A stretch of 64,000 nucleotides of DNA from Nereocystis luetkeana (taxonomy: Eukaryota > Sar > Phaeophyceae > Laminariales > Laminariaceae), in the NCBI GenBank assembly GCA_031213475.1, contig JARUPZ010000001.1, forward strand, positions 21,587,142 through 21,651,141. The letters are read 5' to 3'. This document shows, piece by piece, positions 1 to 64,000 of the stretch (position 1 is the stretch's first letter; each line of letters begins with the position of its first letter). The notes beneath the pieces were generated by a model. It was not told the DNA's origin, did not search any database, and was given only the letters and a program-made list of their open reading frames with translations. The position numbers were made by a program, and so were the translations under genes.

Positions 1-352
1 TTCCGCGGTGGGGTTTACTCAACGACGGTTCGGTCTCTCTATGCCAAGACCATAAGAGCAATCTGTGGACCGGTTTGGGGATCAACTTCAAAGCGAAGTG
101 TCAGGTGCCGGGTTGCCAGAGGCTTTCTAGGTGGGGAGTCGATGGGAAGCAGCCTACGCACTGCCCTGATCACGGCCCCCTCTAAGATGATCTCGCTCGC
201 ACTGTCGGGGCAGATCGCAGCAGGACAACTTACCGCATCCCTTGCTATGGTGCCGTACGGTGCTCCTCGTTCCATGTTCAAGACTGAGTGTTTATTTTTG
301 AAACGATTCGATATGTGACCTACTGTACATTGGATCAGGTTTGAAGGCATAG

Positions 353-600
353 GTTGGGCAAATCCCCGGAGGCGATCAGGTGCGGGGACACCGATTGGCG
401 AACACTTGGCCTTTGCCATGACGCTGTTGTGCTTGCTGAACATTGTATTCCCGGTGCTCCCGTTTGCCTAAGGGGATCCTCGGAGGCGTTCAATTTGCGG
501 GGACACCGATTGGCCTACCCTTGGCTTTTCGCCATAGCGCTGTGTTGTGCTTGCTGAACATTGTATTCCCGGTGCTCCTCTCGCCTAAGGGGTTGCCTGT
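353..600 (+). repeat. 115-bp tandem duplication
   Basis: GCGGGGACACCGATTGGC, GTGCTTGCTGAACATTGTAT and CCCGGTGCTCC recur at a step of about 115 bp. The pair contains no convincing gene. The rest of 1-1690 shows no gene or recognisable element beyond a perfect 8-bp-stem hairpin near 1086-1105 (TTTTGCCT/AGGCAAAA). Confidence 0.7.
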
Positions 601-1689
601 CTCGCTGTTGGGAATCGCATGAAGCGCATGAAGTCGATTTTTTATGAGACGCATGCGACGGTAGGGGTGCATTTATTTATCTTATTACCCTCTTCATTCA
701 CCTTAGGATTTTCGTGGCTTGCCCTAAACCTCCCAGTAATTAAAGATGTGCGCACCACCCCATGAGTGGTCACATCGTAGTGAAACATATTTGTAACAAG
801 ATCAAACGATGTGGGTCAATTCCTTGTTTGAGGAACCTCATCTGTAGGAAACGTTCTGGCCAGAAAAGGCCGCCCCTATCCTCGGACGCATCAAATCGCA
901 TCGAACATCGTATCGCACTGAAGAGGATGGTGAAAGTGGTCGCAGACTAGGCCAAGGCTTTGGTGCCCGAAATGTCAACACGGCTGAGCGCTCGGGGCTC
1001 CTAAAGAAGGGGATACACTGTCATATAACACAACTAAGATTACCTCCTGACGAGCGCTACAATATCGGAGTATATAGCACTATTTTGCCTTATGAGGCAA
1101 AATTTTCTGACTGACCGAACCCCTCAGCGGAGGAGCTGAATGCAGCACTCTAAAATCGTGTTTTAGTCTTACCTATGCTTCGTAACAGCGCTAGTGAGTA
1201 CGAGCAAGCAGGTGCACGAGAGGTTATGCTTCAGTAGGAGACCAGGAGGTTTGGGGGCGTCCAAAGGCCTCTTTAGCACGACCTACCTTGGTTGTAAGAG
1301 TAGGGGGCAGTTATCGAAGGAGTGAAAACCGCCGTTTCTCACCATCTTTTGTGACTTGCTTTCTGTAGTGAGTGAAGCGTCTCTTGGGGATCAGGTTTAG
1401 TGCCGAGATTGGCGAATCGTTCGCCTGCTGACATCATATGCGGCCTGATAAGATCGGGCATCGATCAAAGTCCGTCGCTGGATTAGTGGGAAATGTAAAG
1501 TTCCGAGTTCGTCTGATGTAGGTCTACATTTCCAAGCTTGTATATCGCAGCTCTCCCGCGAAGAAACCCGAGCCTTCAAGCCACAGAGCCAAGGAGGAGG
1601 TGTTGGAGGCTCTGCCGCCGGTTGTGGAGGTGGTGAATACGATCTTCTCCTTTCCTACATATCAACATCATGCATTTTGTGTGTCATTA

Positions 1690-1796
1690 CGGGGGGCCAT
1701 AGTTAATAGGACCAAATATTGTTAGTAAAAATGGTTTAATATATACCCTGGTAGGTTTTTATGTATACCATAGGTCCTATTAACTGTGGTCCCCCG
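1690..1796. mobile_element. MITE family 1, copy a (TA-flanked, CGGGGG ends)
   Basis: 107 bp foldback element with ~25 bp terminal inverted repeats (CGGGGGGCCATAGTTAATAG at left, complement at right), flanked by TA on both sides as expected of a TA target duplication (Tc1/mariner-like style). No coding capacity. It abuts the left end of repeat R. Carries an internal CCCTGGTA insertion absent from copy c. Confidence 0.85.
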
Positions 1797-1797
1797 T

Positions 1798-3545
1798 AAT
1801 AGAACTAGATACTTAGATCACAACCCCTGAGCGTGCTCGGTTGGTGCATCCCTGGCCTCTCAAAGGTCCCACTTCCAAACCGCCTCCTTTCATTACTTGC
1901 CGGACCTTTCCAGCAGTTCTTCGTTTTCTCGGTCCTTTCTTCCTTTCTTCTTTCGTTTCGTGTGCGTGCGTGTTCTCCGAGCACGGCATCGCGGGAGGAC
2001 CCGGCACCATCGCGGGTGTCAGCGGGTGCTGGCGGGTAGAGGGGGGGTTGCAAGGAGCGCGGTCGCCGCTTTCGTGTCTAGGCGTCGCGTGTGCCTCGAG
2101 ACACGAGGGATGCATGAACGGGCTTTGTCTGGCTTCGATTTATGATTGTTGATAGAGTATGTACGAGTTTATAAAGGTCGTTCAGGACGGCAAGATACTA
2201 TTCAAGCGGTGCTTATTTTTGCGACCACGCTGAAGTTGAAAGAGGGAAGTGTGCAGTTTGAACACCAACGTTATCGAGCTGGCGAACGACGGCCACGGTG
2301 AGCACCGGGCTTCACGCGGGGCGGGCGACGGGGTTGATTGTGGCAGAGAGTGATGTAAGCTTTACCCGGACCGAATCGGTAGCGAGGTGGTCGCGAGAGG
2401 GGCGGGCGGCGTTCGAGGCTGAGAGAGAAGCTCTTCTGTGCGATTTTTTCTTTTCTTCTTTTTGACCGGGTGCAAGGTGCTCCAATCAGGCAGCTTTTCA
2501 TTACTACTTGCCGGACCTCTCCAGCAGTTCTTGGTTTTCTCCATTTCTCTTGGCACGTCCTTTCTTTCTTTTTTCGTCTTTCGTTTCGTGTGCGTGCGTG
2601 TTCTCCGAGTACAGCATCGCGGGAGAGCCCGGCGCCGTCGCGGGTGTCAGCGGGTGCTGGCGGGTAGAGGGGAGGTTGGAAGGAGCGCGGTCGCCACTTT
2701 CGTGTCTAGGCGTCGGGTGTGCCTCGAGACACGAGGGATGCATGAACGGGCTTCGTCTGGCTTCGATTTATGATCGTTGATAGAGTATGTACGAGTTTGT
2801 AAAGGTCGTTCAGGACGGCAAGATACTATTCAAGCGGTGCTTATTTTTGCGACCACGCTGAAATTGAAAGAAGGAGGTGTGCAGTTTGAACACCAACGTT
2901 ATCGAGCTGGCGAACGACGGCCACGGTGAGCACCGGGCTTCACGCGAGGCGGGCGACGGGGCTGATTGTGGCAGAGAGTGATGTAAGCTTTACCCGGATC
3001 GAATCGGTAGCGAGGTGGTCGCGAGAGGGGCAGACGGCGTTCGAGGCTGAGAGAGAAGCTCTTCTGTGCGTTTTTTTTCTTTTCTTCTTTTTGACCGGGT
3101 GCAAGGTGTTCCCATCAGGCAGAAAATTATTCCACGAGAGGGGACGGGGACTTTTTTCCCTTTCCGAGTTTTCGGTTTCATTTTCATTTTTTTTGCTGCT
3201 GTGCCGTGCTGTGCTTTCGCCTTCTTCCTACATAAGAGTACAGGCATAAGAGTATATCGAAAGAAGAAAATAAGTACAGACAGCAGCAGTATCCTACCTG
3301 GGGTATGTACGTACGTACGACATCCGCGACGCGAAGCGCATATGTGGCATTCGAGCTGGCGTCGGAGCTGTTTGTTCCTGAAGCATGGCGGCGGGACTCT
3401 TGGCATTATCAAGTCGCCGGTTTGCAATTACGACCTAAACTCAATCGTGGACCTCTGTCACTTCGCATAATTTGATGTACTTTTTTCCTTCCAGAGCGAG
3501 CGTAGCGGGCGGCGTAGGCCGTCCGCGGAGCGAAGCGCCTTGTAG
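1798..3545 (+). repeat. Dispersed repeat R, copy 1, with a 611-bp internal tandem duplication
   Basis: From TAATAGAACTAGATACTTAG to GCGCCTTGTAG. The middle (about 1896-2506) is repeated in tandem at a 611 bp step (2507-3117), nearly identical, so the duplication is recent. A single-copy version lies at 30984-32083. There is a G+C hairpin (GCGGGCGGC..GCCGTCCGC) about 20 bp before the right end. No convincing ORF or long inverted ends; a non-autonomous element of unknown class. Open frames in it are shared by all copies only because the copies are young. Confidence 0.8.
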
Positions 3546-3839
3546 TACATAATAACACGTCTGCATGGCGATGCGTGTGGAGCCCGGAATGCTTCGTCCT
3601 GCGCCACTTTGCTCGAGGCATTTGCAACTCGCCCATTTAACCACACGCCACAAGAACCAGGCGTGTTTTTTCCTGCGCAACTAAGCTGTTGGCATTGCAC
3701 GTCGCTCATACTACATACAGTGGCTTAGTTGAATCAATGTAACTCAGTAATCCTCCATCTCCAAATTGAATTCCAGCTGTGTTTCTTCGCATTGTAACTT
3801 GGGGCGCCGAGTAAAAACATTTTTACTCCAATCGTATAG

Positions 3840-5095
3840 GAACACGACCGAGGGAGCCGGCCTGCGCGTAAAACAGGCGCTCTGAGCCGCTATACACCAG
3901 TGCTGAGCACCGTTTGCGTACCACCCCCGCCACTTCCACGTGCGCGTAGTAAGTATCCCAGGGAGTGAAATTTACAACGTGCTTACGCAAACGGTATTAA
4001 AATATAACTCTAATGCAGTGCGAGGGTTGTCCAATATAGTATCTCGTCAATACAAGTCTTCTACGTGTCCCGCGCACTCAGTGAGCGATGTTGTGACCTA
4101 TCGCAAACGACCTGCGCGCAAGGGACGGCATCGTTTCGCGCAAAACGGCGGTGCTGAGGCCTGCTTATAGGTTGTCATCCACAGCCCCCCCCTCTGTCCC
4201 ATGGCCCACCTAACTTTAGAATTGTTTCCGAACCGGAGCCTATCCAAATATGATACCCACCCATCTACATAAGTTCGCAATATCATAGAACATGCAACCT
4301 AAACACGGTTCATGTGCGATACCTATATCGCGCCCTCAGTGGATCATATAGCTTTCGACCACAAAACAATTGCGCGCAAGGGACGTCATTGGTTTGGCAC
4401 TCAGCCCCCCCCCCCCCCCCCCCCTCACCCTACAGTCCGCCCACACCTGGCGGAGCAAGTAGCTCAGTAGTAGATGAATTCGATACTCAGGCTTATATAG
4501 AAAATATAATACCCATCTACTAGTAAGCGCCAATCCTCCCGCAAAAGGCAACCAAAGCACGTTTCCTCTGTGTTACGTATCCTACACCCTCCGTGAGAAC
4601 GATAGTGCATAATGCCATCAATCGCAAGTGGCTTGCGCGCAAAGGACGGCATAACGGCTGTGCTAGAAGTTGTTTGGAGTGCAGCCACTCCCCTGTCCAC
4701 GTCCCGCCCCCACGCCTGGCGGAGTAAGAGCTTTTCAGTAAAAAAATTTCCCATCCAAAGCCTTGTGAACAAAATAAATGTGAATCCACCGGAGTACTTG
4801 AGCTCCCACAAAATTCGACCTCTGGACGGCTCTTCTGTGTTATCCATCCCACGCGCTCAGTGGATAATATTGGTTTCAGTCGAGGATGATTGCAAGCAAG
4901 GAACGGCATCGTTCTGCGCATTACAGCTGTGCTGTTATAAACGACAGTGCCGCCCCCCTAGTAAAGTAGCAGTAGACGGAGCTAATTTTCCAATCCCCCT
5001 TCAGAACCATCCCACGTTAAGGGTGCGCCAGAAGTTCTTAAGCTCCTCACCTTAGGAGCTCAATATCTCACCCGATACAATACGTGGAAGAAATT
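3840..5095 (+). repeat. Degenerate satellite, ~260 bp unit, about five copies
   Basis: The marker TGCGCGCAAGGGACGGCAT (or a variant) occurs near 3862, 4113, 4372, 4633 and 4892, steps of 250-261 bp. Each unit also has CGGCGGTGCTG-like, CGCCC..CCTGGCGGAG-like and CACTCAGTG-like parts. One unit contains a 20-base C run (4405-4424). No coding sequence. Confidence 0.75.
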
Positions 5096-5329
5096 TGTTC
5101 GCGCCACCCGACCGGCACTTGTATGCGCTAGTCCTAAAACGAATATACGAATAAACATTTCATCCTATCAGCTGGTTCTTCACTTAGGGAACTCAGTCCG
5201 TTTGAAACCTTTGGCCCAAAAAGTGTAACCCCTACCGTGGGGTGACTCTTCAAATGCTATCCAAGCACCATGCCTTCGCGTTAGACCGCGCGTGCTCTCG
5301 TGTCTTCCGCCAACCAATTTGTTATGCAA

Positions 5330-5445
5330 GAGAAAGCCCCTACGAGCATGCACTCGGTGATACTTGAACCCACGAAATAGATCTTGATAGGCACGCGGAC
5401 CACCTATCAAGCCACCGGGGACGCCGGCGTGCTGTAGTACAGTAA
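5330..5445 (-). repeat. Dispersed repeat, pair member 1
   Basis: The reverse strand (GCCGGCGTCCCCGGTGGCTT, ACCGAGTGCATGCTCGT) matches 27465-27575 forward at roughly 75%. Short, old, class unknown. Confidence 0.6.
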
Positions 5446-5949
5446 TCATGTTCGCCGTTGACCATATCAAGAATCCAGACACGTATTTGCTTAGTAATTA
5501 CACAGACATTTCGTCACGAGCACACAATATTGATAAACTACTATATATGTGCTGTAGGCGCCCCTGTCATGTGCTGTCTGTTCACTTACTTTGAGATCGT
5601 AGGCCCCCCCGGGAGTAACAGGCTTGCGTGATAGTCTTATACTCTAAATTGAGCGCCCCTAATAGTCCGCGTTTTCTCGGTCGCGCTGTCTTCGGAATAT
5701 CACCAATCGCTGTTCGAGATGTTCTTTGCGTGCCACACCCAAGTATAACGCCTTGAAGCTTTGAACGGTTCCTGTATTTTGGAAAATGTCAGCCCGCCGT
5801 TCCTCTTTCCATATTGATAATGGATGTTCTGTACTACTGCTGTGTGTAAAGACTGGCCATTTTTTGCCAGGCAGGGTGGGTATTTCGATCTACAGCAGTA
5901 CTACATTACGTATCATATGTGAGGTATGTACAGAAGATCCACTCTACGA

Positions 5950-6940
5950 GTAGATCCTGGCAGCCCATGGCATTCGTCAAGGAAAACCTCGACCCGACTG
6001 TCATGCCAAGCCATTCGAAACTCCCTATTGCATGATCTGGCAATCCTCACGGCACGCCACGCCAAGTTCCACAGCTGTTGGCAATCAACTCCCCACGGCA
6101 TGCCACGCGGAGAGATTTACGCCGCCACACGATAGCGGGACTCACGGCAAGTTTACCTACACGCCCCACGGAAAGGCCCACGACAACATCCACGGCGAAC
6201 CCCACACCCACCCGGAACCCTGATATCAATCCTATGGGAGAGTGTGACCCGTCCCGGGTAGGATCAGCGCTTGGTGGCATCAGGGGACAGCGTGGGCCGC
6301 TGGTGGTTCTAGCGAAGCCCAAACGATGCTTCTGCACCTTGAAGGCGGGGTCGTGTCCGGGTGTAGAAATAATCAGGCCGGAGGGCGGGTGTGTAGCGTT
6401 TTTTAGGGAACCCAAAGAGGTGAGCCTCACTTTGGAAGGAGGACCCTTCACAAGGGGGAACCCTCAAATCTCCTACCAGGGTACTCACTACTATTAAGAC
6501 TGTGCTGCTGCAGAGGGCCCCCATTTAAAAACACTTTATTGCCGGCGGCTGTTGCAGATGGCACTGCCATGACTTGCCAGGGCTAGCCGTGGGGCGTGCC
6601 GAGAAGATTGCGGTGGATAATGCGGTCGAAATAGGCGCGAATATTGCCATGGAGCCTGGCGTCGATAGTGCCGTGGGGCTTGTCATAGATGTTTCCTGGT
6701 TTTCCGAGGTATATCTTCGTGGAGTTTGCCATGGGGCTTGCCGTGGGGCGAGCTGCCATGGCACGAACCAAATTAGTATTGTGCGCAGCCGTGGCACGTA
6801 CCACGGCTTGTGCCATGGGAAAAATAATAGCACATGCCGTGGCAGCGCCATGGCTGAGGGCAACTCGTGTGCATTCCCAAGCCATAGCGATCCCCACCGT
6901 AGGACCGCGGTTACCCACGGGTTGCCACGGCCACTGACAT
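5950..6940. repeat. Two inverted tracts of degenerate CCATGGCA/CCACGGCA repeats
   Basis: 5950-6200 is rich in CACGGCA/CCACGGC on the plus strand; 6560-6940 has the same words on the minus strand (GCCATGGGGCTTGCCGTGGG). The ~340 bp between them are unrelated. ORFs here show only repeat-encoded His-Gly or Trp-Gly runs and are not believed to be genes. Confidence 0.5.
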
Positions 6941-9200
6941 TATATGCCACTAAAACGTCACAAAGAATGCGCATCCGTGGAAACATTGGGTCCTATTCGA
7001 ATATAGAGCAATACGGTATATCTAGTACCAGGTTTAGAGGCTCGTGCAGGCAAGCATAACTCGTTCGGCGGTATGTGTGGTCCATTGGGAGGGGGGATAT
7101 TGTTGAAGGCTGAAAGTCCGAACTTATATACATGCATGGATCAAACTGCACTGACAACTTGTGGCTCGACATAGTGTCGGTGGACTCCCAATGTCGGTAT
7201 TGTCGAACGGACAAAATTACTTCGAGTGAAAATCGATCGGATATTAACCTTGGTTATATTGTTAAAGTGGATCGGACAGGCATAGTATTCCTTTCAAAAC
7301 TGGAAGTCCAACGGAACCCACAGAGGGATGGACTTCATAGGACCGAAGGTAGCAGTTAACTTTACAGGATTACTAGTACTAAGTGGAGACCAACGCGGTC
7401 AATTTCCGAGTTGGAGAACCCAAACACATCGGGTTAGGGTTGATGCCAAGCGGTGGCAGGAATATCACAGTCACCAAGGCGGGCGAGCGAGGAGGGTATG
7501 AGCATGGCGCACGCCAATTCTACGCGACCCCTAGGACGGAAGACACATTGCTAGACGTCCTTTCGCGCTACCCCTGGTTAGAGAGTTGTATGGCATAGAC
7601 AGTTTCGAGAAGGGCCACGGAGTATGGTAGCCTAAGATTAATACGCCCATAACCACAGGCAGTTGCAAGTTCAGCTCCATATATGTTGAGGTTAATCGAA
7701 TCGAGATGGGCGCCTGAGACGTTAACTCTTTGAGTGGTGCTAAGGTATTGATGAGCTAATGAGGGGATGCTTAGTGTTTCTAAGGTTCGTTGAGGAGGTG
7801 TGTACGATATCTAACGTGAAAATAACCCATGAGGATATATGTGCTTGTCGCACAACTGATTTTTGACTATTGCAGGCGGTTAATATATCTGGGGCACAGG
7901 TAGGCGACATAGCAGACCACGAGCGCGGTCTTACCAACCGTCTGAGTATTAATATGAGTATTCACATAGTTTCACTATCACTACAAGAATGAATCATCAT
8001 GCTGTGCGCGAGTCGAACATTTCTCTGACAAGCCACGTTGCAGTTCGGGCGTATTCCCTTGTTGAGCCGCCCGTGCTGCTTTCTGCGGGCGATGCTGTCA
8101 TTAACCGTCCTAAATTTTCGAGTTTTTCCCCAGCTGTGTAGCCACAAGGAGGTTGACAGACGAAAGGAAAACCCAACAGTTTTGCATGCATGTGTGCACG
8201 TATCGGGTATTCCTCGCCTGATAAGACCTGTCAGTCAGATAGCTCGTGCCTAACCCCCCCCTACCGTGTCATGGCTAAATATGAAGGACATATGCCAATT
8301 GGATGCCAAATCGTATGCTGTACGAGTATGGGTAGACCCCGCGTTTATCGAGTGGGCTGTCCTACTGTTGCAAGGACTGATATCACCTTCAGTAGTTCCA
8401 ATGCTGACAACTCTAGAGGGTTGCGGCGCAAGGTGCGGGGCGAGGCTTTCGATTTCGCTGAAATACATTAGGATGTGGTACCAAACATATAGAAACACGT
8501 GTTCGCTCGCCCGATCAATCTCGTACCACTCAACGCCAACAGCCCCCCGACGAGTATGCGATTCAGTTTGAACCTGTTCCGAGCCAGATTACGATCGACT
8601 CGCCTATGTGCCGGGGTCATGGTGCTCCCCCCCCCTTTGTCCATCGGTATGCAAGAACATCAGCTTCGCAAGCAGTTCTTCGTAGGATGCAGCTCACAGT
8701 TCATGCGACACGGCATACGCGTAGCGGCACTTCGCGTCTGGTGCAACCAATGTCATACAACGCCTGCCCGGTCGGTGGAAACCAGACGTCACCCGGCACC
8801 GGCAATTTTAGGGGTGTGGGGTCAACAGTCCTACGACGGCTGCCATGCATGCCCCCTCCCCCCTCCGATCCGAAAGCCCCGCCTTGTTAAGATGGAAGGT
8901 ACAATGTCCAACTCAAAGCATAGAGCTCCTGAAAAACTGGTGCTTGGCGCCGGGCGACTCGGATACCCTTTAAAGCTCGGTCGCAGAGGCGAATCATGCG
9001 CAGTTTCTCAGCTACCGATTCTTGCTCAAATATTGTGCGTCTTCGCCGGTCATCTTCAGCAATATTGGGCTAGACAGGGCATCGCCTGCCTGCCACCCCA
9101 GTCAGGCATCCCCGCGAAAAGATCACTCGGCTCCAACCTCGGGCTCAATGCTGTAAGACGATAGTGGTGATTTCTGTCCACGAGTTTGTAAGGCCAACAC
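6941..9200. other. No gene or element recognised
   Basis: Scattered ORFs under 222 codons without domains. One reading frame at 7383-7598 has protein-like composition but no supporting splice signals. C runs at about 8250 and 8628. Confidence 0.4.
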
Positions 9201-10510
9201 TACTATATGCCGAGTTTGGGTGAGCGGAATGGGTAGTCTTGTTTGCTCCTGGCCTCGTTTCTCTCGCTTCGGGTCCGTTGAAATCGAAATGCGTCCTGGT
9301 GCCTGCCGCGCGATGTTTCTTTGACTCGGCAGTTTCTTTCCTGCGGAAAAGTAGGACTGGAGGCAAAACGAAAAGTCGCCCCAACAAACAACATATACAT
9401 ACAAAATACATACAATATGGATACACAACAAGTACCAGTCCACATCAGTTCCGAGAACAGATATCCTTCGACGACACAACCCCCCGGCACTTGATTCGGC
9501 GGCCTTCGAAAATATCCTTTGTCGGTCGCTCCATCGCCGCGTCTCGCTTGGAGCACAGAGACGTTGGCCATGCTGCGGCGGGGAGAGTACTCACCTGGTT
9601 TTCTTCGGTTAATCACAGGAGGAGCTCAATGCCGCGCCCAGAATTCGATTTTGAGGAACACCGCTATATATACGTGCGCCCAGTGGTTAACTAAGGCTAT
9701 CACAAAACCCGTTGATACCAGCCAAACAAAATGGGAAAGCCAAAAGTGTTGGGCAGTTCCTCACCGACGACTAGCCCTGTCACCAGTTCCCACCCCCCTC
9801 ACCCCGTCAGTCAGATACGGATGGGTCAAACAGTACCACCTCGATCGTAGCATCGCGCACGTCCGAACCATGCCCCTATATATCCAAGAGGACCTTTTTT
9901 CTTTCAACCTGTCGCTGGTAATTCTAGGTTGGCCTACCTCACAAAAAATACAAAAACGGAAGCCATCACGACAGCAAAGGGCCCGCTCAAGCAATGCATC
10001 TCGATGGCGCACAATCGACAGCGTATCGTATGAAACAACGTGTCCCGAAAGATTTTCCCTGAATCCGGCCGTTCTATACTGCAGAAATTCTGCGGCATGG
10101 GAAGAACCACTTCCTGAGGCGGACGTGCGAGCAAAGACCCAACCCATCCCTAAACCCCATGCCGAACCATAACCCAAAACCACAGCGATAAAGGGCAAAA
10201 AACAGACAGAAAATGCGGCTGGATCATTTTCCCATGAAGTGAGCAATTTCTCCACCCCTCGGGACTTCAAAGGTTTGTGCCGTGATCTGCCTCCCAGCCA
10301 ATCTTAGAGGGAAACAAATGCCGGAAAAACTCGTCAGCGGACACGTTGGTGCTACACCTCGCAACCGCAAGCGAGATGCTGTAACCAGGTTCACCGGTGA
10401 AGATGTTGTCCCTGCATCGGGTTGGCATTATCGGCTAGAGCACGGACACCAAACAAAACAAAATCGAACGAAAATCCAAAACGTTTCGCGCAAGTCCGAA
10501 AAATAACGGG

Positions 10511-11446
10511 TCACATTATGCAGCATTTGCATCTGGGTGTTGGTTGGATCGGCGCTCCGGCGTATCCTACACCCTCGATCGGGGTGGCACCAACCACCTC
10601 CGAGTCCTTTGCCGCTTCGGGAGCTCGTTGTGTCACCACGACAGCCGGCGCTGTCACAACCTCGGGCGCGTCACCCCCCCCCTTAAGGAACGGGGGTAAA
10701 GACGGTGCGGCTGAGGCCGAACGAGCAGACGGCACCGCTGAGGCCAAAGGAGGCTTGTTTTCCCCGTCGACATCTGTCGATTTTTTTCTTGCTAGTTCGG
10801 ACGACGTCGATTTGTTCAAATCCCCGCCTTCTGCGGCTCCTCCGGATGATTCTGCCTTCGCGTGCCCCGACACACTGGCCCCATCTGCCCCGTCAGCACC
10901 CCCTACACCCTTCTCCGGTTCTCCAACATCTTTTGAGTTTCGGGCGTCGTTCGCATCCCCACCATCCTTCGGCTCGCCCCCGCTAGCCCCACCCTCTCCA
11001 TCTGCGCCGACGGTGGGGGCGCCATCAGCAGCACCAGCCAACGAACTATCCGGGGCGTCTGCACCTCCAGGCAACGTAGAACCTGGGGCGTCTGATGTGG
11101 TCCCCGAAGCCGCGGCAGCGGCACCTGCGCGTAGACGGCGGAAATACCAAGTTGGCATGGACGCTGACGAAGGAAACCGGCTAACATTTGCCAGTCGTTT
11201 GAAAAATGGCAAAATATACTTGAGGACAGAGCAACCCCTGGGTGTACAATCCTACGACTAGTTCTCACAATCACGGCCGTCTAAAGTTGAGGGCGTTTCT
11301 TTATGCCATAATGCCCTATTTTTGAGCGGGGTGCGGTCGGGGATTCTGAAGAAATTCTGCCGGAGATTGGCGCGATCCGACCGCAAACTTCCGACCTTTA
11401 TGATAGTATTCTCTCCATCAGCGCACACGGTCGACGACAGATACAT
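10511..11446 (-). CDS. Hypothetical CaaX-box protein, two exons, about 263 aa
   Basis: Proposed exons 11446-11269 and 11124-10511. The start ATG follows directly on an in-frame TGA AAA. Exon 1 gives about 59 residues of ordinary composition (MYLSSTVCADGENTI... FFRIPDRTPLKNRALW). Donor GTGAGA, acceptor CTACGCGCAG after a pyrimidine-rich stretch; phase 1 joins correctly through a TGT codon. Exon 2 is Ala/Gly/Ser/Asp-rich and disordered, ending PTPRCKCCIM. Cys-Cys-Ile-Met at the very C-terminus is a CaaX prenylation box, and the preceding Cys could be acylated, so membrane anchoring is likely. No catalytic domain recognised. The opposite strand is also open over this stretch (10422-11261, 279 codons, Pro/Ser-rich); I prefer the minus strand because of the CaaX end and phased intron. 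Confidence 0.42.
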
Positions 11447-12799
11447 TTTTCACCAGCCGAGTTCTTATCAATAGCGGGAGCTACCCGTGCCCTATCCTCA
11501 GTCGTGACGAGACGGCACTGCCTCCAGCAGCAACAAAGGCAGACAGTATTCGCCTTGCTTCGAGGCCGACCCTATAGGACCCTATAGCACGTGTGGTGCG
11601 AAACAAACTCCCACCAACATATTAAAGCAGTCCACACACGTTCATACAGATATTCTTCTCCTCGAAAACGCTCTTTTTTTTCGCACTCTCGCCTATTTCA
11701 AGAGGCTACGGGTTTTTTGTGCCGAATCCGTGGGCACTACGCACAAGAAACCGAGCACTAAGAATGCCAGGCTGAGATTTGCAGCAAGCCAAATAAACAA
11801 GGGAGCCGTTACAGCCAAGCGAAATGTAGAAACCACCCTGACCCTAACAAAAACAAATCCGCTGTGGGTGAGTAGCATGGCTGCCCACCGAAGCATTGTG
11901 TCCTCTGGGCCAGTAGTTAAGCTTCTTACAACAGCAGGTTTTATGTGGGTCAATGGTTCATCTTCGTATTACAGCAGGTGTCCTTTACCGGAATGGGCAA
12001 ACCGCCGTCGCAAAAAAGACAGTATGACGACACCAGCCCGTTCCCGCATGCTGCGCATGCTATCGAAACAACATCATGGAACCACCGAGAATACACAACG
12101 CAGGGGAGTCCATGGCATATCCTCCTTTTGACAGGCTTAGAGGCCACACACGCCGTGGGACTCGCAATAGAGGTATCACGCGCTGTAGGTTACGCTGTTT
12201 TTCTACGGAGGTGACGATCGCACAGGTGAGGTAGGTATCCTGTACACAGCTACCAAAAACAAATAGATTCCGAACAGGACGACTGTTAATAGGCCTCGCC
12301 ATCGCGCTGTAATAACTCCAGCACGTCGACTGCGCCCGAACTCGACAAGGAAATACGTTTACATTGTTGCGGTATAATATCATAATCGTTTAATAAAATG
12401 CATGTCCCGACAGGGGGGCACCTACTGCAATACTCTCCTAAAGTTTAGTAGTCTATGACGCTCCTCTCTCGATTCCAGTGTATTAATAAGAGATCGGTAC
12501 ACACCCTAAAACCTGGCCTTACGAACAAAAGGAAATCCAGCAAGAGGAACGCATACCATGGTCCTAGTTTTATTACGAGCACTGCTGTTAATAATAGTGT
12601 GACACACAATCGATATTGCAGCGTCAAGGAACGCCTTATCGGGTGTTTCCTCAGCCGAGGAGCCCCGTCAATCAGATATGGCTTGGACAAAAAAAGGTAC
12701 AGTACCCCTACCGTAGCACGCGCGAATCAAATAACACACAGAGGGTACTCTACAAGGTATTGGCGCGAATAAATGGCGAGTGCCCAACACTTGTTCGCG

Positions 12800-13720
12800 C
12801 AAGTCTGTGGAGGGTTCAGGGGCGAAGGTACCTTCCAGTCGTTCGCGGCGTTCCTTGATTTTTTGCGCCATCTCGTGTATTCCGGGCAACGGCTTGAAGG
12901 TGCTTCCGACGTAGTTATGAGGAAACCTGTCACCACGTTCAAACGACAGCAGGATGAAGGCATGAAGACATCAAGGCTTACAACACGCAACGGGGGTTTC
13001 AACCATGTACACGTAAAAAGAGGGACGGAAGTCGTGTGTTCGGGCAATAACTCGAGGCTACTTACAACGAAGATATAAGGAGACTTTTTGCCCTGATTAA
13101 ATAATGCCGGAGTAAGGGTTACGAAGCTCACACTTGGCATGTGCAGGTTCGAAAAAAGCGCGATAAAACATCAGATCTTGGATACTGGGCAACGACCTGA
13201 ATGTGCTTCCAACGTAGTTCTGAGCAAACCTCTTGCCAAAAAAAAAAAAAGCCGGCAGGGTGAAGGTTTCAAGGCGCACATTCCGCATCGTAAGCTTTCA
13301 AGCGTGTACGAGGGACGGAAGTAGGGTAGTGCGTTCCGAGCAACGAGTTGAAGGTGGTCTCGAAAGTAGCTATGAGGAAAGCTGCTGCTATTCTCAACAC
13401 GACGGCAGGGTGAAGGAGTCAAGGCTCACATTCCACACGGTCAAACTAAGAAATGCAAAAGAGAAGCGAAAATCGTGTATGCCGGGGAAAAAATTGAAAA
13501 AATTGAAGACCCCTCCACCGCAGGTTCGACGAGACCTGTTGCCGTGTGTAACGTTGGGAGAAGGGTAACGGCGTCATGGCTCACTTTTCGGAAGGTCAGG
13601 TTCGATGGATGCAAGAGAAACGGTGGAGCGAGTCTGCAAACGATCCTCTCGGATTGGGCACTTGTCTGACGTTGCTTTGGGCAGAGGGACGACGAGAGCA
13701 GAAAAGTCAAAGCGGGAGCA
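12800..13720 (+). repeat. Degenerate tandem array, ~150 bp unit, about six copies
   Basis: The words GGGCAACG.CTTGAA, TCCGACGTAGTTATGAGG, CAGGGTGAAGG.(A)TCAAGGCTCACATTCC and GAGGGACGGAAG recur near 12884, 13044, 13187, 13340, 13485 and 13655. The step is not a multiple of three, so this is not a repeat protein. A 13-base A run interrupts the third unit. Confidence 0.65.
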
Positions 13721-16700
13721 GCAGGACCACAGGTTCACGCCGCGGAGGGTAGTTTATGCTGACCCGTGTGTTGTGCGTGTTCTTCACATCGGACCATCGT
13801 TAGTACCCTGAGGAGTTCCATAACCTCCCGTGCGTGTCGATCATTCTTCATCCTAGAGTGCAACGCATCGTACGTCAGACGTGCGGGTTACGAACACCAG
13901 GAAAACACTAACCAAGATAGTTTGTATATCATACCCAGTGGCCGTGCCGGCTCTTAATCGTTATATACCTTGCACGCCAAACGACCTCCGTACCAAAACA
14001 GGCCACACACTTACTAGACAAACTGCAAGAAGAAAAAGCGAGAAATAAACAAAGGACACGTCTCACAACAGCGTTACCCTGCAATATTTTATCGGGTCTT
14101 CACTCAAATTCGTATATAACTCATGTTGTGGTCTCGAAAGCACGATTCCAACCTTAGCACGGCTCGTAGATAACAGCAAAAACACTGAAAAATACGCAGA
14201 CCAGCATATATCGATGTCGAGCGGCGGCGACAAGGCGGACCACGTGGCCATCACCTACCAGCCTTCGGCACCACTTCGCTCCAATATGCCCCAGCTCCAC
14301 ATTTCTTCTTTCTGTTTGACCTTGATCGTATCTCCCACCTGGGTTTCAAACAGAGATGTACATCGGGAACATCAGCTTGCATATGATTTAAACAAAACAG
14401 CACAGGGTCTGGTAACGTAGGCACAGATACCTTACGTGGAAACCTTTGGGAACAAACCATCGCGCTCCGACAAAACACAAGACGATCATCAGGAAACCGA
14501 GCGTAAACGTATTGTGGTCCCATTGACCCCGGCAGTATTAACGTGAGGTACAGGGCAGTACTTCAGTATTCTTCACAAGGCAAGTCGGAAACGCGCGACC
14601 CGTGTATCACGCAGCTTGCAAACATGAGTGTCGACCGATCAGGAAAACTCACAGCTGATGTTATACGTAGTAATTTTTAGTTGTAAGCCGGTGCTATCTT
14701 GCCCCACGTCGTCTAAAAATAGGAAGGAACGTGCGCCAGTATATATTACCATCATGCTGTCTGCGCGCGTGTCAACCATTGCCTTACGTTGCATTGCGGA
14801 CACATTATCTACACCGCCCCGGCAGGTTGGACTGGTCGGTATGAGCGATGGTGGGGAGCAGCGTGCAAACCCTGCGGGTACCGCAGCACCATTTACTTTC
14901 TGAAGCCCGTCACTGAAGGAAAACAATGCGTACACACCGCAGCACCCAACATGACCTACCTATCGACTGCGACAACGAAACAAATACGCTCCGCCCTATG
15001 CAACTGACACCCTATATTTTTGTAGAGATGTCGAAAACACGTCTGATCCGAGTATAGATTCAGTAGCCTTTTTCCTTGGGGAGTGTCTTGAGTCTCAACG
15101 AACGTTTTGGGCCGAAACGTGAAACCGTCAATCCCAACCGCTGCCGTAGCATGGGTCTGTCATTACTACCGGTACCACGTATTGTTTTTCGATCTTATTT
15201 GAATAAACGAATAGCTCGTAAAATATACAGATACGCTTAGAGAAAAAAAACACCCTGACGCACACATGACATGCCAAGCCCGACAATGCTCACAAAAACA
15301 AACGGAACCGAGACAAACCGGCCCTTCCTCTGATGAAAAAATGACCAACAATCGATGCTGCAAACGTAACACAAAGCAGAAAACGAATTGGAGAAAACGC
15401 GCCCAACTATCGCTAAAGAGACTTTTAACGACCAGAGAATGGGCATGCCAGGCCGTTTCGTTGGGGTTTCCCGTGTAGCGTGTCATAAAGAGCCATGACA
15501 AATCCTGCTACGATCCGCTTGTTGGGCGGGATTTTTTGCCTTGAATGACAGGGTCGAATGAGTGTTCTGTTTTAGGTGCGGCCATTTTTTTGAGACAACA
15601 ATGGGTGTACACTACGAGTATGAAAATCCCTCATGGGTTCCTGACCATATAGACTACCTGGTAGGTGATACGATCACTTCCCTCCTGAGGAGTTGAGGTT
15701 CGGCAACCCGCACAATAAATGATCTAATTCGACCGCCAACCATGGTGGCCGCCAACAAAAAACAAAGTGTGCCCCGGTTGTCTACCTCACGCACTGAAAA
15801 GACAGCATCGTTGCCGACCGACACTAACCCCACCTATAAAAAACTACGTCTAGCATATATCAGGAATATTCTAACCTCAGGTGTTTGAGACAAATTATGT
15901 TGGCTCGTCATTCGCCGGCCAGTACTTCAACAAATAAACCACGCAAAAAGGATACGGTTAATACATGTCTTTATGAATTTTGCCCACGTTCGGTCGTACA
16001 TGATTCTTCAATGAAAGGATGTTTAAAGAAAGGAAACACCAGCAGTACCCAGAAAACGCAAGCACGAGTCAGGAACCTACAGAAAACAAAAACAAAAACA
16101 TGGGAGCCGAAACAGCACGAGCAGTATTACTTCCGAATGCAACTTGGAACCTCGCCACGCTCTCTGCCATCTCCTTCTTATGATCTGCCCTTATAGTGTC
16201 CGCACCGCTATCCTCGCATTCTGCCCCTCCCCCCATGGCCCAAGGGCCAGTACACGGAACATACGAAAAAAAGCGAAGGGAAAAAGGATATACGCGTGAT
16301 GCCATGCTTTAGAGCAGCAGTTCCGGGTACCAGGGGAAGGCGGGAAGAAGCTAAAACGACACTAAACTTCACCCCACGCCCCAAGGGCATGACAGGAGAA
16401 CGAACCAGTGGGCTGTTATTCCTCAAACAAAAAAAAACAACCACGAAAGGTTTGCCCGTTTTTGCTTGGTTTTAGAATCTTCCCTCATATCTGAGTTTTG
16501 CACGAAATAGGCGGGGAATCTGACTTTTTTGTTTCCGCGCCCTTGGCGCTGGTACTGCACCAGGTAGGGCTGGCCAATGGTTGACGCGGTCAGAACAACA
16601 CACACAGTAGAATCCGGCAGTCCTTGTGCTGCATTACCTCATTATATTGTTGCTGTGGATTTCAAGCATCTCCGCCTCATATTCTATTGTGGTCCGGGGG

Positions 16701-17032
16701 GAATATGGGTATGCGTTGGTAGCGGGAGGCATTTTCTCGTCTATACCGTGCACAAGAGCTCGTCTCTTTCTGTCTCTCACGGTCTCGTTTACTCATTAAA
16801 TGTTCTGCGAGGTCTTCAGCTATATTGGAGGGTAATTTGTGGGACGCAGGTATGTTTCTATACGATTCAATCTACTCGTGCTCTTAGCCAGTACAAGCAA
16901 ACTGTCAGCATACTTATCTAACACTGTCAGTAAACTTATCCTGGCAGAAAATTCTGCGCGTACTCAGCCCAGGTACATTTTTTCAGCTCTACGTAGGCCT
17001 GTTTGTGTATAGCAGTACCAGTAGTCCATACA
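13721..17032. other. No gene supported
   Basis: A- and C-rich sequence with short ORFs on both strands. No splice-flanked coding block or repeat was found. Confidence 0.35.
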
Positions 17033-17789
17033 GAAGGGTGGCGCGAGGCAGCACAGAAAGCCGGCCGATGGTTCCGACGAGTCGAGGAAGGGGCGGAGGC
17101 CTTCATGCGGAAATGGCATAAGGATGAGAAGGAGGCATCGGCAGAACGGCATAGAATAGCTGCAACCACGACCACAGCCGTTGACGCCAACGCGAGTGCG
17201 CAGAATGGCAGGGAAGAGGGGGGGGGCGAAAGGGGGACGAGGGGGAATGGGGGGGGGAGGGGGGGGAGGCGGTCTGCCCAACAGACTGAAGCCTGGTTAT
17301 GGCCATCATCGTCATGATGCACTCGCTTCTTTGGGACCCAAGTAACTAGCATGGTGCCACCTGGGCAACTTTGCGTGTCTGTATGCTTCAGTGCCTGCAT
17401 TTCGTGTTTTCTTTCCCCCCCGCCCGTGATTATCGCTTTTTGTCCCTTCTTTTTTTCATCTTTCTTTCATTCCCGTTTGTACCTCTTTGTGTCTCTGTTA
17501 GTATGGTCCGTTTTGCCTATTTTGCGTTTTGCTATCTACTTCTGTTTTTTGTTTTGTTTTGTTTTTGCTTCGCTTCATCTTCTTTTTTAGGTTTTTGTCT
17601 GCTATTAATAGTCTCCTTTTTGCTTCCCTGGTGTCCGCAGTGGTGGAGTGCGTATGCTTGTTTTTTGTTTTTGCCTCTGTTTTACTACCGAGATTCCACT
17701 CCAGAGTTATTGGAGCCTGTCCTGCGACCACGGACTGCATTGTATTGTGAGTTAATGTGAGAACAATAACAACAACAACAACAACAACA
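17033..17789 (+). mobile_element. LINE B copy 2, 5'-truncated
   Basis: Identity with LINE B copy 1 starts at GAAGGGTGGCGCGAGG (17033) and continues through the ORF tail (REAAQKAGRWF, EEGAEAFMRKWH), the G-rich run and the T-rich 3' UTR to (AAC)n at 17789. Few differences from copy 1, so both inserted fairly recently or from the same source. Both copies carry the same CTATTAATAG in the 3' UTR, so the motif was in their parent. Confidence 0.87.
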
Positions 17790-18297
17790 GTATGGGTCCG
17801 CCAACATGAAACACCAAATCTGGGCAAGCCTGAGATTCTTATTGGGGCGCCATCTTCAAACAAACTTGAGCATAGGCTATTATATACTGGTAGGATTTAG
17901 TGTAAAGTTCACGACTGACCCGCTTTTTTTAACCAACTTCTCAACAATCTCCAAAAAGTGAGCATGTTGGTCTTATTCTTAATAGGCTCTTTTTTAATCG
18001 TGGGACTACACCATACTGTTTGTACTTGATACTTTGTGCAAGAAAAGCTTGATAAACATAACGCCTGGGGCAGCTTTTGCAAGCACATGAAAATTAAAAT
18101 GAGCATATCAAAGCTGTCGGCGGCGGAAAAATCGCACGTACGTGCTATTCGCATGTAAATTCAATAGGGTTGTATGTACGGTATAGCAGGGGTCGTTGAA
18201 GATATGGTATGGCCTACATGGTACCAAGTGGAATCAGGGCGCCAGGTGGGCTTCCAACGGCTCCTGCGGAGGGCTGAATACATTTCTGCACCATTAA

Positions 18298-18396
18298 CCC
18301 TTTTAGGACTGCAGTCTCGTTTTGGGGGCAATTGGGGACAAATTTCTTGGAATTTGAGTGCCTTGTCTCCAAAATGGGACTGGAGTTCTAAAGGGG
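18298..18396. mobile_element. MITE family 3, copy a (TTAA-flanked, piggyBac-like ends)
   Basis: 99 bp foldback flanked by TTAA on both sides (18294-18297, 18397-18400). Ends CCCTTTTAGGACTGCAG and complement, then GTTTTGGGG. A TTAA target with CCC-starting ends is the known signature of the piggyBac superfamily. No coding capacity. Confidence 0.85.
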
Positions 18397-18439
18397 TTAA
18401 GGGGCAGTGGGGTTCCGAATGGTATTATAGTGAGGCGAG

Positions 18440-18492
18440 CGAGCGAAGCGAGCCTTTTTTTACTTGGTTTTTAACCAAGGAAAAAAAAGCCT
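18440..18492. repeat. Long hairpin, ~20 bp stem
   Basis: GAGCCTTTTTTTACTTGGTT pairs with AACCAAGGAAAAAAAAGCCT around a 2-4 base loop. It lies 45 bp after a family-3 MITE. Could be a short foldback insertion. Confidence 0.55.
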
Positions 18493-18796
18493 CTTCATAA
18501 CGGCTCGGGTACGAGGGTAGGGTGCCTGTTTTGATTTTTTCTGTATGTGTGTGTGTCAGTTGGTGTGTGGATTCAACATTTTTTTGGTCCACCTTTCACC
18601 ACCGCGCTCGACGCACACGCCACCAAATCCAGTCCCGGCGGGCTCTGTGCACGCACACACACGCAAGACACTTTCTCGTCCTGGTGGGGTGGAAAATCGT
18701 TTACAGTTCGTCGAGCTAGGTGCGGCAACGTGTGTAGGCACGTCTGTGCTGGGCCGTGTTCAAAATACAAAATCATAACGGTTTTTGTCCATGTGC

Positions 18797-19014
18797 CAAC
18801 AGCAGGCAGACTGCGCCTGTCCACAGCATGCACACTGTGCCTGCCCACAGCAGGCAGACTGTGCCTGTCCACAGCAGGCAGACTGGTCCTGTCCACAGCA
18901 GGCAGACTGGGCCTGTCCACAGCAGGCAGACTGGGCCTATCCACAGCAGGAAGATTGAGCCTGTCCGCAGCACGCAACTGCAGGCAGACTGGGCCTGTCC
19001 ACAGCAGGCAGACG
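18797..19014 (+). repeat. 24-bp minisatellite, about 9 units
   Basis: Unit CACAGCAGGCAGACTGGGCC plus TGTC, with a shortened unit near 18975. As 24 is a multiple of three, all frames stay open, giving spurious 8-residue repeat peptides (STAGRLGL, HSRQTGPV). Confidence 0.85.
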
Positions 19015-19079
19015 GCTTTGTTTTTTTAGCTCTTTCTTCTACCTACGTACGTACCTGGTAATAACTAACGAACCCCAAC

Positions 19080-20140
19080 TACGAGTAGTCATAGGCAGAC
19101 TTCGCCTGTCTGTCCACAGCAACGTTCGGGCCATGTGCTGCAAGTGATATTGTCAGGGCTACCCTCCTACTGACGAGGGGACGGAGAAACAGGAGAAGAT
19201 CTGCTGTAGTTGTACAGCAGTCAGTAGTAGTGGAGGCACCTCCTACGATAACCTCTGTTGGATACATGTATGTCATATCAGAGGTTGTAGATATTTCGTC
19301 TTCAAATTATGAGGGTGGAATCAGGAACCACACACACAACATCGAGTATGGTGTACAAAGGGCAGAAGCCGAGCGTACTGCGACGCTGACCCTGGCCTCG
19401 TGGATCCTACTGCTACTGCTGCTGCTGTTTTGCTGCTGGAGAAGCTCTGATGTAGATGTTGCACAGCAGCAGTAGTTGTGGCACCTGCTACGAGAAGCTC
19501 TTTGGGCATGCCATGTTCGTGTTGTCGTCTCGAAAATATTATGCCGACTTTCGAGGTGGGAAGCAGGAAACATAAAAAAAAAAAACGAGTGCAGGGTACG
19601 TACTACAGTAGTACGTGTGTGTATATGTACGCGTACAAAGGGTGCAAGGGTTAGACCGACAAGCCGAGCGTACGGCGACGCTGACCCTGGCCTCGTGTGA
19701 CCTACTGCTACTGGTGCTGCTGCTGCTGATGCTGTTATGGTGCGGGAGGCGCACTGCTGCTGTAGATGTCGTGCATCAGTCCAAGTAAAGTTGTGGTGAC
19801 ACCTGTTGCGAAAAATAAGCTCTTTCCGTTGGACAAAACATGTGAGATGCAGATTTTTATTGTGCTGAATTTCAACCAGAAAACACTCTGCTGGACAAAA
19901 CATGTCGAGTGTTGTGTGTTCTTGACTCTTTCTACCCGTCAACATCCAGCACCACAGCAGTGTCCGTGCCGATTCCTCAATCCCTGATGAGAGATACAAG
20001 TTCTGTGGTACAGCAGTGCAGATTTCGTCTTCAAATCATTATGCCGGATTTCGAGATGGAAACCAGGATACACACGACCAAATCCAGTACTTCTTCATAT
20101 CAAGAGCCAGGAGAGGCCAAGAACATTTACGAAAATTATT
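19080..20140 (+). repeat. Degenerate ~270 bp tandem repeats rich in CAG/CTG
   Basis: Blocks GCACCT(G/C)CTACGA, TCGTCTCGAAAATATTATG, GAGGTGGGAAGCAGGAA and CTGACCCTGGCCTCGTG recur around 19220-19380, 19480-19700 and 19790-20060. Clear only in parts. A LINE A fragment is inserted at 19909-20015. Confidence 0.5.
19909..20015 (-). mobile_element. LINE A 3'-end fragment
   Basis: The stretch from GTGTTCTTGACTCTTTCTACC through GTGCCGATTCCTCAATCC to ATACAAGTTCTGTGG matches the last ~105 bp of LINE A in reverse orientation, with clear divergence. Old, heavily truncated insertion inside the CAG/CTG-rich repeat tract. Confidence 0.6.
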
Positions 20141-21180
20141 GAGATGCACCCACGACGGCGTACAGTAGTACAGTAGTCGTACGTGGTAGATATTCCTTCG
20201 TGTTTGTTCGTTCAGCACAATACGAAATAATCCGTATGCGCCCAGCATGATGCATCGCAGATATGACTACTGCAGGTATTACCGAGGTCGCGCCTCATTA
20301 CCACCAATAATTACTAGTATGGGCCCATCGCGGGGTCAAAGTACGAAATGGGACCCGACCAGGGTTTCAGGTGGTGAAAAACGAGCAAGTTCATATACGA
20401 GTAGCCTTGCATGTGCGTGCAAGTTCTCCGCCGCTGCATAGCTGAACGTATGAAACAGACCTCTGCTGTACAGGTACAGGTACCTCTTTTACAGGTACCA
20501 GGCACAACCAGTTTGTACTGCTGCTGTACATGGTATGCACGAGATAAATATGAGCAAAAAACAGGACCGGAGCGCAAGAGACCAGTCACCAAAAGAAAAG
20601 CGTACTCGTGCTGCTGTGCATGCGGAGACGGCAGGGTATTCTTTGTTTGCCGGTTGACACTCGCACTCTTCAAAACTTACGGCCGAAGTTACTGCTGTTA
20701 CGAGTGTCCGTGCCCTGCGCTCTGCTGAACCCTTCTAAATATTCAATTATTATTAATATTAAAAGTATTAATAGTCATTTATCCTTACCACACCCACATA
20801 TGATACCAGGTATGATATGTACCTATATGACCTGACATTCAAAGACTGCTGTACCCAACCACCAGAAGCCAAGCTACAGCAGTAGCTATACAGCAGTGTA
20901 CGACAACGTACGAAGAGGAGGCCGATCCGAGCTTATCTGGGGAAGGGGAGCAGGTGCATCCTACTGCTGCACGGCAGTCTGAGTACAGCATTAGCATTTT
21001 ATACCTGGTAATAAGAGTACACTCTCACACGTAACGGCTGCCGAATCAGCAATTGATACAAAAACTCTGTATTGTTCTTCTGTCTTCCCTACTGCTACGA
21101 GTATACCAGGTACCTGGTACCAGTTATGGCGTACGTATAATTTACGGAGTACCTACGTACGAGTACGTAGTGCCCGTTAA
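20141..21180. other. Intergenic or intronic, CAG/CTG- and CCAGGT-rich
   Basis: Holds many copies of TACAGCAGTA/TACTGCTGTA and TACCAGGTA-type words (21103-21122 has three overlapping) and an AT-rich patch at 20740-20775 with GTATTAATAG. No coding block seen; may be intron of the SH3 gene. Confidence 0.4.
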
Positions 21181-21301
21181 TTTATTGTTCTCCTGACTGG
21201 AAATATCGGCCTGCCTTTTCATTACATGGTGCTCGTACTGATGCTTCGAAGGTACGGTTCTGCTGGCATGCCGTGCTGCTGTGTCTGCTGTGCGTGCTCA
21301 C

Positions 21302-21726
21302 CGTGAAAGACAACTGCTGTAGATCCACTTCGCCCTGGAACGGGTACGACGCGGTAACGATCGAACCTGAAGCCGCCTTCAAGTCATACGGGTTGGTCGA
21401 GTGCTCCTCCTCTTGCTGCTCCACATCCTCGCCTTTCTCCGGCCGGCCAGCGGAGGACTGCCATCCCTGTTGGGAGGAGGCCATCACTGTGGCAACTGCT
21501 CCGGCGGGACGCCACTTTGGTGGACTTTTTGCAGCACTCGGTTCCGGTTCACGCTGCCCCTCTTCCTCCTCCTTGCGGACGGGGATTGGTGGAGGCTCTG
21601 CTGGGTGTCCTTCTCCCTTAGGTGGGGGGATCGGTGGAGGTCCCGTGTGGCCTTCCTCCTTACGAGCTGGGATTGGCGGAGGAGGCATGCTCAGATAGTC
21701 GGTGGGAGAGTCACCAACAAAGACAC
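21302..21726 (-). CDS. Exon of a proline-rich SH3-domain protein (partial gene)
   Basis: 425 bp, acceptor side TAGTCAG|GT (phase 1), donor ACG|GTGAGC (phase 0). The peptide starts VFVGDSPTDYLSMPPPPIP, then three proline-rich units of the form PPPIPxRKEEGH (class of SH3/profilin-binding ligands), an acidic Gln/Glu stretch, and ends SIVTASYPFQGEVDLQQLSF. That last part matches the first half of an SH3 domain (ALYpFqgevd-LSF) and is cut by the intron just before the usual Gly-Asp. A BAR- or actin-associated adaptor is typical of this layout but is inference. I could not find the exon with the second half of the SH3 fold, nor upstream exons, so the gene is incomplete here. Confidence 0.6.
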
Positions 21727-22958
21727 CTGACTATTGGGATGCTTCAGACCAGACGTCGACTGCTTGGGGATAGTACAACAGCTTAGACGGCCACAACAGC
21801 AACGGAGCGCTGAAGCTGGAAGAAGACCCCGATTCACCCCGCCATCAAACAACGCAGCCCCGAATTCAACATGCCTGTGACACATCTGGAAACCTACAAA
21901 ATATTTAAAAAAAACAAAAATTGAAACACAAAAAAAATCATTCCCGTCGACTTTTTGGTGTTTCGTAAGAAAATCCAGAGGGCCGGTACATCCACAGGCG
22001 CCCTATTGACGCCTATAGTAGGGCTTGAAATAGTCTTGGCGCTGCCAGTGACGTGGAGACTGTAACTGGGAGTGTACATAGGCGTCGATATCTCTTGAAT
22101 CTTTTAAAGCGGCCCGGACAAACATGCAAATGCTTGCGGTTTTATACTACTACTACTGTAAAAAGTCACAGGGCCTTGCTTGGTTTCTTTTTGCCATCGG
22201 GGGATTACGCATTGCACAATGATGGGTCGAACCTCGGACCCTCGGACTGCTTGGAAAAATGAGCTGGAATTGGGCTAGCTTTGAAACTAGGTGTTGTAAC
22301 GGAAGTTCGATTGAGTTGGTCAAGCTTTTTCATCAGGTAATTTAGCGGAACCGCTCAGATATCGGCCAGTAGGAAAATAAGCAGCCAGACAAGATAGATA
22401 CCGACCGCAGAACTACGCACGGCAGTAACTGTTGTACCATAATGAGACAAAATACTACTACAACAGTACTGCTGCTGTGCTGCTGCCGCCGATGTACGTA
22501 CTCATTCGGCATCATGTTTGATTGTTGATGTATGGTACATACATGGAGTACAGGCTGCCGCTTGCTGCAGGATATCTGCACGAATACACGCGCCTGCGCG
22601 CCAGTGGTGTTGGTTGTGTGTTGTTTGCCCAGGATTACAAGACAAGTCTGCTGAAGCTGCAAGTTTTTCGCCTGGCTGGCCACGACTACTGCTGCAATCG
22701 GTTTGGTGTTCCAATATGTACTCAAACTGTTGTTTACGGTATTATGCTTGTTGGTGATCTTGCTCGTGTTGGTGCTGGTTGGCTTTTTGTTTCCTGCTGC
22801 TGTGGCTGCAGTAGCAGCAGCGGGTATTATTGTCTGTAGCGTCGGGCTCTTGCTTGCGGCCCGGTACCGGCAAGCATCCAAGTGTTTGTTCGGAGTGCAA
22901 CAGTATTATTCTTCGTTGTACTGCGAAAATACGTATTACGGGGGACCAAGAGCCGGTC

Positions 22959-23029
22959 GCCCCGGTGGTTCAAGTGGTTAACCTCGAATTCTACTTGTTT
23001 GAGTCCTGGGTTCGAGCCCCAGGTGGGTC
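22959..23029 (+). tRNA. tRNA-like sequence (tRNA pseudogene or SINE head)
   Basis: A perfect A box (TGGTTCAAGTGG, 22966-22977) and B box (GGTTCGAGCC, 23009-23018) stand 43 bp apart as in a tRNA. The T arm pairs fully (CTGGG/CCCAG). The acceptor pairs in 5 of 7 positions, the D loop is too long and the anticodon stem is weak (3 bp), so it is not a working tRNA. No anticodon can be trusted. No second copy seen in the window. Confidence 0.45.
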
Positions 23030-23300
23030 GGACTTTGACTATATTTGCAAAAATAAAAAAGGATTCAATTGTTGAGAGCGCCTTGCAGCGTAGGTAGGCA
23101 CAATTCGATGCGAGTCGACGAGGAAAGAAAAGGCTGAAATCTTCTCGCGATAAAAATGAAGGCACGTATACCGTAGCGGGAAGGGGGGAGAAGAGCCTGC
23201 TATGTGACCCCGGATCTGAGTTACGAGTGGGAAGGAGAGAGAGAAGAAGATGTGCGAAGATAATGAATGGAAAGAGAAAAAAATAATAATAATAAAAAAA

Positions 23301-23408
23301 TAGGACCTACCAGTACGATGTACCAGGTATGGTTTACATAAAAACCTCCATATTCAACCATTTTTACTATTAATAACAATATCTGGTCTTATTAACTATG
23401 GCCCCCCG
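23301..23408. mobile_element. MITE family 1, copy e, left end damaged
   Basis: The right end (GGTCTTATTAACTATGG then CCCCCCG and TA) is intact; the left end keeps only TAGGACC. The interior carries three short extra pieces compared with the other copies: CCAGTA and CCAGGTA near 23308-23330, and TTAATA at 23370-23375. Confidence 0.7.
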
Positions 23409-23620
23409 TAAGACTAGGTTTTCCCTCATTACAAGTACTTCGACCCGAAACTGGTGAGACTAGTGTTGAAGTCGTCAGCGACCACGAAGTGGTGCGCATA
23501 CAGAACACACGACCATAGTGATACCACGAAACAGCAATTCAAATGATGTACAGCGGCACTTGTGCATAATAACCGAGATCAAAATTTTGAGACGCTGCGA
23601 TATCTTCAAGGTGGTTTCTT

Positions 23621-23715
23621 AAGGCCGTGGTCGACTACACAACCTTGTTTTTTATGAAAGTTGCTTAAGGCCGTGGTCGACTGCACAACCTTGTTTTTCA
23701 TGAAAGTTGGTGGAA
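23621..23715 (+). repeat. 47-bp tandem duplication
   Basis: AAGGCCGTGGTCGACTACAC and CAACCTTGTTTTTTATGAAA repeat once at a 47 bp step. The following 23,700-25,220 is rich in GGAAGCTTCCA-type words but has no gene. Confidence 0.75.
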
Positions 23716-25756
23716 ACTTCCAGAAAAACTGCAGACAAAAGTATGTGGAAACTTCCATGGTAGTACTTAACTTACTTGTAGTTGAAGGTAGAGAGATTTT
23801 TTATTAAAAATTGGTCAAATAAGGTGGAAGCTCCCATGGAACTAGATGGATATGAGGGAAGTTTCCCTTGAAGCTGATCGTACAGTATTGATAGGTTTGT
23901 TGGTAGAAGTATAGTGGAAGCTTCCATTGAAGTCCATGAAATTGGTGAAAGTTTCCGTCGAAGGTAGGAGTGAAAGCTTGCACGAGCCGCCACATACGTC
24001 ATTCCACTAGCTTTCACTGGCATTCATCTACTCACACGAGCTCTCACCAGCATTCACTTTTTGCAGTCGTACTGCTGTCCCGGGTGTTCTGCAGTACACC
24101 TTTGTGAAACAGGAAGCTTACGTGGAGGCCAAAGACGAGCGTCCACGAGCTCGTTGAACTTCTATTAATAGTGCGTAAGCTTCCACGCATTTCGACGAGC
24201 TTCCAACGACTTCCGTCTACTTCCACGAGCGTTTCCGCACTACCACCGACTCCTATGAAATATCCTCCCATGAAATTTTATCGAAGACTTAGTACTTCTA
24301 CGAGCTTTTCCACGCCAGCTCTTCTAAACTTCCCGACGTTGAACTAACGAGGTCACACGAAACCCTCACCCAACCAACTCGAGCCCTCACCCTTCAAATA
24401 ACGGCATTCCTGGCCCCAGCCGGAGGATGGTTTGGCCGGTGATTTTTGGAGACGCTTGTACTGCACGTTGCAGTACGTGGAAAGAATCAGGTCGCTGTAA
24501 ATACAAGACATAAGCTCAGACGATACCGCTTCCTAACCCGCCCTATAGCACTACTCTCCGCCCCACCCAAGCAGAGAAAGCGGCTGGGTGGGTATGTCTT
24601 TTGAAGACTCTAAAGTCGATGTGCTTGGAAATCATGTCTTAGTGTTTTTTCCTGGAAGCACTCCAGATCCACGCGCGGACACCAACCTGAGCCACCCGAA
24701 ACCCATCTCTAGCGTTAACCCTAAACCTATCCCAACTAAAGGCAGTCTTGGTCGGTTTGTTTTGGAAGACCTGTCGATGTGCTTGAATATATTCTAGGCG
24801 GTATGCGGGCTCTAAATACGGATCGTGCTGCGTACCGTATCCCTGCTTGGCGATGCGATTTCCATGGAAGCGGATGTGACTGCCGCCATAAAGGCTGCTG
24901 CGGCTGCACGGAACGTAACCTTCATTTGTTTTAGTTAGCCCTTACCTTCCATCGTAGCTAACTTCCTTTTCTGCAAGCTGGAGGTAGATCATGCTTCCAT
25001 GCACTTCCAATGTACGTAGCTGGAAGGACATCTTCTTCCGTTGACAACAGTGTATATCCTAGACATACATATGTATGGTGGTCTATTTTCGCAGAAGCTG
25101 ACATTGCAGCTGCCATGGAGAGAAAAACAGACTCCGACGTAACGTTCTGTGTAAGCTTGTATCGACTTCCACGGGAGCTGCGACGTATTTCCAGTTTCTT
25201 CCGTAGAAAAAAATATTTTCGCCCGTTCGCTCTCATCGAAGCTTCAACGCGTCCAATAACGAACGAGTAGAACACCTGTTCATCATGCACGCTTCATATC
25301 GCTTCATTTTCACGATTACAAGTAGACTACTCTAAGTACGTGTACGTGTAAATATCGGTTACCAGGTTGTGCATTTGGCGTACGGATTTTTTGTCGTGCT
25401 GTCCATCAAAACATCTGGGCCTCTCCAAGTCCGCGCTGCCTGGGTAGTCCACGATGCAGTGTACATGGTGTAGGGAAATTTACTAATAGTAGGTTATTTG
25501 GAATACGCATTATAATCAATAAGACTCTTCCAGGTACAGGTACTTCACTGGTTCAAGGCAAAGTATCCTTAAGGGGGCATATCCGGCTATGGCTGTAAAG
25601 CGCACCACGGCCTAGGCAGAAGGATAGGAGGAATGAGTCGGACGAATTGCCCGGTGGGGTGGGTGCAATCTGTTTGTGGTGGATCGCGTCCTCATATTCG
25701 CACCTGGGGAGGGGATACTTCCGACTACAGTACGCAGTGAAGAGTGCTGAGTTCAT

Positions 25757-25946
25757 ACACTGGTACCATCGTTTTCCAGCGCTCAATTTCTCGAGTGTCG
25801 GTAAGAAGAGTGCTAAACCCAAACGTTTAACTTCGGGGAGGCTCTCGACCAATTCTTCCCTTAAACTCTTCCCCCGTTCGGTATTTCCGGTCTTCTTCCC
25901 GTTCCGCAAAAAATTGAACGCTGAAAAACGGTGGCACCCATGTGTC
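25757..25946. repeat. Foldback element, ~50 bp arms
   Basis: GGTACCATCGTTTTCCAGCG at left and the complement of GGTGCCACCGTTTTTCAGCG at right; the arms extend through CAATTT and AGAAGA. No clear target duplication, no ORF. Single copy here. Confidence 0.5.
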
Positions 25947-26650
25947 ATCTCAACGCTTCTGACTCTTTAGGGTAGTATATGCTTCTGCTACGCTCGGATT
26001 CAGTAGAAGACTGTGCCTCTCGCCCGTGGGTCTTCTAACCCTAGAGTGATACATGCTCACAGGAACAGGCCACAGCAGCAGTACTATATATGAAGTACGC
26101 TTTTCGGCGAGGAAGGTGCACGAACAGTCCGTTCATCATGCCCAAAGTCTCCAGTCCATGTTCTGCCGTTGGAAAGGGCTACCAGCTGATACAGCAAGAA
26201 CCTGGTATCCCGGCTAAGGCTGGAATTCATTTTTTTTCATTTTGCGGACCCTCTTCCGCGCTGGGCTCCGTATGACCTTCGCCAGGGAGAAGTCGTTGCT
26301 GCCACCGTAGCAGATTGAGGTAAAACGTGCTATTGTGCGAACAGGAAACATAAGGGGCAACCAGCAGGACCTCCGCCTACCTTTCTTACAATTGTTTTGA
26401 TGTCCTAAGCTTCTCTCAGTGATTGCGAGAGCGGGAAAAGGCCTGTGATGTCGTGGGACATTCACTATACTCGCGCATGTTATGTTGTGCATTCTGAACA
26501 CGTACTCGGTTTCTGTGGCGACTTATACAGCGTACCGCGTGTATCTGATACGTACGCGCGCGGACCTCTTTTTTTTCATGTATGTGTTGCCTGAGGTGTA
26601 GATGTGCTTCAGTTATCGTATGTACTACCCTTAAAGTTTGCTTGTTTTAT

Positions 26651-26752
26651 TTTTTTACCAAGGTATTTCTTCCACTCCAGAGTTATTGGAGCCTGTCCTG
26701 CGACCACGGACTGCATTGTATTGTGCGTTAATGTGAGAACAACAACAACAAC
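26651..26752 (+). mobile_element. LINE B copy 4, last ~100 bp
   Basis: TTTCTTCCACTCCAGAGTTA through GCGTTAATGTGAGAAC and a short (AAC)n. One of the shortest possible 5' truncations; useful to define the 3' end recognised by the element's own RT. Confidence 0.8.
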
Positions 26753-27464
26753 CATACATCTATATGTCGTATGCAAGGAGGCCCCAGCTACAAGCATTCA
26801 AGATTGCCGGATTTCTGGTATGCAAGATCGTTTTCCCGGGGTTATAGGACGTCAGCAGGGGGGGAGGGGGGAAGGGGGGCGGGGTACGCGAACTCGTGCC
26901 GGGGTAACCGACTAAGCGACAGGGTGCAGTAGCTCTGCCTTCTCCATTTCTGGCTGACGAACATTTCTCCAATTCTCGAAGGCTTCTTCCCTCCGGCAAC
27001 GTTACTTGAAATGGGCAATGGGCCATATGCTCGCCGGCTTCGAGCTTCGATGCCATGGACCGCTTATTTTCATCAACAACCCTCAACGAAGAATACCAGC
27101 GCACCATCAATTATTGGCATGCATCACCCACCGCCCCAACGAAAAATCAGCACTCCACGTGTAAGAGAGAACTAGAACGCACATGACCTGCTCTGAACGT
27201 ACAGCAGTGGTGCGCTACCAAATAAATGTCAAATTAGTCCAGCACTCCCCGAGACAGTTCAAATCCCATCATACCAAGCGTTCCATCCTGAGTACTGGTG
27301 TGTTAATCTACGAATTATACCTCTTACACACCAGTACAGCCAGGTGAACTATTATGCTGGGTCTACTGGGTACACCGCTTCCAATACATAGCCTTTCTTT
27401 GGCCAGCACAACAACGACGACGGCGAAATAACCCAAAACCTTCGTCACAGTATTGCGTCTATAA

Positions 27465-27575
27465 TAGCCGGCGTCCCCGGTGGCTTGGTAGGTGGTTCGC
27501 GTGCTTACTAAGATCAATTTCGGGGGTTGGAGTCTCACCGAGTGCATACTCGTGAGAACTTTTTCTTGCATTAAA
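27465..27575 (+). repeat. Dispersed repeat, pair member 2
   Basis: Contains GCCGGCGTCCCCGGTGGCTT and ACCGAGTGCATACTCGTGAG, partner of 5330-5445 on the opposite strand. Confidence 0.6.
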
Positions 27576-27784
27576 AAAAATGATTAGCGGGAAGCGCGAG
27601 AGCGTGAGTTAGAAACGTTCAATGAAAGTTAACGAGCAGTGGGAATTTTGAACCCTGTGCGGGATAAAAAATCAGGCAGGTACCGGGGGGGAGAAGGAAT
27701 GGCACCTGTGACCACGGCTTGCCCAGAAAATCGTTGAAAGAAAAAAAATCGTACGTAACAGGTACGAGTTAACCTGGAACTTAA

Positions 27785-27874
27785 CCCCTTTAGAACCGCA
27801 GTTCCGTTTTTGGGGACAAACCAGTGAAATTTCAAGTAATTTGTCCCCAAAACGGGACTGCGGTTCTAAAGGGG
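27785..27874. mobile_element. MITE family 3, copy b
   Basis: 90 bp near-perfect hairpin: CCCCTTTAGAACCGCAGTTC and complement, TTAA on both sides (27781-27784, 27875-27878). The best-preserved copy and likely the closest to the consensus. Confidence 0.88.
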
Positions 27875-28379
27875 TTAAAAGTGATGGCCCAAAAACAAAG
27901 AAATCAAGTCGGATTGCCCAAAACAAATACACCTTTGTCCGCAGCTATTTCGTACGAACTGCAGCCCCTAGTCTTCCAAGCAACCGCTTGGTGGGACTAA
28001 ACTCTGCCCCTAAATGCATCGCATGGGAGCTCGCTAGACAACACCACCCAAAGTGCCACACCGAATGGTGGCGATTGTCGCATTTCAAGGCAATCGAATA
28101 ACCACGACCAAAAGAACTGCAATTGTTATTTGGCAACATCACGTTCTACGAGCTTCTGGCGATTTCTGCATTATGTACTCTGAATGTATCGTATTTGCTT
28201 CGGTGACTTCTTCTACGTTTACGTGGACATCAAAACGTTATCAGCAAGAGCTCCAACTAAACCCTAAGCTTGGGGTAACCTTGTCCTGGTCTTCTTTTGA
28301 TCAATCCAAACATCTACCCAAAAAATACGTGGCGCTTGAGAGAAGCCCAAAACTGGACAGAAACGACCCGCCCGAATGA

Positions 28380-30450
28380 ACTACTGTACAACAACTGTAG
28401 ACAAACAAGTAAGTATGTATTAATAATAGTTCAAATAAATCCAATATTTTAAAAGCAGTAAATCAAACACCACACCACGAACGACCAAGAATGGTTACTA
28501 ACCCTAACCCTAAGAAACCAGGGCGTCCCGAGCGAAACAGAAACCAGTCGCCAATTTGTATACCTGGTAGCTCGTTTTCCAACAGTTACAACAACAGCAG
28601 AACTAACTGCAGACAGAGCAGAGCAGAGCAGATGGAACACTTGAAGGCCCCTCAGTCTCCCGCCCCTAACCCTTTGCGGACCACAGCAGTCCGGGTCCAC
28701 TGTAGTACTGTTTTCATGTTCGAAACCAAACTGCTAGTCGTCGAGCCCCCTCCTCCTTTCCCTCCCCGGCTTGAAGGATGGCTGCGAAGCTATACTTCAT
28801 TTCGAGTCCCTCTACAAGTAACTCCACGCGGACTCCCTTGCTACTTCCCAGACATCCTTTGTATACAGTAAAGTAGACAATGCAGATCCTACAATACATG
28901 TTGCGAAATAACTTCCACGAGCCGTAGCATACAGGTTTAGCACCCTGCGAACACCAGTAGAGTTCTCCATGCTGTAGATACCTAAGTTCCTGGGAATATT
29001 CTCCATCAAAAGCGGGAAAAGAAAACAGGCCCTGCTTGACTCCCCTGATCCACAAGGACCTGATCCCGCCCGGATGTGGTCCCAGTTGATACCCTGCTCC
29101 CGACCGCAAGGTCCGGAAATATAACTAGCCGTCCGCAGGAACTGCCGGAGGCCGATAGCGCGAAGCGCTAACCGTACACGGTCAGAAATCGTCGGATGCA
29201 AAAAAAACCCGTCCCAACCCGGGAATCGAACCCAGCATGAAAATCATGCTGCTGTGCACCCCTTCACGTTATGTTTAGACTAGTTATAGCCGCAGTAAGT
29301 GTACCTCCAAGCCTATACCTGGTAGAAGAAAAGGAATACCCCCGGGAAAATGATCTCGTTCTACACAGCAGTCGTGAACTCGGCTCGCGAACATATGCAC
29401 AAGAGCGAGCAGTGCCACGCCCGGCAAACAGTATCTATCTACAGTAGATCTTGCAGACCACATAAATCATGGATCTATCAGCCCCAAATGATCTACAGTA
29501 GATCGAGAAAGAGTGGTCTATCCCATATGTTTGCTGCGTGCTACCAGTGTATTACACGAGTATCCCAAGACGAACTCCCCAAGCCGATCCCCTAGCCGTA
29601 TGACCCTACAAACTAAACCCAACGTGGACACCTTGCACGATTCCGATAAAGACGGCCATTGTTAGTATGACCTAATCTGAAGCCAACACCCTCGACACCC
29701 ACACATCGATCCCCTCTCGCACTATTTCCCCCCAAAACCAGGGTCCTTGTCGACCCCCTAGCTAGGCATTTTCCAACACCAACGATCAAACTTCAACTAC
29801 AACTCTGGAAAGGTCTGCTACATGCTTTTGTTAGTCACAACTCCAAGTCGATGCCCTCCACGACCCATAAAGGGGGCTGCACTGTTCTACGTGATTTTTA
29901 AACCGAAATTCAAGTCGACGTCCTCAACGACTACGAACAGCAGCTCCCTCTCTGGTGGGGTGGAACGCACGCACGCACCGAATAAGGCTGTCACACTATT
30001 AATAGGGTGATGAGCTGACACACACACCCTGTTACCCATTTTAGAGGCGTTTTTCTACAGAGCAAGGAGAGCGATAGAGCGCACGCAACCATAGTGGTGG
30101 CTTTGGAAATATGTATCTGAGGCCTTCCCATAGACACATCGCTAGGCGTTTGCCTCTCTCCCCCTCCTTGTCGATAAGTTCACCTATTGCCTATCAATAG
30201 CGTCATATGCGCCGGAGAGGGTGTGATTGCCTCAAGAAATATATTGCGTGGTAAACAGTGGTCGGGTTGGTCGTTCGGTTGCACCCCAACTGCACGTATT
30301 TTTCCTCCACGACTCTGAAGCGGATGTTTCCTAAGTAAGTGGCGCACAAATAGCTCGTGATCGTCTTTTGTTTCATACCCAATTCGAAGTCGAGTGCCTC
30401 CACTATTGTCAACAGGATTTGGTGCGCGGCGCACGTCAAGCTCGTGTTGA
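28380..30450. other. No gene supported; degenerate ~60 bp motif repeats
   Basis: The motif AATTCRAAGTCGAYG..CCTC.ACGAC recurs near 29670, 29840, 29905 and 30380. A tRNA 3'-half-like piece (T arm, then T8) lies on the minus strand near 29205-29245. This is the 3' flank of the GT92-like gene; no polyadenylation signal is asserted. Confidence 0.35.
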
Positions 30451-30457
30451 CAGTAGT

Positions 30458-30610
30458 TTATTCCGAGGCAGGCACCAAAGCAACTCCCTCGACCACTCTG
30501 TAGAGGACTTCTCTGGTGGCGCAGGCCCAGCTGGTGATGGTGTCGGACGTTTCGTCGTTGACGTCCCTCTCCTCCACCAACAGCTCCGCCTTTTCGTGGC
30601 TGTAGCCCTC
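30458..30610 (-). CDS. GT92-like gene exon 8: C-terminal helix and stop
   Basis: Acceptor TGTATTGTCAG followed by 50 codons and TAA. The peptide (EGYSHEKAELLVEERDVNDE, then a helical run ending LVPASE) reads as genuine coding sequence and joins exon 7 in phase 0. The intron before it is 4.3 kb and holds LINE A, repeat R and a MITE, so an extra in-phase exon between 7 and 8 cannot be excluded. Confidence 0.62.
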   Translation of the reverse strand, partial: EGYSHEKAELLVEERDVNDETSDTITSWACATREVLYRVVEGVALVPASE

Positions 30611-33600
30611 CTGACAATACAACACAAGGCGAGGCAAGGCAACGCACGACAACAAACAAGACGATACAGAGGTATCGAGTATGGAATGCACAAACCATCC
30701 AGTACGCGCCAGCAGATAACACCCCAAGAACTATACCAAACACTCACTATTAATAGGCGACGGCCAGCTAAGGCCTTGGCCCTTCGGCTACTGCTCAGTT
30801 GAATAAAGAAACCTAAGTGTGTCTCTGGTCCCCAAGTGCTTTGTCCTTGCAGTGGCCTTACAGTGGAAGCGCAGTCCTGGTTGGGCTACGAAGTTGGCAG
30901 CCAAGCCAATTCGGCTCGACTTTTGCGCTAAAAGCAAGTACACCGTGAAATACAACTAAACTTACACATTGTTGTTATTAATAATAGAACTACATACTTA
31001 GATCACAACCCCTGAGCGTGCTCGGTTGGTGCATCCCTGGCCTCTCAGAGCTCCCACTTCCAAACCGCCTCCTTTCATTACTTGCCGGACCTTTCCAGCA
31101 GTTCTTTGTTTTCTCGGTCATTTCTTCCTTTCTTCTTCTTTCGTTTCGTGTGCGTGTTCTCCGAGCACGGCATCGCGGGAGGACCCGGCACCGTCGCGCG
31201 TGCCAGCGGGTGCTGGCGGGTAGAGGGAGGGTTGCAAGGAGCGCGGTCGCCGCTTTCGTGCCTAGGCGTCGCGTGTGCCTCGAGACACGAGGGGTGCATG
31301 AACGGGCCTTGTCTGGCTTCGATTTATGATTGCTGATAGAGTATGTACGAGTTTATACAGGTTGTTCGGGACGGCAAGAACATATATAAGCGGTGCTTAT
31401 TTTTGCGACCACGCTGAAGTTGGAAGAGGGAGGTGTGCAGTTTGAAAACCAACGTTATCGAGCTGGCGAACGACGGCCATGGTGAGCACCGGGCTTCACG
31501 CGGGGCGGGCGACGGGGCTGATTGTGGCAGAGAGTGATAAAAGCTTTACCGGGACCGAATCGGTAGCGAGGTGGTCGCGAGAGGGGCGGGCGGCGTACGA
31601 GGCTGAGAGAGAAGCTCTTCAGTGCGATTTTTTCTTTTCTTCTTTTCGACCGGGTGTAAGGTGTTCCAATCAGGCAGAAAAATATTACGCGAGAGGGGAC
31701 GGGGATTTTTTTTCCTTTCCGAGTTTTCGGTTTCATTTTCAATGTTTTTGCTGCTGTGCCGTGCTGTGCTTTCGCTCTCTTCGTTCATAAAGTACAGACA
31801 TCGAGCATATCGCAGTAGTACCCTACCTGGGGTGTATGTACGTACGTACGACATCCGCGACGCGAAGCGTATATGCGGCATCCAAGCTGACGTCGGAGCT
31901 GTTTTTTCCTGAAGCATGACGGCGGGACTCTTGGCATTATCAAGTCGCCGGTTTGCAATTACGATCCTTGAAAACACTAAACTCAATCGTGGACCTCTGT
32001 TCGCTTCGCATAATTTGATGTACTTTTTCCCTTCCTGAGCGAGCGTAGCGGGCGGCCCGCCCGCGGAGCGAAGCGCCTTGTAGCTGCATACATAGGGTAG
32101 GTCAACGATTCCTACTGCGTGCTCTAGATGTTTCAGCGCACATAGATTCTTGATCTGTGTCGTCGAGCTCATGCTGCCGAGTGAGAATCAAACAACCTGC
32201 ATGATCTACGACATGTTTTCCTGGATTAGATATGTACAAGACCTTAGGGAGTTCGAGCCACCGAAGGGTCAACGGAAGTTGCCCCCTTGGTGTTTGGAGT
32301 TGAGACCGCGTTGTGGTCCATTGCAGCCAAAAAGGCGGGGAAGTGGTACCGGGGGATCCTTGAAGCAGCCGAACGGTCATGGTGAGGTGGCACGAGGCTG
32401 AGGCTGAGATGAGTAGACAGTGCCGCGCATCCGCCGTGGATGGTGTCCAAGGGAATGGGGGTGGAGGGGGCAACAACAAACAGGAGAAGTGGCAGAAAGC
32501 CCGACCAAGGGAATGCGGAGAGGGGGGGGAACAGGAGGGGTAGAAGGGAAACTGCGGTAGACGAAAGTAGGAAGGAGATGGCAGACAGGGTAGCAAGGCA
32601 CCAGGCCGACTAGGAAGTAGGACATGACCATACTACTAGTGCCACCAACTGGTGCAGCTGGTTCGAACGTGGTCTTCCCTTGTCTTTTTTTTTTTCTTTT
32701 TTTTTTCTTTCTTGCGATGACTCTCCGTGATTTTCATTTTATTTTATTTATTTTCCTTTTCTGATTGATAAGCCGTACTGAAGGAGCCGTGTGGCGTGGT
32801 TGGATGACGAACCTGCTCTGCTCGTTTCGTATTGTCTGACGCCAAGGGGCTGGGCATAATTGACGATCGCAGGGCGGAGACGGCAGTCTGGGTAGCAAGG
32901 TACCAGGCGGATTAGAAGGGGGAACCTGGCTATACTACTCGTACCACAAACTGCTGCCGCCACCTGGAAGGTGCTTTGGGCTTTGGTCTTCCTGTTATTT
33001 TCCCTTTGTTATTTATTTTTTCTCGGTTCTTTGTCTTACTCTGTTTACAAGCAGTGGTGTTTTTGTTATTTTTTTCTATTTTCCAGCTCGTTCTTTTTCA
33101 AGTGTTGGCCACCTCGCCTGCGGGGGGGGGACACGACAGACTGTGTCTCCTAGTTTTTGCTTTCATTTTGTTCTTTTTCTCTTTCGATTTGTCTACTTTG
33201 TTTTTGTTTCTCTTTGATCGTTTCTTTTCGTTTCTCTATTTCATAGATTGTGTATGTGGTGCCTGTCGTATATATTAATAGTATGATGACATGGCATTGC
33301 ATTGCCCACTGCAGTGGATACTGCATACCTGGTACGTGGCAACGTAGTATCTCTGTGGCGTAGCTTTGTGACCACAGAACTTGTATCTCTTCTAGGATTG
33401 AAGAATCGGCACAGACACTGGTTGTGCAGGATGTCGACGGGTAGAAAGAACGGTTTAATGTGAAGAACACACACATCCTGCACAACGCCTCGTAGCAACG
33501 AGATAATACATTCGTAGATCGTGATATTTACGAGGTATACTGGTAAGTCGCAGCATCAAGCCCACCTAAGAACTCGAGCCCCGCCCTAAATAACAGTGGC

Positions 33601-36600
33601 CCGTACGTTTTTGCCTCGTACATGAGAGGGTGGCACCGTTTTTATGTCATCGCTGACCGCGGTGAAGGGTGTGGAATTCAATATTCTGCGAGGGGGGGGG
33701 GGGACTACCAAAACGTGTCCCCTCGTGATAAAATCCCCTCCGATGTGACTAACCTTTTACGATTATCATTATGACCCCATGTCTTTGGGGATCCATCTAC
33801 TATAAGCCATGCCAGTAGAGAAGCACTCCAGAAGTAACACCTACATATATATGACGCTCTTCCTGGCAGCAAGAAGAGCAGGACTCGTCTAGCGACAACA
33901 GTTGTCCAAACCGAGAACGACACTAACTATGCTCATCGCGCAACTCGGAGATATTATCAATTCCCACTTCATGAACTAGATGTTTTCAGATGTTTTCAGG
34001 GCAGATGTGTCTCCGATCTAGCCCATGTTTCCTGGGTTGCATTTGGAATATGCCGATCCTGCACACCCTCTCACAAGCGCAGGCGAGAAACTAGATTATC
34101 TGGACAATCATACCTCCGAGGCGTAAACTATTGCCACTGCGGGTAGGATGGCGGTATGATTTGATCTTAAATACTGACCTTAACCCAACTACGAGTACCG
34201 AAACAGTAAATGCCGTTTTACTCAAAATTCGAGCAGTTTGTCCACAGAAACGGGGCGGGTACCGTTAGAAAGTCATTCAACATCAAGCCACACACTCCAG
34301 TAGATTCAGCTAACCGGTTCGCTGTCCCTTGGAAAAAGAAATAAATATGTTCACCTTGGCGAAACAAGAAGCTGTAGCAGCAAGCAGGGTCATCAATGCC
34401 CCATTATACACCCCAACATACATCATGGTAGCAAGTCAGACAATAAACGATCCACTTCATATCAATTCAACGGTTCTCTCGCATATCTCCAGCCATACTC
34501 AAGCTATGGACCTCAGCATAGCAGTAACCTTCCTTAGGTACTGGTTTTGTTTCGTGTCGTGAATGAGTGTACCTGCGCCCCTGGTGTAGCGGGCGTCCTC
34601 AGCCGTACCCTAGATAAAGGCTATGAAAATCAGAGTGAGTTGTAATTATGTTGGAAGCCCAAAGGCGTGCGAAGTACAAAAGCCTGCACGCCTACCACCC
34701 ATCACCCTCTAGGCTATGGCACCAATAATAGCAGATAACGTACTATTACAGGGGACCATAGTTGATAGGACCTATGGTACACATAAAAACCTATGCACCT
34801 ACCTATTTTTACTAACAAACTATTTGGTCCTATTTACTATGTATGGTCCCCCGTAATAATGTTGAGGTAATAAACGAGTGAGAAATGAGACAGCCCATAC
34901 ATCCGCATACATACATACGCATACCTACCTTCCATGAGCGTTTTGTTCTCGCCAGGTAGTCCTCCGTGCTCCCAAGGTAATGGTTGATCCGCACCTCCGT
35001 CACGGGCACGTTCTCACACTCGCAGCCCTCGGCGTTGTGCATGCTCTTCAAGGGCGGGGTGATCACGCCCAGCGAGGGGTCCGTGGGGGCCAAGTTCACC
35101 ATGACCTATAATAGCATACATACGCAACAACAAAAAAAGATTACGCACGGTGAAACGGAGCATTGAACAAAATGCAAGAAAAGAGAAACCGTCTTCAAGC
35201 CTCAAGAGGTACCCATTTCGCCGACCCCAGTAATAATGCCTAAAACCAATCGCGATATGGTTGCCCCTCAAAGCCGGGCCTACCCTGCTCAACGAGGGGC
35301 GGTAGGGGAATGAGTTCGCCACAGGCGTCGAAACACGACCTATCAGATATATAAGGAGGGCGGTGGAAAGCGGCTGATAAAAACGGCTTTATCGCCAACC
35401 GGTACCTATTTCGCCGACGGCCACACCACATTATTACGCATTACGCGTCAAGGGATGTCTATTTTGCCGAACAGAGAACAGTTTCACCGCCACGCGGTAA
35501 GCAGAGGTGCCTATTTCCCTGACAAGAAAAATCCAATCCCACCAGCAGCAAGAAGCGGCACGTTTATGTTACCGATACCTACTCCGCCCTCCCGAAAAAG
35601 GCCTCCAACGGCAAACCGGTACGTTTTTCACAGACTGAACTAAACCTTTTACCGCCAAAGGGTCTACATATTGTGCCGACCAGGAAGGATCTGCTGCCCC
35701 AGCGTTGACAGTGGAAGGTATAAGAAGATATTTTGAGGGACCCGTACAAGGTGGAAAGGCTCGCCGAGTGGACGTCACGGCGTAACGCTGATCGACGATG
35801 GTAGGTTTCAAGCTGCTTTGACAACTAACTGCTCGCTGGTGCGCACGAAGTACCACTCCGCCCATCAAGGAAAACAACAACGTCCGGTATCTGTCTGCCG
35901 CCGGAGAGTCCAGTCAATATTGGATGGGGCGGTGATGGCATCTGCCGCGTTGTGCAGTACGTTCCGCACAGTTGTCCTTCGCGTGGGCAAACACAACAAA
36001 GCAATGTCAAAAATAACTCGGAGCGCATGCATGCTGCACACTGGATAGATGGAACCCGCGGGGGGTTGCAAACGATAGCGCAAGCGTGATTGATAGCGGC
36101 GTTCTTCGCCCGATGCGGCCAAGAACCGAGGCAGCCCTACAAGTCCAGCAGGGGTCTGGTAAGGCATATAGATTCAACCAAGGAAGAGTCACAGTAAAGC
36201 ACACGCCGATCCACACAGAAAATGCCTCTCCTGTCGAGCTACCAAATACTACGGGTACCCACAAATTTTCATATTCCTACAAGAGTTGGCATACTTACTT
36301 ATTTCCATATAGTACAATGCTCCCTTATCCCACCCGAAAACCGTATTTCGAGCAATATTCCAGGCGCAACCCGGTGAACTGTGAGACCATAAAACCTGAC
36401 GGGCTACGGGCGAATCGAACTGCAAACACTTTCCGGAGGAGACCATGCGTCAGTCAGGAAGCACGTCGGTCGGAAGCGTCAGAGGCCGAACACTCTTCGT
36501 CTGAAGTGCCATGGCTCACCGCTCGTGTAGCCCTACGACCTACCTCGTGATACGGGGGGGCATACACATCAACATCTCAACACATCAATCTATCAACCTA

Positions 36601-39600
36601 TGAACATATGAACACGGTAGAGGCTTTCCTTCAGACGCTGTGGGAATACAACTTAGGGCGACCACTCAAGCAAACGCTTAATTATCCACTACCCCAAACG
36701 CTCGGCATTCTGTAGAGGGTACAAACAACATTCCCTACTATATGACAAACGGTAACGTTAGATTCATCACGCAAAGGCTCCGTGAACACGCTCTACGAAA
36801 ACGTGGGCGATTGTCAATCATAGTAATGACGATGACCAACTAAGGTGTGCAAGCATTCGGACATGCGAAGTGCTGGTGTGTCGTTTTGTGGGTCCATCGC
36901 GGATGACGAATACCTGCGAACACGACCCTTCGCGATAGCAGGCTGCTCAAGAATAACGACGGGGCATCGAGCCAACGCAACTACGTGCAAGGAAAGAAAC
37001 CTATTATTCTCCCTGACGTGCGGTGCCGGCCGTACCTTGTATATGCGGTTGGCCTCATCGTTGTGGGGGCTTGCGTGGGTGAGGAAGGTTTCCAGCACAA
37101 GCCCGCGGGGCATCTGTCGGTACCCACCGGTGCCGTACTGAATGCGGTGCACCTTCAACGCGCAGACATCGAAACGGCCAAAGTGACACGGGGGGGGGGG
37201 GGAGGGGCTAGGCGGTGAATATCTACCTACCAGGCACGTACGTGGTATGTATTTGTTGCGGATAACGCACATCAACCCTCTTAAGACACCAGACGGAAAA
37301 TATGACGGAAAAACGTGACGGTTACACCAGCGTCCATTGCGTGGCTGGGGGGTGTTAAACATTGACGCGGGACAGGGGCGCAGCATGACCCTACCCTTAC
37401 TGCCGGGCGCTCGGCCTACAAATACTCGTGGAAGGTTGACATAATAAAGTATACCCTGGTACCTACAAAAATATATGGATAGTTGGCATATGGATACTAA
37501 ATCCATACGGTCCTTACAGTATACTCTTGATCCAACCTATACGGACGATTATTAGCATGTGGGTAATAAATCCAAACGGTCCTTATATTTCACTTTTGAC
37601 CCAAAATGTAGGGAGATTTGACATAAGGATAGTAAATCCAAACGGTCCTTATATTCTTCTCTTAACCCAAAATGTAGGAAGAGTTGGCATAGGGATATTA
37701 AACCCAGAATGTCCTTACACTTCCGCGCAGAGAGGTACCTGGTATACGGGTATACATATATGTTTTTTAGTATCTATCTTGGGTTCCCAAAAGGGCGAAA
37801 TGGATACTTCTTCCTAACGAAAGCGTAATCCTATTAATAGTGTCTGTCCTGCTGCTTTGTTCTAGAGAGATACCAGGTACACAAAACGTGGCCAAAGACT
37901 ACTGTGAGGCGGATCAACACAAAACAATAGCAATTAATGACGGTAGACAAACCGAGATGCCAACATATCGGGTACGGAAGAAGAGCAACAAAACCACCCA
38001 AATAACCAACAAGTAACAAACGAAGACACCCAAAACACAAAGGAATGATTACAAAAAGGAAGTCACTATTAATAGTTCGGGTATCGTCTGCCGCTCCTGT
38101 TGCTCCGGGTACTCTTGCCAACCGCAATTGTTTCGTCTCTCTTGTCCGGCTCTTGCACTCACATGAAGGCAGCAGATGTCAGAGTGCTTCATCAAAGCCT
38201 CAGAAATGGTAACGTTGGTCTGGACTGGGAAGATGTACTCATCGGCATCATGGAACAAGATCCACGCGGGAGCGCTGGCGTCACTCTCCCTCCGCGCGAT
38301 GTAGGTATCGAGACAGTGGTTCAGGGGCTTCATCTGGTTCCCCATGCTGAAACGGTTAGTATTGGCCGCGCCAAGATCGCGAGAAGAGAGTGGAGTGAGA
38401 AAAAAAAAAGTGAGGAAAAGAGCGAGAGAGAACGAGAGAGAAAATCGAAGAAAGCTTGAAGCCCGGAGGGAAAGTAGTTTAGTTGAACCATTCTACGAAA
38501 TTGGGGAAATATTGAGCCTTGAGCCCAACCGTAACCTTTTTACTGACATACTGGTATGATACCTACTCAACGGAACAACTCGCCAACACCTGGTACACCA
38601 TTGTCACACCCTATTTTCCCTCAGGGGGTTGACAGGAAAAACACTGTCGAAAAGCAACACTCCTGACGACGGTCTCAGCCAACGAATCAACCTAGGCCGC
38701 CGGGGTAGGGAATCGTCAGTCAATGCCCTGCAGTACCCCTGACCCTTACGCAAGGAGTTCCACGAAGGGGCTCGACGGCATTATTTACTTGCTAGCACAT
38801 CACTGCGCGATGACACCATAAAGGACGGTTGGTCAGACCACACATGCCAGTTTTGGTTTTTACGTCATCTGGATCCTAACAGGAAAACACGGTCTAAACC
38901 TAGGCTTGTCATGATGGGCGCCGAATTCACTCTGCCTTCTCTGTTGAAATCCGGCATTCGGCCCACAGCAATTTTCCAAGCGGTCGCCAAGCTTCCATCG
39001 CTCAGATTGGACAACGTCACGAACTAAGTCTTCTCGACAAGAACTCACGCTCCGATCTCCTCGAAAAGGTAGATCACCATGCCGGCGTCCACGAAGGGCT
39101 GGAGGATCTGGATAGACGTAGACAAAATAGGCGTTATTACGGAATGCGGGTCACGAAAATCAGCCAAAAACGACGACACGTGGGAATTCGCTACGCCTGG
39201 AGTAATTTAACCCAAACACGTATCGGAATTGTTCGTAAGATTTATTTTTTAGTGTTTATTGACGTCACGAAATTCGACGAACGTCGACGAGCAGTGGGTT
39301 AGGGTTAGGGATAGGTGTCACAACAATCCGCCATGATATCTGATACGTCAACTGCGTTTTTTTGTGTGTAGGTCCGACTTTCGATGAAGGTCAGCTGTGG
39401 GGATGATGCTCCTGGGAAAATGTACTTCGGACAAGTAAGTACTGAATGGATTGGTATGAAGGTGGCGGAGTGCAACCACAGTGAACATAAGTTATCGTGC
39501 GGCCCCATGTCCACGTTCGCGCAGGGCTGGAGGACCTGGACAAAGTTATTTCAAGTGTATTATAGGAGTGTGCTGGTAGGCGTTAGTATGCACCTGGTAG

Positions 39601-42600
39601 GCGTGTTGCCAACGGCGGTGACCCTACTGGCGATGGTGCTGGGGTTCCAACCTCGGCAAAAAAAATGCCTCTTCTTCTGTCGCAAAAAGTGCGAAAGCTA
39701 TTATACCAGGTACCAGGTAGTTGGCAATGTGTAAAAGAAATCGAAGAGCCTAGCTTGCAGAATGAGCTCAATACGCGATAAAAGTCAAGGCAGATGTAGC
39801 TACTGGAGGCCAGAAACGGCGACACCCGTGACCACAGCTTGTCCAGAAGGCTGCTGAGGGTAAACATTATATTACAAAGTTTCCCGGCTGGACAAGAAAA
39901 CTGACACTAACGAGTCCAGTCCGTGCTTCATGGAAGCAAGGTGTGTTCACTTTCCGTCGCCATGCTACGGCGGAGGGTGTGCTGACTAGCGGCATTGCTA
40001 GCGTAGCGAGCTCGTTGCCTCAGCCCAAAGTTATTTCGATATCAATGTGCGGCGTAGCCGAAGGAACGATCTCAAGGCTAGGCAAATGCCGTACTCGTAG
40101 GCGTATATCACTTGAGACAACACATCCCCTCCGACGATTTTTTCGAAGCCGATTTTTTTGACAACGGGGAGGCTGCAAAGCTCGAGCGATACATATATTC
40201 ACACCTCGGATAGGTCATCGATTCTCACAGTTGACGCATCATCATCTACATCTTTCAAGGCAGATTTGTCATACTCTGCATTCCCGATGCTAAATGATCT
40301 GTATGATCTTTATGATCTAGCTCACGTTGCCGGGTGGGAGCCGTACAATGCGCATGATCTACTACGGGGGACCATAGTTGATAGGACCAAATAGTGTAAG
40401 TAGAAATGGTGAAATATATAGGTTTTTATGTATACCACAGGTCCTATTAACTATGGTCCCCCGTAAGAGCACCCGTTCCCTTCGAGTTGGATATGTACTA
40501 TGCTGACCCTGCACGAACCCTCTAGATTTAATGAAGTGCCGTATACAGATAAGTCATAATCTGTCGGAGGTGAGCATCTATCAGAACATGTATTTACGGG
40601 GGACCATAGTAAATAGGACCAAACATTGTCAGCAAAAAAAGGGAAATATATAGGGCTTTGGGTCTACCGTAGGCCCTATTTAATATGGTCCCCCGTAATA
40701 CACGAGATGGTCACAGAGCCAGCCTTTGGGTGGTGTGACCCCCCCCCCCCCCCCCTGTCTTGGCAGTAATCGCCTCCGAAATTTGTTCGAGGACGTGTAT
40801 CGTCTTGCGTGTTGTGCGTCTAAACCCTAACACAAAATCCCAATACCAACGAGATTGCGGTTGAACAGCCGGTGGGATTCCTCGCTTGGGGAGCCCCATG
40901 CCTCACAATACCTTGGGCCTCAATTATCCCCTCTAATAATATGTACAGTAGGCACGACAAACGACCAACTGCGGCTTACAATCCTAGTCAGCCCCCACTG
41001 CTCCTGATTAAAAGTAGGTCCCTTCTGGCAGCAGTTGCTTACCCTTCACACGGGTCCCAATGCCAGCCAGCTGTATATTACCTGCTCAGTTGTCGTCCTG
41101 CTGCTTTGTCATGCTATCGTGCAGTAATCCCACGTACGGAAGAGATGCGGTATGCTTCTTACTGCTTCTCAGGCTGCTTCCATGATAACGCTATTGCCTT
41201 TTTCCGATTTGCGTTGTCAATATCACGTTCTGAGTAGTCCGGGAGCGAGAGATTCCTTCCCTTGTCCGAAAACCTGTATTGCAGCTTCCTGTATTCCCCT
41301 GTGTATCTCGAGCACCCTTTTTTACCGTATCTCTCTCCTTAGTATGAAAGTGATACAGGCCGTGTTCCTGACTAGTGTCAGGACGGTACCATTTGACTTC
41401 TCTGACAACGACGTACTGCGAGACTGCTATTAATACGTGACGGGTACATCGTTATTTTCTTCCCCATCTCCTTTGCCACCGCAAGCTTCCGTGACGCCCT
41501 TCAATGTTAATCTCGCATGTAAGCTTTGTACGCGCCGGACCTCCATCCCCCTCTGACGTGTTCTGCGATAGAGGTAGCACATTTCGGTTATATCCTGTTT
41601 TCTTAATGAGGTTCCTTAACCCAAAATCGTCGGAATACCAATCTTGTTTCGAAAAATGAGTTGTAGTATGCTCGGGCCATGGGACTATTCATCGGGATGC
41701 AATTTGATTTTTCTGTTAACCCTTTTAGAGCTTCAGCCCCGTTTTGGGGACAGACCACTCAAAGTTCAAGTGATTTGTCCCGAATTGTCCCCAAAACGAG
41801 ACTGCAGTCCTAAAGGGGTTACGTCAGTTTTCGGGTGAGGGATGGAGCTCTTTAAGTGAGAAGCCTCAGAAAAAGGAGGGTGAACCTCTACCGTAAATAG
41901 AACGCCTCCTCTCTTTGGATCACTCCTTCCGATATCTTTAACACCGCCGGGAGCGTGGTCGCTCCTCCGATACGTAACGAATGCAGGGCGAACTCATCGG
42001 AATTCTGACCCGACGTCGTGGCGACCTCTTTGATTGCTCGAGAAGAGCACGGCCGTTCCTCGCCACTGTTAGGGCCTTGTCACGTCGATACCAGGAAGGG
42101 GGGGCATGAACGCCAAAACCAGGCCCGGATGACATCAACTCAAGCATTAGGGCGAAGGCCCCGTCGGCCGCCCTAAACGTTGACGTCGCCCCACGAGCCT
42201 CGTTCCGAGTCCGCACGCGCACAGTACCCCAAGCTGTTCCTGCTCGCCACCATCGCCCTTAAACGGTACCTGTACCTTGTCGAGATGTTGCCCTGGCGCG
42301 TTTCCTAACTCTGCGCCATCGTCGTAAAGCGCCACGCCATCCCGCAGCGGGAAACGCACTGGATGTACGACCCCCGAATCGGCAGCGAACATTTGGCCCG
42401 ACTATGAAATGGCGAAGGGGAGGCCGCTAACCAACCCAGCGGCCACCTCACGTCTGCTCACGCTCGCAGCAGGAACCTCGTGCTTGCTTGCGCCCGACGT
42501 GGGGATGCTGACTCCCACGTGATGTCTTTCTCGTAAGGAACGGCCACGTGCGGGTCCCTCGGATCGCCAAACCAACCATAATCTGTCCCAGTCCCCGATG

Positions 42601-45600
42601 TAGATGGGCCTCGTTATCTCTACCAATAAACCATGCTTTGCTCGTTACCTCGCTAGCGGAGGCCGCTACCTCGTCCACGTGGAAACCTACCCTCTTACGG
42701 CAGTATACTGTACCCCAGTCAAATTCGTTCTTCAGTAATAGTTGAAAGGATATATTCCATTGGGAAACTATTGATGATGTCCACGAATACGACGATTATG
42801 TTCAATATGAGGGAGTTCCATACATTGATGTGGGATTACAGTAATGCGATTAAGTAGGGTATGCTGCTGGGTAAACGGGATGCATATTCTGCTGCCAGTT
42901 TGTTGAATGTTGGCCTGTCGTGTTTCGTCATGGGCTGGCACTCGACAGCTCAGCAATTATACAAGAAGAGAGAGTTCCGTCTTACTGTCTGGAGTCAACC
43001 ACGCGTCCCCGAGTTAGCCACGTCTATACCTCTAGAGAACTATCAAGACGAACCAACATTAACACTACTGTACCAGCGCGATTGCACATGTGCCGATACT
43101 AAGGCAGTAGCTCCTTGCTGGAGACGCCCGATTGCACATGCGCCCATACTAAGGCAGTAGCTCCTTGGTGGAGACGGCCTCCGTCACCCGGTAATGTTAG
43201 GGCCAAATGATGCCCCCCCCCCGCGCACCGTGGCACGTTCATAAAAAAAACGCTTTCTGAGTAACGGGCTGTTCAACTGACCACACTTCCCCCCCGATAT
43301 CGTTGGAAGATGTGCTCTTATAGTGTGCACATCCTTATTTCTGGGCCATGGGATTGTCCGTGGGGTTTTCATTTTTCTCAAAGTCAGGGATCGACTCCTT
43401 AGAGCAAAGGGCGTCATTACATTAAGGGCCTACCCCTGGCATGGCATGCGCCAGAGCCACTCTTTCTACTCCTGCATCACTCTTTACAGCAGTGGCGTGG
43501 TTTACAGCGCTGCGTATGTCACCTTCTCTGTGTCGTCAACGCTGTCGTCGTCGTAGACAGAGATCTCGTCCACCCCTATGGCGTAGTGGAAAGCGATCCA
43601 CTCGGGCAGGAAGCGCCCGAAATCTTTGGACCGAACGCACACCGCCACCTTGTGAAGGCGTTATTGGGGCCGAATGGGTAAAAGGGGGCAGCGGGCGAGG
43701 GTCAGCACGCGCAGTTACCTACCAAGCACAGGTTATCGATTGCTACTCCATGGTCTAGTTATTTCCAGTCATTTCCGAGAAGATAGGTATCTGGTGTATG
43801 TGATCCACCTCATGTTTTGGGATCATCTGGATAATCTGGATAATCTAGGGCACGGTTAGTGGATTCGATCTGTAACTGTACATATCCCGAATAACTTCCG
43901 AAAACGGAAGGATGGAGTCTAGAGAAAACACGCATCTGGACGACTGCTAGTCGGGTGGCGGATTCGCAAACTATATAACTGCGGGGGAACAGAGGAATCC
44001 GGATCAAGCATGCTTACAGTAGTAAAAATGCCGGAACGATGGGTTATGAAAACTGGTCCCCCCAAATATGAACAGCCCCTTTTGCACTAAACAAATTAAG
44101 AGAAAAAAAATCAATGGCTCCATTTGCCCCGCAACACGATGGTCGATATAGCCTGATCAGACCGGCGCCACGGTGGGTGTAGCTCCTCACCTCAACACCC
44201 GCCGAGTGCCATTGAATGCAATGACATAGTCGTGACAATCTGGACACCTACCCCAAGGGATTGCCAATATTAATAGCGTGTATCGAGGCTTAGCATATTC
44301 CCAGGTACCTGGTACACGGTACATTTTGCTTGGCATCGGTGGTTGGAGCTTCTCAAGTGAGGGGCTGAGAACATTTCCTGTAGGTGCCACCCCTCTCTCC
44401 ATGCCTATCCAGCTACCGGTCCCCCTACCTTGCTTCCGGCTGGTGTTGCTTCCCTCCTCCGAAGAATCTCCTGCACGCCCTGCTGTTCCTTTTCCCCGAG
44501 GCAAGCATCACCCCTCAAGCTAGCGTCCCCCCCGCCCGCATCAGGCATCGAGAGAGCGTAAACCCAATCCGCTGATATTCCGAACTCCCCCCGAACCCCT
44601 GTTCCGGTTACCGACCCCGCCTCCGTCTCTTTAGGACTCGAAGAATTACCGGATATTTTTGTCACCGCTTCCTCTCCCGCACCATCTGCTGCGGCTGTTG
44701 CCGCCGCAGCTGTTGGCGCTGTGTGTTCTGCTGAGTCGGAGTCTGCTACTTTCGTTTTATCTGCTGTTGGTGTTGACATTTCTGGTGTCATGACGTATTT
44801 GTACGATGGCAGTAGTTCCGGGGTTGTCTTCGCTGTTTCCGCCGTGTCCGCTGAGGGCGAGCTTGGGCCTAGTCCTCGCCTGCGCCTGATGACGCTAGAA
44901 AAACAACAAGTGTTGGCCTTGAGTCCTTTCAAACCGCTGCAGCACAAGCTACATGCAACGTGTGAGTCAGTTCATGTTTACAACTACAGTACTAAACGGT
45001 TAAGCATCTGACTGTCTCAATGTACGTTTTCCGCCTCAGTAAATGGTACGGAGGGAACAACCCTACTAAGCAAAGCGGGTCGTTGAAAGCAAGCCGCTGA
45101 ACACGGCCTATATCACGGGTTTCTACTGTGGCAGAGGCGTTTCTACTGCGGGGGTGCAATGGTTCGGCGAAACGCCAGCGCGGGATGAGCTTGAGCAATG
45201 GACCGTCAGCACGTACGTTTCTGACAACAAAGCGGAACGGGGGGGGGGGGCAGCCCCCGTGACAGCGGTTCGTTGGAGGTAGACCGTTGGACACGTCTAA
45301 ACAACGAGGCTTCTACGGGACAAGTAGAGGGAATAACGTGGTTGAACGGGATGCCAACATAGCTCGGGCCTAAAGGTGGACGGCCCGTTTGTTTTTTCAT
45401 GTTTCGGCATCACTAGCGCGGGGGCGGCGGCCCCGTTCGAACGGACTGTTGGAAACATCTCTGATGTCTAATGCATACATACATCACGGGGTTTTAACCG
45501 GGGAGGGAGGAAGGGAGGGAGGAAGGGAGGGAGGGAGGGAGGAAGGGGGGAAGGGGTAGCGACAGGCGCATGCTACGGTACGGGCAGCGCCTGAAACGTC

Positions 45601-46442
45601 TGCGGCTCCTTACCCGAAGAGGTCTACGCTATCGGTTCTACTGTGACAATAAGTCACCCAACAACCGAGGGGGAGCGCGCTTGTGAGGCGAGGTCGACAC
45701 AGTACACAACCGACCCCATGCGCTAAGTTTACAACTAAAAACCTACGTACGGCTGTACTAAGACACAAAACGGTGTTTAGGCAAGGGATGCGAAGATATC
45801 GGGTCAGGGTTTAGGGTTGGGAAGCCCTGCTTCAGAAATGCAGCCTTAACACCAACCGTATGATAGTACGGCTCAGAACTACGCACAAGACATGACAGAT
45901 CGAGCCGTGGGGGAGGGGGGGCTGCTCCGATCAAAACGAACCGTTGAGACAAGGCGGTTAAAGCCATCTACCTCACGGGGTTTCTACAGTGGGAGAGGTC
46001 CTAATGAAGGAAAAAGTATACGGAGTGAGAAATTTCACGAATCGACGGGATGTATGCTCCATGAAATATATGCGGCTCCCTAAGGCGAGACCACCCACCT
46101 CTGTTTTTTAGGGGTAGGTTTGAGCTCCACAGGCACGGCTCTCCAGGGAACATTTCCGGTCTCACTGCTCTCGCGGGAAGGGCCGCGATATAAACGGCCG
46201 TGTCTAGCCACGCCAACGTCCTCCTCTCGGTCAACTGCCGCCGCGCCACTGGGGCCAGCGCCGCACAACAGCAACATGGCGACGGCAACCACGGAGGCAT
46301 ACGTGGCGCGATGTTTCCATACGCGTGGATCTGCACAGCGAGAAACGCCTCCGCTGGTCTCCGGTCGGCCGCTCGCTCGCCCGTGTCCTGAGCATGTGTT
46401 GGGGCATCGACAGGTCACAAAATGATGGGGCGTGGGGCACAT
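30458..46442 (-). CDS. GT92-like (DUF23) glycosyltransferase, type II membrane protein, 8 exons, about 541 aa
   Basis: Predicted Golgi/ER glycosyltransferase with a lumenal catalytic domain. Exons (minus strand, in order): 46442-46099, 44894-44429, 43648-43523, 39107-39049, 38346-38163, 37152-37036, 35105-34929, 30610-30458. Every intron starts GT and ends AG, and the codon phases agree at all seven junctions (2,0,0,2,0,0,0); the summed coding length is 1626 nt ending in TAA. Seen in the protein: a hydrophobic anchor near residues 48-70, a Ser/Ala/Thr-rich stem, then GT92 hallmarks in the expected order: FLPEWIAFHYAIGVDEISVY, ILQPFVDAGMV, a nucleotide-sugar/metal DxD-type motif in HDADEYIFP, YGTGGY, and RINHYLGSTEDY. 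Family assignment is from remembered GT92 motifs; the acceptor sugar cannot be read. The start ATG is the first in the exon 1 frame; a 5' UTR exon is possible. The introns carry LINE A, repeat R copy 2, four MITEs and a dead recombinase gene. Confidence 0.82.
30984..32083 (+). repeat. Dispersed repeat R, copy 2, single unit
   Basis: About 1.1 kb, same ends as copy 1 (TAATAGAAC.. and GCGCCTTGTAG), without the 611-bp duplication, roughly 95% alike by eye. The hairpin near the right end is kept with changed bases on both arms (GCGGGCGGCCCGCCCGC). Lies in the GT92-like gene's last intron. Just before its left end is TATTAA, where copy 1 has a family-1 MITE. Confidence 0.8.
32242..33475 (+). mobile_element. 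LINE A copy 3, short 5'-truncated copy
   Basis: Starts abruptly at 32242 (CCTTAGGGAGTTCGAGCC, equal to about 55480 in copy 2) and contains only the last ~90 codons and the 3' UTR, ending in (AC)n near 33475. Frame broken. It sits in the last intron of the GT92-like gene, on the opposite strand, and carries a TTAATA insertion at 33275 absent from copies 1 and 2. Its 3' end forms an inverted repeat with the flank (33421-33434 against 33473-33486). Confidence 0.88.
34749..34853. mobile_element. MITE family 1, copy b
   Basis: 105 bp, left end CAGGGGACCATAGTTGATAG, right end TATGGTCCCCCG, TA on both sides. The interior (AAAAACCTATG, TTTTTACTAAC) is in reverse orientation to copies a and c. It lies in the GT92-like gene's last intron, just after exon 7. 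Confidence 0.85.
34929..35105 (-). CDS. GT92-like gene exon 7: final catalytic block
   Basis: 177 bp, phase 0 both ends; acceptor TTATAG, donor GTAGGT. Encodes VMVNLAPTDPSLGVITPPLK, a Cys-containing loop (GCECE), then VTEVRINHYLGSTEDYLART and KRSWK. NHY plus a Ser-containing turn and an aromatic-rich helix is the GT92 C-terminal signature. Confidence 0.83.
35200..35690 (+). repeat. Degenerate ~55 bp tandem repeats
   Basis: The word GGTACCTATTTCGCCGAC and variants occur near 35210, 35400, 35452, 35507, 35560, 35620 and 35662. Intronic, in the GT92-like gene (intron 6). Confidence 0.55.
37036..37152 (-). CDS. GT92-like gene exon 6
   Basis: Encodes VHRIQYGTGGYRQMPRGLVL, ETFLTH and ANRIYK. It continues the beta strand of exon 5 (ICCLH|VHRIQYGTGG). 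Donor GTACGG after TACAAG. The acceptor used here is AAG at 37153-37154; an alternative CAG 15 bp inside would give a start at 37137, also in frame. The long open frame around it is a shadow: only this stretch has family similarity. Confidence 0.78.
37470..37725 (+). repeat. 66-69 bp tandem repeat, four units
   Basis: AAATCCAAACGGTCCTTATA and CTTTTGACCCAAAATGTAGG recur at 37499, 37568, 37634 and 37700. Intron 5 of the GT92-like gene. Confidence 0.75.
38163..38346 (-). CDS. GT92-like gene exon 5: DxD-type catalytic motif
   Basis: 184 bp with acceptor CCGTTTCAG and donor GTGAGT. Encodes NHCLDTYIARRE, then WILFHDADEYIFPV, then a short helix and DICCLH. The D-A-D-E-[YF] cluster is the expected nucleotide-sugar/metal binding site of the family. 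Reading on past the donor gives a frame that leaves the family pattern, so the exon ends there. Confidence 0.85.
39049..39107 (-). CDS. GT92-like gene exon 4: 59-bp microexon
   Basis: Encodes ILQPFVDAGMVIYLFEEIG plus two bases of an Ala codon. It joins in frame to exon 3 (TEK|ILQPF) and exon 5 (GC|C). Acceptor TATCCAG, donor GTGAGT. The L-Q-P-[YF]-x-x-x-G-x-V pattern is typical of GT92 just after the first catalytic block. A partial copy of its 5' end lies at 39500-39535. Confidence 0.8.
39500..39535 (-). pseudogene. Partial duplicate of GT92-like exon 4 start
   Basis: An intact acceptor (TTGTCCAG) is followed by GTCCTCCAGCCC, matching the first codons of exon 4 (ILQP versus VLQP), with decaying similarity for about 36 bp and then no family pattern. 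It lies 400 bp upstream of exon 4 in the same intron. Most likely a decayed exon duplication; use as an alternative exon seems unlikely because the frame loses the family signature. Confidence 0.45.
40375..40463. mobile_element. MITE family 1, copy c
   Basis: 89 bp, ends CGGGGGACCATAGTTGATAG and its complement, flanked by TA (40373-40374 and 40464-40465). The shortest and cleanest copy: it lacks the CCCTGGTA found in copy a, so it shows the state without the insertion. Confidence 0.87.
40597..40695. mobile_element. MITE family 1, copy d
   Basis: 99 bp with ends CGGGGGACCATAGTAAATAG and complement, TA on both sides, 133 bp from copy c in the same orientation. More diverged inside. Two copies this close in one intron suggest either a preferred target or local hopping. 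Confidence 0.83.
41720..41818. mobile_element. MITE family 3, copy c
   Basis: 99 bp, TTAA at left and TTAC at right (one change). Ends CCCTTTTAGAGC and TCCTAAAGGGG. Lies in the GT92-like gene's third intron, beside the fossil recombinase. Confidence 0.83.
41888..42690 (-). pseudogene. Fossil tyrosine recombinase (DIRS- or Crypton-type element)
   Basis: The minus strand holds, in three overlapping frames, pieces that read like a tyrosine recombinase; the C-terminal part includes the H-S-L-R-I-G-G-A-T box with the catalytic His and Arg. It lies in the third intron of the GT92-like gene. The copy is clearly broken in several places and therefore old. Neither terminal repeats nor a reverse transcriptase were seen next to it, so DIRS-type retroelement and Crypton cannot be told apart. 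Confidence 0.55.
43081..43180 (+). repeat. 50-bp tandem duplication
   Basis: ATTGCACATGTGCCGATACT and AAGGCAGTAGCTCCTTGCTG occur twice at a 50 bp step with three or four differences. Confidence 0.8.
43523..43648 (-). CDS. GT92-like gene exon 3: first catalytic block
   Basis: 126 bp, phase 0 at both ends. Encodes VAVCVRSKDFGRFLPEWIAF followed by HYAIGVDEISVYDDDSVDDT. This is the GT92 N-terminal signature (acidic-Trp-Ile with HY..GVD and a Tyr-Asp-x-x-Ser-x-Asp turn). The acceptor is an unusual but pyrimidine-preceded AAG; the donor is GTGACA after GAGAAG. Confidence 0.82.
44429..44894 (-). CDS. GT92-like gene exon 2: low-complexity lumenal stem
   Basis: Preceded by a strong acceptor (TTGTTTTTCTAG) and followed by the donor GTAGGG after AAG. 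Encodes 155 residues beginning VIRRRRGLG, rich in Ala, Thr, Ser, Glu and Asp with a (TAAAA)-like middle, no domain. Such a stretch suits the flexible stem between a membrane anchor and a catalytic domain. Phase 2 in, phase 0 out, matching its neighbours. Confidence 0.6.
45060..46010 (+). repeat. Degenerate repeats with G-run, GGTTCGTTG and CACGGGGTTTCTAC blocks
   Basis: Blocks at about 45060, 45235, 45415 and 45900 share GGGGGG-CAGCCCC-like, (G/C)GGTTCGTTGGA-like and ATCACGGGGTTTCTACTGTG parts. They include a (GGGAGGAA)n microsatellite at 45501-45556. This is the first intron of the GT92-like gene; no coding seen. Confidence 0.5.
46099..46442 (-). CDS. GT92-like gene exon 1: cytosolic tail, membrane anchor, start of stem
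   Basis: Encodes about 114 residues from the ATG at 46442. A Cys/Arg-rich N-terminus is followed by a hydrophobic run (YASVVAVAMLLLCGAG) that fits a signal anchor, then an Asp/Glu/Arg-rich stem ending PTPKKQ. The donor GTGGGT follows CAGAG. The two leftover bases AG are completed by the first base of exon 2 to give AGC (Ser). Assignment to this gene rests on phase, position and the anchor expected of a Golgi glycosyltransferase. Confidence 0.65.
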
Positions 46443-47309
46443 CCACTGCTAGATAATAATGTTACAGATTCTTGCCTTACAGTGCTGTACTGCAGTCCTT
46501 GGACCATTGAGTCATTCGACCATTTGACCACTTATCCCTTTCGAGACGGACGGAGCAAAATGATGGCGAAGGGTAGGGGGGGGGGTGCCTTTATCATATA
46601 CGAGGTAGAAGGTAGCAGGTACTGGGGCACAGCGATGACGGAGGTGGGTACATGGCAGCACCAACGCACCAAGGCAGAGCAGTAGTATCAAGGTGGAATA
46701 CGTGCTCGTGCGAATACTGGTCAGGGATTGGTCGGCTTTTCACAAGAACAAAATGGGCGAAATACTACGGATCCGAACGTGTTGTCCACGATAGATTGCC
46801 GCGTCGGTGAACGTTTCGAGACCACGACATGGTGACCTCAACAAAACGGCCGTGTCTGCCGACTGTCAAGAGAGAACGCACAGCACGTACGGCAAATATC
46901 AACGCGTGCCCAGGAGTCGCACAGCTCTTTGCTTGTAAAACAGCTTCGGGCACGATGTTGGGAAACATGAGGGGGAGCAAAACAACCTGTGATACAGGAA
47001 TTTTCGTGGAGACTCATACTTCCGAGGTTTCAGTGTTATATTCCTGTGATGCCTCGATCGCGCGTGCTACGAGTATATATACGAGGTGTGTGGCTTGTAG
47101 ACTGGTCTACAAAACATTATTTTATATGTACGCAACGAATTCGATGCCTACGCCAGGCACAGGTAAATAAATCCCTGATGAGCTTGGCGGTTCCTCCTGT
47201 GCTGCGGTTGCGGTATACAGTAGGGGTCCACTAGCGAGGCCTTATTGGGTAAAGCCGGCTTATTTATTCCAGGTTCTGAGCGCAATTTCCTATTGCAAAG
47301 TCGCCCCAA

Positions 47310-47692
47310 TTACTTCTGACCACCTTATATCGGGATATCGCCCAAGACTCAGACCACCTCATGGCGCGACCCCTGCTGTACACTCAGTCATCAATCATCC
47401 CCAAACATTGGAGGACGAGGAGTGCTCGGTGTGGCCGATGCCGTGGAGGCCGTTACTTCTCGCATTTCTCTCCGTCCCAAGTCGCACAAGGGTCAACGAA
47501 ATCAACGGCGCATACGCTCGGACGGTAAGGCTTGGGGTCGTGTCTCACGGTTGCAACTACATGTTCTGCAGGCAGGTCCTGAGTCAGTTCGCGCGTTCTT
47601 GCGTGACCTCGCCTGCCTTCAGATACCGTTGCTACTGCACGCGTATCCTTGCGTGACCTCGCCTGCCTTCAGATGCCGTTGCTACTTCTAGC
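47310..47692 (+). CDS. Hypothetical ORF fragment, function unknown
   Basis: Open from about 47310; the most protein-like part reads VLGVADAVEAVTSRISLRPK, then Lys/Arg-rich residues and LQLHVLQAGPESVRAFLRDL. Codon choice (C/T/G at third positions) looks like coding. No domain recognised. The end is made of a 46 bp tandem duplication (47601-47690). Could be an exon or the remains of an element; start and end uncertain. Confidence 0.2.
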
Positions 47693-47869
47693 CGCGATGC
47701 CTTCCAGGACAGGGTCATTGCTATAAAGCGGCTACTGCCTTGAAGAAACCAACATGTTTGAACCGCCCCGCATCGCATCCACACGCGGCCAAAAATCGAC
47801 AAGTATGACACCACTCAACCAAACACGCCACCAAAAATGTAGTAACAACAAAACATCGTACGACAGCAG

Positions 47870-47906
47870 TGGCAGTCCCATTGGCAGCAGCAGCAGTAGC
47901 AGCAGC

Positions 47907-47940
<34 letters not shown>

Positions 47941-47948
47941 CAAGCAAT
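47870..47948 (+). repeat. CAG/GCA microsatellite
   Basis: Interrupted (CAG)n, longest pure run about 27 bp near 47912-47940, followed by a C/T-rich stretch. Encodes poly-Ala, poly-Ser or poly-Gln in any frame, so the ORFs here are not evidence of a gene. Confidence 0.8.
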
Positions 47949-48329
47949 AGTAGCACAAGCAATAGCAGCACCAGAAGTGGCACCACCCCCTCTCCCCCCA
48001 CCCTCGCCCGCTACCTCTCCCCCCCCACCATCTCGACCACCTATCCCCCGACCTCCCCTCGACATCCTCCTCTCGATCCACCCCCCTTCCACCAAACGTA
48101 GAAGGCTCACCGTGCCGTCCGCGGGCAATCCTTCCCCCGGAGTCTCGTCGAGCTCCAGCCGTCATCGTTCCAGGATTTACTATGGCCTGCCGTGCGTGGC
48201 GTCCCTTCTTCTGACTCGTGATCTCAAACGTCCCACACCAAGCTGCCTTGAGAAATTTCTCGGTGCCGTCCTGATATTATAGAGAAAGTGAAACCACCAA
48301 GGACACACACGGTCGGTCACAACTCAGAC

Positions 48330-48502
48330 AGATCCTCTACAGATTATTTACAGATTATATACAGGTTATCTGCAGATTATCATCAGATCATCTACAGATC
48401 ATGTACCGATCATCTACAGGTCATCCACAAATCATCTACAGATTATCTACAGATCATCTACAGGTCATCTACAGATCATGTACGGATCATCTACAGATCA
48501 TC
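48330..48502 (+). repeat. 11-bp minisatellite, ~16 units
   Basis: Unit AGATCATCTAC with variants (AGATTATCTAC, AGGTCATCTAC). Three units make 33 bp, so the frame reads an 11-residue repeat SSTDYLQIIYR. It ends 60 bp before recognisable LINE B sequence and stays in frame with it. Confidence 0.85.
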
Positions 48503-48559
48503 GATTCCCACTGCATGGTCCCGATGGTTCAAGGCATGCATACTCCCGATAGTATATAC

Positions 48560-49632
48560 TGATTACGGTAGGCTACGGGAGGTCCACCACAAGATGCTCC
48601 TCCGATGCATCGGGTGGCGAAAACGAAAGCGCGAAGACCACATTCTATCCTACGCTAGCGCGCTTCTCAGGACAACATCTGAAAGCGTTGAGACGACGGT
48701 ACGCAGACGTAGGCTCTTGTTTGCGGGCTTTGTGACACGAATGGGAGAGGAGCGTCTGCCGAAGAGGGTGATGTTTGGGGAGATGGTTGGGGGTAAGGGT
48801 TACTCCGGAGGACAGGAGTGGGACTGGATGAGGTACCTTGAGGAGGACCTCAAGGAGTTCGGCATCAAGCTCGAAGGGTGGCGCGAGGCAGCACAGAAAG
48901 CCGGCAGATGGTTCCTACGGGTCGAGGAAGGGGCGGAGGCCTTCATGCGGAAATGGCATACAGATGAGAAGGAGGCATCGGCAGAACGGCATAGAATAGC
49001 TGCAACCACGACCACAGCCGTTGACGCCAACGCGAGTGTGCAGAATGGCAGGGAAGAGGGGGGGGGCGAAAGGGGGACGAGGGGGAATGGCGGGGGGGGG
49101 GAGGGGAGGCGGTCTGCCCAACAGACTGAAGCCTGGTTATGGCCATCATCGTCATGATGCACTCCTTTCTTTGGGACCCAAGTAACTAGCATGGTGCCAT
49201 CTGGGCAACTTTGCGTGTCTGTATGCTCCAGTGCCTGCCTTTGGTATTTTCTTTCCCCCCCGCCCGTGATTATCGCTTTTTTGTCCCTTTCATTTTTCTT
49301 TCATTCCCGTTTGTACCTCTTTGTGCCTTTGTTAGTATGGTCCGTTTTGCCTTTTTTTTGCGTTTTGCTATCTGCTTCTGTTTTAGTTTTGTTTTTGTTT
49401 TTCTTTTGCTTAGCTTCATCTTCTTTTTTTTTAGGTTTTTGTCTGCTATTAATAGTCTCCTTTTTGCTTCCCTGGTGTCCGCAGTGGTGGAGTGCGTATG
49501 CTTGTTTTTTGTTTTTTGCCTCTGTTTTTACTTGAGATATTTCTTCCACTCCAGAGTTATTGGAGCCTGTCCTGCGACCACGGACTGCATTGAATTGTGA
49601 GTTAATGTGAGAACAACAACAACAACAACAAT
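48560..49632 (+). mobile_element. LINE B copy 1, 5'-truncated, with (AAC)n tail
   Basis: Encodes the C-terminal block of a LINE related to but distinct from LINE A: LREVHHKMLLRCIG, REDHILSYASALLRT, RRRRLLFAGFVTRMGEERLP, a Trp-rich helix, then Ala/Thr-rich and Gly-rich tails, with a stop at 49157. The 3' UTR is T-rich, ends CCAGAGTTATTGGAGCC...GAGTTAATGTGAG and then (AAC)n. The open frame continues upstream without a stop into an 11-bp minisatellite (48330-48502) that is not LINE sequence. Confidence 0.85.
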
Positions 49633-50113
49633 AGATACGACCTACCGCAGCAGCTCATGTTGCTGGGTGGGACCGGTATAATCTGCACGATGTAGCACAT
49701 GTGTCCTGGGTTGGATCTGTACTGTACAGGTCCTGCACAACCTCTCAGAACGACAGGTCGGGAAGTAACTGATCTAGAGTATGTGATGATTTACGGCGGG
49801 ACATTAGGTATCCAACATGTGGGTACGCTGTACCCATACAAAACGTCTTTGGCGTCATTTGAGCAGGTGTAACGGCCCGACGACAAAGCGGGCCCAGCGA
49901 TAATACACTACCAGGTATCAGGTATAGGATAGGTCAACCAAAAGCGAAACTGCGGTCCCACCTTTAGGCAGTCGATCTACTCTTCGGATCATCTTACCGT
50001 AAGTACACGCGCGCAAGAAAGTGGGAGTTCACAAACCTAAACTCGGCTTCTGCACGAGACATACATACCTTGAAGAAATATTTTTTTGTTCCGTGTGTGT
50101 GTATTGGTCTTAA

Positions 50114-50467
50114 CCCTTTTGGTACTGTTACGGCTGCACTCCCGTATTGGGGACAAACTACTTACAATATGACTGGTGTGTCCCCACAATGGGACTGCAG
50201 TACTAAACCTACTTGAATTTTTTAGTGGTTTTCCCCTAAAACGGGCCTGCAGTCCTAAAACCACTTGAATTTTGAGTAGCCCGTCCCCAAAACGGGGCTG
50301 CAGTCCTAAAACCACTTAAAGTTTGAGTGGCTTGCCCCCAAAACGGGGCTGCAGTTCTGAAACCACTTGCTTGTTGAGTGGTCTGTCCCCAAGACGGGGC
50401 TGCAGTCCTAAAACCACTTGAATTTTGAGTGGTTTTGTCCCCGAAACGGGACTACAGTCCTAGAACG
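50114..50467. mobile_element. MITE family 3, copy d, expanded into a ~52 bp tandem array
   Basis: A left end (TTAA then CCCTTTTGG) is followed by five to six units of about 52 bp, each with the core AAAACGGG(G)CTGCAGTCCTAAAACCACTTG cut from the MITE interior (key parts CCCCAAAACGGG, CTGCAGTCCTAAA, ACCACTTGAATTTTG). The array ends at CAGTCCTAGAACGAGG without a right TTAA. A foldback MITE turned minisatellite. Confidence 0.8.
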
Positions 50468-50720
50468 AGGGAATGGGGGGAGGGGGCGGCAGCAGGAGGA
50501 GCAGAGGGAAACCCGACCGACCAATAGAATGGGGGCAGGGGGGCAACAGGAGGAGTGGAGGAAAAAATAGGAAAGAGACGGCGTACAGCGTAGCATGGCA
50601 CCAAGCGGACTACTACTACTGTTGTAGTAGGTGGAACGTGTTCTTGCTTCTCGTACCGCCAACTGCCAACTGCTGGAGATGGTTCGAAGGTGACTATATT
50701 TGTTTGTTTCCTTTTCGTGC
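50467..50720 (+). mobile_element. Diverged LINE A-like fragment (ORF tail and start of 3' UTR)
   Basis: GGGGGCAACAGGAGGAGTGG, the AGACGGC..ACAGCGTAGCA run, CACCAAGCGGACTACTACT and GCCAACTGCTGGAG..GTTCGAAGGT follow the same order as the Gly-rich tail and early 3' UTR of LINE A, but at lower identity. Probably an older subfamily. It directly follows the expanded MITE at 50114-50467. Confidence 0.5.
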
Positions 50721-50844
50721 GCTTTACTACTAAATCAGCCTTTTTCGTTGTTCTTCCTTGATGTTCCCATGAAATAAGTCTTGTCTCGTGGGTGGATAAC
50801 TATTGTTGTCTGACGCATCTTCCCCTGGGTTTTGCTTTATGTGT

Positions 50845-51060
50845 GTGGTGTTCACTCTCTGTCTTTACCCATCGACACCCAGTACAGCTTGTCGGTGCCG
50901 GATGAAAGTCCTAGAGAGATACAAGCTCTGTGGCCACAAAACCATAACACAGAGAGACCAGGTTGCAATGCAGTAATCAGAGCAGAACAATGCAATGGCA
51001 TATGGATATGGCAGCACTGGATCCGACAGGAAAGACAAACACATGCTACTTTAATAGCAA
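50845..51060 (-). mobile_element. Diverged LINE A-like 3'-end fragment, reverse
   Basis: Matches the final ~200 bp of LINE A copy 1 in the same orientation: a GTGGTGTTCACTCT start, CTTTACCCATCGACACCCAG, GTGCCGGATGAAAGTCC, AGATACAAGCTCTGTGGCCA, then CAATGCAATGGCATA. With the plus-oriented fragment at 50467-50720 this makes two opposite old insertions. Confidence 0.5.
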
Positions 51061-51418
51061 TCCAAATGCTTTGAAAGAGAGAAAAAACGAAAGAAACCAA
51101 GGCACGTCATGTCATGATGGGGCTCGGCCCGGCCCCTCTCGCTGTTGGTATTTCCCCGCCCGACCCGGCTCGGCCCAATGACTTTTCGAAACCCTCAACC
51201 CCGCCCGGCCCGGACCATGATATTGTCAGCGAGTCCTATGAGACCCGGTCGGCCCATCCAAACACGAGAGAGATTTTGCGAAGGCCACCTCGGCTGCTCG
51301 CGGCATTAAATTTCGGGTGGATGTATACTGCGGATATTGCGAGCGACTGCGAGCGACGACTACTATCTATGAAGAACCGTATTTCTATAGTAGGTTCAGC
51401 ACTTCGAATTCGGAAGTC

Positions 51419-51475
51419 AAACTACTTGAAATTTGAGTGTTTGGTCCCCAAAACGGGACGGCGGTTCTAAAAGGG
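51419..51475. mobile_element. MITE family 3, right half only
   Basis: ACTACTTGAAATTTGAGTG, CCCCAAAACGGGACGGCGG and TTCTAAAAGGG followed by TTAA (51476-51479). The left half is missing. Confidence 0.7.
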
Positions 51476-51704
51476 TTAAGTACTCCAAGGGTTTATTTCT
51501 GCGGGTGCTACAAATAACCGAGTATTTCGGCCGTTGGTACACATGGTGTACTCGCAAGTATCAAAATACTCTTTTTTTGCGCAGAATACTCGGCGTATGG
51601 AGTATTCGACCATCTGCGCCCATTGTTTTGCAGAAAATATTAACAGATTGTCCCACGAGTGAGAGTTGGGGCAAATTACTCTCGAGAGAAGATGGGAATG
51701 AAGT

Positions 51705-52115
51705 ACTTAAAGTGCTAGCAATATTTCGGGAGTATATAGCCGAGTACTCGCAATATTTCAGTGTCCAATGCTCTGGATACTCTGAGTTCTGCAAGTATTT
51801 CGGGTTGTGGCACTGCGGGTACTACTGCTTGTACTCGGGGTTCTCCATTATTATTGCTCATACTCCCAGTACTCGTAGCGTTTCGGTCGCCACTACTACC
51901 GCAATACTCTGGTATCTTAGTACAAAACGTACTCGATGCTCCAAGTATCTGGGAGCATCTGTGTACGACATCACGGCCTTGCGAAAAACGCTTGTTGTGT
52001 CTTGTCAGGAAACCTATCCACCTATCAGCTCCTTCTCTTACCGTCATCATCCTGAGTACCGCTTGCCCCTCTCGAGCTCGCCGAACGTCGGCATATATAT
52101 CTGTAAATTGTGTCG
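51705..52115 (+). repeat. Dispersed repeat S, copy 1
   Basis: Matches 58190-58545 in order: GCCGAGTACTCGCAATA, GAGTTCTGCA.GTATTTCGG, CATACTCCCAGTA, TACTCGATGCTCC.AG.ATCTGGGAGCAT, GTCGGCATATATAT-like end. Rich in AGTACTCG words. Unknown class. Confidence 0.7.
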
Positions 52116-52149
52116 TACTGTGTCGGTGTGGACTCGGTTTGGCCTAATG

Positions 52150-52780
52150 CACTCTTGATTGACACCAACAACCCTGTTGTACTACTACTGTACCACAAAC
52201 ATTACCAGTACAGAATCGAATGCTTACTACCACACGCACCTACACACGTGTGTACGCATAGTATATACCACACGCAGCAGTCGTAGTGCCCACTCTTATG
52301 ATGGTAATACCTACAGTACTACTGAGCTATACGGGTAGACGATCGATCGTTTACCCAGCCCAGGGTAATCCTAACAACGCCCCCCCCCCCATATATATTA
52401 TGAACGGCGGGATCTTTGGGGCGTCAGAACCGTATACGCCTGTACGCTGGCCTACCTGCTTCGTTTCATTACCTGGGGAACCAGGGAGGTGTGTTTTTGG
52501 GGATGCACGCGCAAACCATTTATATACAAGAAACATTCGAAGTGAGATTCGACCTACTGAGCTACCAAAATATAGGGGTAAAAGATCGATCGATTACCCT
52601 GCCCAGGGTAATCCTTATAACCCTATCCATTGACGGTCCACTACCATGGCGATCCCGCTGCCTAAATTGTCTTGGCGGTTCCTCAACCCGGCGGTCCCGC
52701 TGCCCATAAAAACTGCTGTCCCCTAACCCCGCGGTCCCTAATGCATCGTACAATTTAGTAGTAGTGGCAGTAGCAGTAGG
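52150..52780. other. No gene; short inexact repeats
   Basis: ACTGAGCTATACGGGTAGAC-GATCGATCG..CCCAGGGTAATCC at 52320-52375 recurs at 52557-52612 (ACTGAGCTACCAAAATATAG..GATCGATCG..CCCAGGGTAATCC). C run at 52381-52390. Confidence 0.5.
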
Positions 52781-52839
52781 GGTTCACCCATAGCGTTCGG
52801 GTTAGGGTTGGGGTTAGGGCTCGGGTCGGGTGGCACCTA

Positions 52840-52973
52840 GTGGTCGAAATTAGGCACCACAGCCAAAAAACCCGGGAAACATCACTATCAGGGTGTAACC
52901 ACGGCAAGTAGTGGTTGCCTTCAGATACTGGGTATTTCCGGGGGTTTTGGCCGTGGTGCCCAAAGTCGACCAC
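52840..52973. mobile_element. MITE family 2 (TA-flanked, GTGGTCG ends)
   Basis: 134 bp hairpin; left arm GTGGTCGAAATTAGGCACC..ACAGCC, right arm the complement of GTGGTCGACTTTGGGCACC. TA at both ends. The right-hand TA is followed by TTAATTAA and a second TA, absent at the matching junction of the copy at 53509. Confidence 0.78.
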
Positions 52974-53168
52974 TATTAATTAATAGACACCACCCGACCC
53001 GAACCCTAACGCTAACCCGAACCCGAAAGCTATGGGGTGATCAGTGCTTGGATGATGTGGCTTGTGAAATCTCTAGGTTGATTCGGCCGGCCTCGATGCT
53101 GTGCTTGGAAAGGCTTTAGGCTGATTTGGCCTGTTCGGGATGCTGTGGCTTGGAAAAAAATAGCCTAA

Positions 53169-53270
53169 TGGTCCACTTCAAGCACCACGGCCAAAAACAA
53201 TGGAAATATTCACTATCAGGGTGCAACCACGGCAGTAGTGGTTACCCCCAGATAGTGGATCTTCCCAAGC
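53169..53270. mobile_element. MITE family 2, partial copy
   Basis: GGTCCACTTCAAGCACCACG, then ATTCACTATCAGGGTGCAAC and CAGTAGTGGTTACCCCCAG: left arm and loop of the family-2 element, right end lost. It forms the centre of the large inverted repeat described separately. Confidence 0.6.
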
Positions 53271-53508
53271 TAAGCTATGCACGCACTCTGATCGGCTAAG
53301 GGGTGTTCTGTAAGCGGCCCAACCAACCTAGAGTGTTTCCAAGCCACAGCATTCCAAGCAGGCCAAATCAGCTTAGAACCTTTCCACGCACAGCATCCGA
53401 GCCGACCGAATCAACCTAGAGATTTCACAAACCACAGCATCCAAGCACTGATCATCCTTTAGCGTTCGGGTTAGGGTTAGGGTTAGGGTTCGGGTCGGGT
53501 GGTGCATA

Positions 53509-53577
53509 GTGGTCGACTTTAGGCACCACGGCCAAAAGCCCCGGAAATATTGACTGTCAGGGTGCGCAACCACGGCT
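53509..53577. mobile_element. MITE family 2, left arm only
   Basis: Begins after TA with GTGGTCGACTTTAGGCACC, then ACGGCCAAAAGCCCCGG and GTGCGCAACCACGGC, where it stops. Sits next to TTAGGG-like repeats as the copy at 52840 does. Confidence 0.6.
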
Positions 53578-54103
53578 CGGGCAGGAAGTAGTAGCAGTAC
53601 CCCTGATGCCAGCCAAGATCAGCTTTATTGTTGGTCACGCACATTCTTGATTCTCGATCCGTTTTTTCGATTCTGATCCGAAAATTTGACGCGTGCTTCA
53701 TCATCCCCCAAGGGGTAAGAGTACTACTGTAAGCTTCCGAAGGAATCGATGACAGGTAGAGGTACTGAACCGCTTTTTTTGCTTTTCATGAATACTTTGT
53801 TTTTAATAGGCCAAATCAGGTACATCTGGCCGCTCTTGGGTCGAAACTATTAATAATATTAAATACTGGTAGTCGCCTGGTACACATTAGAAACAACTAT
53901 AATACAAATCACACGCCAGTATCCATGCAAATGGTTACACGCACATCGTATATACTTGACTTCAACTCGACAAGGCCAGGTATTGTACCTGATTTTGTCT
54001 ACGCTGCTACGTACTGTTTTGTCTACCTTTCAACTTTCAACTGACTTTGGCGTATTTTCAGCCAATCAGAAAGGCCACACTTATTATACTGTTTTTTCTG
54101 TGT

Positions 54104-54487
54104 TTGTTGTTGTTGTTGTTGTTGTTCTCACATTAACTCACAATTCAATGCAGTCCGTGGTCGCAGGACAGGCTCCAATAAGTCTGGAGTGGAAGAAATA
54201 CCTCAAGTAAAAACAGAGGCAAAAACAAAAAACAAGCATACGCACTCCACCACTGCGGACACCAGGGAAGCAAAAAGGAGACTATTATTAATGGCAGACA
54301 AAAACCTAAAAAAGACGATGAAGCTAAGCAAAACAAAACAAAACAAAACAAAAACAGAAGCAGATAGCAAAACGCAAAAAAAGGCAAAACGGACCATACT
54401 AACAAAGACACAAAGAGGTACAAACGGGAATGAAAGAAAAATGAAAAAAAAGAAGGGACAAAAAAGCGATAATCACGGGCGGGGGGT
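54104..54487 (-). mobile_element. LINE B copy 3, 3' UTR only, reverse
   Basis: Starts with (GTT)n, the complement of the (AAC)n tail, followed by the complement of the CCAGAGTTATTGGAGCC end, and breaks off at ATAATCACGGGCGGGGGG. About 380 bp of 3' UTR only. Confidence 0.85.
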
Positions 54488-54965
54488 GTGTATGCATCTG
54501 ATCTGTGTCCCTCGGTTGCAAAAATTGTGTACATATATAATATATAAGCTCTCTGTACGTACGCACCAGGTACCTGGTACGTATTTATGCATACATATTA
54601 TACGTACACTGCATCAAATTTTGTGCTTTATTGAATCAGTTGTTCCGTTGTGTTGTTATGATGTGTACTCTGTTGTTTTCTATGGCCACCGCCCACCGCC
54701 GTACGCGTAGTCCTATTACAGCACCGTGGACACGCACGGCAGTTCGTCTGTCCCACTCCGCGTCGAGGTGGTTTCAGGTTAGGTACGGCAAACTAATTTC
54801 GCGCCGAGCAGGCGGTTCCGCGAGGATGGTCGAAAAGCTTCAAAGCTAGCAACAGGGGGGGGGCACCGGCATATATCGAATAAATACTCTTGGTGCTCCC
54901 GCCGTGGTATGACAAACGAAGCCTGGTGACCCTCTGCAGGTCCAAGTTATCCTTGTGGTATCTAC

Positions 54966-56740
54966 ATACCCAGTTCAAATACCTAGGCGACATTATCCAC
55001 GAAAACGCTGCCCTCTCGCTCGAAATCGACAGACGGATCCGCCTCATGCGAGCATGCCTCAAACGGTTCGGCCCGGAGTTGTATGGTAGGACGACCGCCT
55101 CCCTTAGCCTTAAAGTCCGAATGCTGAAGGCCGAGGTGATTGAGACCCTGCTGTACGGGTGTGTGACGTGGACCCTCAGAGCGGAACACTTTGCCAAGCT
55201 TCGAACGGCTCACCACCAAGTCCTGTTGCGAGTCATTGGCTTCCAGCGCCGACTTCGTACTGACCATGCCACCCTCTCGTACGCGAAGGCCGTCAAGATG
55301 ACACGTTGCGAGAGCATCGAAGCGACCATTCGTGAACGGCGGCTCTTCTTTGCGGGGGGCGTGGCACGGCAAAGCAAGGAGCGATTACCCAGTCGGGTAA
55401 TGTTCGGGACGATAGCTGGTGGGGAGAACCCGAGACCAGGCGGACAGTGTAAGACTTGGCATAGATGCATAGTCGAATGCCTTAGGGAGTTTCGAGCCAC
55501 CGAAGGGTCAACGGAAGTTGCCCCCTTGGTGTTTGGAGTTGAGACCGCGTTATGGTCCACTGCAGCCAAAAAGGCGGGGAAGTGGTACCGGGGGATCCTT
55601 GAAGCAGCCGAACGGTTCAGGGTAAGGTGGCGCGAGGCTGAGGCTGGGATGAGTAGGCAGTGCCGCGCATCCGCCGTGGATGGTGTCCAAGGGAATGGGG
55701 GTGGAGGGGGCAACAAACAGGAGAAGTGGCAGAAAGCCCGACCAAGGGAATGCGGAGAGGGGGGGGAACAGGAGGGGTAGACGGGAAACTGCGGTAGACG
55801 AAAGTAGGAAGGAGATGGCAGACAGGGTAGCAAGGCACCAGGCCGACTAGGAAGTAGAACATGACCATACTACTATTAATAGTGCCACCAACTCGTGCAG
55901 CTAGTTCGAACGTGGTGTTCCCTTGTCTTCTCTTTTTGTTTTGTTTTTTTCTTTCTTGCGCTGACTCTCCGTGATTTTCATTTTATTTTTTTCTCTTCCT
56001 TTTCTGATTGATAAGCCGTACTGAAGGAGCCGTGTGGCGTGGTTGGACGACGAACCTGCTCTGCTCGTTTCGTACTGTCTGACGCCAAGGGGCTGGGCAT
56101 AGTTGACGAACGCAGGGCGGAGACGGCAGTCTGGGTAGCAAGGTACTAGGCGCATTAGCAGGGGGAACCTGGCTATACTACTCGTACCACAAACTGCTGC
56201 CGCCACCAGGAGGGTGCTTTGGGCTTTGGTCTGCCTGTTATTTTCCCTTTCTTTGTTACAGATTTTTTTTCCTTGGTTCTTTGTCTTACTCTGTTTACAA
56301 GCAGGTGTGTTTCTGTTATTTTTTTCTTTTTTCCAACTCGTTCTTTTTCAAGTGTTGGCCACCTCGCCTGCGGGGGGGGGGGGACGACAGATTGATTCTC
56401 CTAGTTTTGCTTTGAGGTTTTTCTTTCTCTCTTCCTTTTTCTCTTTCGATTTGTCTACTTTGTTTCTGTTTGCTCTTTGATTGTTTCTTTTCGTTTCCCT
56501 ATTTCATAGATTGTGTATGTGGTGCCTGTCGTATCTAGTATGATGACATGGCATTGCATTGCCCACTGCAGCAGTGCTTACTGCATACCAGTACGTGGCA
56601 ACGTAGAATCTCTGTGGCGTAGCTTAGTGACCACATAACTTGTACCTCTTCTAGGATTGAAGAATCGGCACGGACACTGGTTGTTCTGGATGTCGACGGG
56701 TAGAAAGAACGGCTTCATGAATGTGAGGAACACACACACA
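54966..56740 (+). mobile_element. LINE A copy 2, 5'-truncated, ORF end and 3' UTR
   Basis: Similarity to copy 1 begins at 54966-54969 within the RT thumb (QFKYLGDIIHENAAL). A frame of 296 codons (54890-55780) stays open through LYGCVTWTLRAEH, GFQRRLRTDHATLSYAKAV, RRLFFAGGVARQSKE and the Gly-rich tail to a TAG; its first 25 codons are host flank. A pyrimidine-rich 3' UTR with TTTTC runs follows, ending in (AC)n at 56740. Typical 5' truncation by incomplete target-primed reverse transcription. The open frame suggests it is the youngest A copy here. Confidence 0.9.
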
Positions 56741-57001
56741 TACCCCCCCCCCCAAAAAAAAAGTTCGAGGCCACACGCTCAATGCTCAGGGGGGAAAAAA
56801 AAGTTTACGGGTATTCATGGACAAAAACACGCTCGTGGCGCGCGTTTTTACCTGATTGCGGCCGAAACGGATCAGGTATTATTATACGTACCTGATTTTG
56901 GCGGCAGCTTTTTTTAAAATATCCGAGAAATGTGTGGACCAAAGCTGATGAAAAAAAACAAAACAATGGTGCGGTAATTACTCCCTTTTTATTTCCGGTA
57001 A

Positions 57002-57132
57002 GGGTCGTTCTTAACGAGGAGTGTTTTTCAGTTTTTTCAGTTTTTTTCTCGGTATTAACCGGAAGTTTCGGTATTTTAGAAACTTCGGGAAAATACTGGA
57101 GAAAACTGAAAAACAGTCCTGAAGATCGACCC
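57002..57132. mobile_element. MITE family 4 (TAA-flanked, GGGTCG ends, Tourist-like)
   Basis: 131 bp foldback flanked by TAA (56999-57001 and 57133-57135), ends GGGTCGTTCTTAACGAGG and complement GATCGACCC, with a TTTTTCAGTTTT..AAAACTGAAAAA stem. A 3-bp TAA/TTA duplication with G-rich ends is the pattern of PIF/Harbinger-derived (Tourist) MITEs. Confidence 0.65.
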
Positions 57133-57555
57133 TAAGAAGACTTAGTGCGTATAAGAATTCCAGATCAAAAAAGGAAAAATCGGTGCGAGAATTTGGAGGC
57201 CTGTCTGTGCTTCGTGGCCTCTCGCAAGATGGCGGGCGCGTAATAATCGTAGATTTTGTGGATGCCATCGTTATATATGAAATTTGTGTCGGGTATAAAA
57301 AAAACGCCACATCTCTTCATGGAGATAGAACTACTGTTGTTGTAGGCGATAGCAAGGGTATCGATCGTTGGGGCATGCCTCGAGGAATGTTCACACCGTT
57401 AAACGGGCTTTCGTATACGAGGTAGGATTTTTTAGTGCTGTTGACAATTGATGGACACTATAAGGAAATTAATTCGTAGGTTTTTCTCCAACTCTCGACC
57501 AGATGAAACCGGATTCCGAAAATATCAACGTCGGCAATGCCTGCCGGCCCAGTAA

Positions 57556-57600
57556 GGGTCATTCTTATCGGAGAGCTTTTTTCCCAATTTTTCGACATTT
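57556..57600. mobile_element. MITE family 4, left end only
   Basis: After TAA (57553-57555) comes GGGTCATTCTTATCGGAGAG, matching the left end of the copy at 57002, then a T-rich interior; no right end was found. Confidence 0.4.
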
Positions 57601-58189
57601 TTTCAGCGCAATTTTTCAATTGTCCATATTTTCCTGATTTTTTATCCCAAATGTTGGAATGTTAACGAACTTGATATTTTGGGTTTTGGAGAATTTCACG
57701 AATAAATAGTGACAGACCGCCTCCGTTATTGATACGTATCTCCAATTATTTCCAAACTTTGGAAAAAATATGGAAAAAACGCTAACTCATCGCCACAATA
57801 CCATGCAGTCCGGGGTCGCAGTATACGGTTTTGATCAAAAATACGGACAAGTATCAACTTTTATTTCGAACTTCTTTCTTTGATTACATTCGCCACACGT
57901 GACATGTGTTCCGTCCAAGCAGGTGGATACCATCTCGCCAGACGGTTAAGAACCGATATTTCTTCTGAGCAGCAGTGAGAGTTGTTAATACTACAGTATA
58001 GTATAGTACGTAGCAAGCCCTAGCACTGCTGTTACCAAATTCGGAGGCGAAATAGTTTCAAATGGTTGCGAAAGCGCAGGACGAATACAAAAGCTAGTCT
58101 TGGCTGGCCCAGCCTGGAGCCTGGAGTGGGCAAATTACTTCCTGGGGGGGGCAACTGGCTGGAGTACTTAGAGTACTACAGCAGTGAGT

Positions 58190-58545
58190 GCCAGTATTTC
58201 GGGGGCATATTGCCGAGTACTCGCAATACTTCCGTGTTCCATGCTCTAGATACTTTGAGTTCTGCAGGTATTTCGGATGGTTTGGGTAATGATACTGCGG
58301 GTACTGCTTGTGCTCGGGGTTCTGCACTGCTCATACTCCCAGTATTCGCAGCGTTTCGACCGCCAGTGCCGGAATACTCTCAGGAATCGGAGCACAAAAG
58401 GTACTCGATGCTCCGAGCATCTGGGAGCATCCGTGTACTATTAATACTACTGGCTGTACATCACGGTCTTGAAACAAACGCTTGACTCTTCCCCCCGTCG
58501 AGCTCGCCGAACGTCGTCATATATATATGTACATTGCGTAGGGAG
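58190..58545 (+). repeat. Dispersed repeat S, copy 2
   Basis: Partner of 51705-52115. It differs by several short indels, one of which is at 58438-58447 (CTATTAATAC) and another at 58158-58170 just before it (TACAGCAGTG against a plain TA). Confidence 0.7.
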
Positions 58546-58549
58546 TGGG

Positions 58550-60027
58550 TGTGGAGTCGCGATGGCCTGATACTGCACGCTGGTTGGTGTACTGCTGTAC
58601 TATTGCTGTACTATATTACCAGGGTATACTGCTGTTACAATACCACAACAACTCACAACTACTGCTGTGGCACCAGGGTTGCTATTGCTACTGCCTGAAA
58701 ACCATCAGCAAGCACTACGTAGGGCACCACCAGTTTTTCTCGGGTGGAGGGAACGCCATGGTTGGGGACCGACAATGGATAGTGGGCACTACGACTGCTG
58801 CTTGTGTGTGGTGTGTGGGCGTGTGACCACTACTGCTGTAGGACTGCTGCGTATGGTGCGTGGTGTGCGAGCGTGCGTGCTGCACCAATCCTCCGATGCT
58901 GTATATACGTACGAGTATGCACGTACATATGTAGGGCAGAGGGTACTGCTGTAGGGTACGACAAGTCAGTACGGCCGGGTCAGTACCAATGGATATACCT
59001 GGTACCTGGTTATTGTGTTATCCGGTGATGTACCCTGACCAGTTCTAACATTACACAACTACTGCAGTTGGGGGGAGTCCCCTTGCAACGACTGCTGTGC
59101 CATGGCGTGGGGAGGGTAGGACCTGTGGGAGTGCCGGCGCGCAGCCTAGATTACTGCAAGTAGTCAGGAGATACCAACCAAGTATCAACCGTGGAGAAGG
59201 ACCGAAAAATCCTCGTTTAATTACTGCGACTCTACGAAAAAATGCCCTGCACACTGGCAGAAAAAAAGTAAGCCAATCCCCATTATCGAGGGTGTCTTGT
59301 ACCCTGCTTACCCAAGATCGCCGGCCGACGCCTCGGCTGCGGTATGTGGTACGCTTGCTGTCTGTTTGCCGTCGATCTGCACTGCTGCCGTATCGCCGTG
59401 GTCGCTGTCTGCGGGTGTGCAGCTGTGGTGCTCAGATCTGTTGTGATGTTGCTATTCGTGACCTCTTTGCACCGCTTTTCGATCAGATTCGTTGTTTATA
59501 AAGTTGATTATCGACTGGTCGGTTGAACTCACAACTGACGTTTATTTTATTTTTTTCAATGGACGTCAGTCGGCCTTGCGTCGGCTCTGAATTCAACCGA
59601 TCGGTCTATACTCAACTTTGCAAGATAGATGCGTGAACCTTTCGCGCGTTTTCGTTTGTCTCCCATCGCAAAATTTGTCCAGAATTTTGTTTTTTTACAA
59701 AATGCTTCGCGAAATTACTTGCAAAACATTACCAGGGTATCTGATATCTGGTGACGTTTTCGTATTTCATCGATCGGCAAACTCGTCCCCTGTCCCCTGA
59801 TAGATCTCAAATATCAAATTGAATTTCAGAGCCTGTCTTCTCCAAAATTCACATGGGCGGGGGGGGGGGGGGGGCGAAATAAGAACGGGTGGAGGAGTAC
59901 CCATGGACGCCAGAAAAGCGCTCATTGCAGCAGGAGCGCAGGCAAAGCACTACTATATCACGCAACCGCCGTGTCATCTGCTGGGCGTGCATGGGTGCAC
60001 GAGTGCACCAGAGTCATACTACGTAGT

Positions 60028-60068
<41 letters not shown>

Positions 60069-60990
60069 GCGTGTGTGTGTGTTCGTTCTTTCAACCCGTG
60101 TGCCGTCATCCACCGCAACACCCAGACAAAGAAATACAACTGCTGCTGCTGTTGTCCGAGTACTGACGACATAGCAGCAGCAGCGGTATATAGTACCAGG
60201 CAGTAGTAGTCCGTTGTAGCAACCCAACAGTGGTAGTGCAGCAATCAGAGAGTAGGCAACCCAATGTCACGTCGTTCATTAGAAACAAGTAGAAGTATCG
60301 TCTCGACGAGCCTGGTAGCACCCAAGAAAGAGGGGAGTCACCGGCCAGCAGTCGATCGCTAGGGGAATAAGGGAACAGGAAAACGCGCGAACGGTTCACG
60401 CGCAGCTTTCAAAAAAAAAAAAAAAAAACAATTAATCCTCCGGCGGATTGGTAAAAATAAAGCAAAAAAAGTTGAGTATCGATCGATCTGCCTATCGGTT
60501 GACGTACTTTAAAAAAAAAATGTTTCACACATATGTCATGGAACATGAAACAGGCATAACATAACAGACACATGCACAAGACCGCCACCAACCAGGACAA
60601 ACATGCCAGGAGAGCACGAAACACTCGGTGCTGTGACAAGCCAGACAAACAAAAAACATTTTGTGCAAATCTGACACCAAACTCATGAGTGTTCTTGCCA
60701 AAGTATGACCAGGGTAAAAGGACATACCAGGTGCCGATCTTTGCGGTCCACTCCTGCAGCTATTAATAGCTGTGTTGATGTGTACGGTCGCGCGATCCGC
60801 GAGAGGCCCTATCTATCCCCACCTTCCTCTGAAGATCACGTCGCCGCGCAAGATATTATGCCGAACATCTAGCGCGCTAAATTTCCGGCGACCCAGGATT
60901 CCAAACCATAAGCTACGTAACTACGTCCGGGGCGCTGATTGATACTTACTGCCTATTATATATAGCTCAAATAAAGTCAAGATCAATCGG
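58550..60990. other. No gene supported; CTG/CAG-rich
   Basis: 58,560-59,100 is dense in TACTGCTGTA words. 59860-59875 is a G run and 60410-60428 an A run. Short ORFs are driven by the repeats. Confidence 0.4.
60029..60067 (+). repeat. (CAG)13 microsatellite
   Basis: Thirteen uninterrupted CAG units, with CTG-rich and CAG-rich patches 70-120 bp downstream that could pair with it. No gene context. Confidence 0.9.
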
Positions 60991-61070
60991 TCTTTACCGC
61001 ACCTTGGACCTGCCTTGACGAACCCGCCTCGCTGCGTCCTCTCGATCGCGAATCGACTGCTACTCGTACT

Positions 61071-64000
61071 GTGTGTGTTCTTCACATAATAAAACCGTTC
61101 TTTCTACCCGTCGACATCCAGCACAACCAGTTCAGTGTGCGTGCCGATTCTTCAATCCTAGATGAGATACAAGTTATGTGGTCACAAAGCTACGCCACAG
61201 AGATACTACGGTGCCACGTACCAGGTAAGCACTAAGCACTGCAGCGGGCAATGCAATGCCATGTCATCATACTAGATACGACAGGCACCACATACACAAT
61301 CTACCTGGTATGAAGTAGGAAAACGAAAAGACACAATCAAACAGAAAACAAAAACAAAGTAGACAAATCGAAAGAGAAAAAGAAAAATACTGAAAGCAAA
61401 AACTAGGAGAATCAATCTGTCGTGCCCCCTCCCCGCAGGCGAGGTGGCCAACACTTACTTGAAAAAGAACGAGCTGGAAAAAAGAAAAAAATAAGAAACA
61501 CACCTGCTTGTAAACAGAGTAAGACAAAGAACCAAGGAAAAAAAATAACAAGGAAAAATAACAAAGGGAAAATAACAGGCAGACCAAAGCCCAAAGCACT
61601 CTCCATCCAGGTGGCGGCAGCAGTTTGTGGTATGAGTAGTGGTTCCCCCTTCTAACCCGCCTGGTACCTTGCTACCCAGACTGCCGTCTCCGCCCTGCGT
61701 TCGTCAACTATGCCCAGCCCCTTGGCGTCAGACAATACGAAACGAGCAGAGTAGGTTCGTCGTCCAACCACGCCACACGGCTCCTTCAGTACGGCTCACC
61801 AGGTATCAAACCGAAAAGGAAGAAAAAAAAATAAAATGAAAATCACGGAGAGTCATCGCGAGAAAGAAAAAAACAAAACAAAAACAAAACAAAAAGAGAA
61901 GACAAGGGAACACCACGTTCGAACCAGCTGCACCAGTTGGTGGCACTATTAGTAGTAGTATGGTCATGTTCTACTTCCTAGTCGGCCTGGTGCCTTGCTA
62001 CCCTGTCTGCCATCTCCTTCCTACTTTCGTCTACCGCAGTTTCCCGTCTACCCCTCCCTCCTGTTCCCCCCCTCTCCGCATTCCCTTGGTCGGGCTGTCT
62101 GCCACTTCTCCTGTTGCCCCCTCCACCCCCATTCCCTTGGACACCATCCACGGCGGATGCGCGGCACTGCCTACTCATCTCAGCCTCAGCCTCGTGGAAC
62201 CTCACCATGAACCGTTCGGCTGCTTCAAGGATCCCCCGGTACCACTTCCCCGCCTTTTTGGCTGCAGTGGACCACAACGCGGTCTCAACTCCAAACACCA
62301 AGGGGGCAACTTCCGTTGACCCTTCGGTGGCTCCCTAAGGCATTCGACTATGCATCTATGCCAAGTCTTACACTGTCCGCCTGGTCTCGGGTTCTCCCCA
62401 CCAGCTATCGTCCCGAACTTACCCGACTGGGTAATCGCTCCTTGCTTTGCCGTGCCACGCCCCCCGCAAAGAAGAGCCGCCGTTTACAAATGATCGCTTC
62501 GATGCTCTCGCAACGTGTCATCTTGAGAGCCTTCGCGTACGAGCGGGTGGCATGGTCAGTACGAAGTCGGCGCTGGAAGCCAACAATGACTCGCAACAGA
62601 ACTTGGTGGTGAGCCGTTTGAAGCTTGGCAAAAGTGTTCCGCTCTGAGGGTCCACGTCACACACTCGTGCAGCAGGGTCTCAATCACCTCGGCCTTCAGC
62701 ATTCGGACTTTAAGGCTAAGGGGGGCGGTCGTCCTATGATACAACTCCGGGCCGACCGTTTGAGGCATGCTCGCAGGAGGCGGATCCGTCTGTCGATTTC
62801 GAGCGAGAGGGCAGCGTTTTCGTGGATAACGCCGCCTAGGTATAAGAACTGGGTCGTCTGCTTATACCTCTGGCCTGCCGCTTCGATGACGAGCGGTGGT
62901 GCGAGGGTTGTATGGTCTGGTGTTTGTAGGACCGTTGTCTCTGTCTTCTTTTCCGACACCGTGAGGCCTGCTGCTTCGAAGACAGTCACGATGACTGTCA
63001 TCATTTTCGCGAGCCCTTCAGCCGACTTCGAGACAATTCCTGCACCATCGGCGTACAACACGCCCCATAGAGACCTTCGCACGCACGCCTGCTTCCCTGT
63101 TCGTACTTATCCAGCTTCACTGAGTTGGACCAAATCCCTTACGATGGCTTCGTCTTGGCTGAAACGTACTAGTACGACGTGTAACGCAGCAGCGAAGAAT
63201 ACGCTGAACAATAACGGTGATAGTGCACGGCCTTGCCGCAGCCCCTGCGTGACATCAAACCATTCCGAGTGCTCGCCGTCATCAGTACGCACGCGAGCCT
63301 GCATGCCATCGTGGAAATTACGGATAATTCTCAGCATCTTGGTTGGTACGCCAAAGCGTGTGAGTACCTTCCATAACAGCTCTCGGCCGACAGAGTCGTA
63401 CGCTTTCTGCAGATCGATGAAGCACACGTATAAGGGGATTTTCCTCTGTCGTCCGAGCTCTTGCAACCGGCGCACGACGAACAACATATCAATCGTTCCT
63501 CAGGGAGTAGTTCCTCGGTCTCGCAGTAGTTGCTGAGGCGGGGCGCGACGATTTTCAACAACACTTTGCCTGCGTGGGCAACAAGCGAAATCCCTCTGTA
63601 TGTAGTTGTTGCAGTCAGTTCGATCCTTCTTTTTGTGATCGACCTTGATTATCGCATCTTTCCATTGCTGAGGGACTTCCCCTGTTAACCAAACATTGAC
63701 AAAGATGTTGTGAAAGTGTTGTGAAAGCACTGAGCGAATGCCGGGTGGTCGATTTTTAGGAGTTCGACCGGGAGACCATCTGGCCCGACAGCTTTCCAAT
63801 TCGACACCCCCTTAAGTGCTTATGTCATCTCGTCTATGGATGGTTCATCTTCAAGCGACAGTTTAGGCTGTCGCGGTGGCAAGAGGTCGATGATCGTGGG
63901 ATCGAGTTTCAGCGACTTCGTGTTCAAGAGTTTGTGGTAAAACCCCGCCCATTGTTCACGAATTCGCACCTTATCCCGTAAGATCGTGCCACCCTCGCCG
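61071..64000 (-). mobile_element. LINE A copy 1: non-LTR retrotransposon with RT domain, open at window edge
   Basis: Runs off the right edge; the 3' end is at 61071 in an (AC)n tail. Going 5' to 3' on the minus strand: RT fingers (KAVGPDGLPVELLK, 63,750-63,800; KDAIIKV, about 63,650), motif [10 protein letters not shown] (63385-63421), motif [15 protein letters not shown] (63206-63247), motif C as YADG at 63044-63055 where active elements have YADD, thumb and YLGGVIHENA (about 62,830), then the LINE C-terminal block (ECVTWTLRAEH, GFQRRLRTDHA) and a Gly-rich tail. The frame is interrupted several times, including a stop in the fingers and shifts near 63,600 and 63,100, so it is dead. The 0.9 kb 3' UTR is shared with copies 2 and 3. 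Clade (RTE/CR1/Jockey-like) is not settled. Confidence 0.88.

Follow-up and report, generated by a model that had tools for sequence, protein, structure and literature searches.

Why should one ten-letter palindrome, CTATTAATAG, recur so often in a single 64-kb window (the whole stretch of DNA analyzed here)? The nine exact copies listed by the sequence-only reading, at 17602, 24162, 29996, 30747, 37831, 38066, 49446, 55873, and 60760, were all recovered. A search allowing at most one mismatch also returned all six of its one-base variants, plus four others (12283, 30191, 53847, and 61946), for 19 matches in the window versus 1.36 in shuffles. The word is indeed heavily over-represented, with nine copies observed against 0.01 to 0.09 expected. 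Markov models of orders 1 to 5, with copies of the core TATTAATA masked, gave 0.013 to 0.092, so that even the order-5 background proposed as a check, applied within the window, leaves the expectation far below the count. Without masking, the order-5 expectation rises to 1.6, a value inflated by the nine copies themselves, which contribute to the 6-mer counts of a 64-kb sequence. The copies at 17602 and 49446 do share ancestry, as had been suggested, since they lie in one LINE (93% identity over 766 columns). There are therefore 8 independent occurrences, for which the Poisson P value against 0.092 is 1.2e-13. We also considered a single repeat family as the carrier of every copy and rejected it, as 17602 and 49446 are the only exact filled copies with common ancestry.

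Chance, slippage, or local A+T-rich composition might produce such a word, and three copies of TATTAATA, at 20751, 20766, and 28418, do lie in A+T-rich pockets. However, 200 dinucleotide shuffles in 500-bp blocks gave 0.035 exact copies of CTATTAATAG (maximum, 1) and 0.6 of TATTAATA (maximum, 4), against 9 and 21 in the window; across all background models, 0.3 to 1.3 copies of the core were expected. Other A/T palindromes show no comparable enrichment, the runner-up among the 16 A/T-only 8-mer palindromes having 5 copies. As for slippage, the TTAATA gained in going from CTAG to CTATTAATAG is no copy of the adjoining bases. An origin in chance, composition, or slippage is thus hardly credible.

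The origin of the motif is revealed by sister copies that lack it, in the repeats holding 55873, 33272, 23367, and 61946. The sites of this class, which we read as putative footprints, are given below, with no strand assigned to any of them.

17602..17611: TTAA-class site in a CTAG frame, CTATTAATAG, in a LINE; shared descent with 49446 (motif search and self-alignment).
24162..24171: TTAA-class site, CTAG frame; no paralogue in the window (motif search).
29996..30005: TTAA-class site, CTAG frame; no paralogue in the window (motif search).
30747..30756: TTAA-class site, CTAG frame; no paralogue in the window (motif search).
37831..37840: TTAA-class site, CTAG frame; no paralogue in the window (motif search).
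38066..38075: TTAA-class site, CTAG frame; no paralogue in the window (motif search).
49446..49455: TTAA-class site, CTAG frame; LINE copy of 17602 (motif search and self-alignment).
55873..55882: TTAA-class site; empty CTAG in the sister LINE near 32631, inverted copy at 61946 reading CTACTAATAG.
60760..60769: TTAA-class site, CTAG frame; no paralogue in the window (motif search).
33272..33281: TTAA-class site, ATATTAATAG; CTAG in both sister LINE copies.
23367..23376: TTAA-class site, CTATTAATAA, in a MITE copy; 6 bp absent in sisters, those at 1.7 and 34.8 kb reading CTAA.
52973..52986: CTATTAATTAATAG, a 10-bp insertion with inner TTAATTAA; relatives read CTAG and CTAT.
61946..61955: one-base variant of the TTAA class in LINE copy C, at the same site as in 55873 (motif search and self-alignment).

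Self-alignment of the window shows directly that, relative to sister repeat copies, the motif has arisen from a single TA by gaining a fixed 6 bp (TA to TA-TTAA-TA). Opposite the 6 extra bases, sisters lacking the motif have CTAG at 55874 and 33273 and CTAA at 23368; the site at 52974 is longer than its relatives by 10 bp, and its inner TTAA is doubled. Four sites show gains of the TTAA class, and the three repeats that hold them, a LINE, a MITE, and an inverted-repeat element, are unrelated to one another. The core proposed from the letters, TA-TTAA-TA, to which that reading attached no mechanism, was correct, and its division into TA, TTAA, and TA is genuine. A single TA when empty and two TAs around a short insert when filled, the pattern of a Tc1/mariner-IS630 footprint, is seen at these four sites and at three CCWGG-like sites described below.

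An empty-sister scan of 2129 TA-N2..10-TA sites returned 31 rows, of which 24 were set aside by eye, leaving seven rows at six sites. Their inner words were TTAA (three), its one-base variant TTAG (one), TTAATTAA (one), CCTGG (one), and CCCTGG (one). Among 36 listed indels of 4 to 14 bp, TTAATA was the commonest inserted unit, with 3 instances; the next have 2. For six of the nine exact copies the window holds no sister copy, and at two others every copy is filled, which leaves 55873 as the one exact copy with a direct empty partner; a footprint origin for the rest would follow from their class. The third LINE copy of 17602, near 54286, carries a longer variant of the motif, and no empty partner for 17602 lies within the window.

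The TTAA class prefers CTAG about 20-fold. There are 9 footprints for 121 plain CTAG and 12 for the 3313 remaining TA (odds ratio, 20.5; P = 2e-8), with two of the nine being one event by descent. The contexts of the copies had been described as unrelated, which is true of most flanks, but not of the whole set: 55873, 33272, 23367, and 61946 lie in repeats, and TG stands just outside one end of six of the nine exact copies, compared with 8 of 121 plain CTAG (P about 2e-6, for a feature chosen post hoc). The site is thus one-sided, unlike what would be predicted for a symmetric target.

An unbiased scan of TA-x-TA words uncovered a second strong class, TA-CC(A/T)GG-TA, with 20 copies in the window against 0.4 to 1.2 expected. 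Ranked by inner length, TTAA comes first among 4-nt words (21 versus 0.35; P = 3e-30), CCAGG/CCTGG first among 5-nt words (20 versus 0.69; P = 1e-22), and CAG/CTG first among 3-nt words (26 versus 10; P = 2e-5), while CGAG/CTCG ranks third among 4-nt words (15 versus 2.2; P = 1e-8). The TA-CGAG-TA and TA-C(A/T)G-TA classes are weaker than TTAA and CCWGG. As fixed, self-annealing inner words, one per family, TTAA, CCWGG, and CWG stand out: TTAA is wholly self-complementary, and CCWGG and CWG are so except at the center, as expected of annealed 3' overhangs. CGAG pairs at its outer bases only, and no empty site of that class was seen in the window. Exact "both-ends" scars of the CCWGG, CGAG, and CWG classes were likewise absent from the window. 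The CCWGG sites of note, again putative footprints with no strand assigned, are as follows.

61302..61310: CCWGG-class site, TACCTGGTA; plain TA in both sister LINE copies.
61797..61805: CCWGG-class site with one outer TA mutated, CACCAGGTA; plain TA in sister copies.
1744..1753: CCCTGG variant, TACCCTGGTA, in a MITE copy; 8 bp absent in sister copies.
21104..21119: two CCWGG sites with a common TA, TACCAGGTACCTGGTA; taken as a second hit in a first scar.
39704..39719: two CCWGG sites with a common TA, TACCAGGTACCAGGTA (word scan).

The first three are directly observed gains of 7 to 8 bp at TA, parallel to those of the TTAA class and of the CCWGG type or a close variant (one with a mutated outer TA, one with inner CCCTGG). 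There is also a 7-bp indel containing CCTGG at 32927/56170, whose partner has no TA.

A repeated palindrome might instead be a MADS-box (MEF2-type) regulatory site, kept by selection near genes. The MEF2-type consensus is CTA(A/T)4TAG; CTATTAATAG fits it exactly and is palindromic, as befits a dimer site, and the one-sided TG would suit an extended binding site. CTATTAATAG is also among the promoter words in a passage of a rice MADS paper, where words of the CTA-W4-TAG type have varied cores (PMC8745200). Such a degenerate core was not found here, where the CTA-W4-TAG words of the window comprise nine with a TTAA core and one other site. In copies of the LINE and of the MITE, the word also arises by a sharply bounded gain of 6 bp, and a second, unrelated word, TACCWGGTA, behaves alike. 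Because of the empty sites and the non-degenerate core, we consider a MEF2-like role very unlikely.

We favor, with a probability of roughly 0.83, the reading that CTATTAATAG is the excision footprint of a TA-targeting transposon of the Tc1/mariner/IS630 type, and the window very probably carries dozens of such TA scars, of several kinds. A cut-and-paste transposon of this kind would insert at TA, preferably in CTAG, duplicating the TA. On exit, its putative transposase would cut a few nucleotides inside the 5' ends of the element, so that the donor break would have short 3' overhangs of element sequence. These might anneal as TTAA if the ends are TTAA, or if they are TTA-N and the mismatched last base is trimmed and refilled, and ligation would then yield TA-TTAA-TA. 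The transposase, the length of its stagger, and the donor element are all postulates of this scheme.

Another TA-directed mechanism, such as a domesticated transposase or a CTAG/TA endonuclease with fixed-base end joining, could act with no element entering or leaving. In its favor, and against the footprint reading, scars are dense, yet the window yielded no convincing donor whose ends match. A search for TA-flanked inverted repeats gave no convincing full-length donor ending in TTAA or CCWGG in the window, nor did a search by common extensions of the scar words. No larger TA-bounded insertion between repeat copies emerged either; each of the 10 candidate pairs involved the 50-kb tandem repeat or a relative of that repeat. 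Set 241 bp apart, the copies at 37831 and 38066 make up a weak inverted pair with flanking TA. As a TTAA donor, the pair 37832-38074 was rejected: 11 of its 12 end bases match, but 7 of these come from the palindrome itself, and 2 of 36 scar pairs resemble it. The nearest candidate donor type is a mariner-like MITE.

34746..34856, no strand assigned: MITE with ends TTAC...GTAA, each flanked by TA; the closest candidate for the type of donor behind the TTAA scars.
40362..40466, no strand assigned: second copy of the TTAC...GTAA MITE (repeat search).
About 1687-1799 and 40594-40698: other copies of this MITE, with a partial one ending at 23411.

TA lies just outside six of the ten ends of this MITE judged genuine, and the ends are near TTAA, not exact. 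TTAC and GTAC scars, possibly expected from a TTAC-ended donor, number 0 and 1 in the window. Still, class-specific fixed inner words with a duplicated TA are recorded products of transposon excision, and an endonuclease with no element involved would leave TA duplication with a fixed TTAA or CCWGG unexplained. We therefore judge an element-free mechanism unlikely.

Pfam scans found no transposase domain in the frames scanned, where coverage of 15 to 30 kb and of the last 4 kb of the window came only from whichever of 20 selected ORFs lie there; the scan of ORFs and X-coded frames gave one sub-threshold match, to Glyco_tranf_2_4 (19 bits; cut-off, 27.5). Rfam gave no match at the gathering score. 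The LINE proteins and the LINE and MITE patterns had no match in viral contigs, and one LINE protein had none in phages. One relative of the LINE was seen in a bacterial MAG contig, probably as contamination; a DDE_3 search of that MAG gave no match, and CTATTAATAG occurs there at 4 places in 2.8 Mb.

A broader reading, which we offer tentatively and hold to be somewhat doubtful, is that this genome has long been visited by TA-targeting transposons with self-complementary 4- or 5-nt overhangs, whose exits were sealed nearly without error and whose scars now outnumber the residents. If so, scars would accumulate to roughly 1 per kb, exceeding resident elements, as in this window, and the over-used TA-x-TA words would be a fossil record of transposons perhaps now gone. 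Near-palindromic ends would be a host-sparing adaptation, intermediate between Sleeping Beauty, with its scars, and piggyBac, which exits without one. If the footprint reading is right, departures of mobile elements, usually followed one locus at a time, could be counted by word statistics, also where a donor is not seen, and single-TA scars could serve as lineage markers. In the rice data as reported, no more than 8 of 94 excisions, counted across all superfamilies, left nothing but the duplicated target (PMC4423477). The uniform scars seen here contrast with this and would permit testing whether self-complementary ends give clean donor repair. Among the papers listed from a limited literature, judged mostly by title and abstract opening, no earlier description of such a genome-wide word was found.

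Several known systems bear comparison. Minos leaves CGAG or CTCG between two TAs, and the TACGAGTA/TACTCGTA class, with 15 copies in the window against 1.2 to 2.8 expected, would match that word. The preference for TA in CTAG resembles that of the bacterial IS630, of the IS630-Tc1-mariner group, for which it was reportedly described by Tenzen and Ohtsubo in 1991 (a reference of PMC2170065); unlike for IS630, the host here looks eukaryotic, and there is no transposase in the frames scanned. piggyBac, in the descriptions consulted, inserts into a pre-existing TTAA and exits scarlessly. TTAA at the site is a likeness, but the empty sites here read CTAG or CTAA and have no TTAA, on which ground a piggyBac scar was rejected. 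Sleeping Beauty and Frog Prince, both Tc1/mariner elements, are described as leaving C(A/T)G between two TAs (PMC3878927). Here, too, a short, element-derived word with A or T at its center would lie between TA copies, and the CAG/CTG of the window is the Sleeping Beauty word itself. However, the strong inner words are not 3 nt, but 4 nt (TTAA) and 5 nt (CC A/T GG) long, and CCWGG is long for a footprint, since those of Tc1/mariner elements are reported, in the sources consulted, at 2 to 4 bp. Stowaway MITE scars in grasses are described as Tc1/mariner-type, at TA, with several distinct footprints (PMC1925063), as in this window; those are the scars of one intron across species, whereas here a uniform word is dispersed over 64 kb.

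The palindrome CTATTAATAG, in which TTAA lies between two TA within a CTAG frame, is heavily over-represented in the window. All nine exact copies claimed in the sequence-only reading were found, as were its six one-base variants, alongside four further one-mismatch sites. The over-representation it claimed also held within the window: Markov models of orders 1 to 5, run on motif-masked sequence, predicted 0.013 to 0.092 occurrences, and local shuffles predicted 0.035. An unmasked order-5 model gave 1.6, which is too high because the motif copies themselves inflate it. The 8-mer core, TATTAATA, occurred 21 times against 0.3 to 1.3 expected, and every other A/T-only 8-mer palindrome had at most five copies. 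The window is ~50% G+C, with CpG hardly depleted (observed/expected, 0.94).

Self-BLAST of the window turned up sister copies of the same repeat, some carrying the motif and others lacking it. One LINE end, present three times at 94% identity outside gaps, was aligned, and a mariner-like MITE (ends TTACGGGGGACC...GGTCCCCCGTAA) was also informative.

32242-33480, LINE-end copy A
55480-56745, LINE-end copy B
61065-62333, LINE-end copy C, inverted
about 1687-1799, 23325-23411, 34746-34856, 40362-40466, and 40594-40698, MITE family, ~105-113 bp, one copy partial

At a first LINE site, CTAG in A corresponds to CTATTAATAG in B and to CTACTAATAG in C; at a second, ATATTAATAG in A corresponds to CTAG in both B and C. 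Within the MITE family, CTATTAATAA at 23367 corresponds to CTAA in the members at 1.7 and 34.8 kb, and the remaining copies also lack the 6 bp. An inverted-repeat element carries CTATTAATTAATAG at 52973, with CTAG or CTAT in its relatives. The motif is therefore a 6-bp gain of fixed sequence at a TA (at 52973 the gain is 10 bp), and the core read from the sequence as TA-TTAA-TA indeed consists of TTAA between two TA. An empty partner (a sister copy without the motif) exists in the window for just one of the nine exact copies, 55873; the remaining events concern one-base variants and the doubled form. Self-BLAST confirmed that 17602 and 49446 are related by descent through a common LINE, whose copies at 17602, 49446, and 54286 are uninformative because all three are filled.

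The CCWGG class, named like the TTAA class for the word between two TA, behaves in the same way and is a second kind of gain at a TA. Copy C of the LINE end carries TACCTGGTA at 61302 and, at 61797, a decayed form of this class; A and B have a single TA at both places. In the MITE family, the copy at 1744 reads TACCCTGGTA, and its sisters lack the 8 bp. At another LINE site, TACCTGGTA is common to A and C and B has TACCAGTA, a difference that could reflect decay or an independent event. TACCWGGTA occurred 20 times in the window against 0.4 to 1.2 expected. In an unbiased scan of TA-x-TA words, TTAA (P = 3e-30) and CCAGG/CCTGG (P = 1e-22) were far ahead within their length classes, with weaker signals for CGAG/CTCG (15 versus 2.2 expected) and CAG/CTG (26 versus 10) and low counts for TCAGA (4), CCAGGG (5), CAGTAG (6), and CAGCAG (5). 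ATAA, CTAC, and ACCC also scored high, but resemble simple or telomere-like repeats. Six classes picked after seeing the scan (TTAA, CCWGG, CGAG, CWG, CCAGGG, and TCWGA) total 91 sites versus ~14 by chance, the sum of scan expectations, 10 of those from CWG. Separately, TACGTA was enriched across the whole window (32 versus 12 in local shuffles), and TACG runs differ in length among repeat copies; these, for example at 3283-3300 and 31830-31850, might be 2-nt scars (proposed excision traces) or simple repeats.

As a control, an artificial empty site was made for 2129 TA-N2..10-TA places and searched against the window. Sister matches were found for 31 rows, of which 24 were excluded by eye: seven in the 48.3-kb tandem array; 17743, with junction mismatches; four within telomere-like repeats (53007, 53472 twice, and 53478); six that duplicate a listed insertion at a small offset of a few bases (23365, 33276, 55868, 55871, 61950, and 61953); and six loose or tandem (31843, 33010, 34800, 34813, 34831, and 34838). 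The row at 34838 is a 4-bp gain, TATG, which might itself represent a 2-nt scar. The seven rows that were kept fall at six sites (1744, 23368, 33273, 52974, 55874, 61302, and 61947, the last being the same site as 55874). Repeat copies were also compared for indels of 4 to 14 bp; of the 36 listed, eight rows (seven sites) belong to the TTAA or CCWGG classes, and the remaining 28 mix one-off insertions with changes in simple or tandem sequence. A 7-bp indel, TGGCTAT, at 32927/56170 lies within CCTGG and its partner has no TA, which speaks against the footprint reading.

TTAA scars favor CTAG: 9 against 121 plain sites, compared with 12 against 3313 at other TA (odds ratio, 20.5; P = 2e-8), although 2 of the 9 trace back to a single event. 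No such preference is seen for the CCWGG class (1 of 20; P = 0.009 between classes), in which A or G precedes TA in 30 of 40 flanks. TG directly adjoins one end (CTATTAATAGTG) in six of nine exact scars, or six of eight independent ones.

24162, 29996, 30747, 37831, 38066, and 55873, exact scars with one-sided TG

Plain CTAG sites adjoin TG in 8 of 121 cases (binomial P = 2e-6 to 6e-6 for a feature chosen post hoc). At 55873 the TG belongs to the target, since the empty partner already has it. One-mismatch relatives are also in excess, both for TATTAATA (32 versus 12 expected) and for TACCAGGTA (30 versus 15), which under simple decay would put the average event at an age of roughly 0.1 substitution per site. 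Exact copies of the two strong classes, TTAA and CCWGG, are unevenly spread: of 41, one falls within the initial 12 kb and 8 fall within 20-24 kb.

Six-frame Pfam scans of ~1-15, 30-45, and 45-60 kb, together with 20 chosen ORFs across the window, found no transposase and recognized no gene in this LINE-bearing window. No convincing donor element with TTAA or CCWGG ends was found in the window either. Fourteen candidate MITE ends had at most 5 mismatches, and 10 were judged genuine, with TA directly outside six; the copy at 34746-34856 is the one flanked by TA on both sides. A similar MITE end stands alone at 22936. If the MITE overhang were TTAC, only its inner TA would pair, and trimming of the mismatched C with fill-in would yield TTAA. 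The link from this MITE to TTAA scars stays a suggestion because the alternative products are nearly absent in the window (TTAC scars, 0; GTAC scars, 1). At 37831 and 38066, two exact scars are arranged as an inverted pair flanked by TA, in which 11 of 12 end bases match, mostly the palindrome itself; a real element between them is possible but unsupported.

Other repeats were also present. One short inverted-repeat family has ends like TTAACCC...GGGTTAA, which resemble piggyBac-type ends.

18293-18402, 27780-27880, and 41714-41823, members of this family
51399-51479, related stretch

Inverted arms with telomere-like TTAGGG/TTCGGG repeats occupy 52780-53560. A LINE protein encoded on JALZUO010000167.1, an Oligoflexales bacterial MAG contig, shares 83% identity with the LINE stretch at 48585-49010, and this contig looks like eukaryotic contamination of the MAG. 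A tRNA-His prediction at 18830-18901 falls inside a 24-bp tandem repeat and is probably a false call.

From fixed insertions at TA, we infer Tc1/mariner-type excision footprints. On joining, TTAA overhangs would pair completely with themselves, and CCAGG and CAG overhangs would pair with one central mismatch, which would account for the choice of A or T at the center of CCWGG and CWG. The doubled TTAATTAA at 52974 may have kept both overhangs, or TTAA may have been duplicated later. The basis for this inference is the resemblance to footprints already described: in published accounts, Tc1/mariner elements duplicate TA, the non-transferred strand is cut inside the element, and repair of the 3' overhangs leaves a fixed footprint (PMC3878927, PMC8151067), with the ISY100 cut lying two nucleotides inside the element (PMC2170065) and a usual footprint size of 2-4 bp (PMC7913693).
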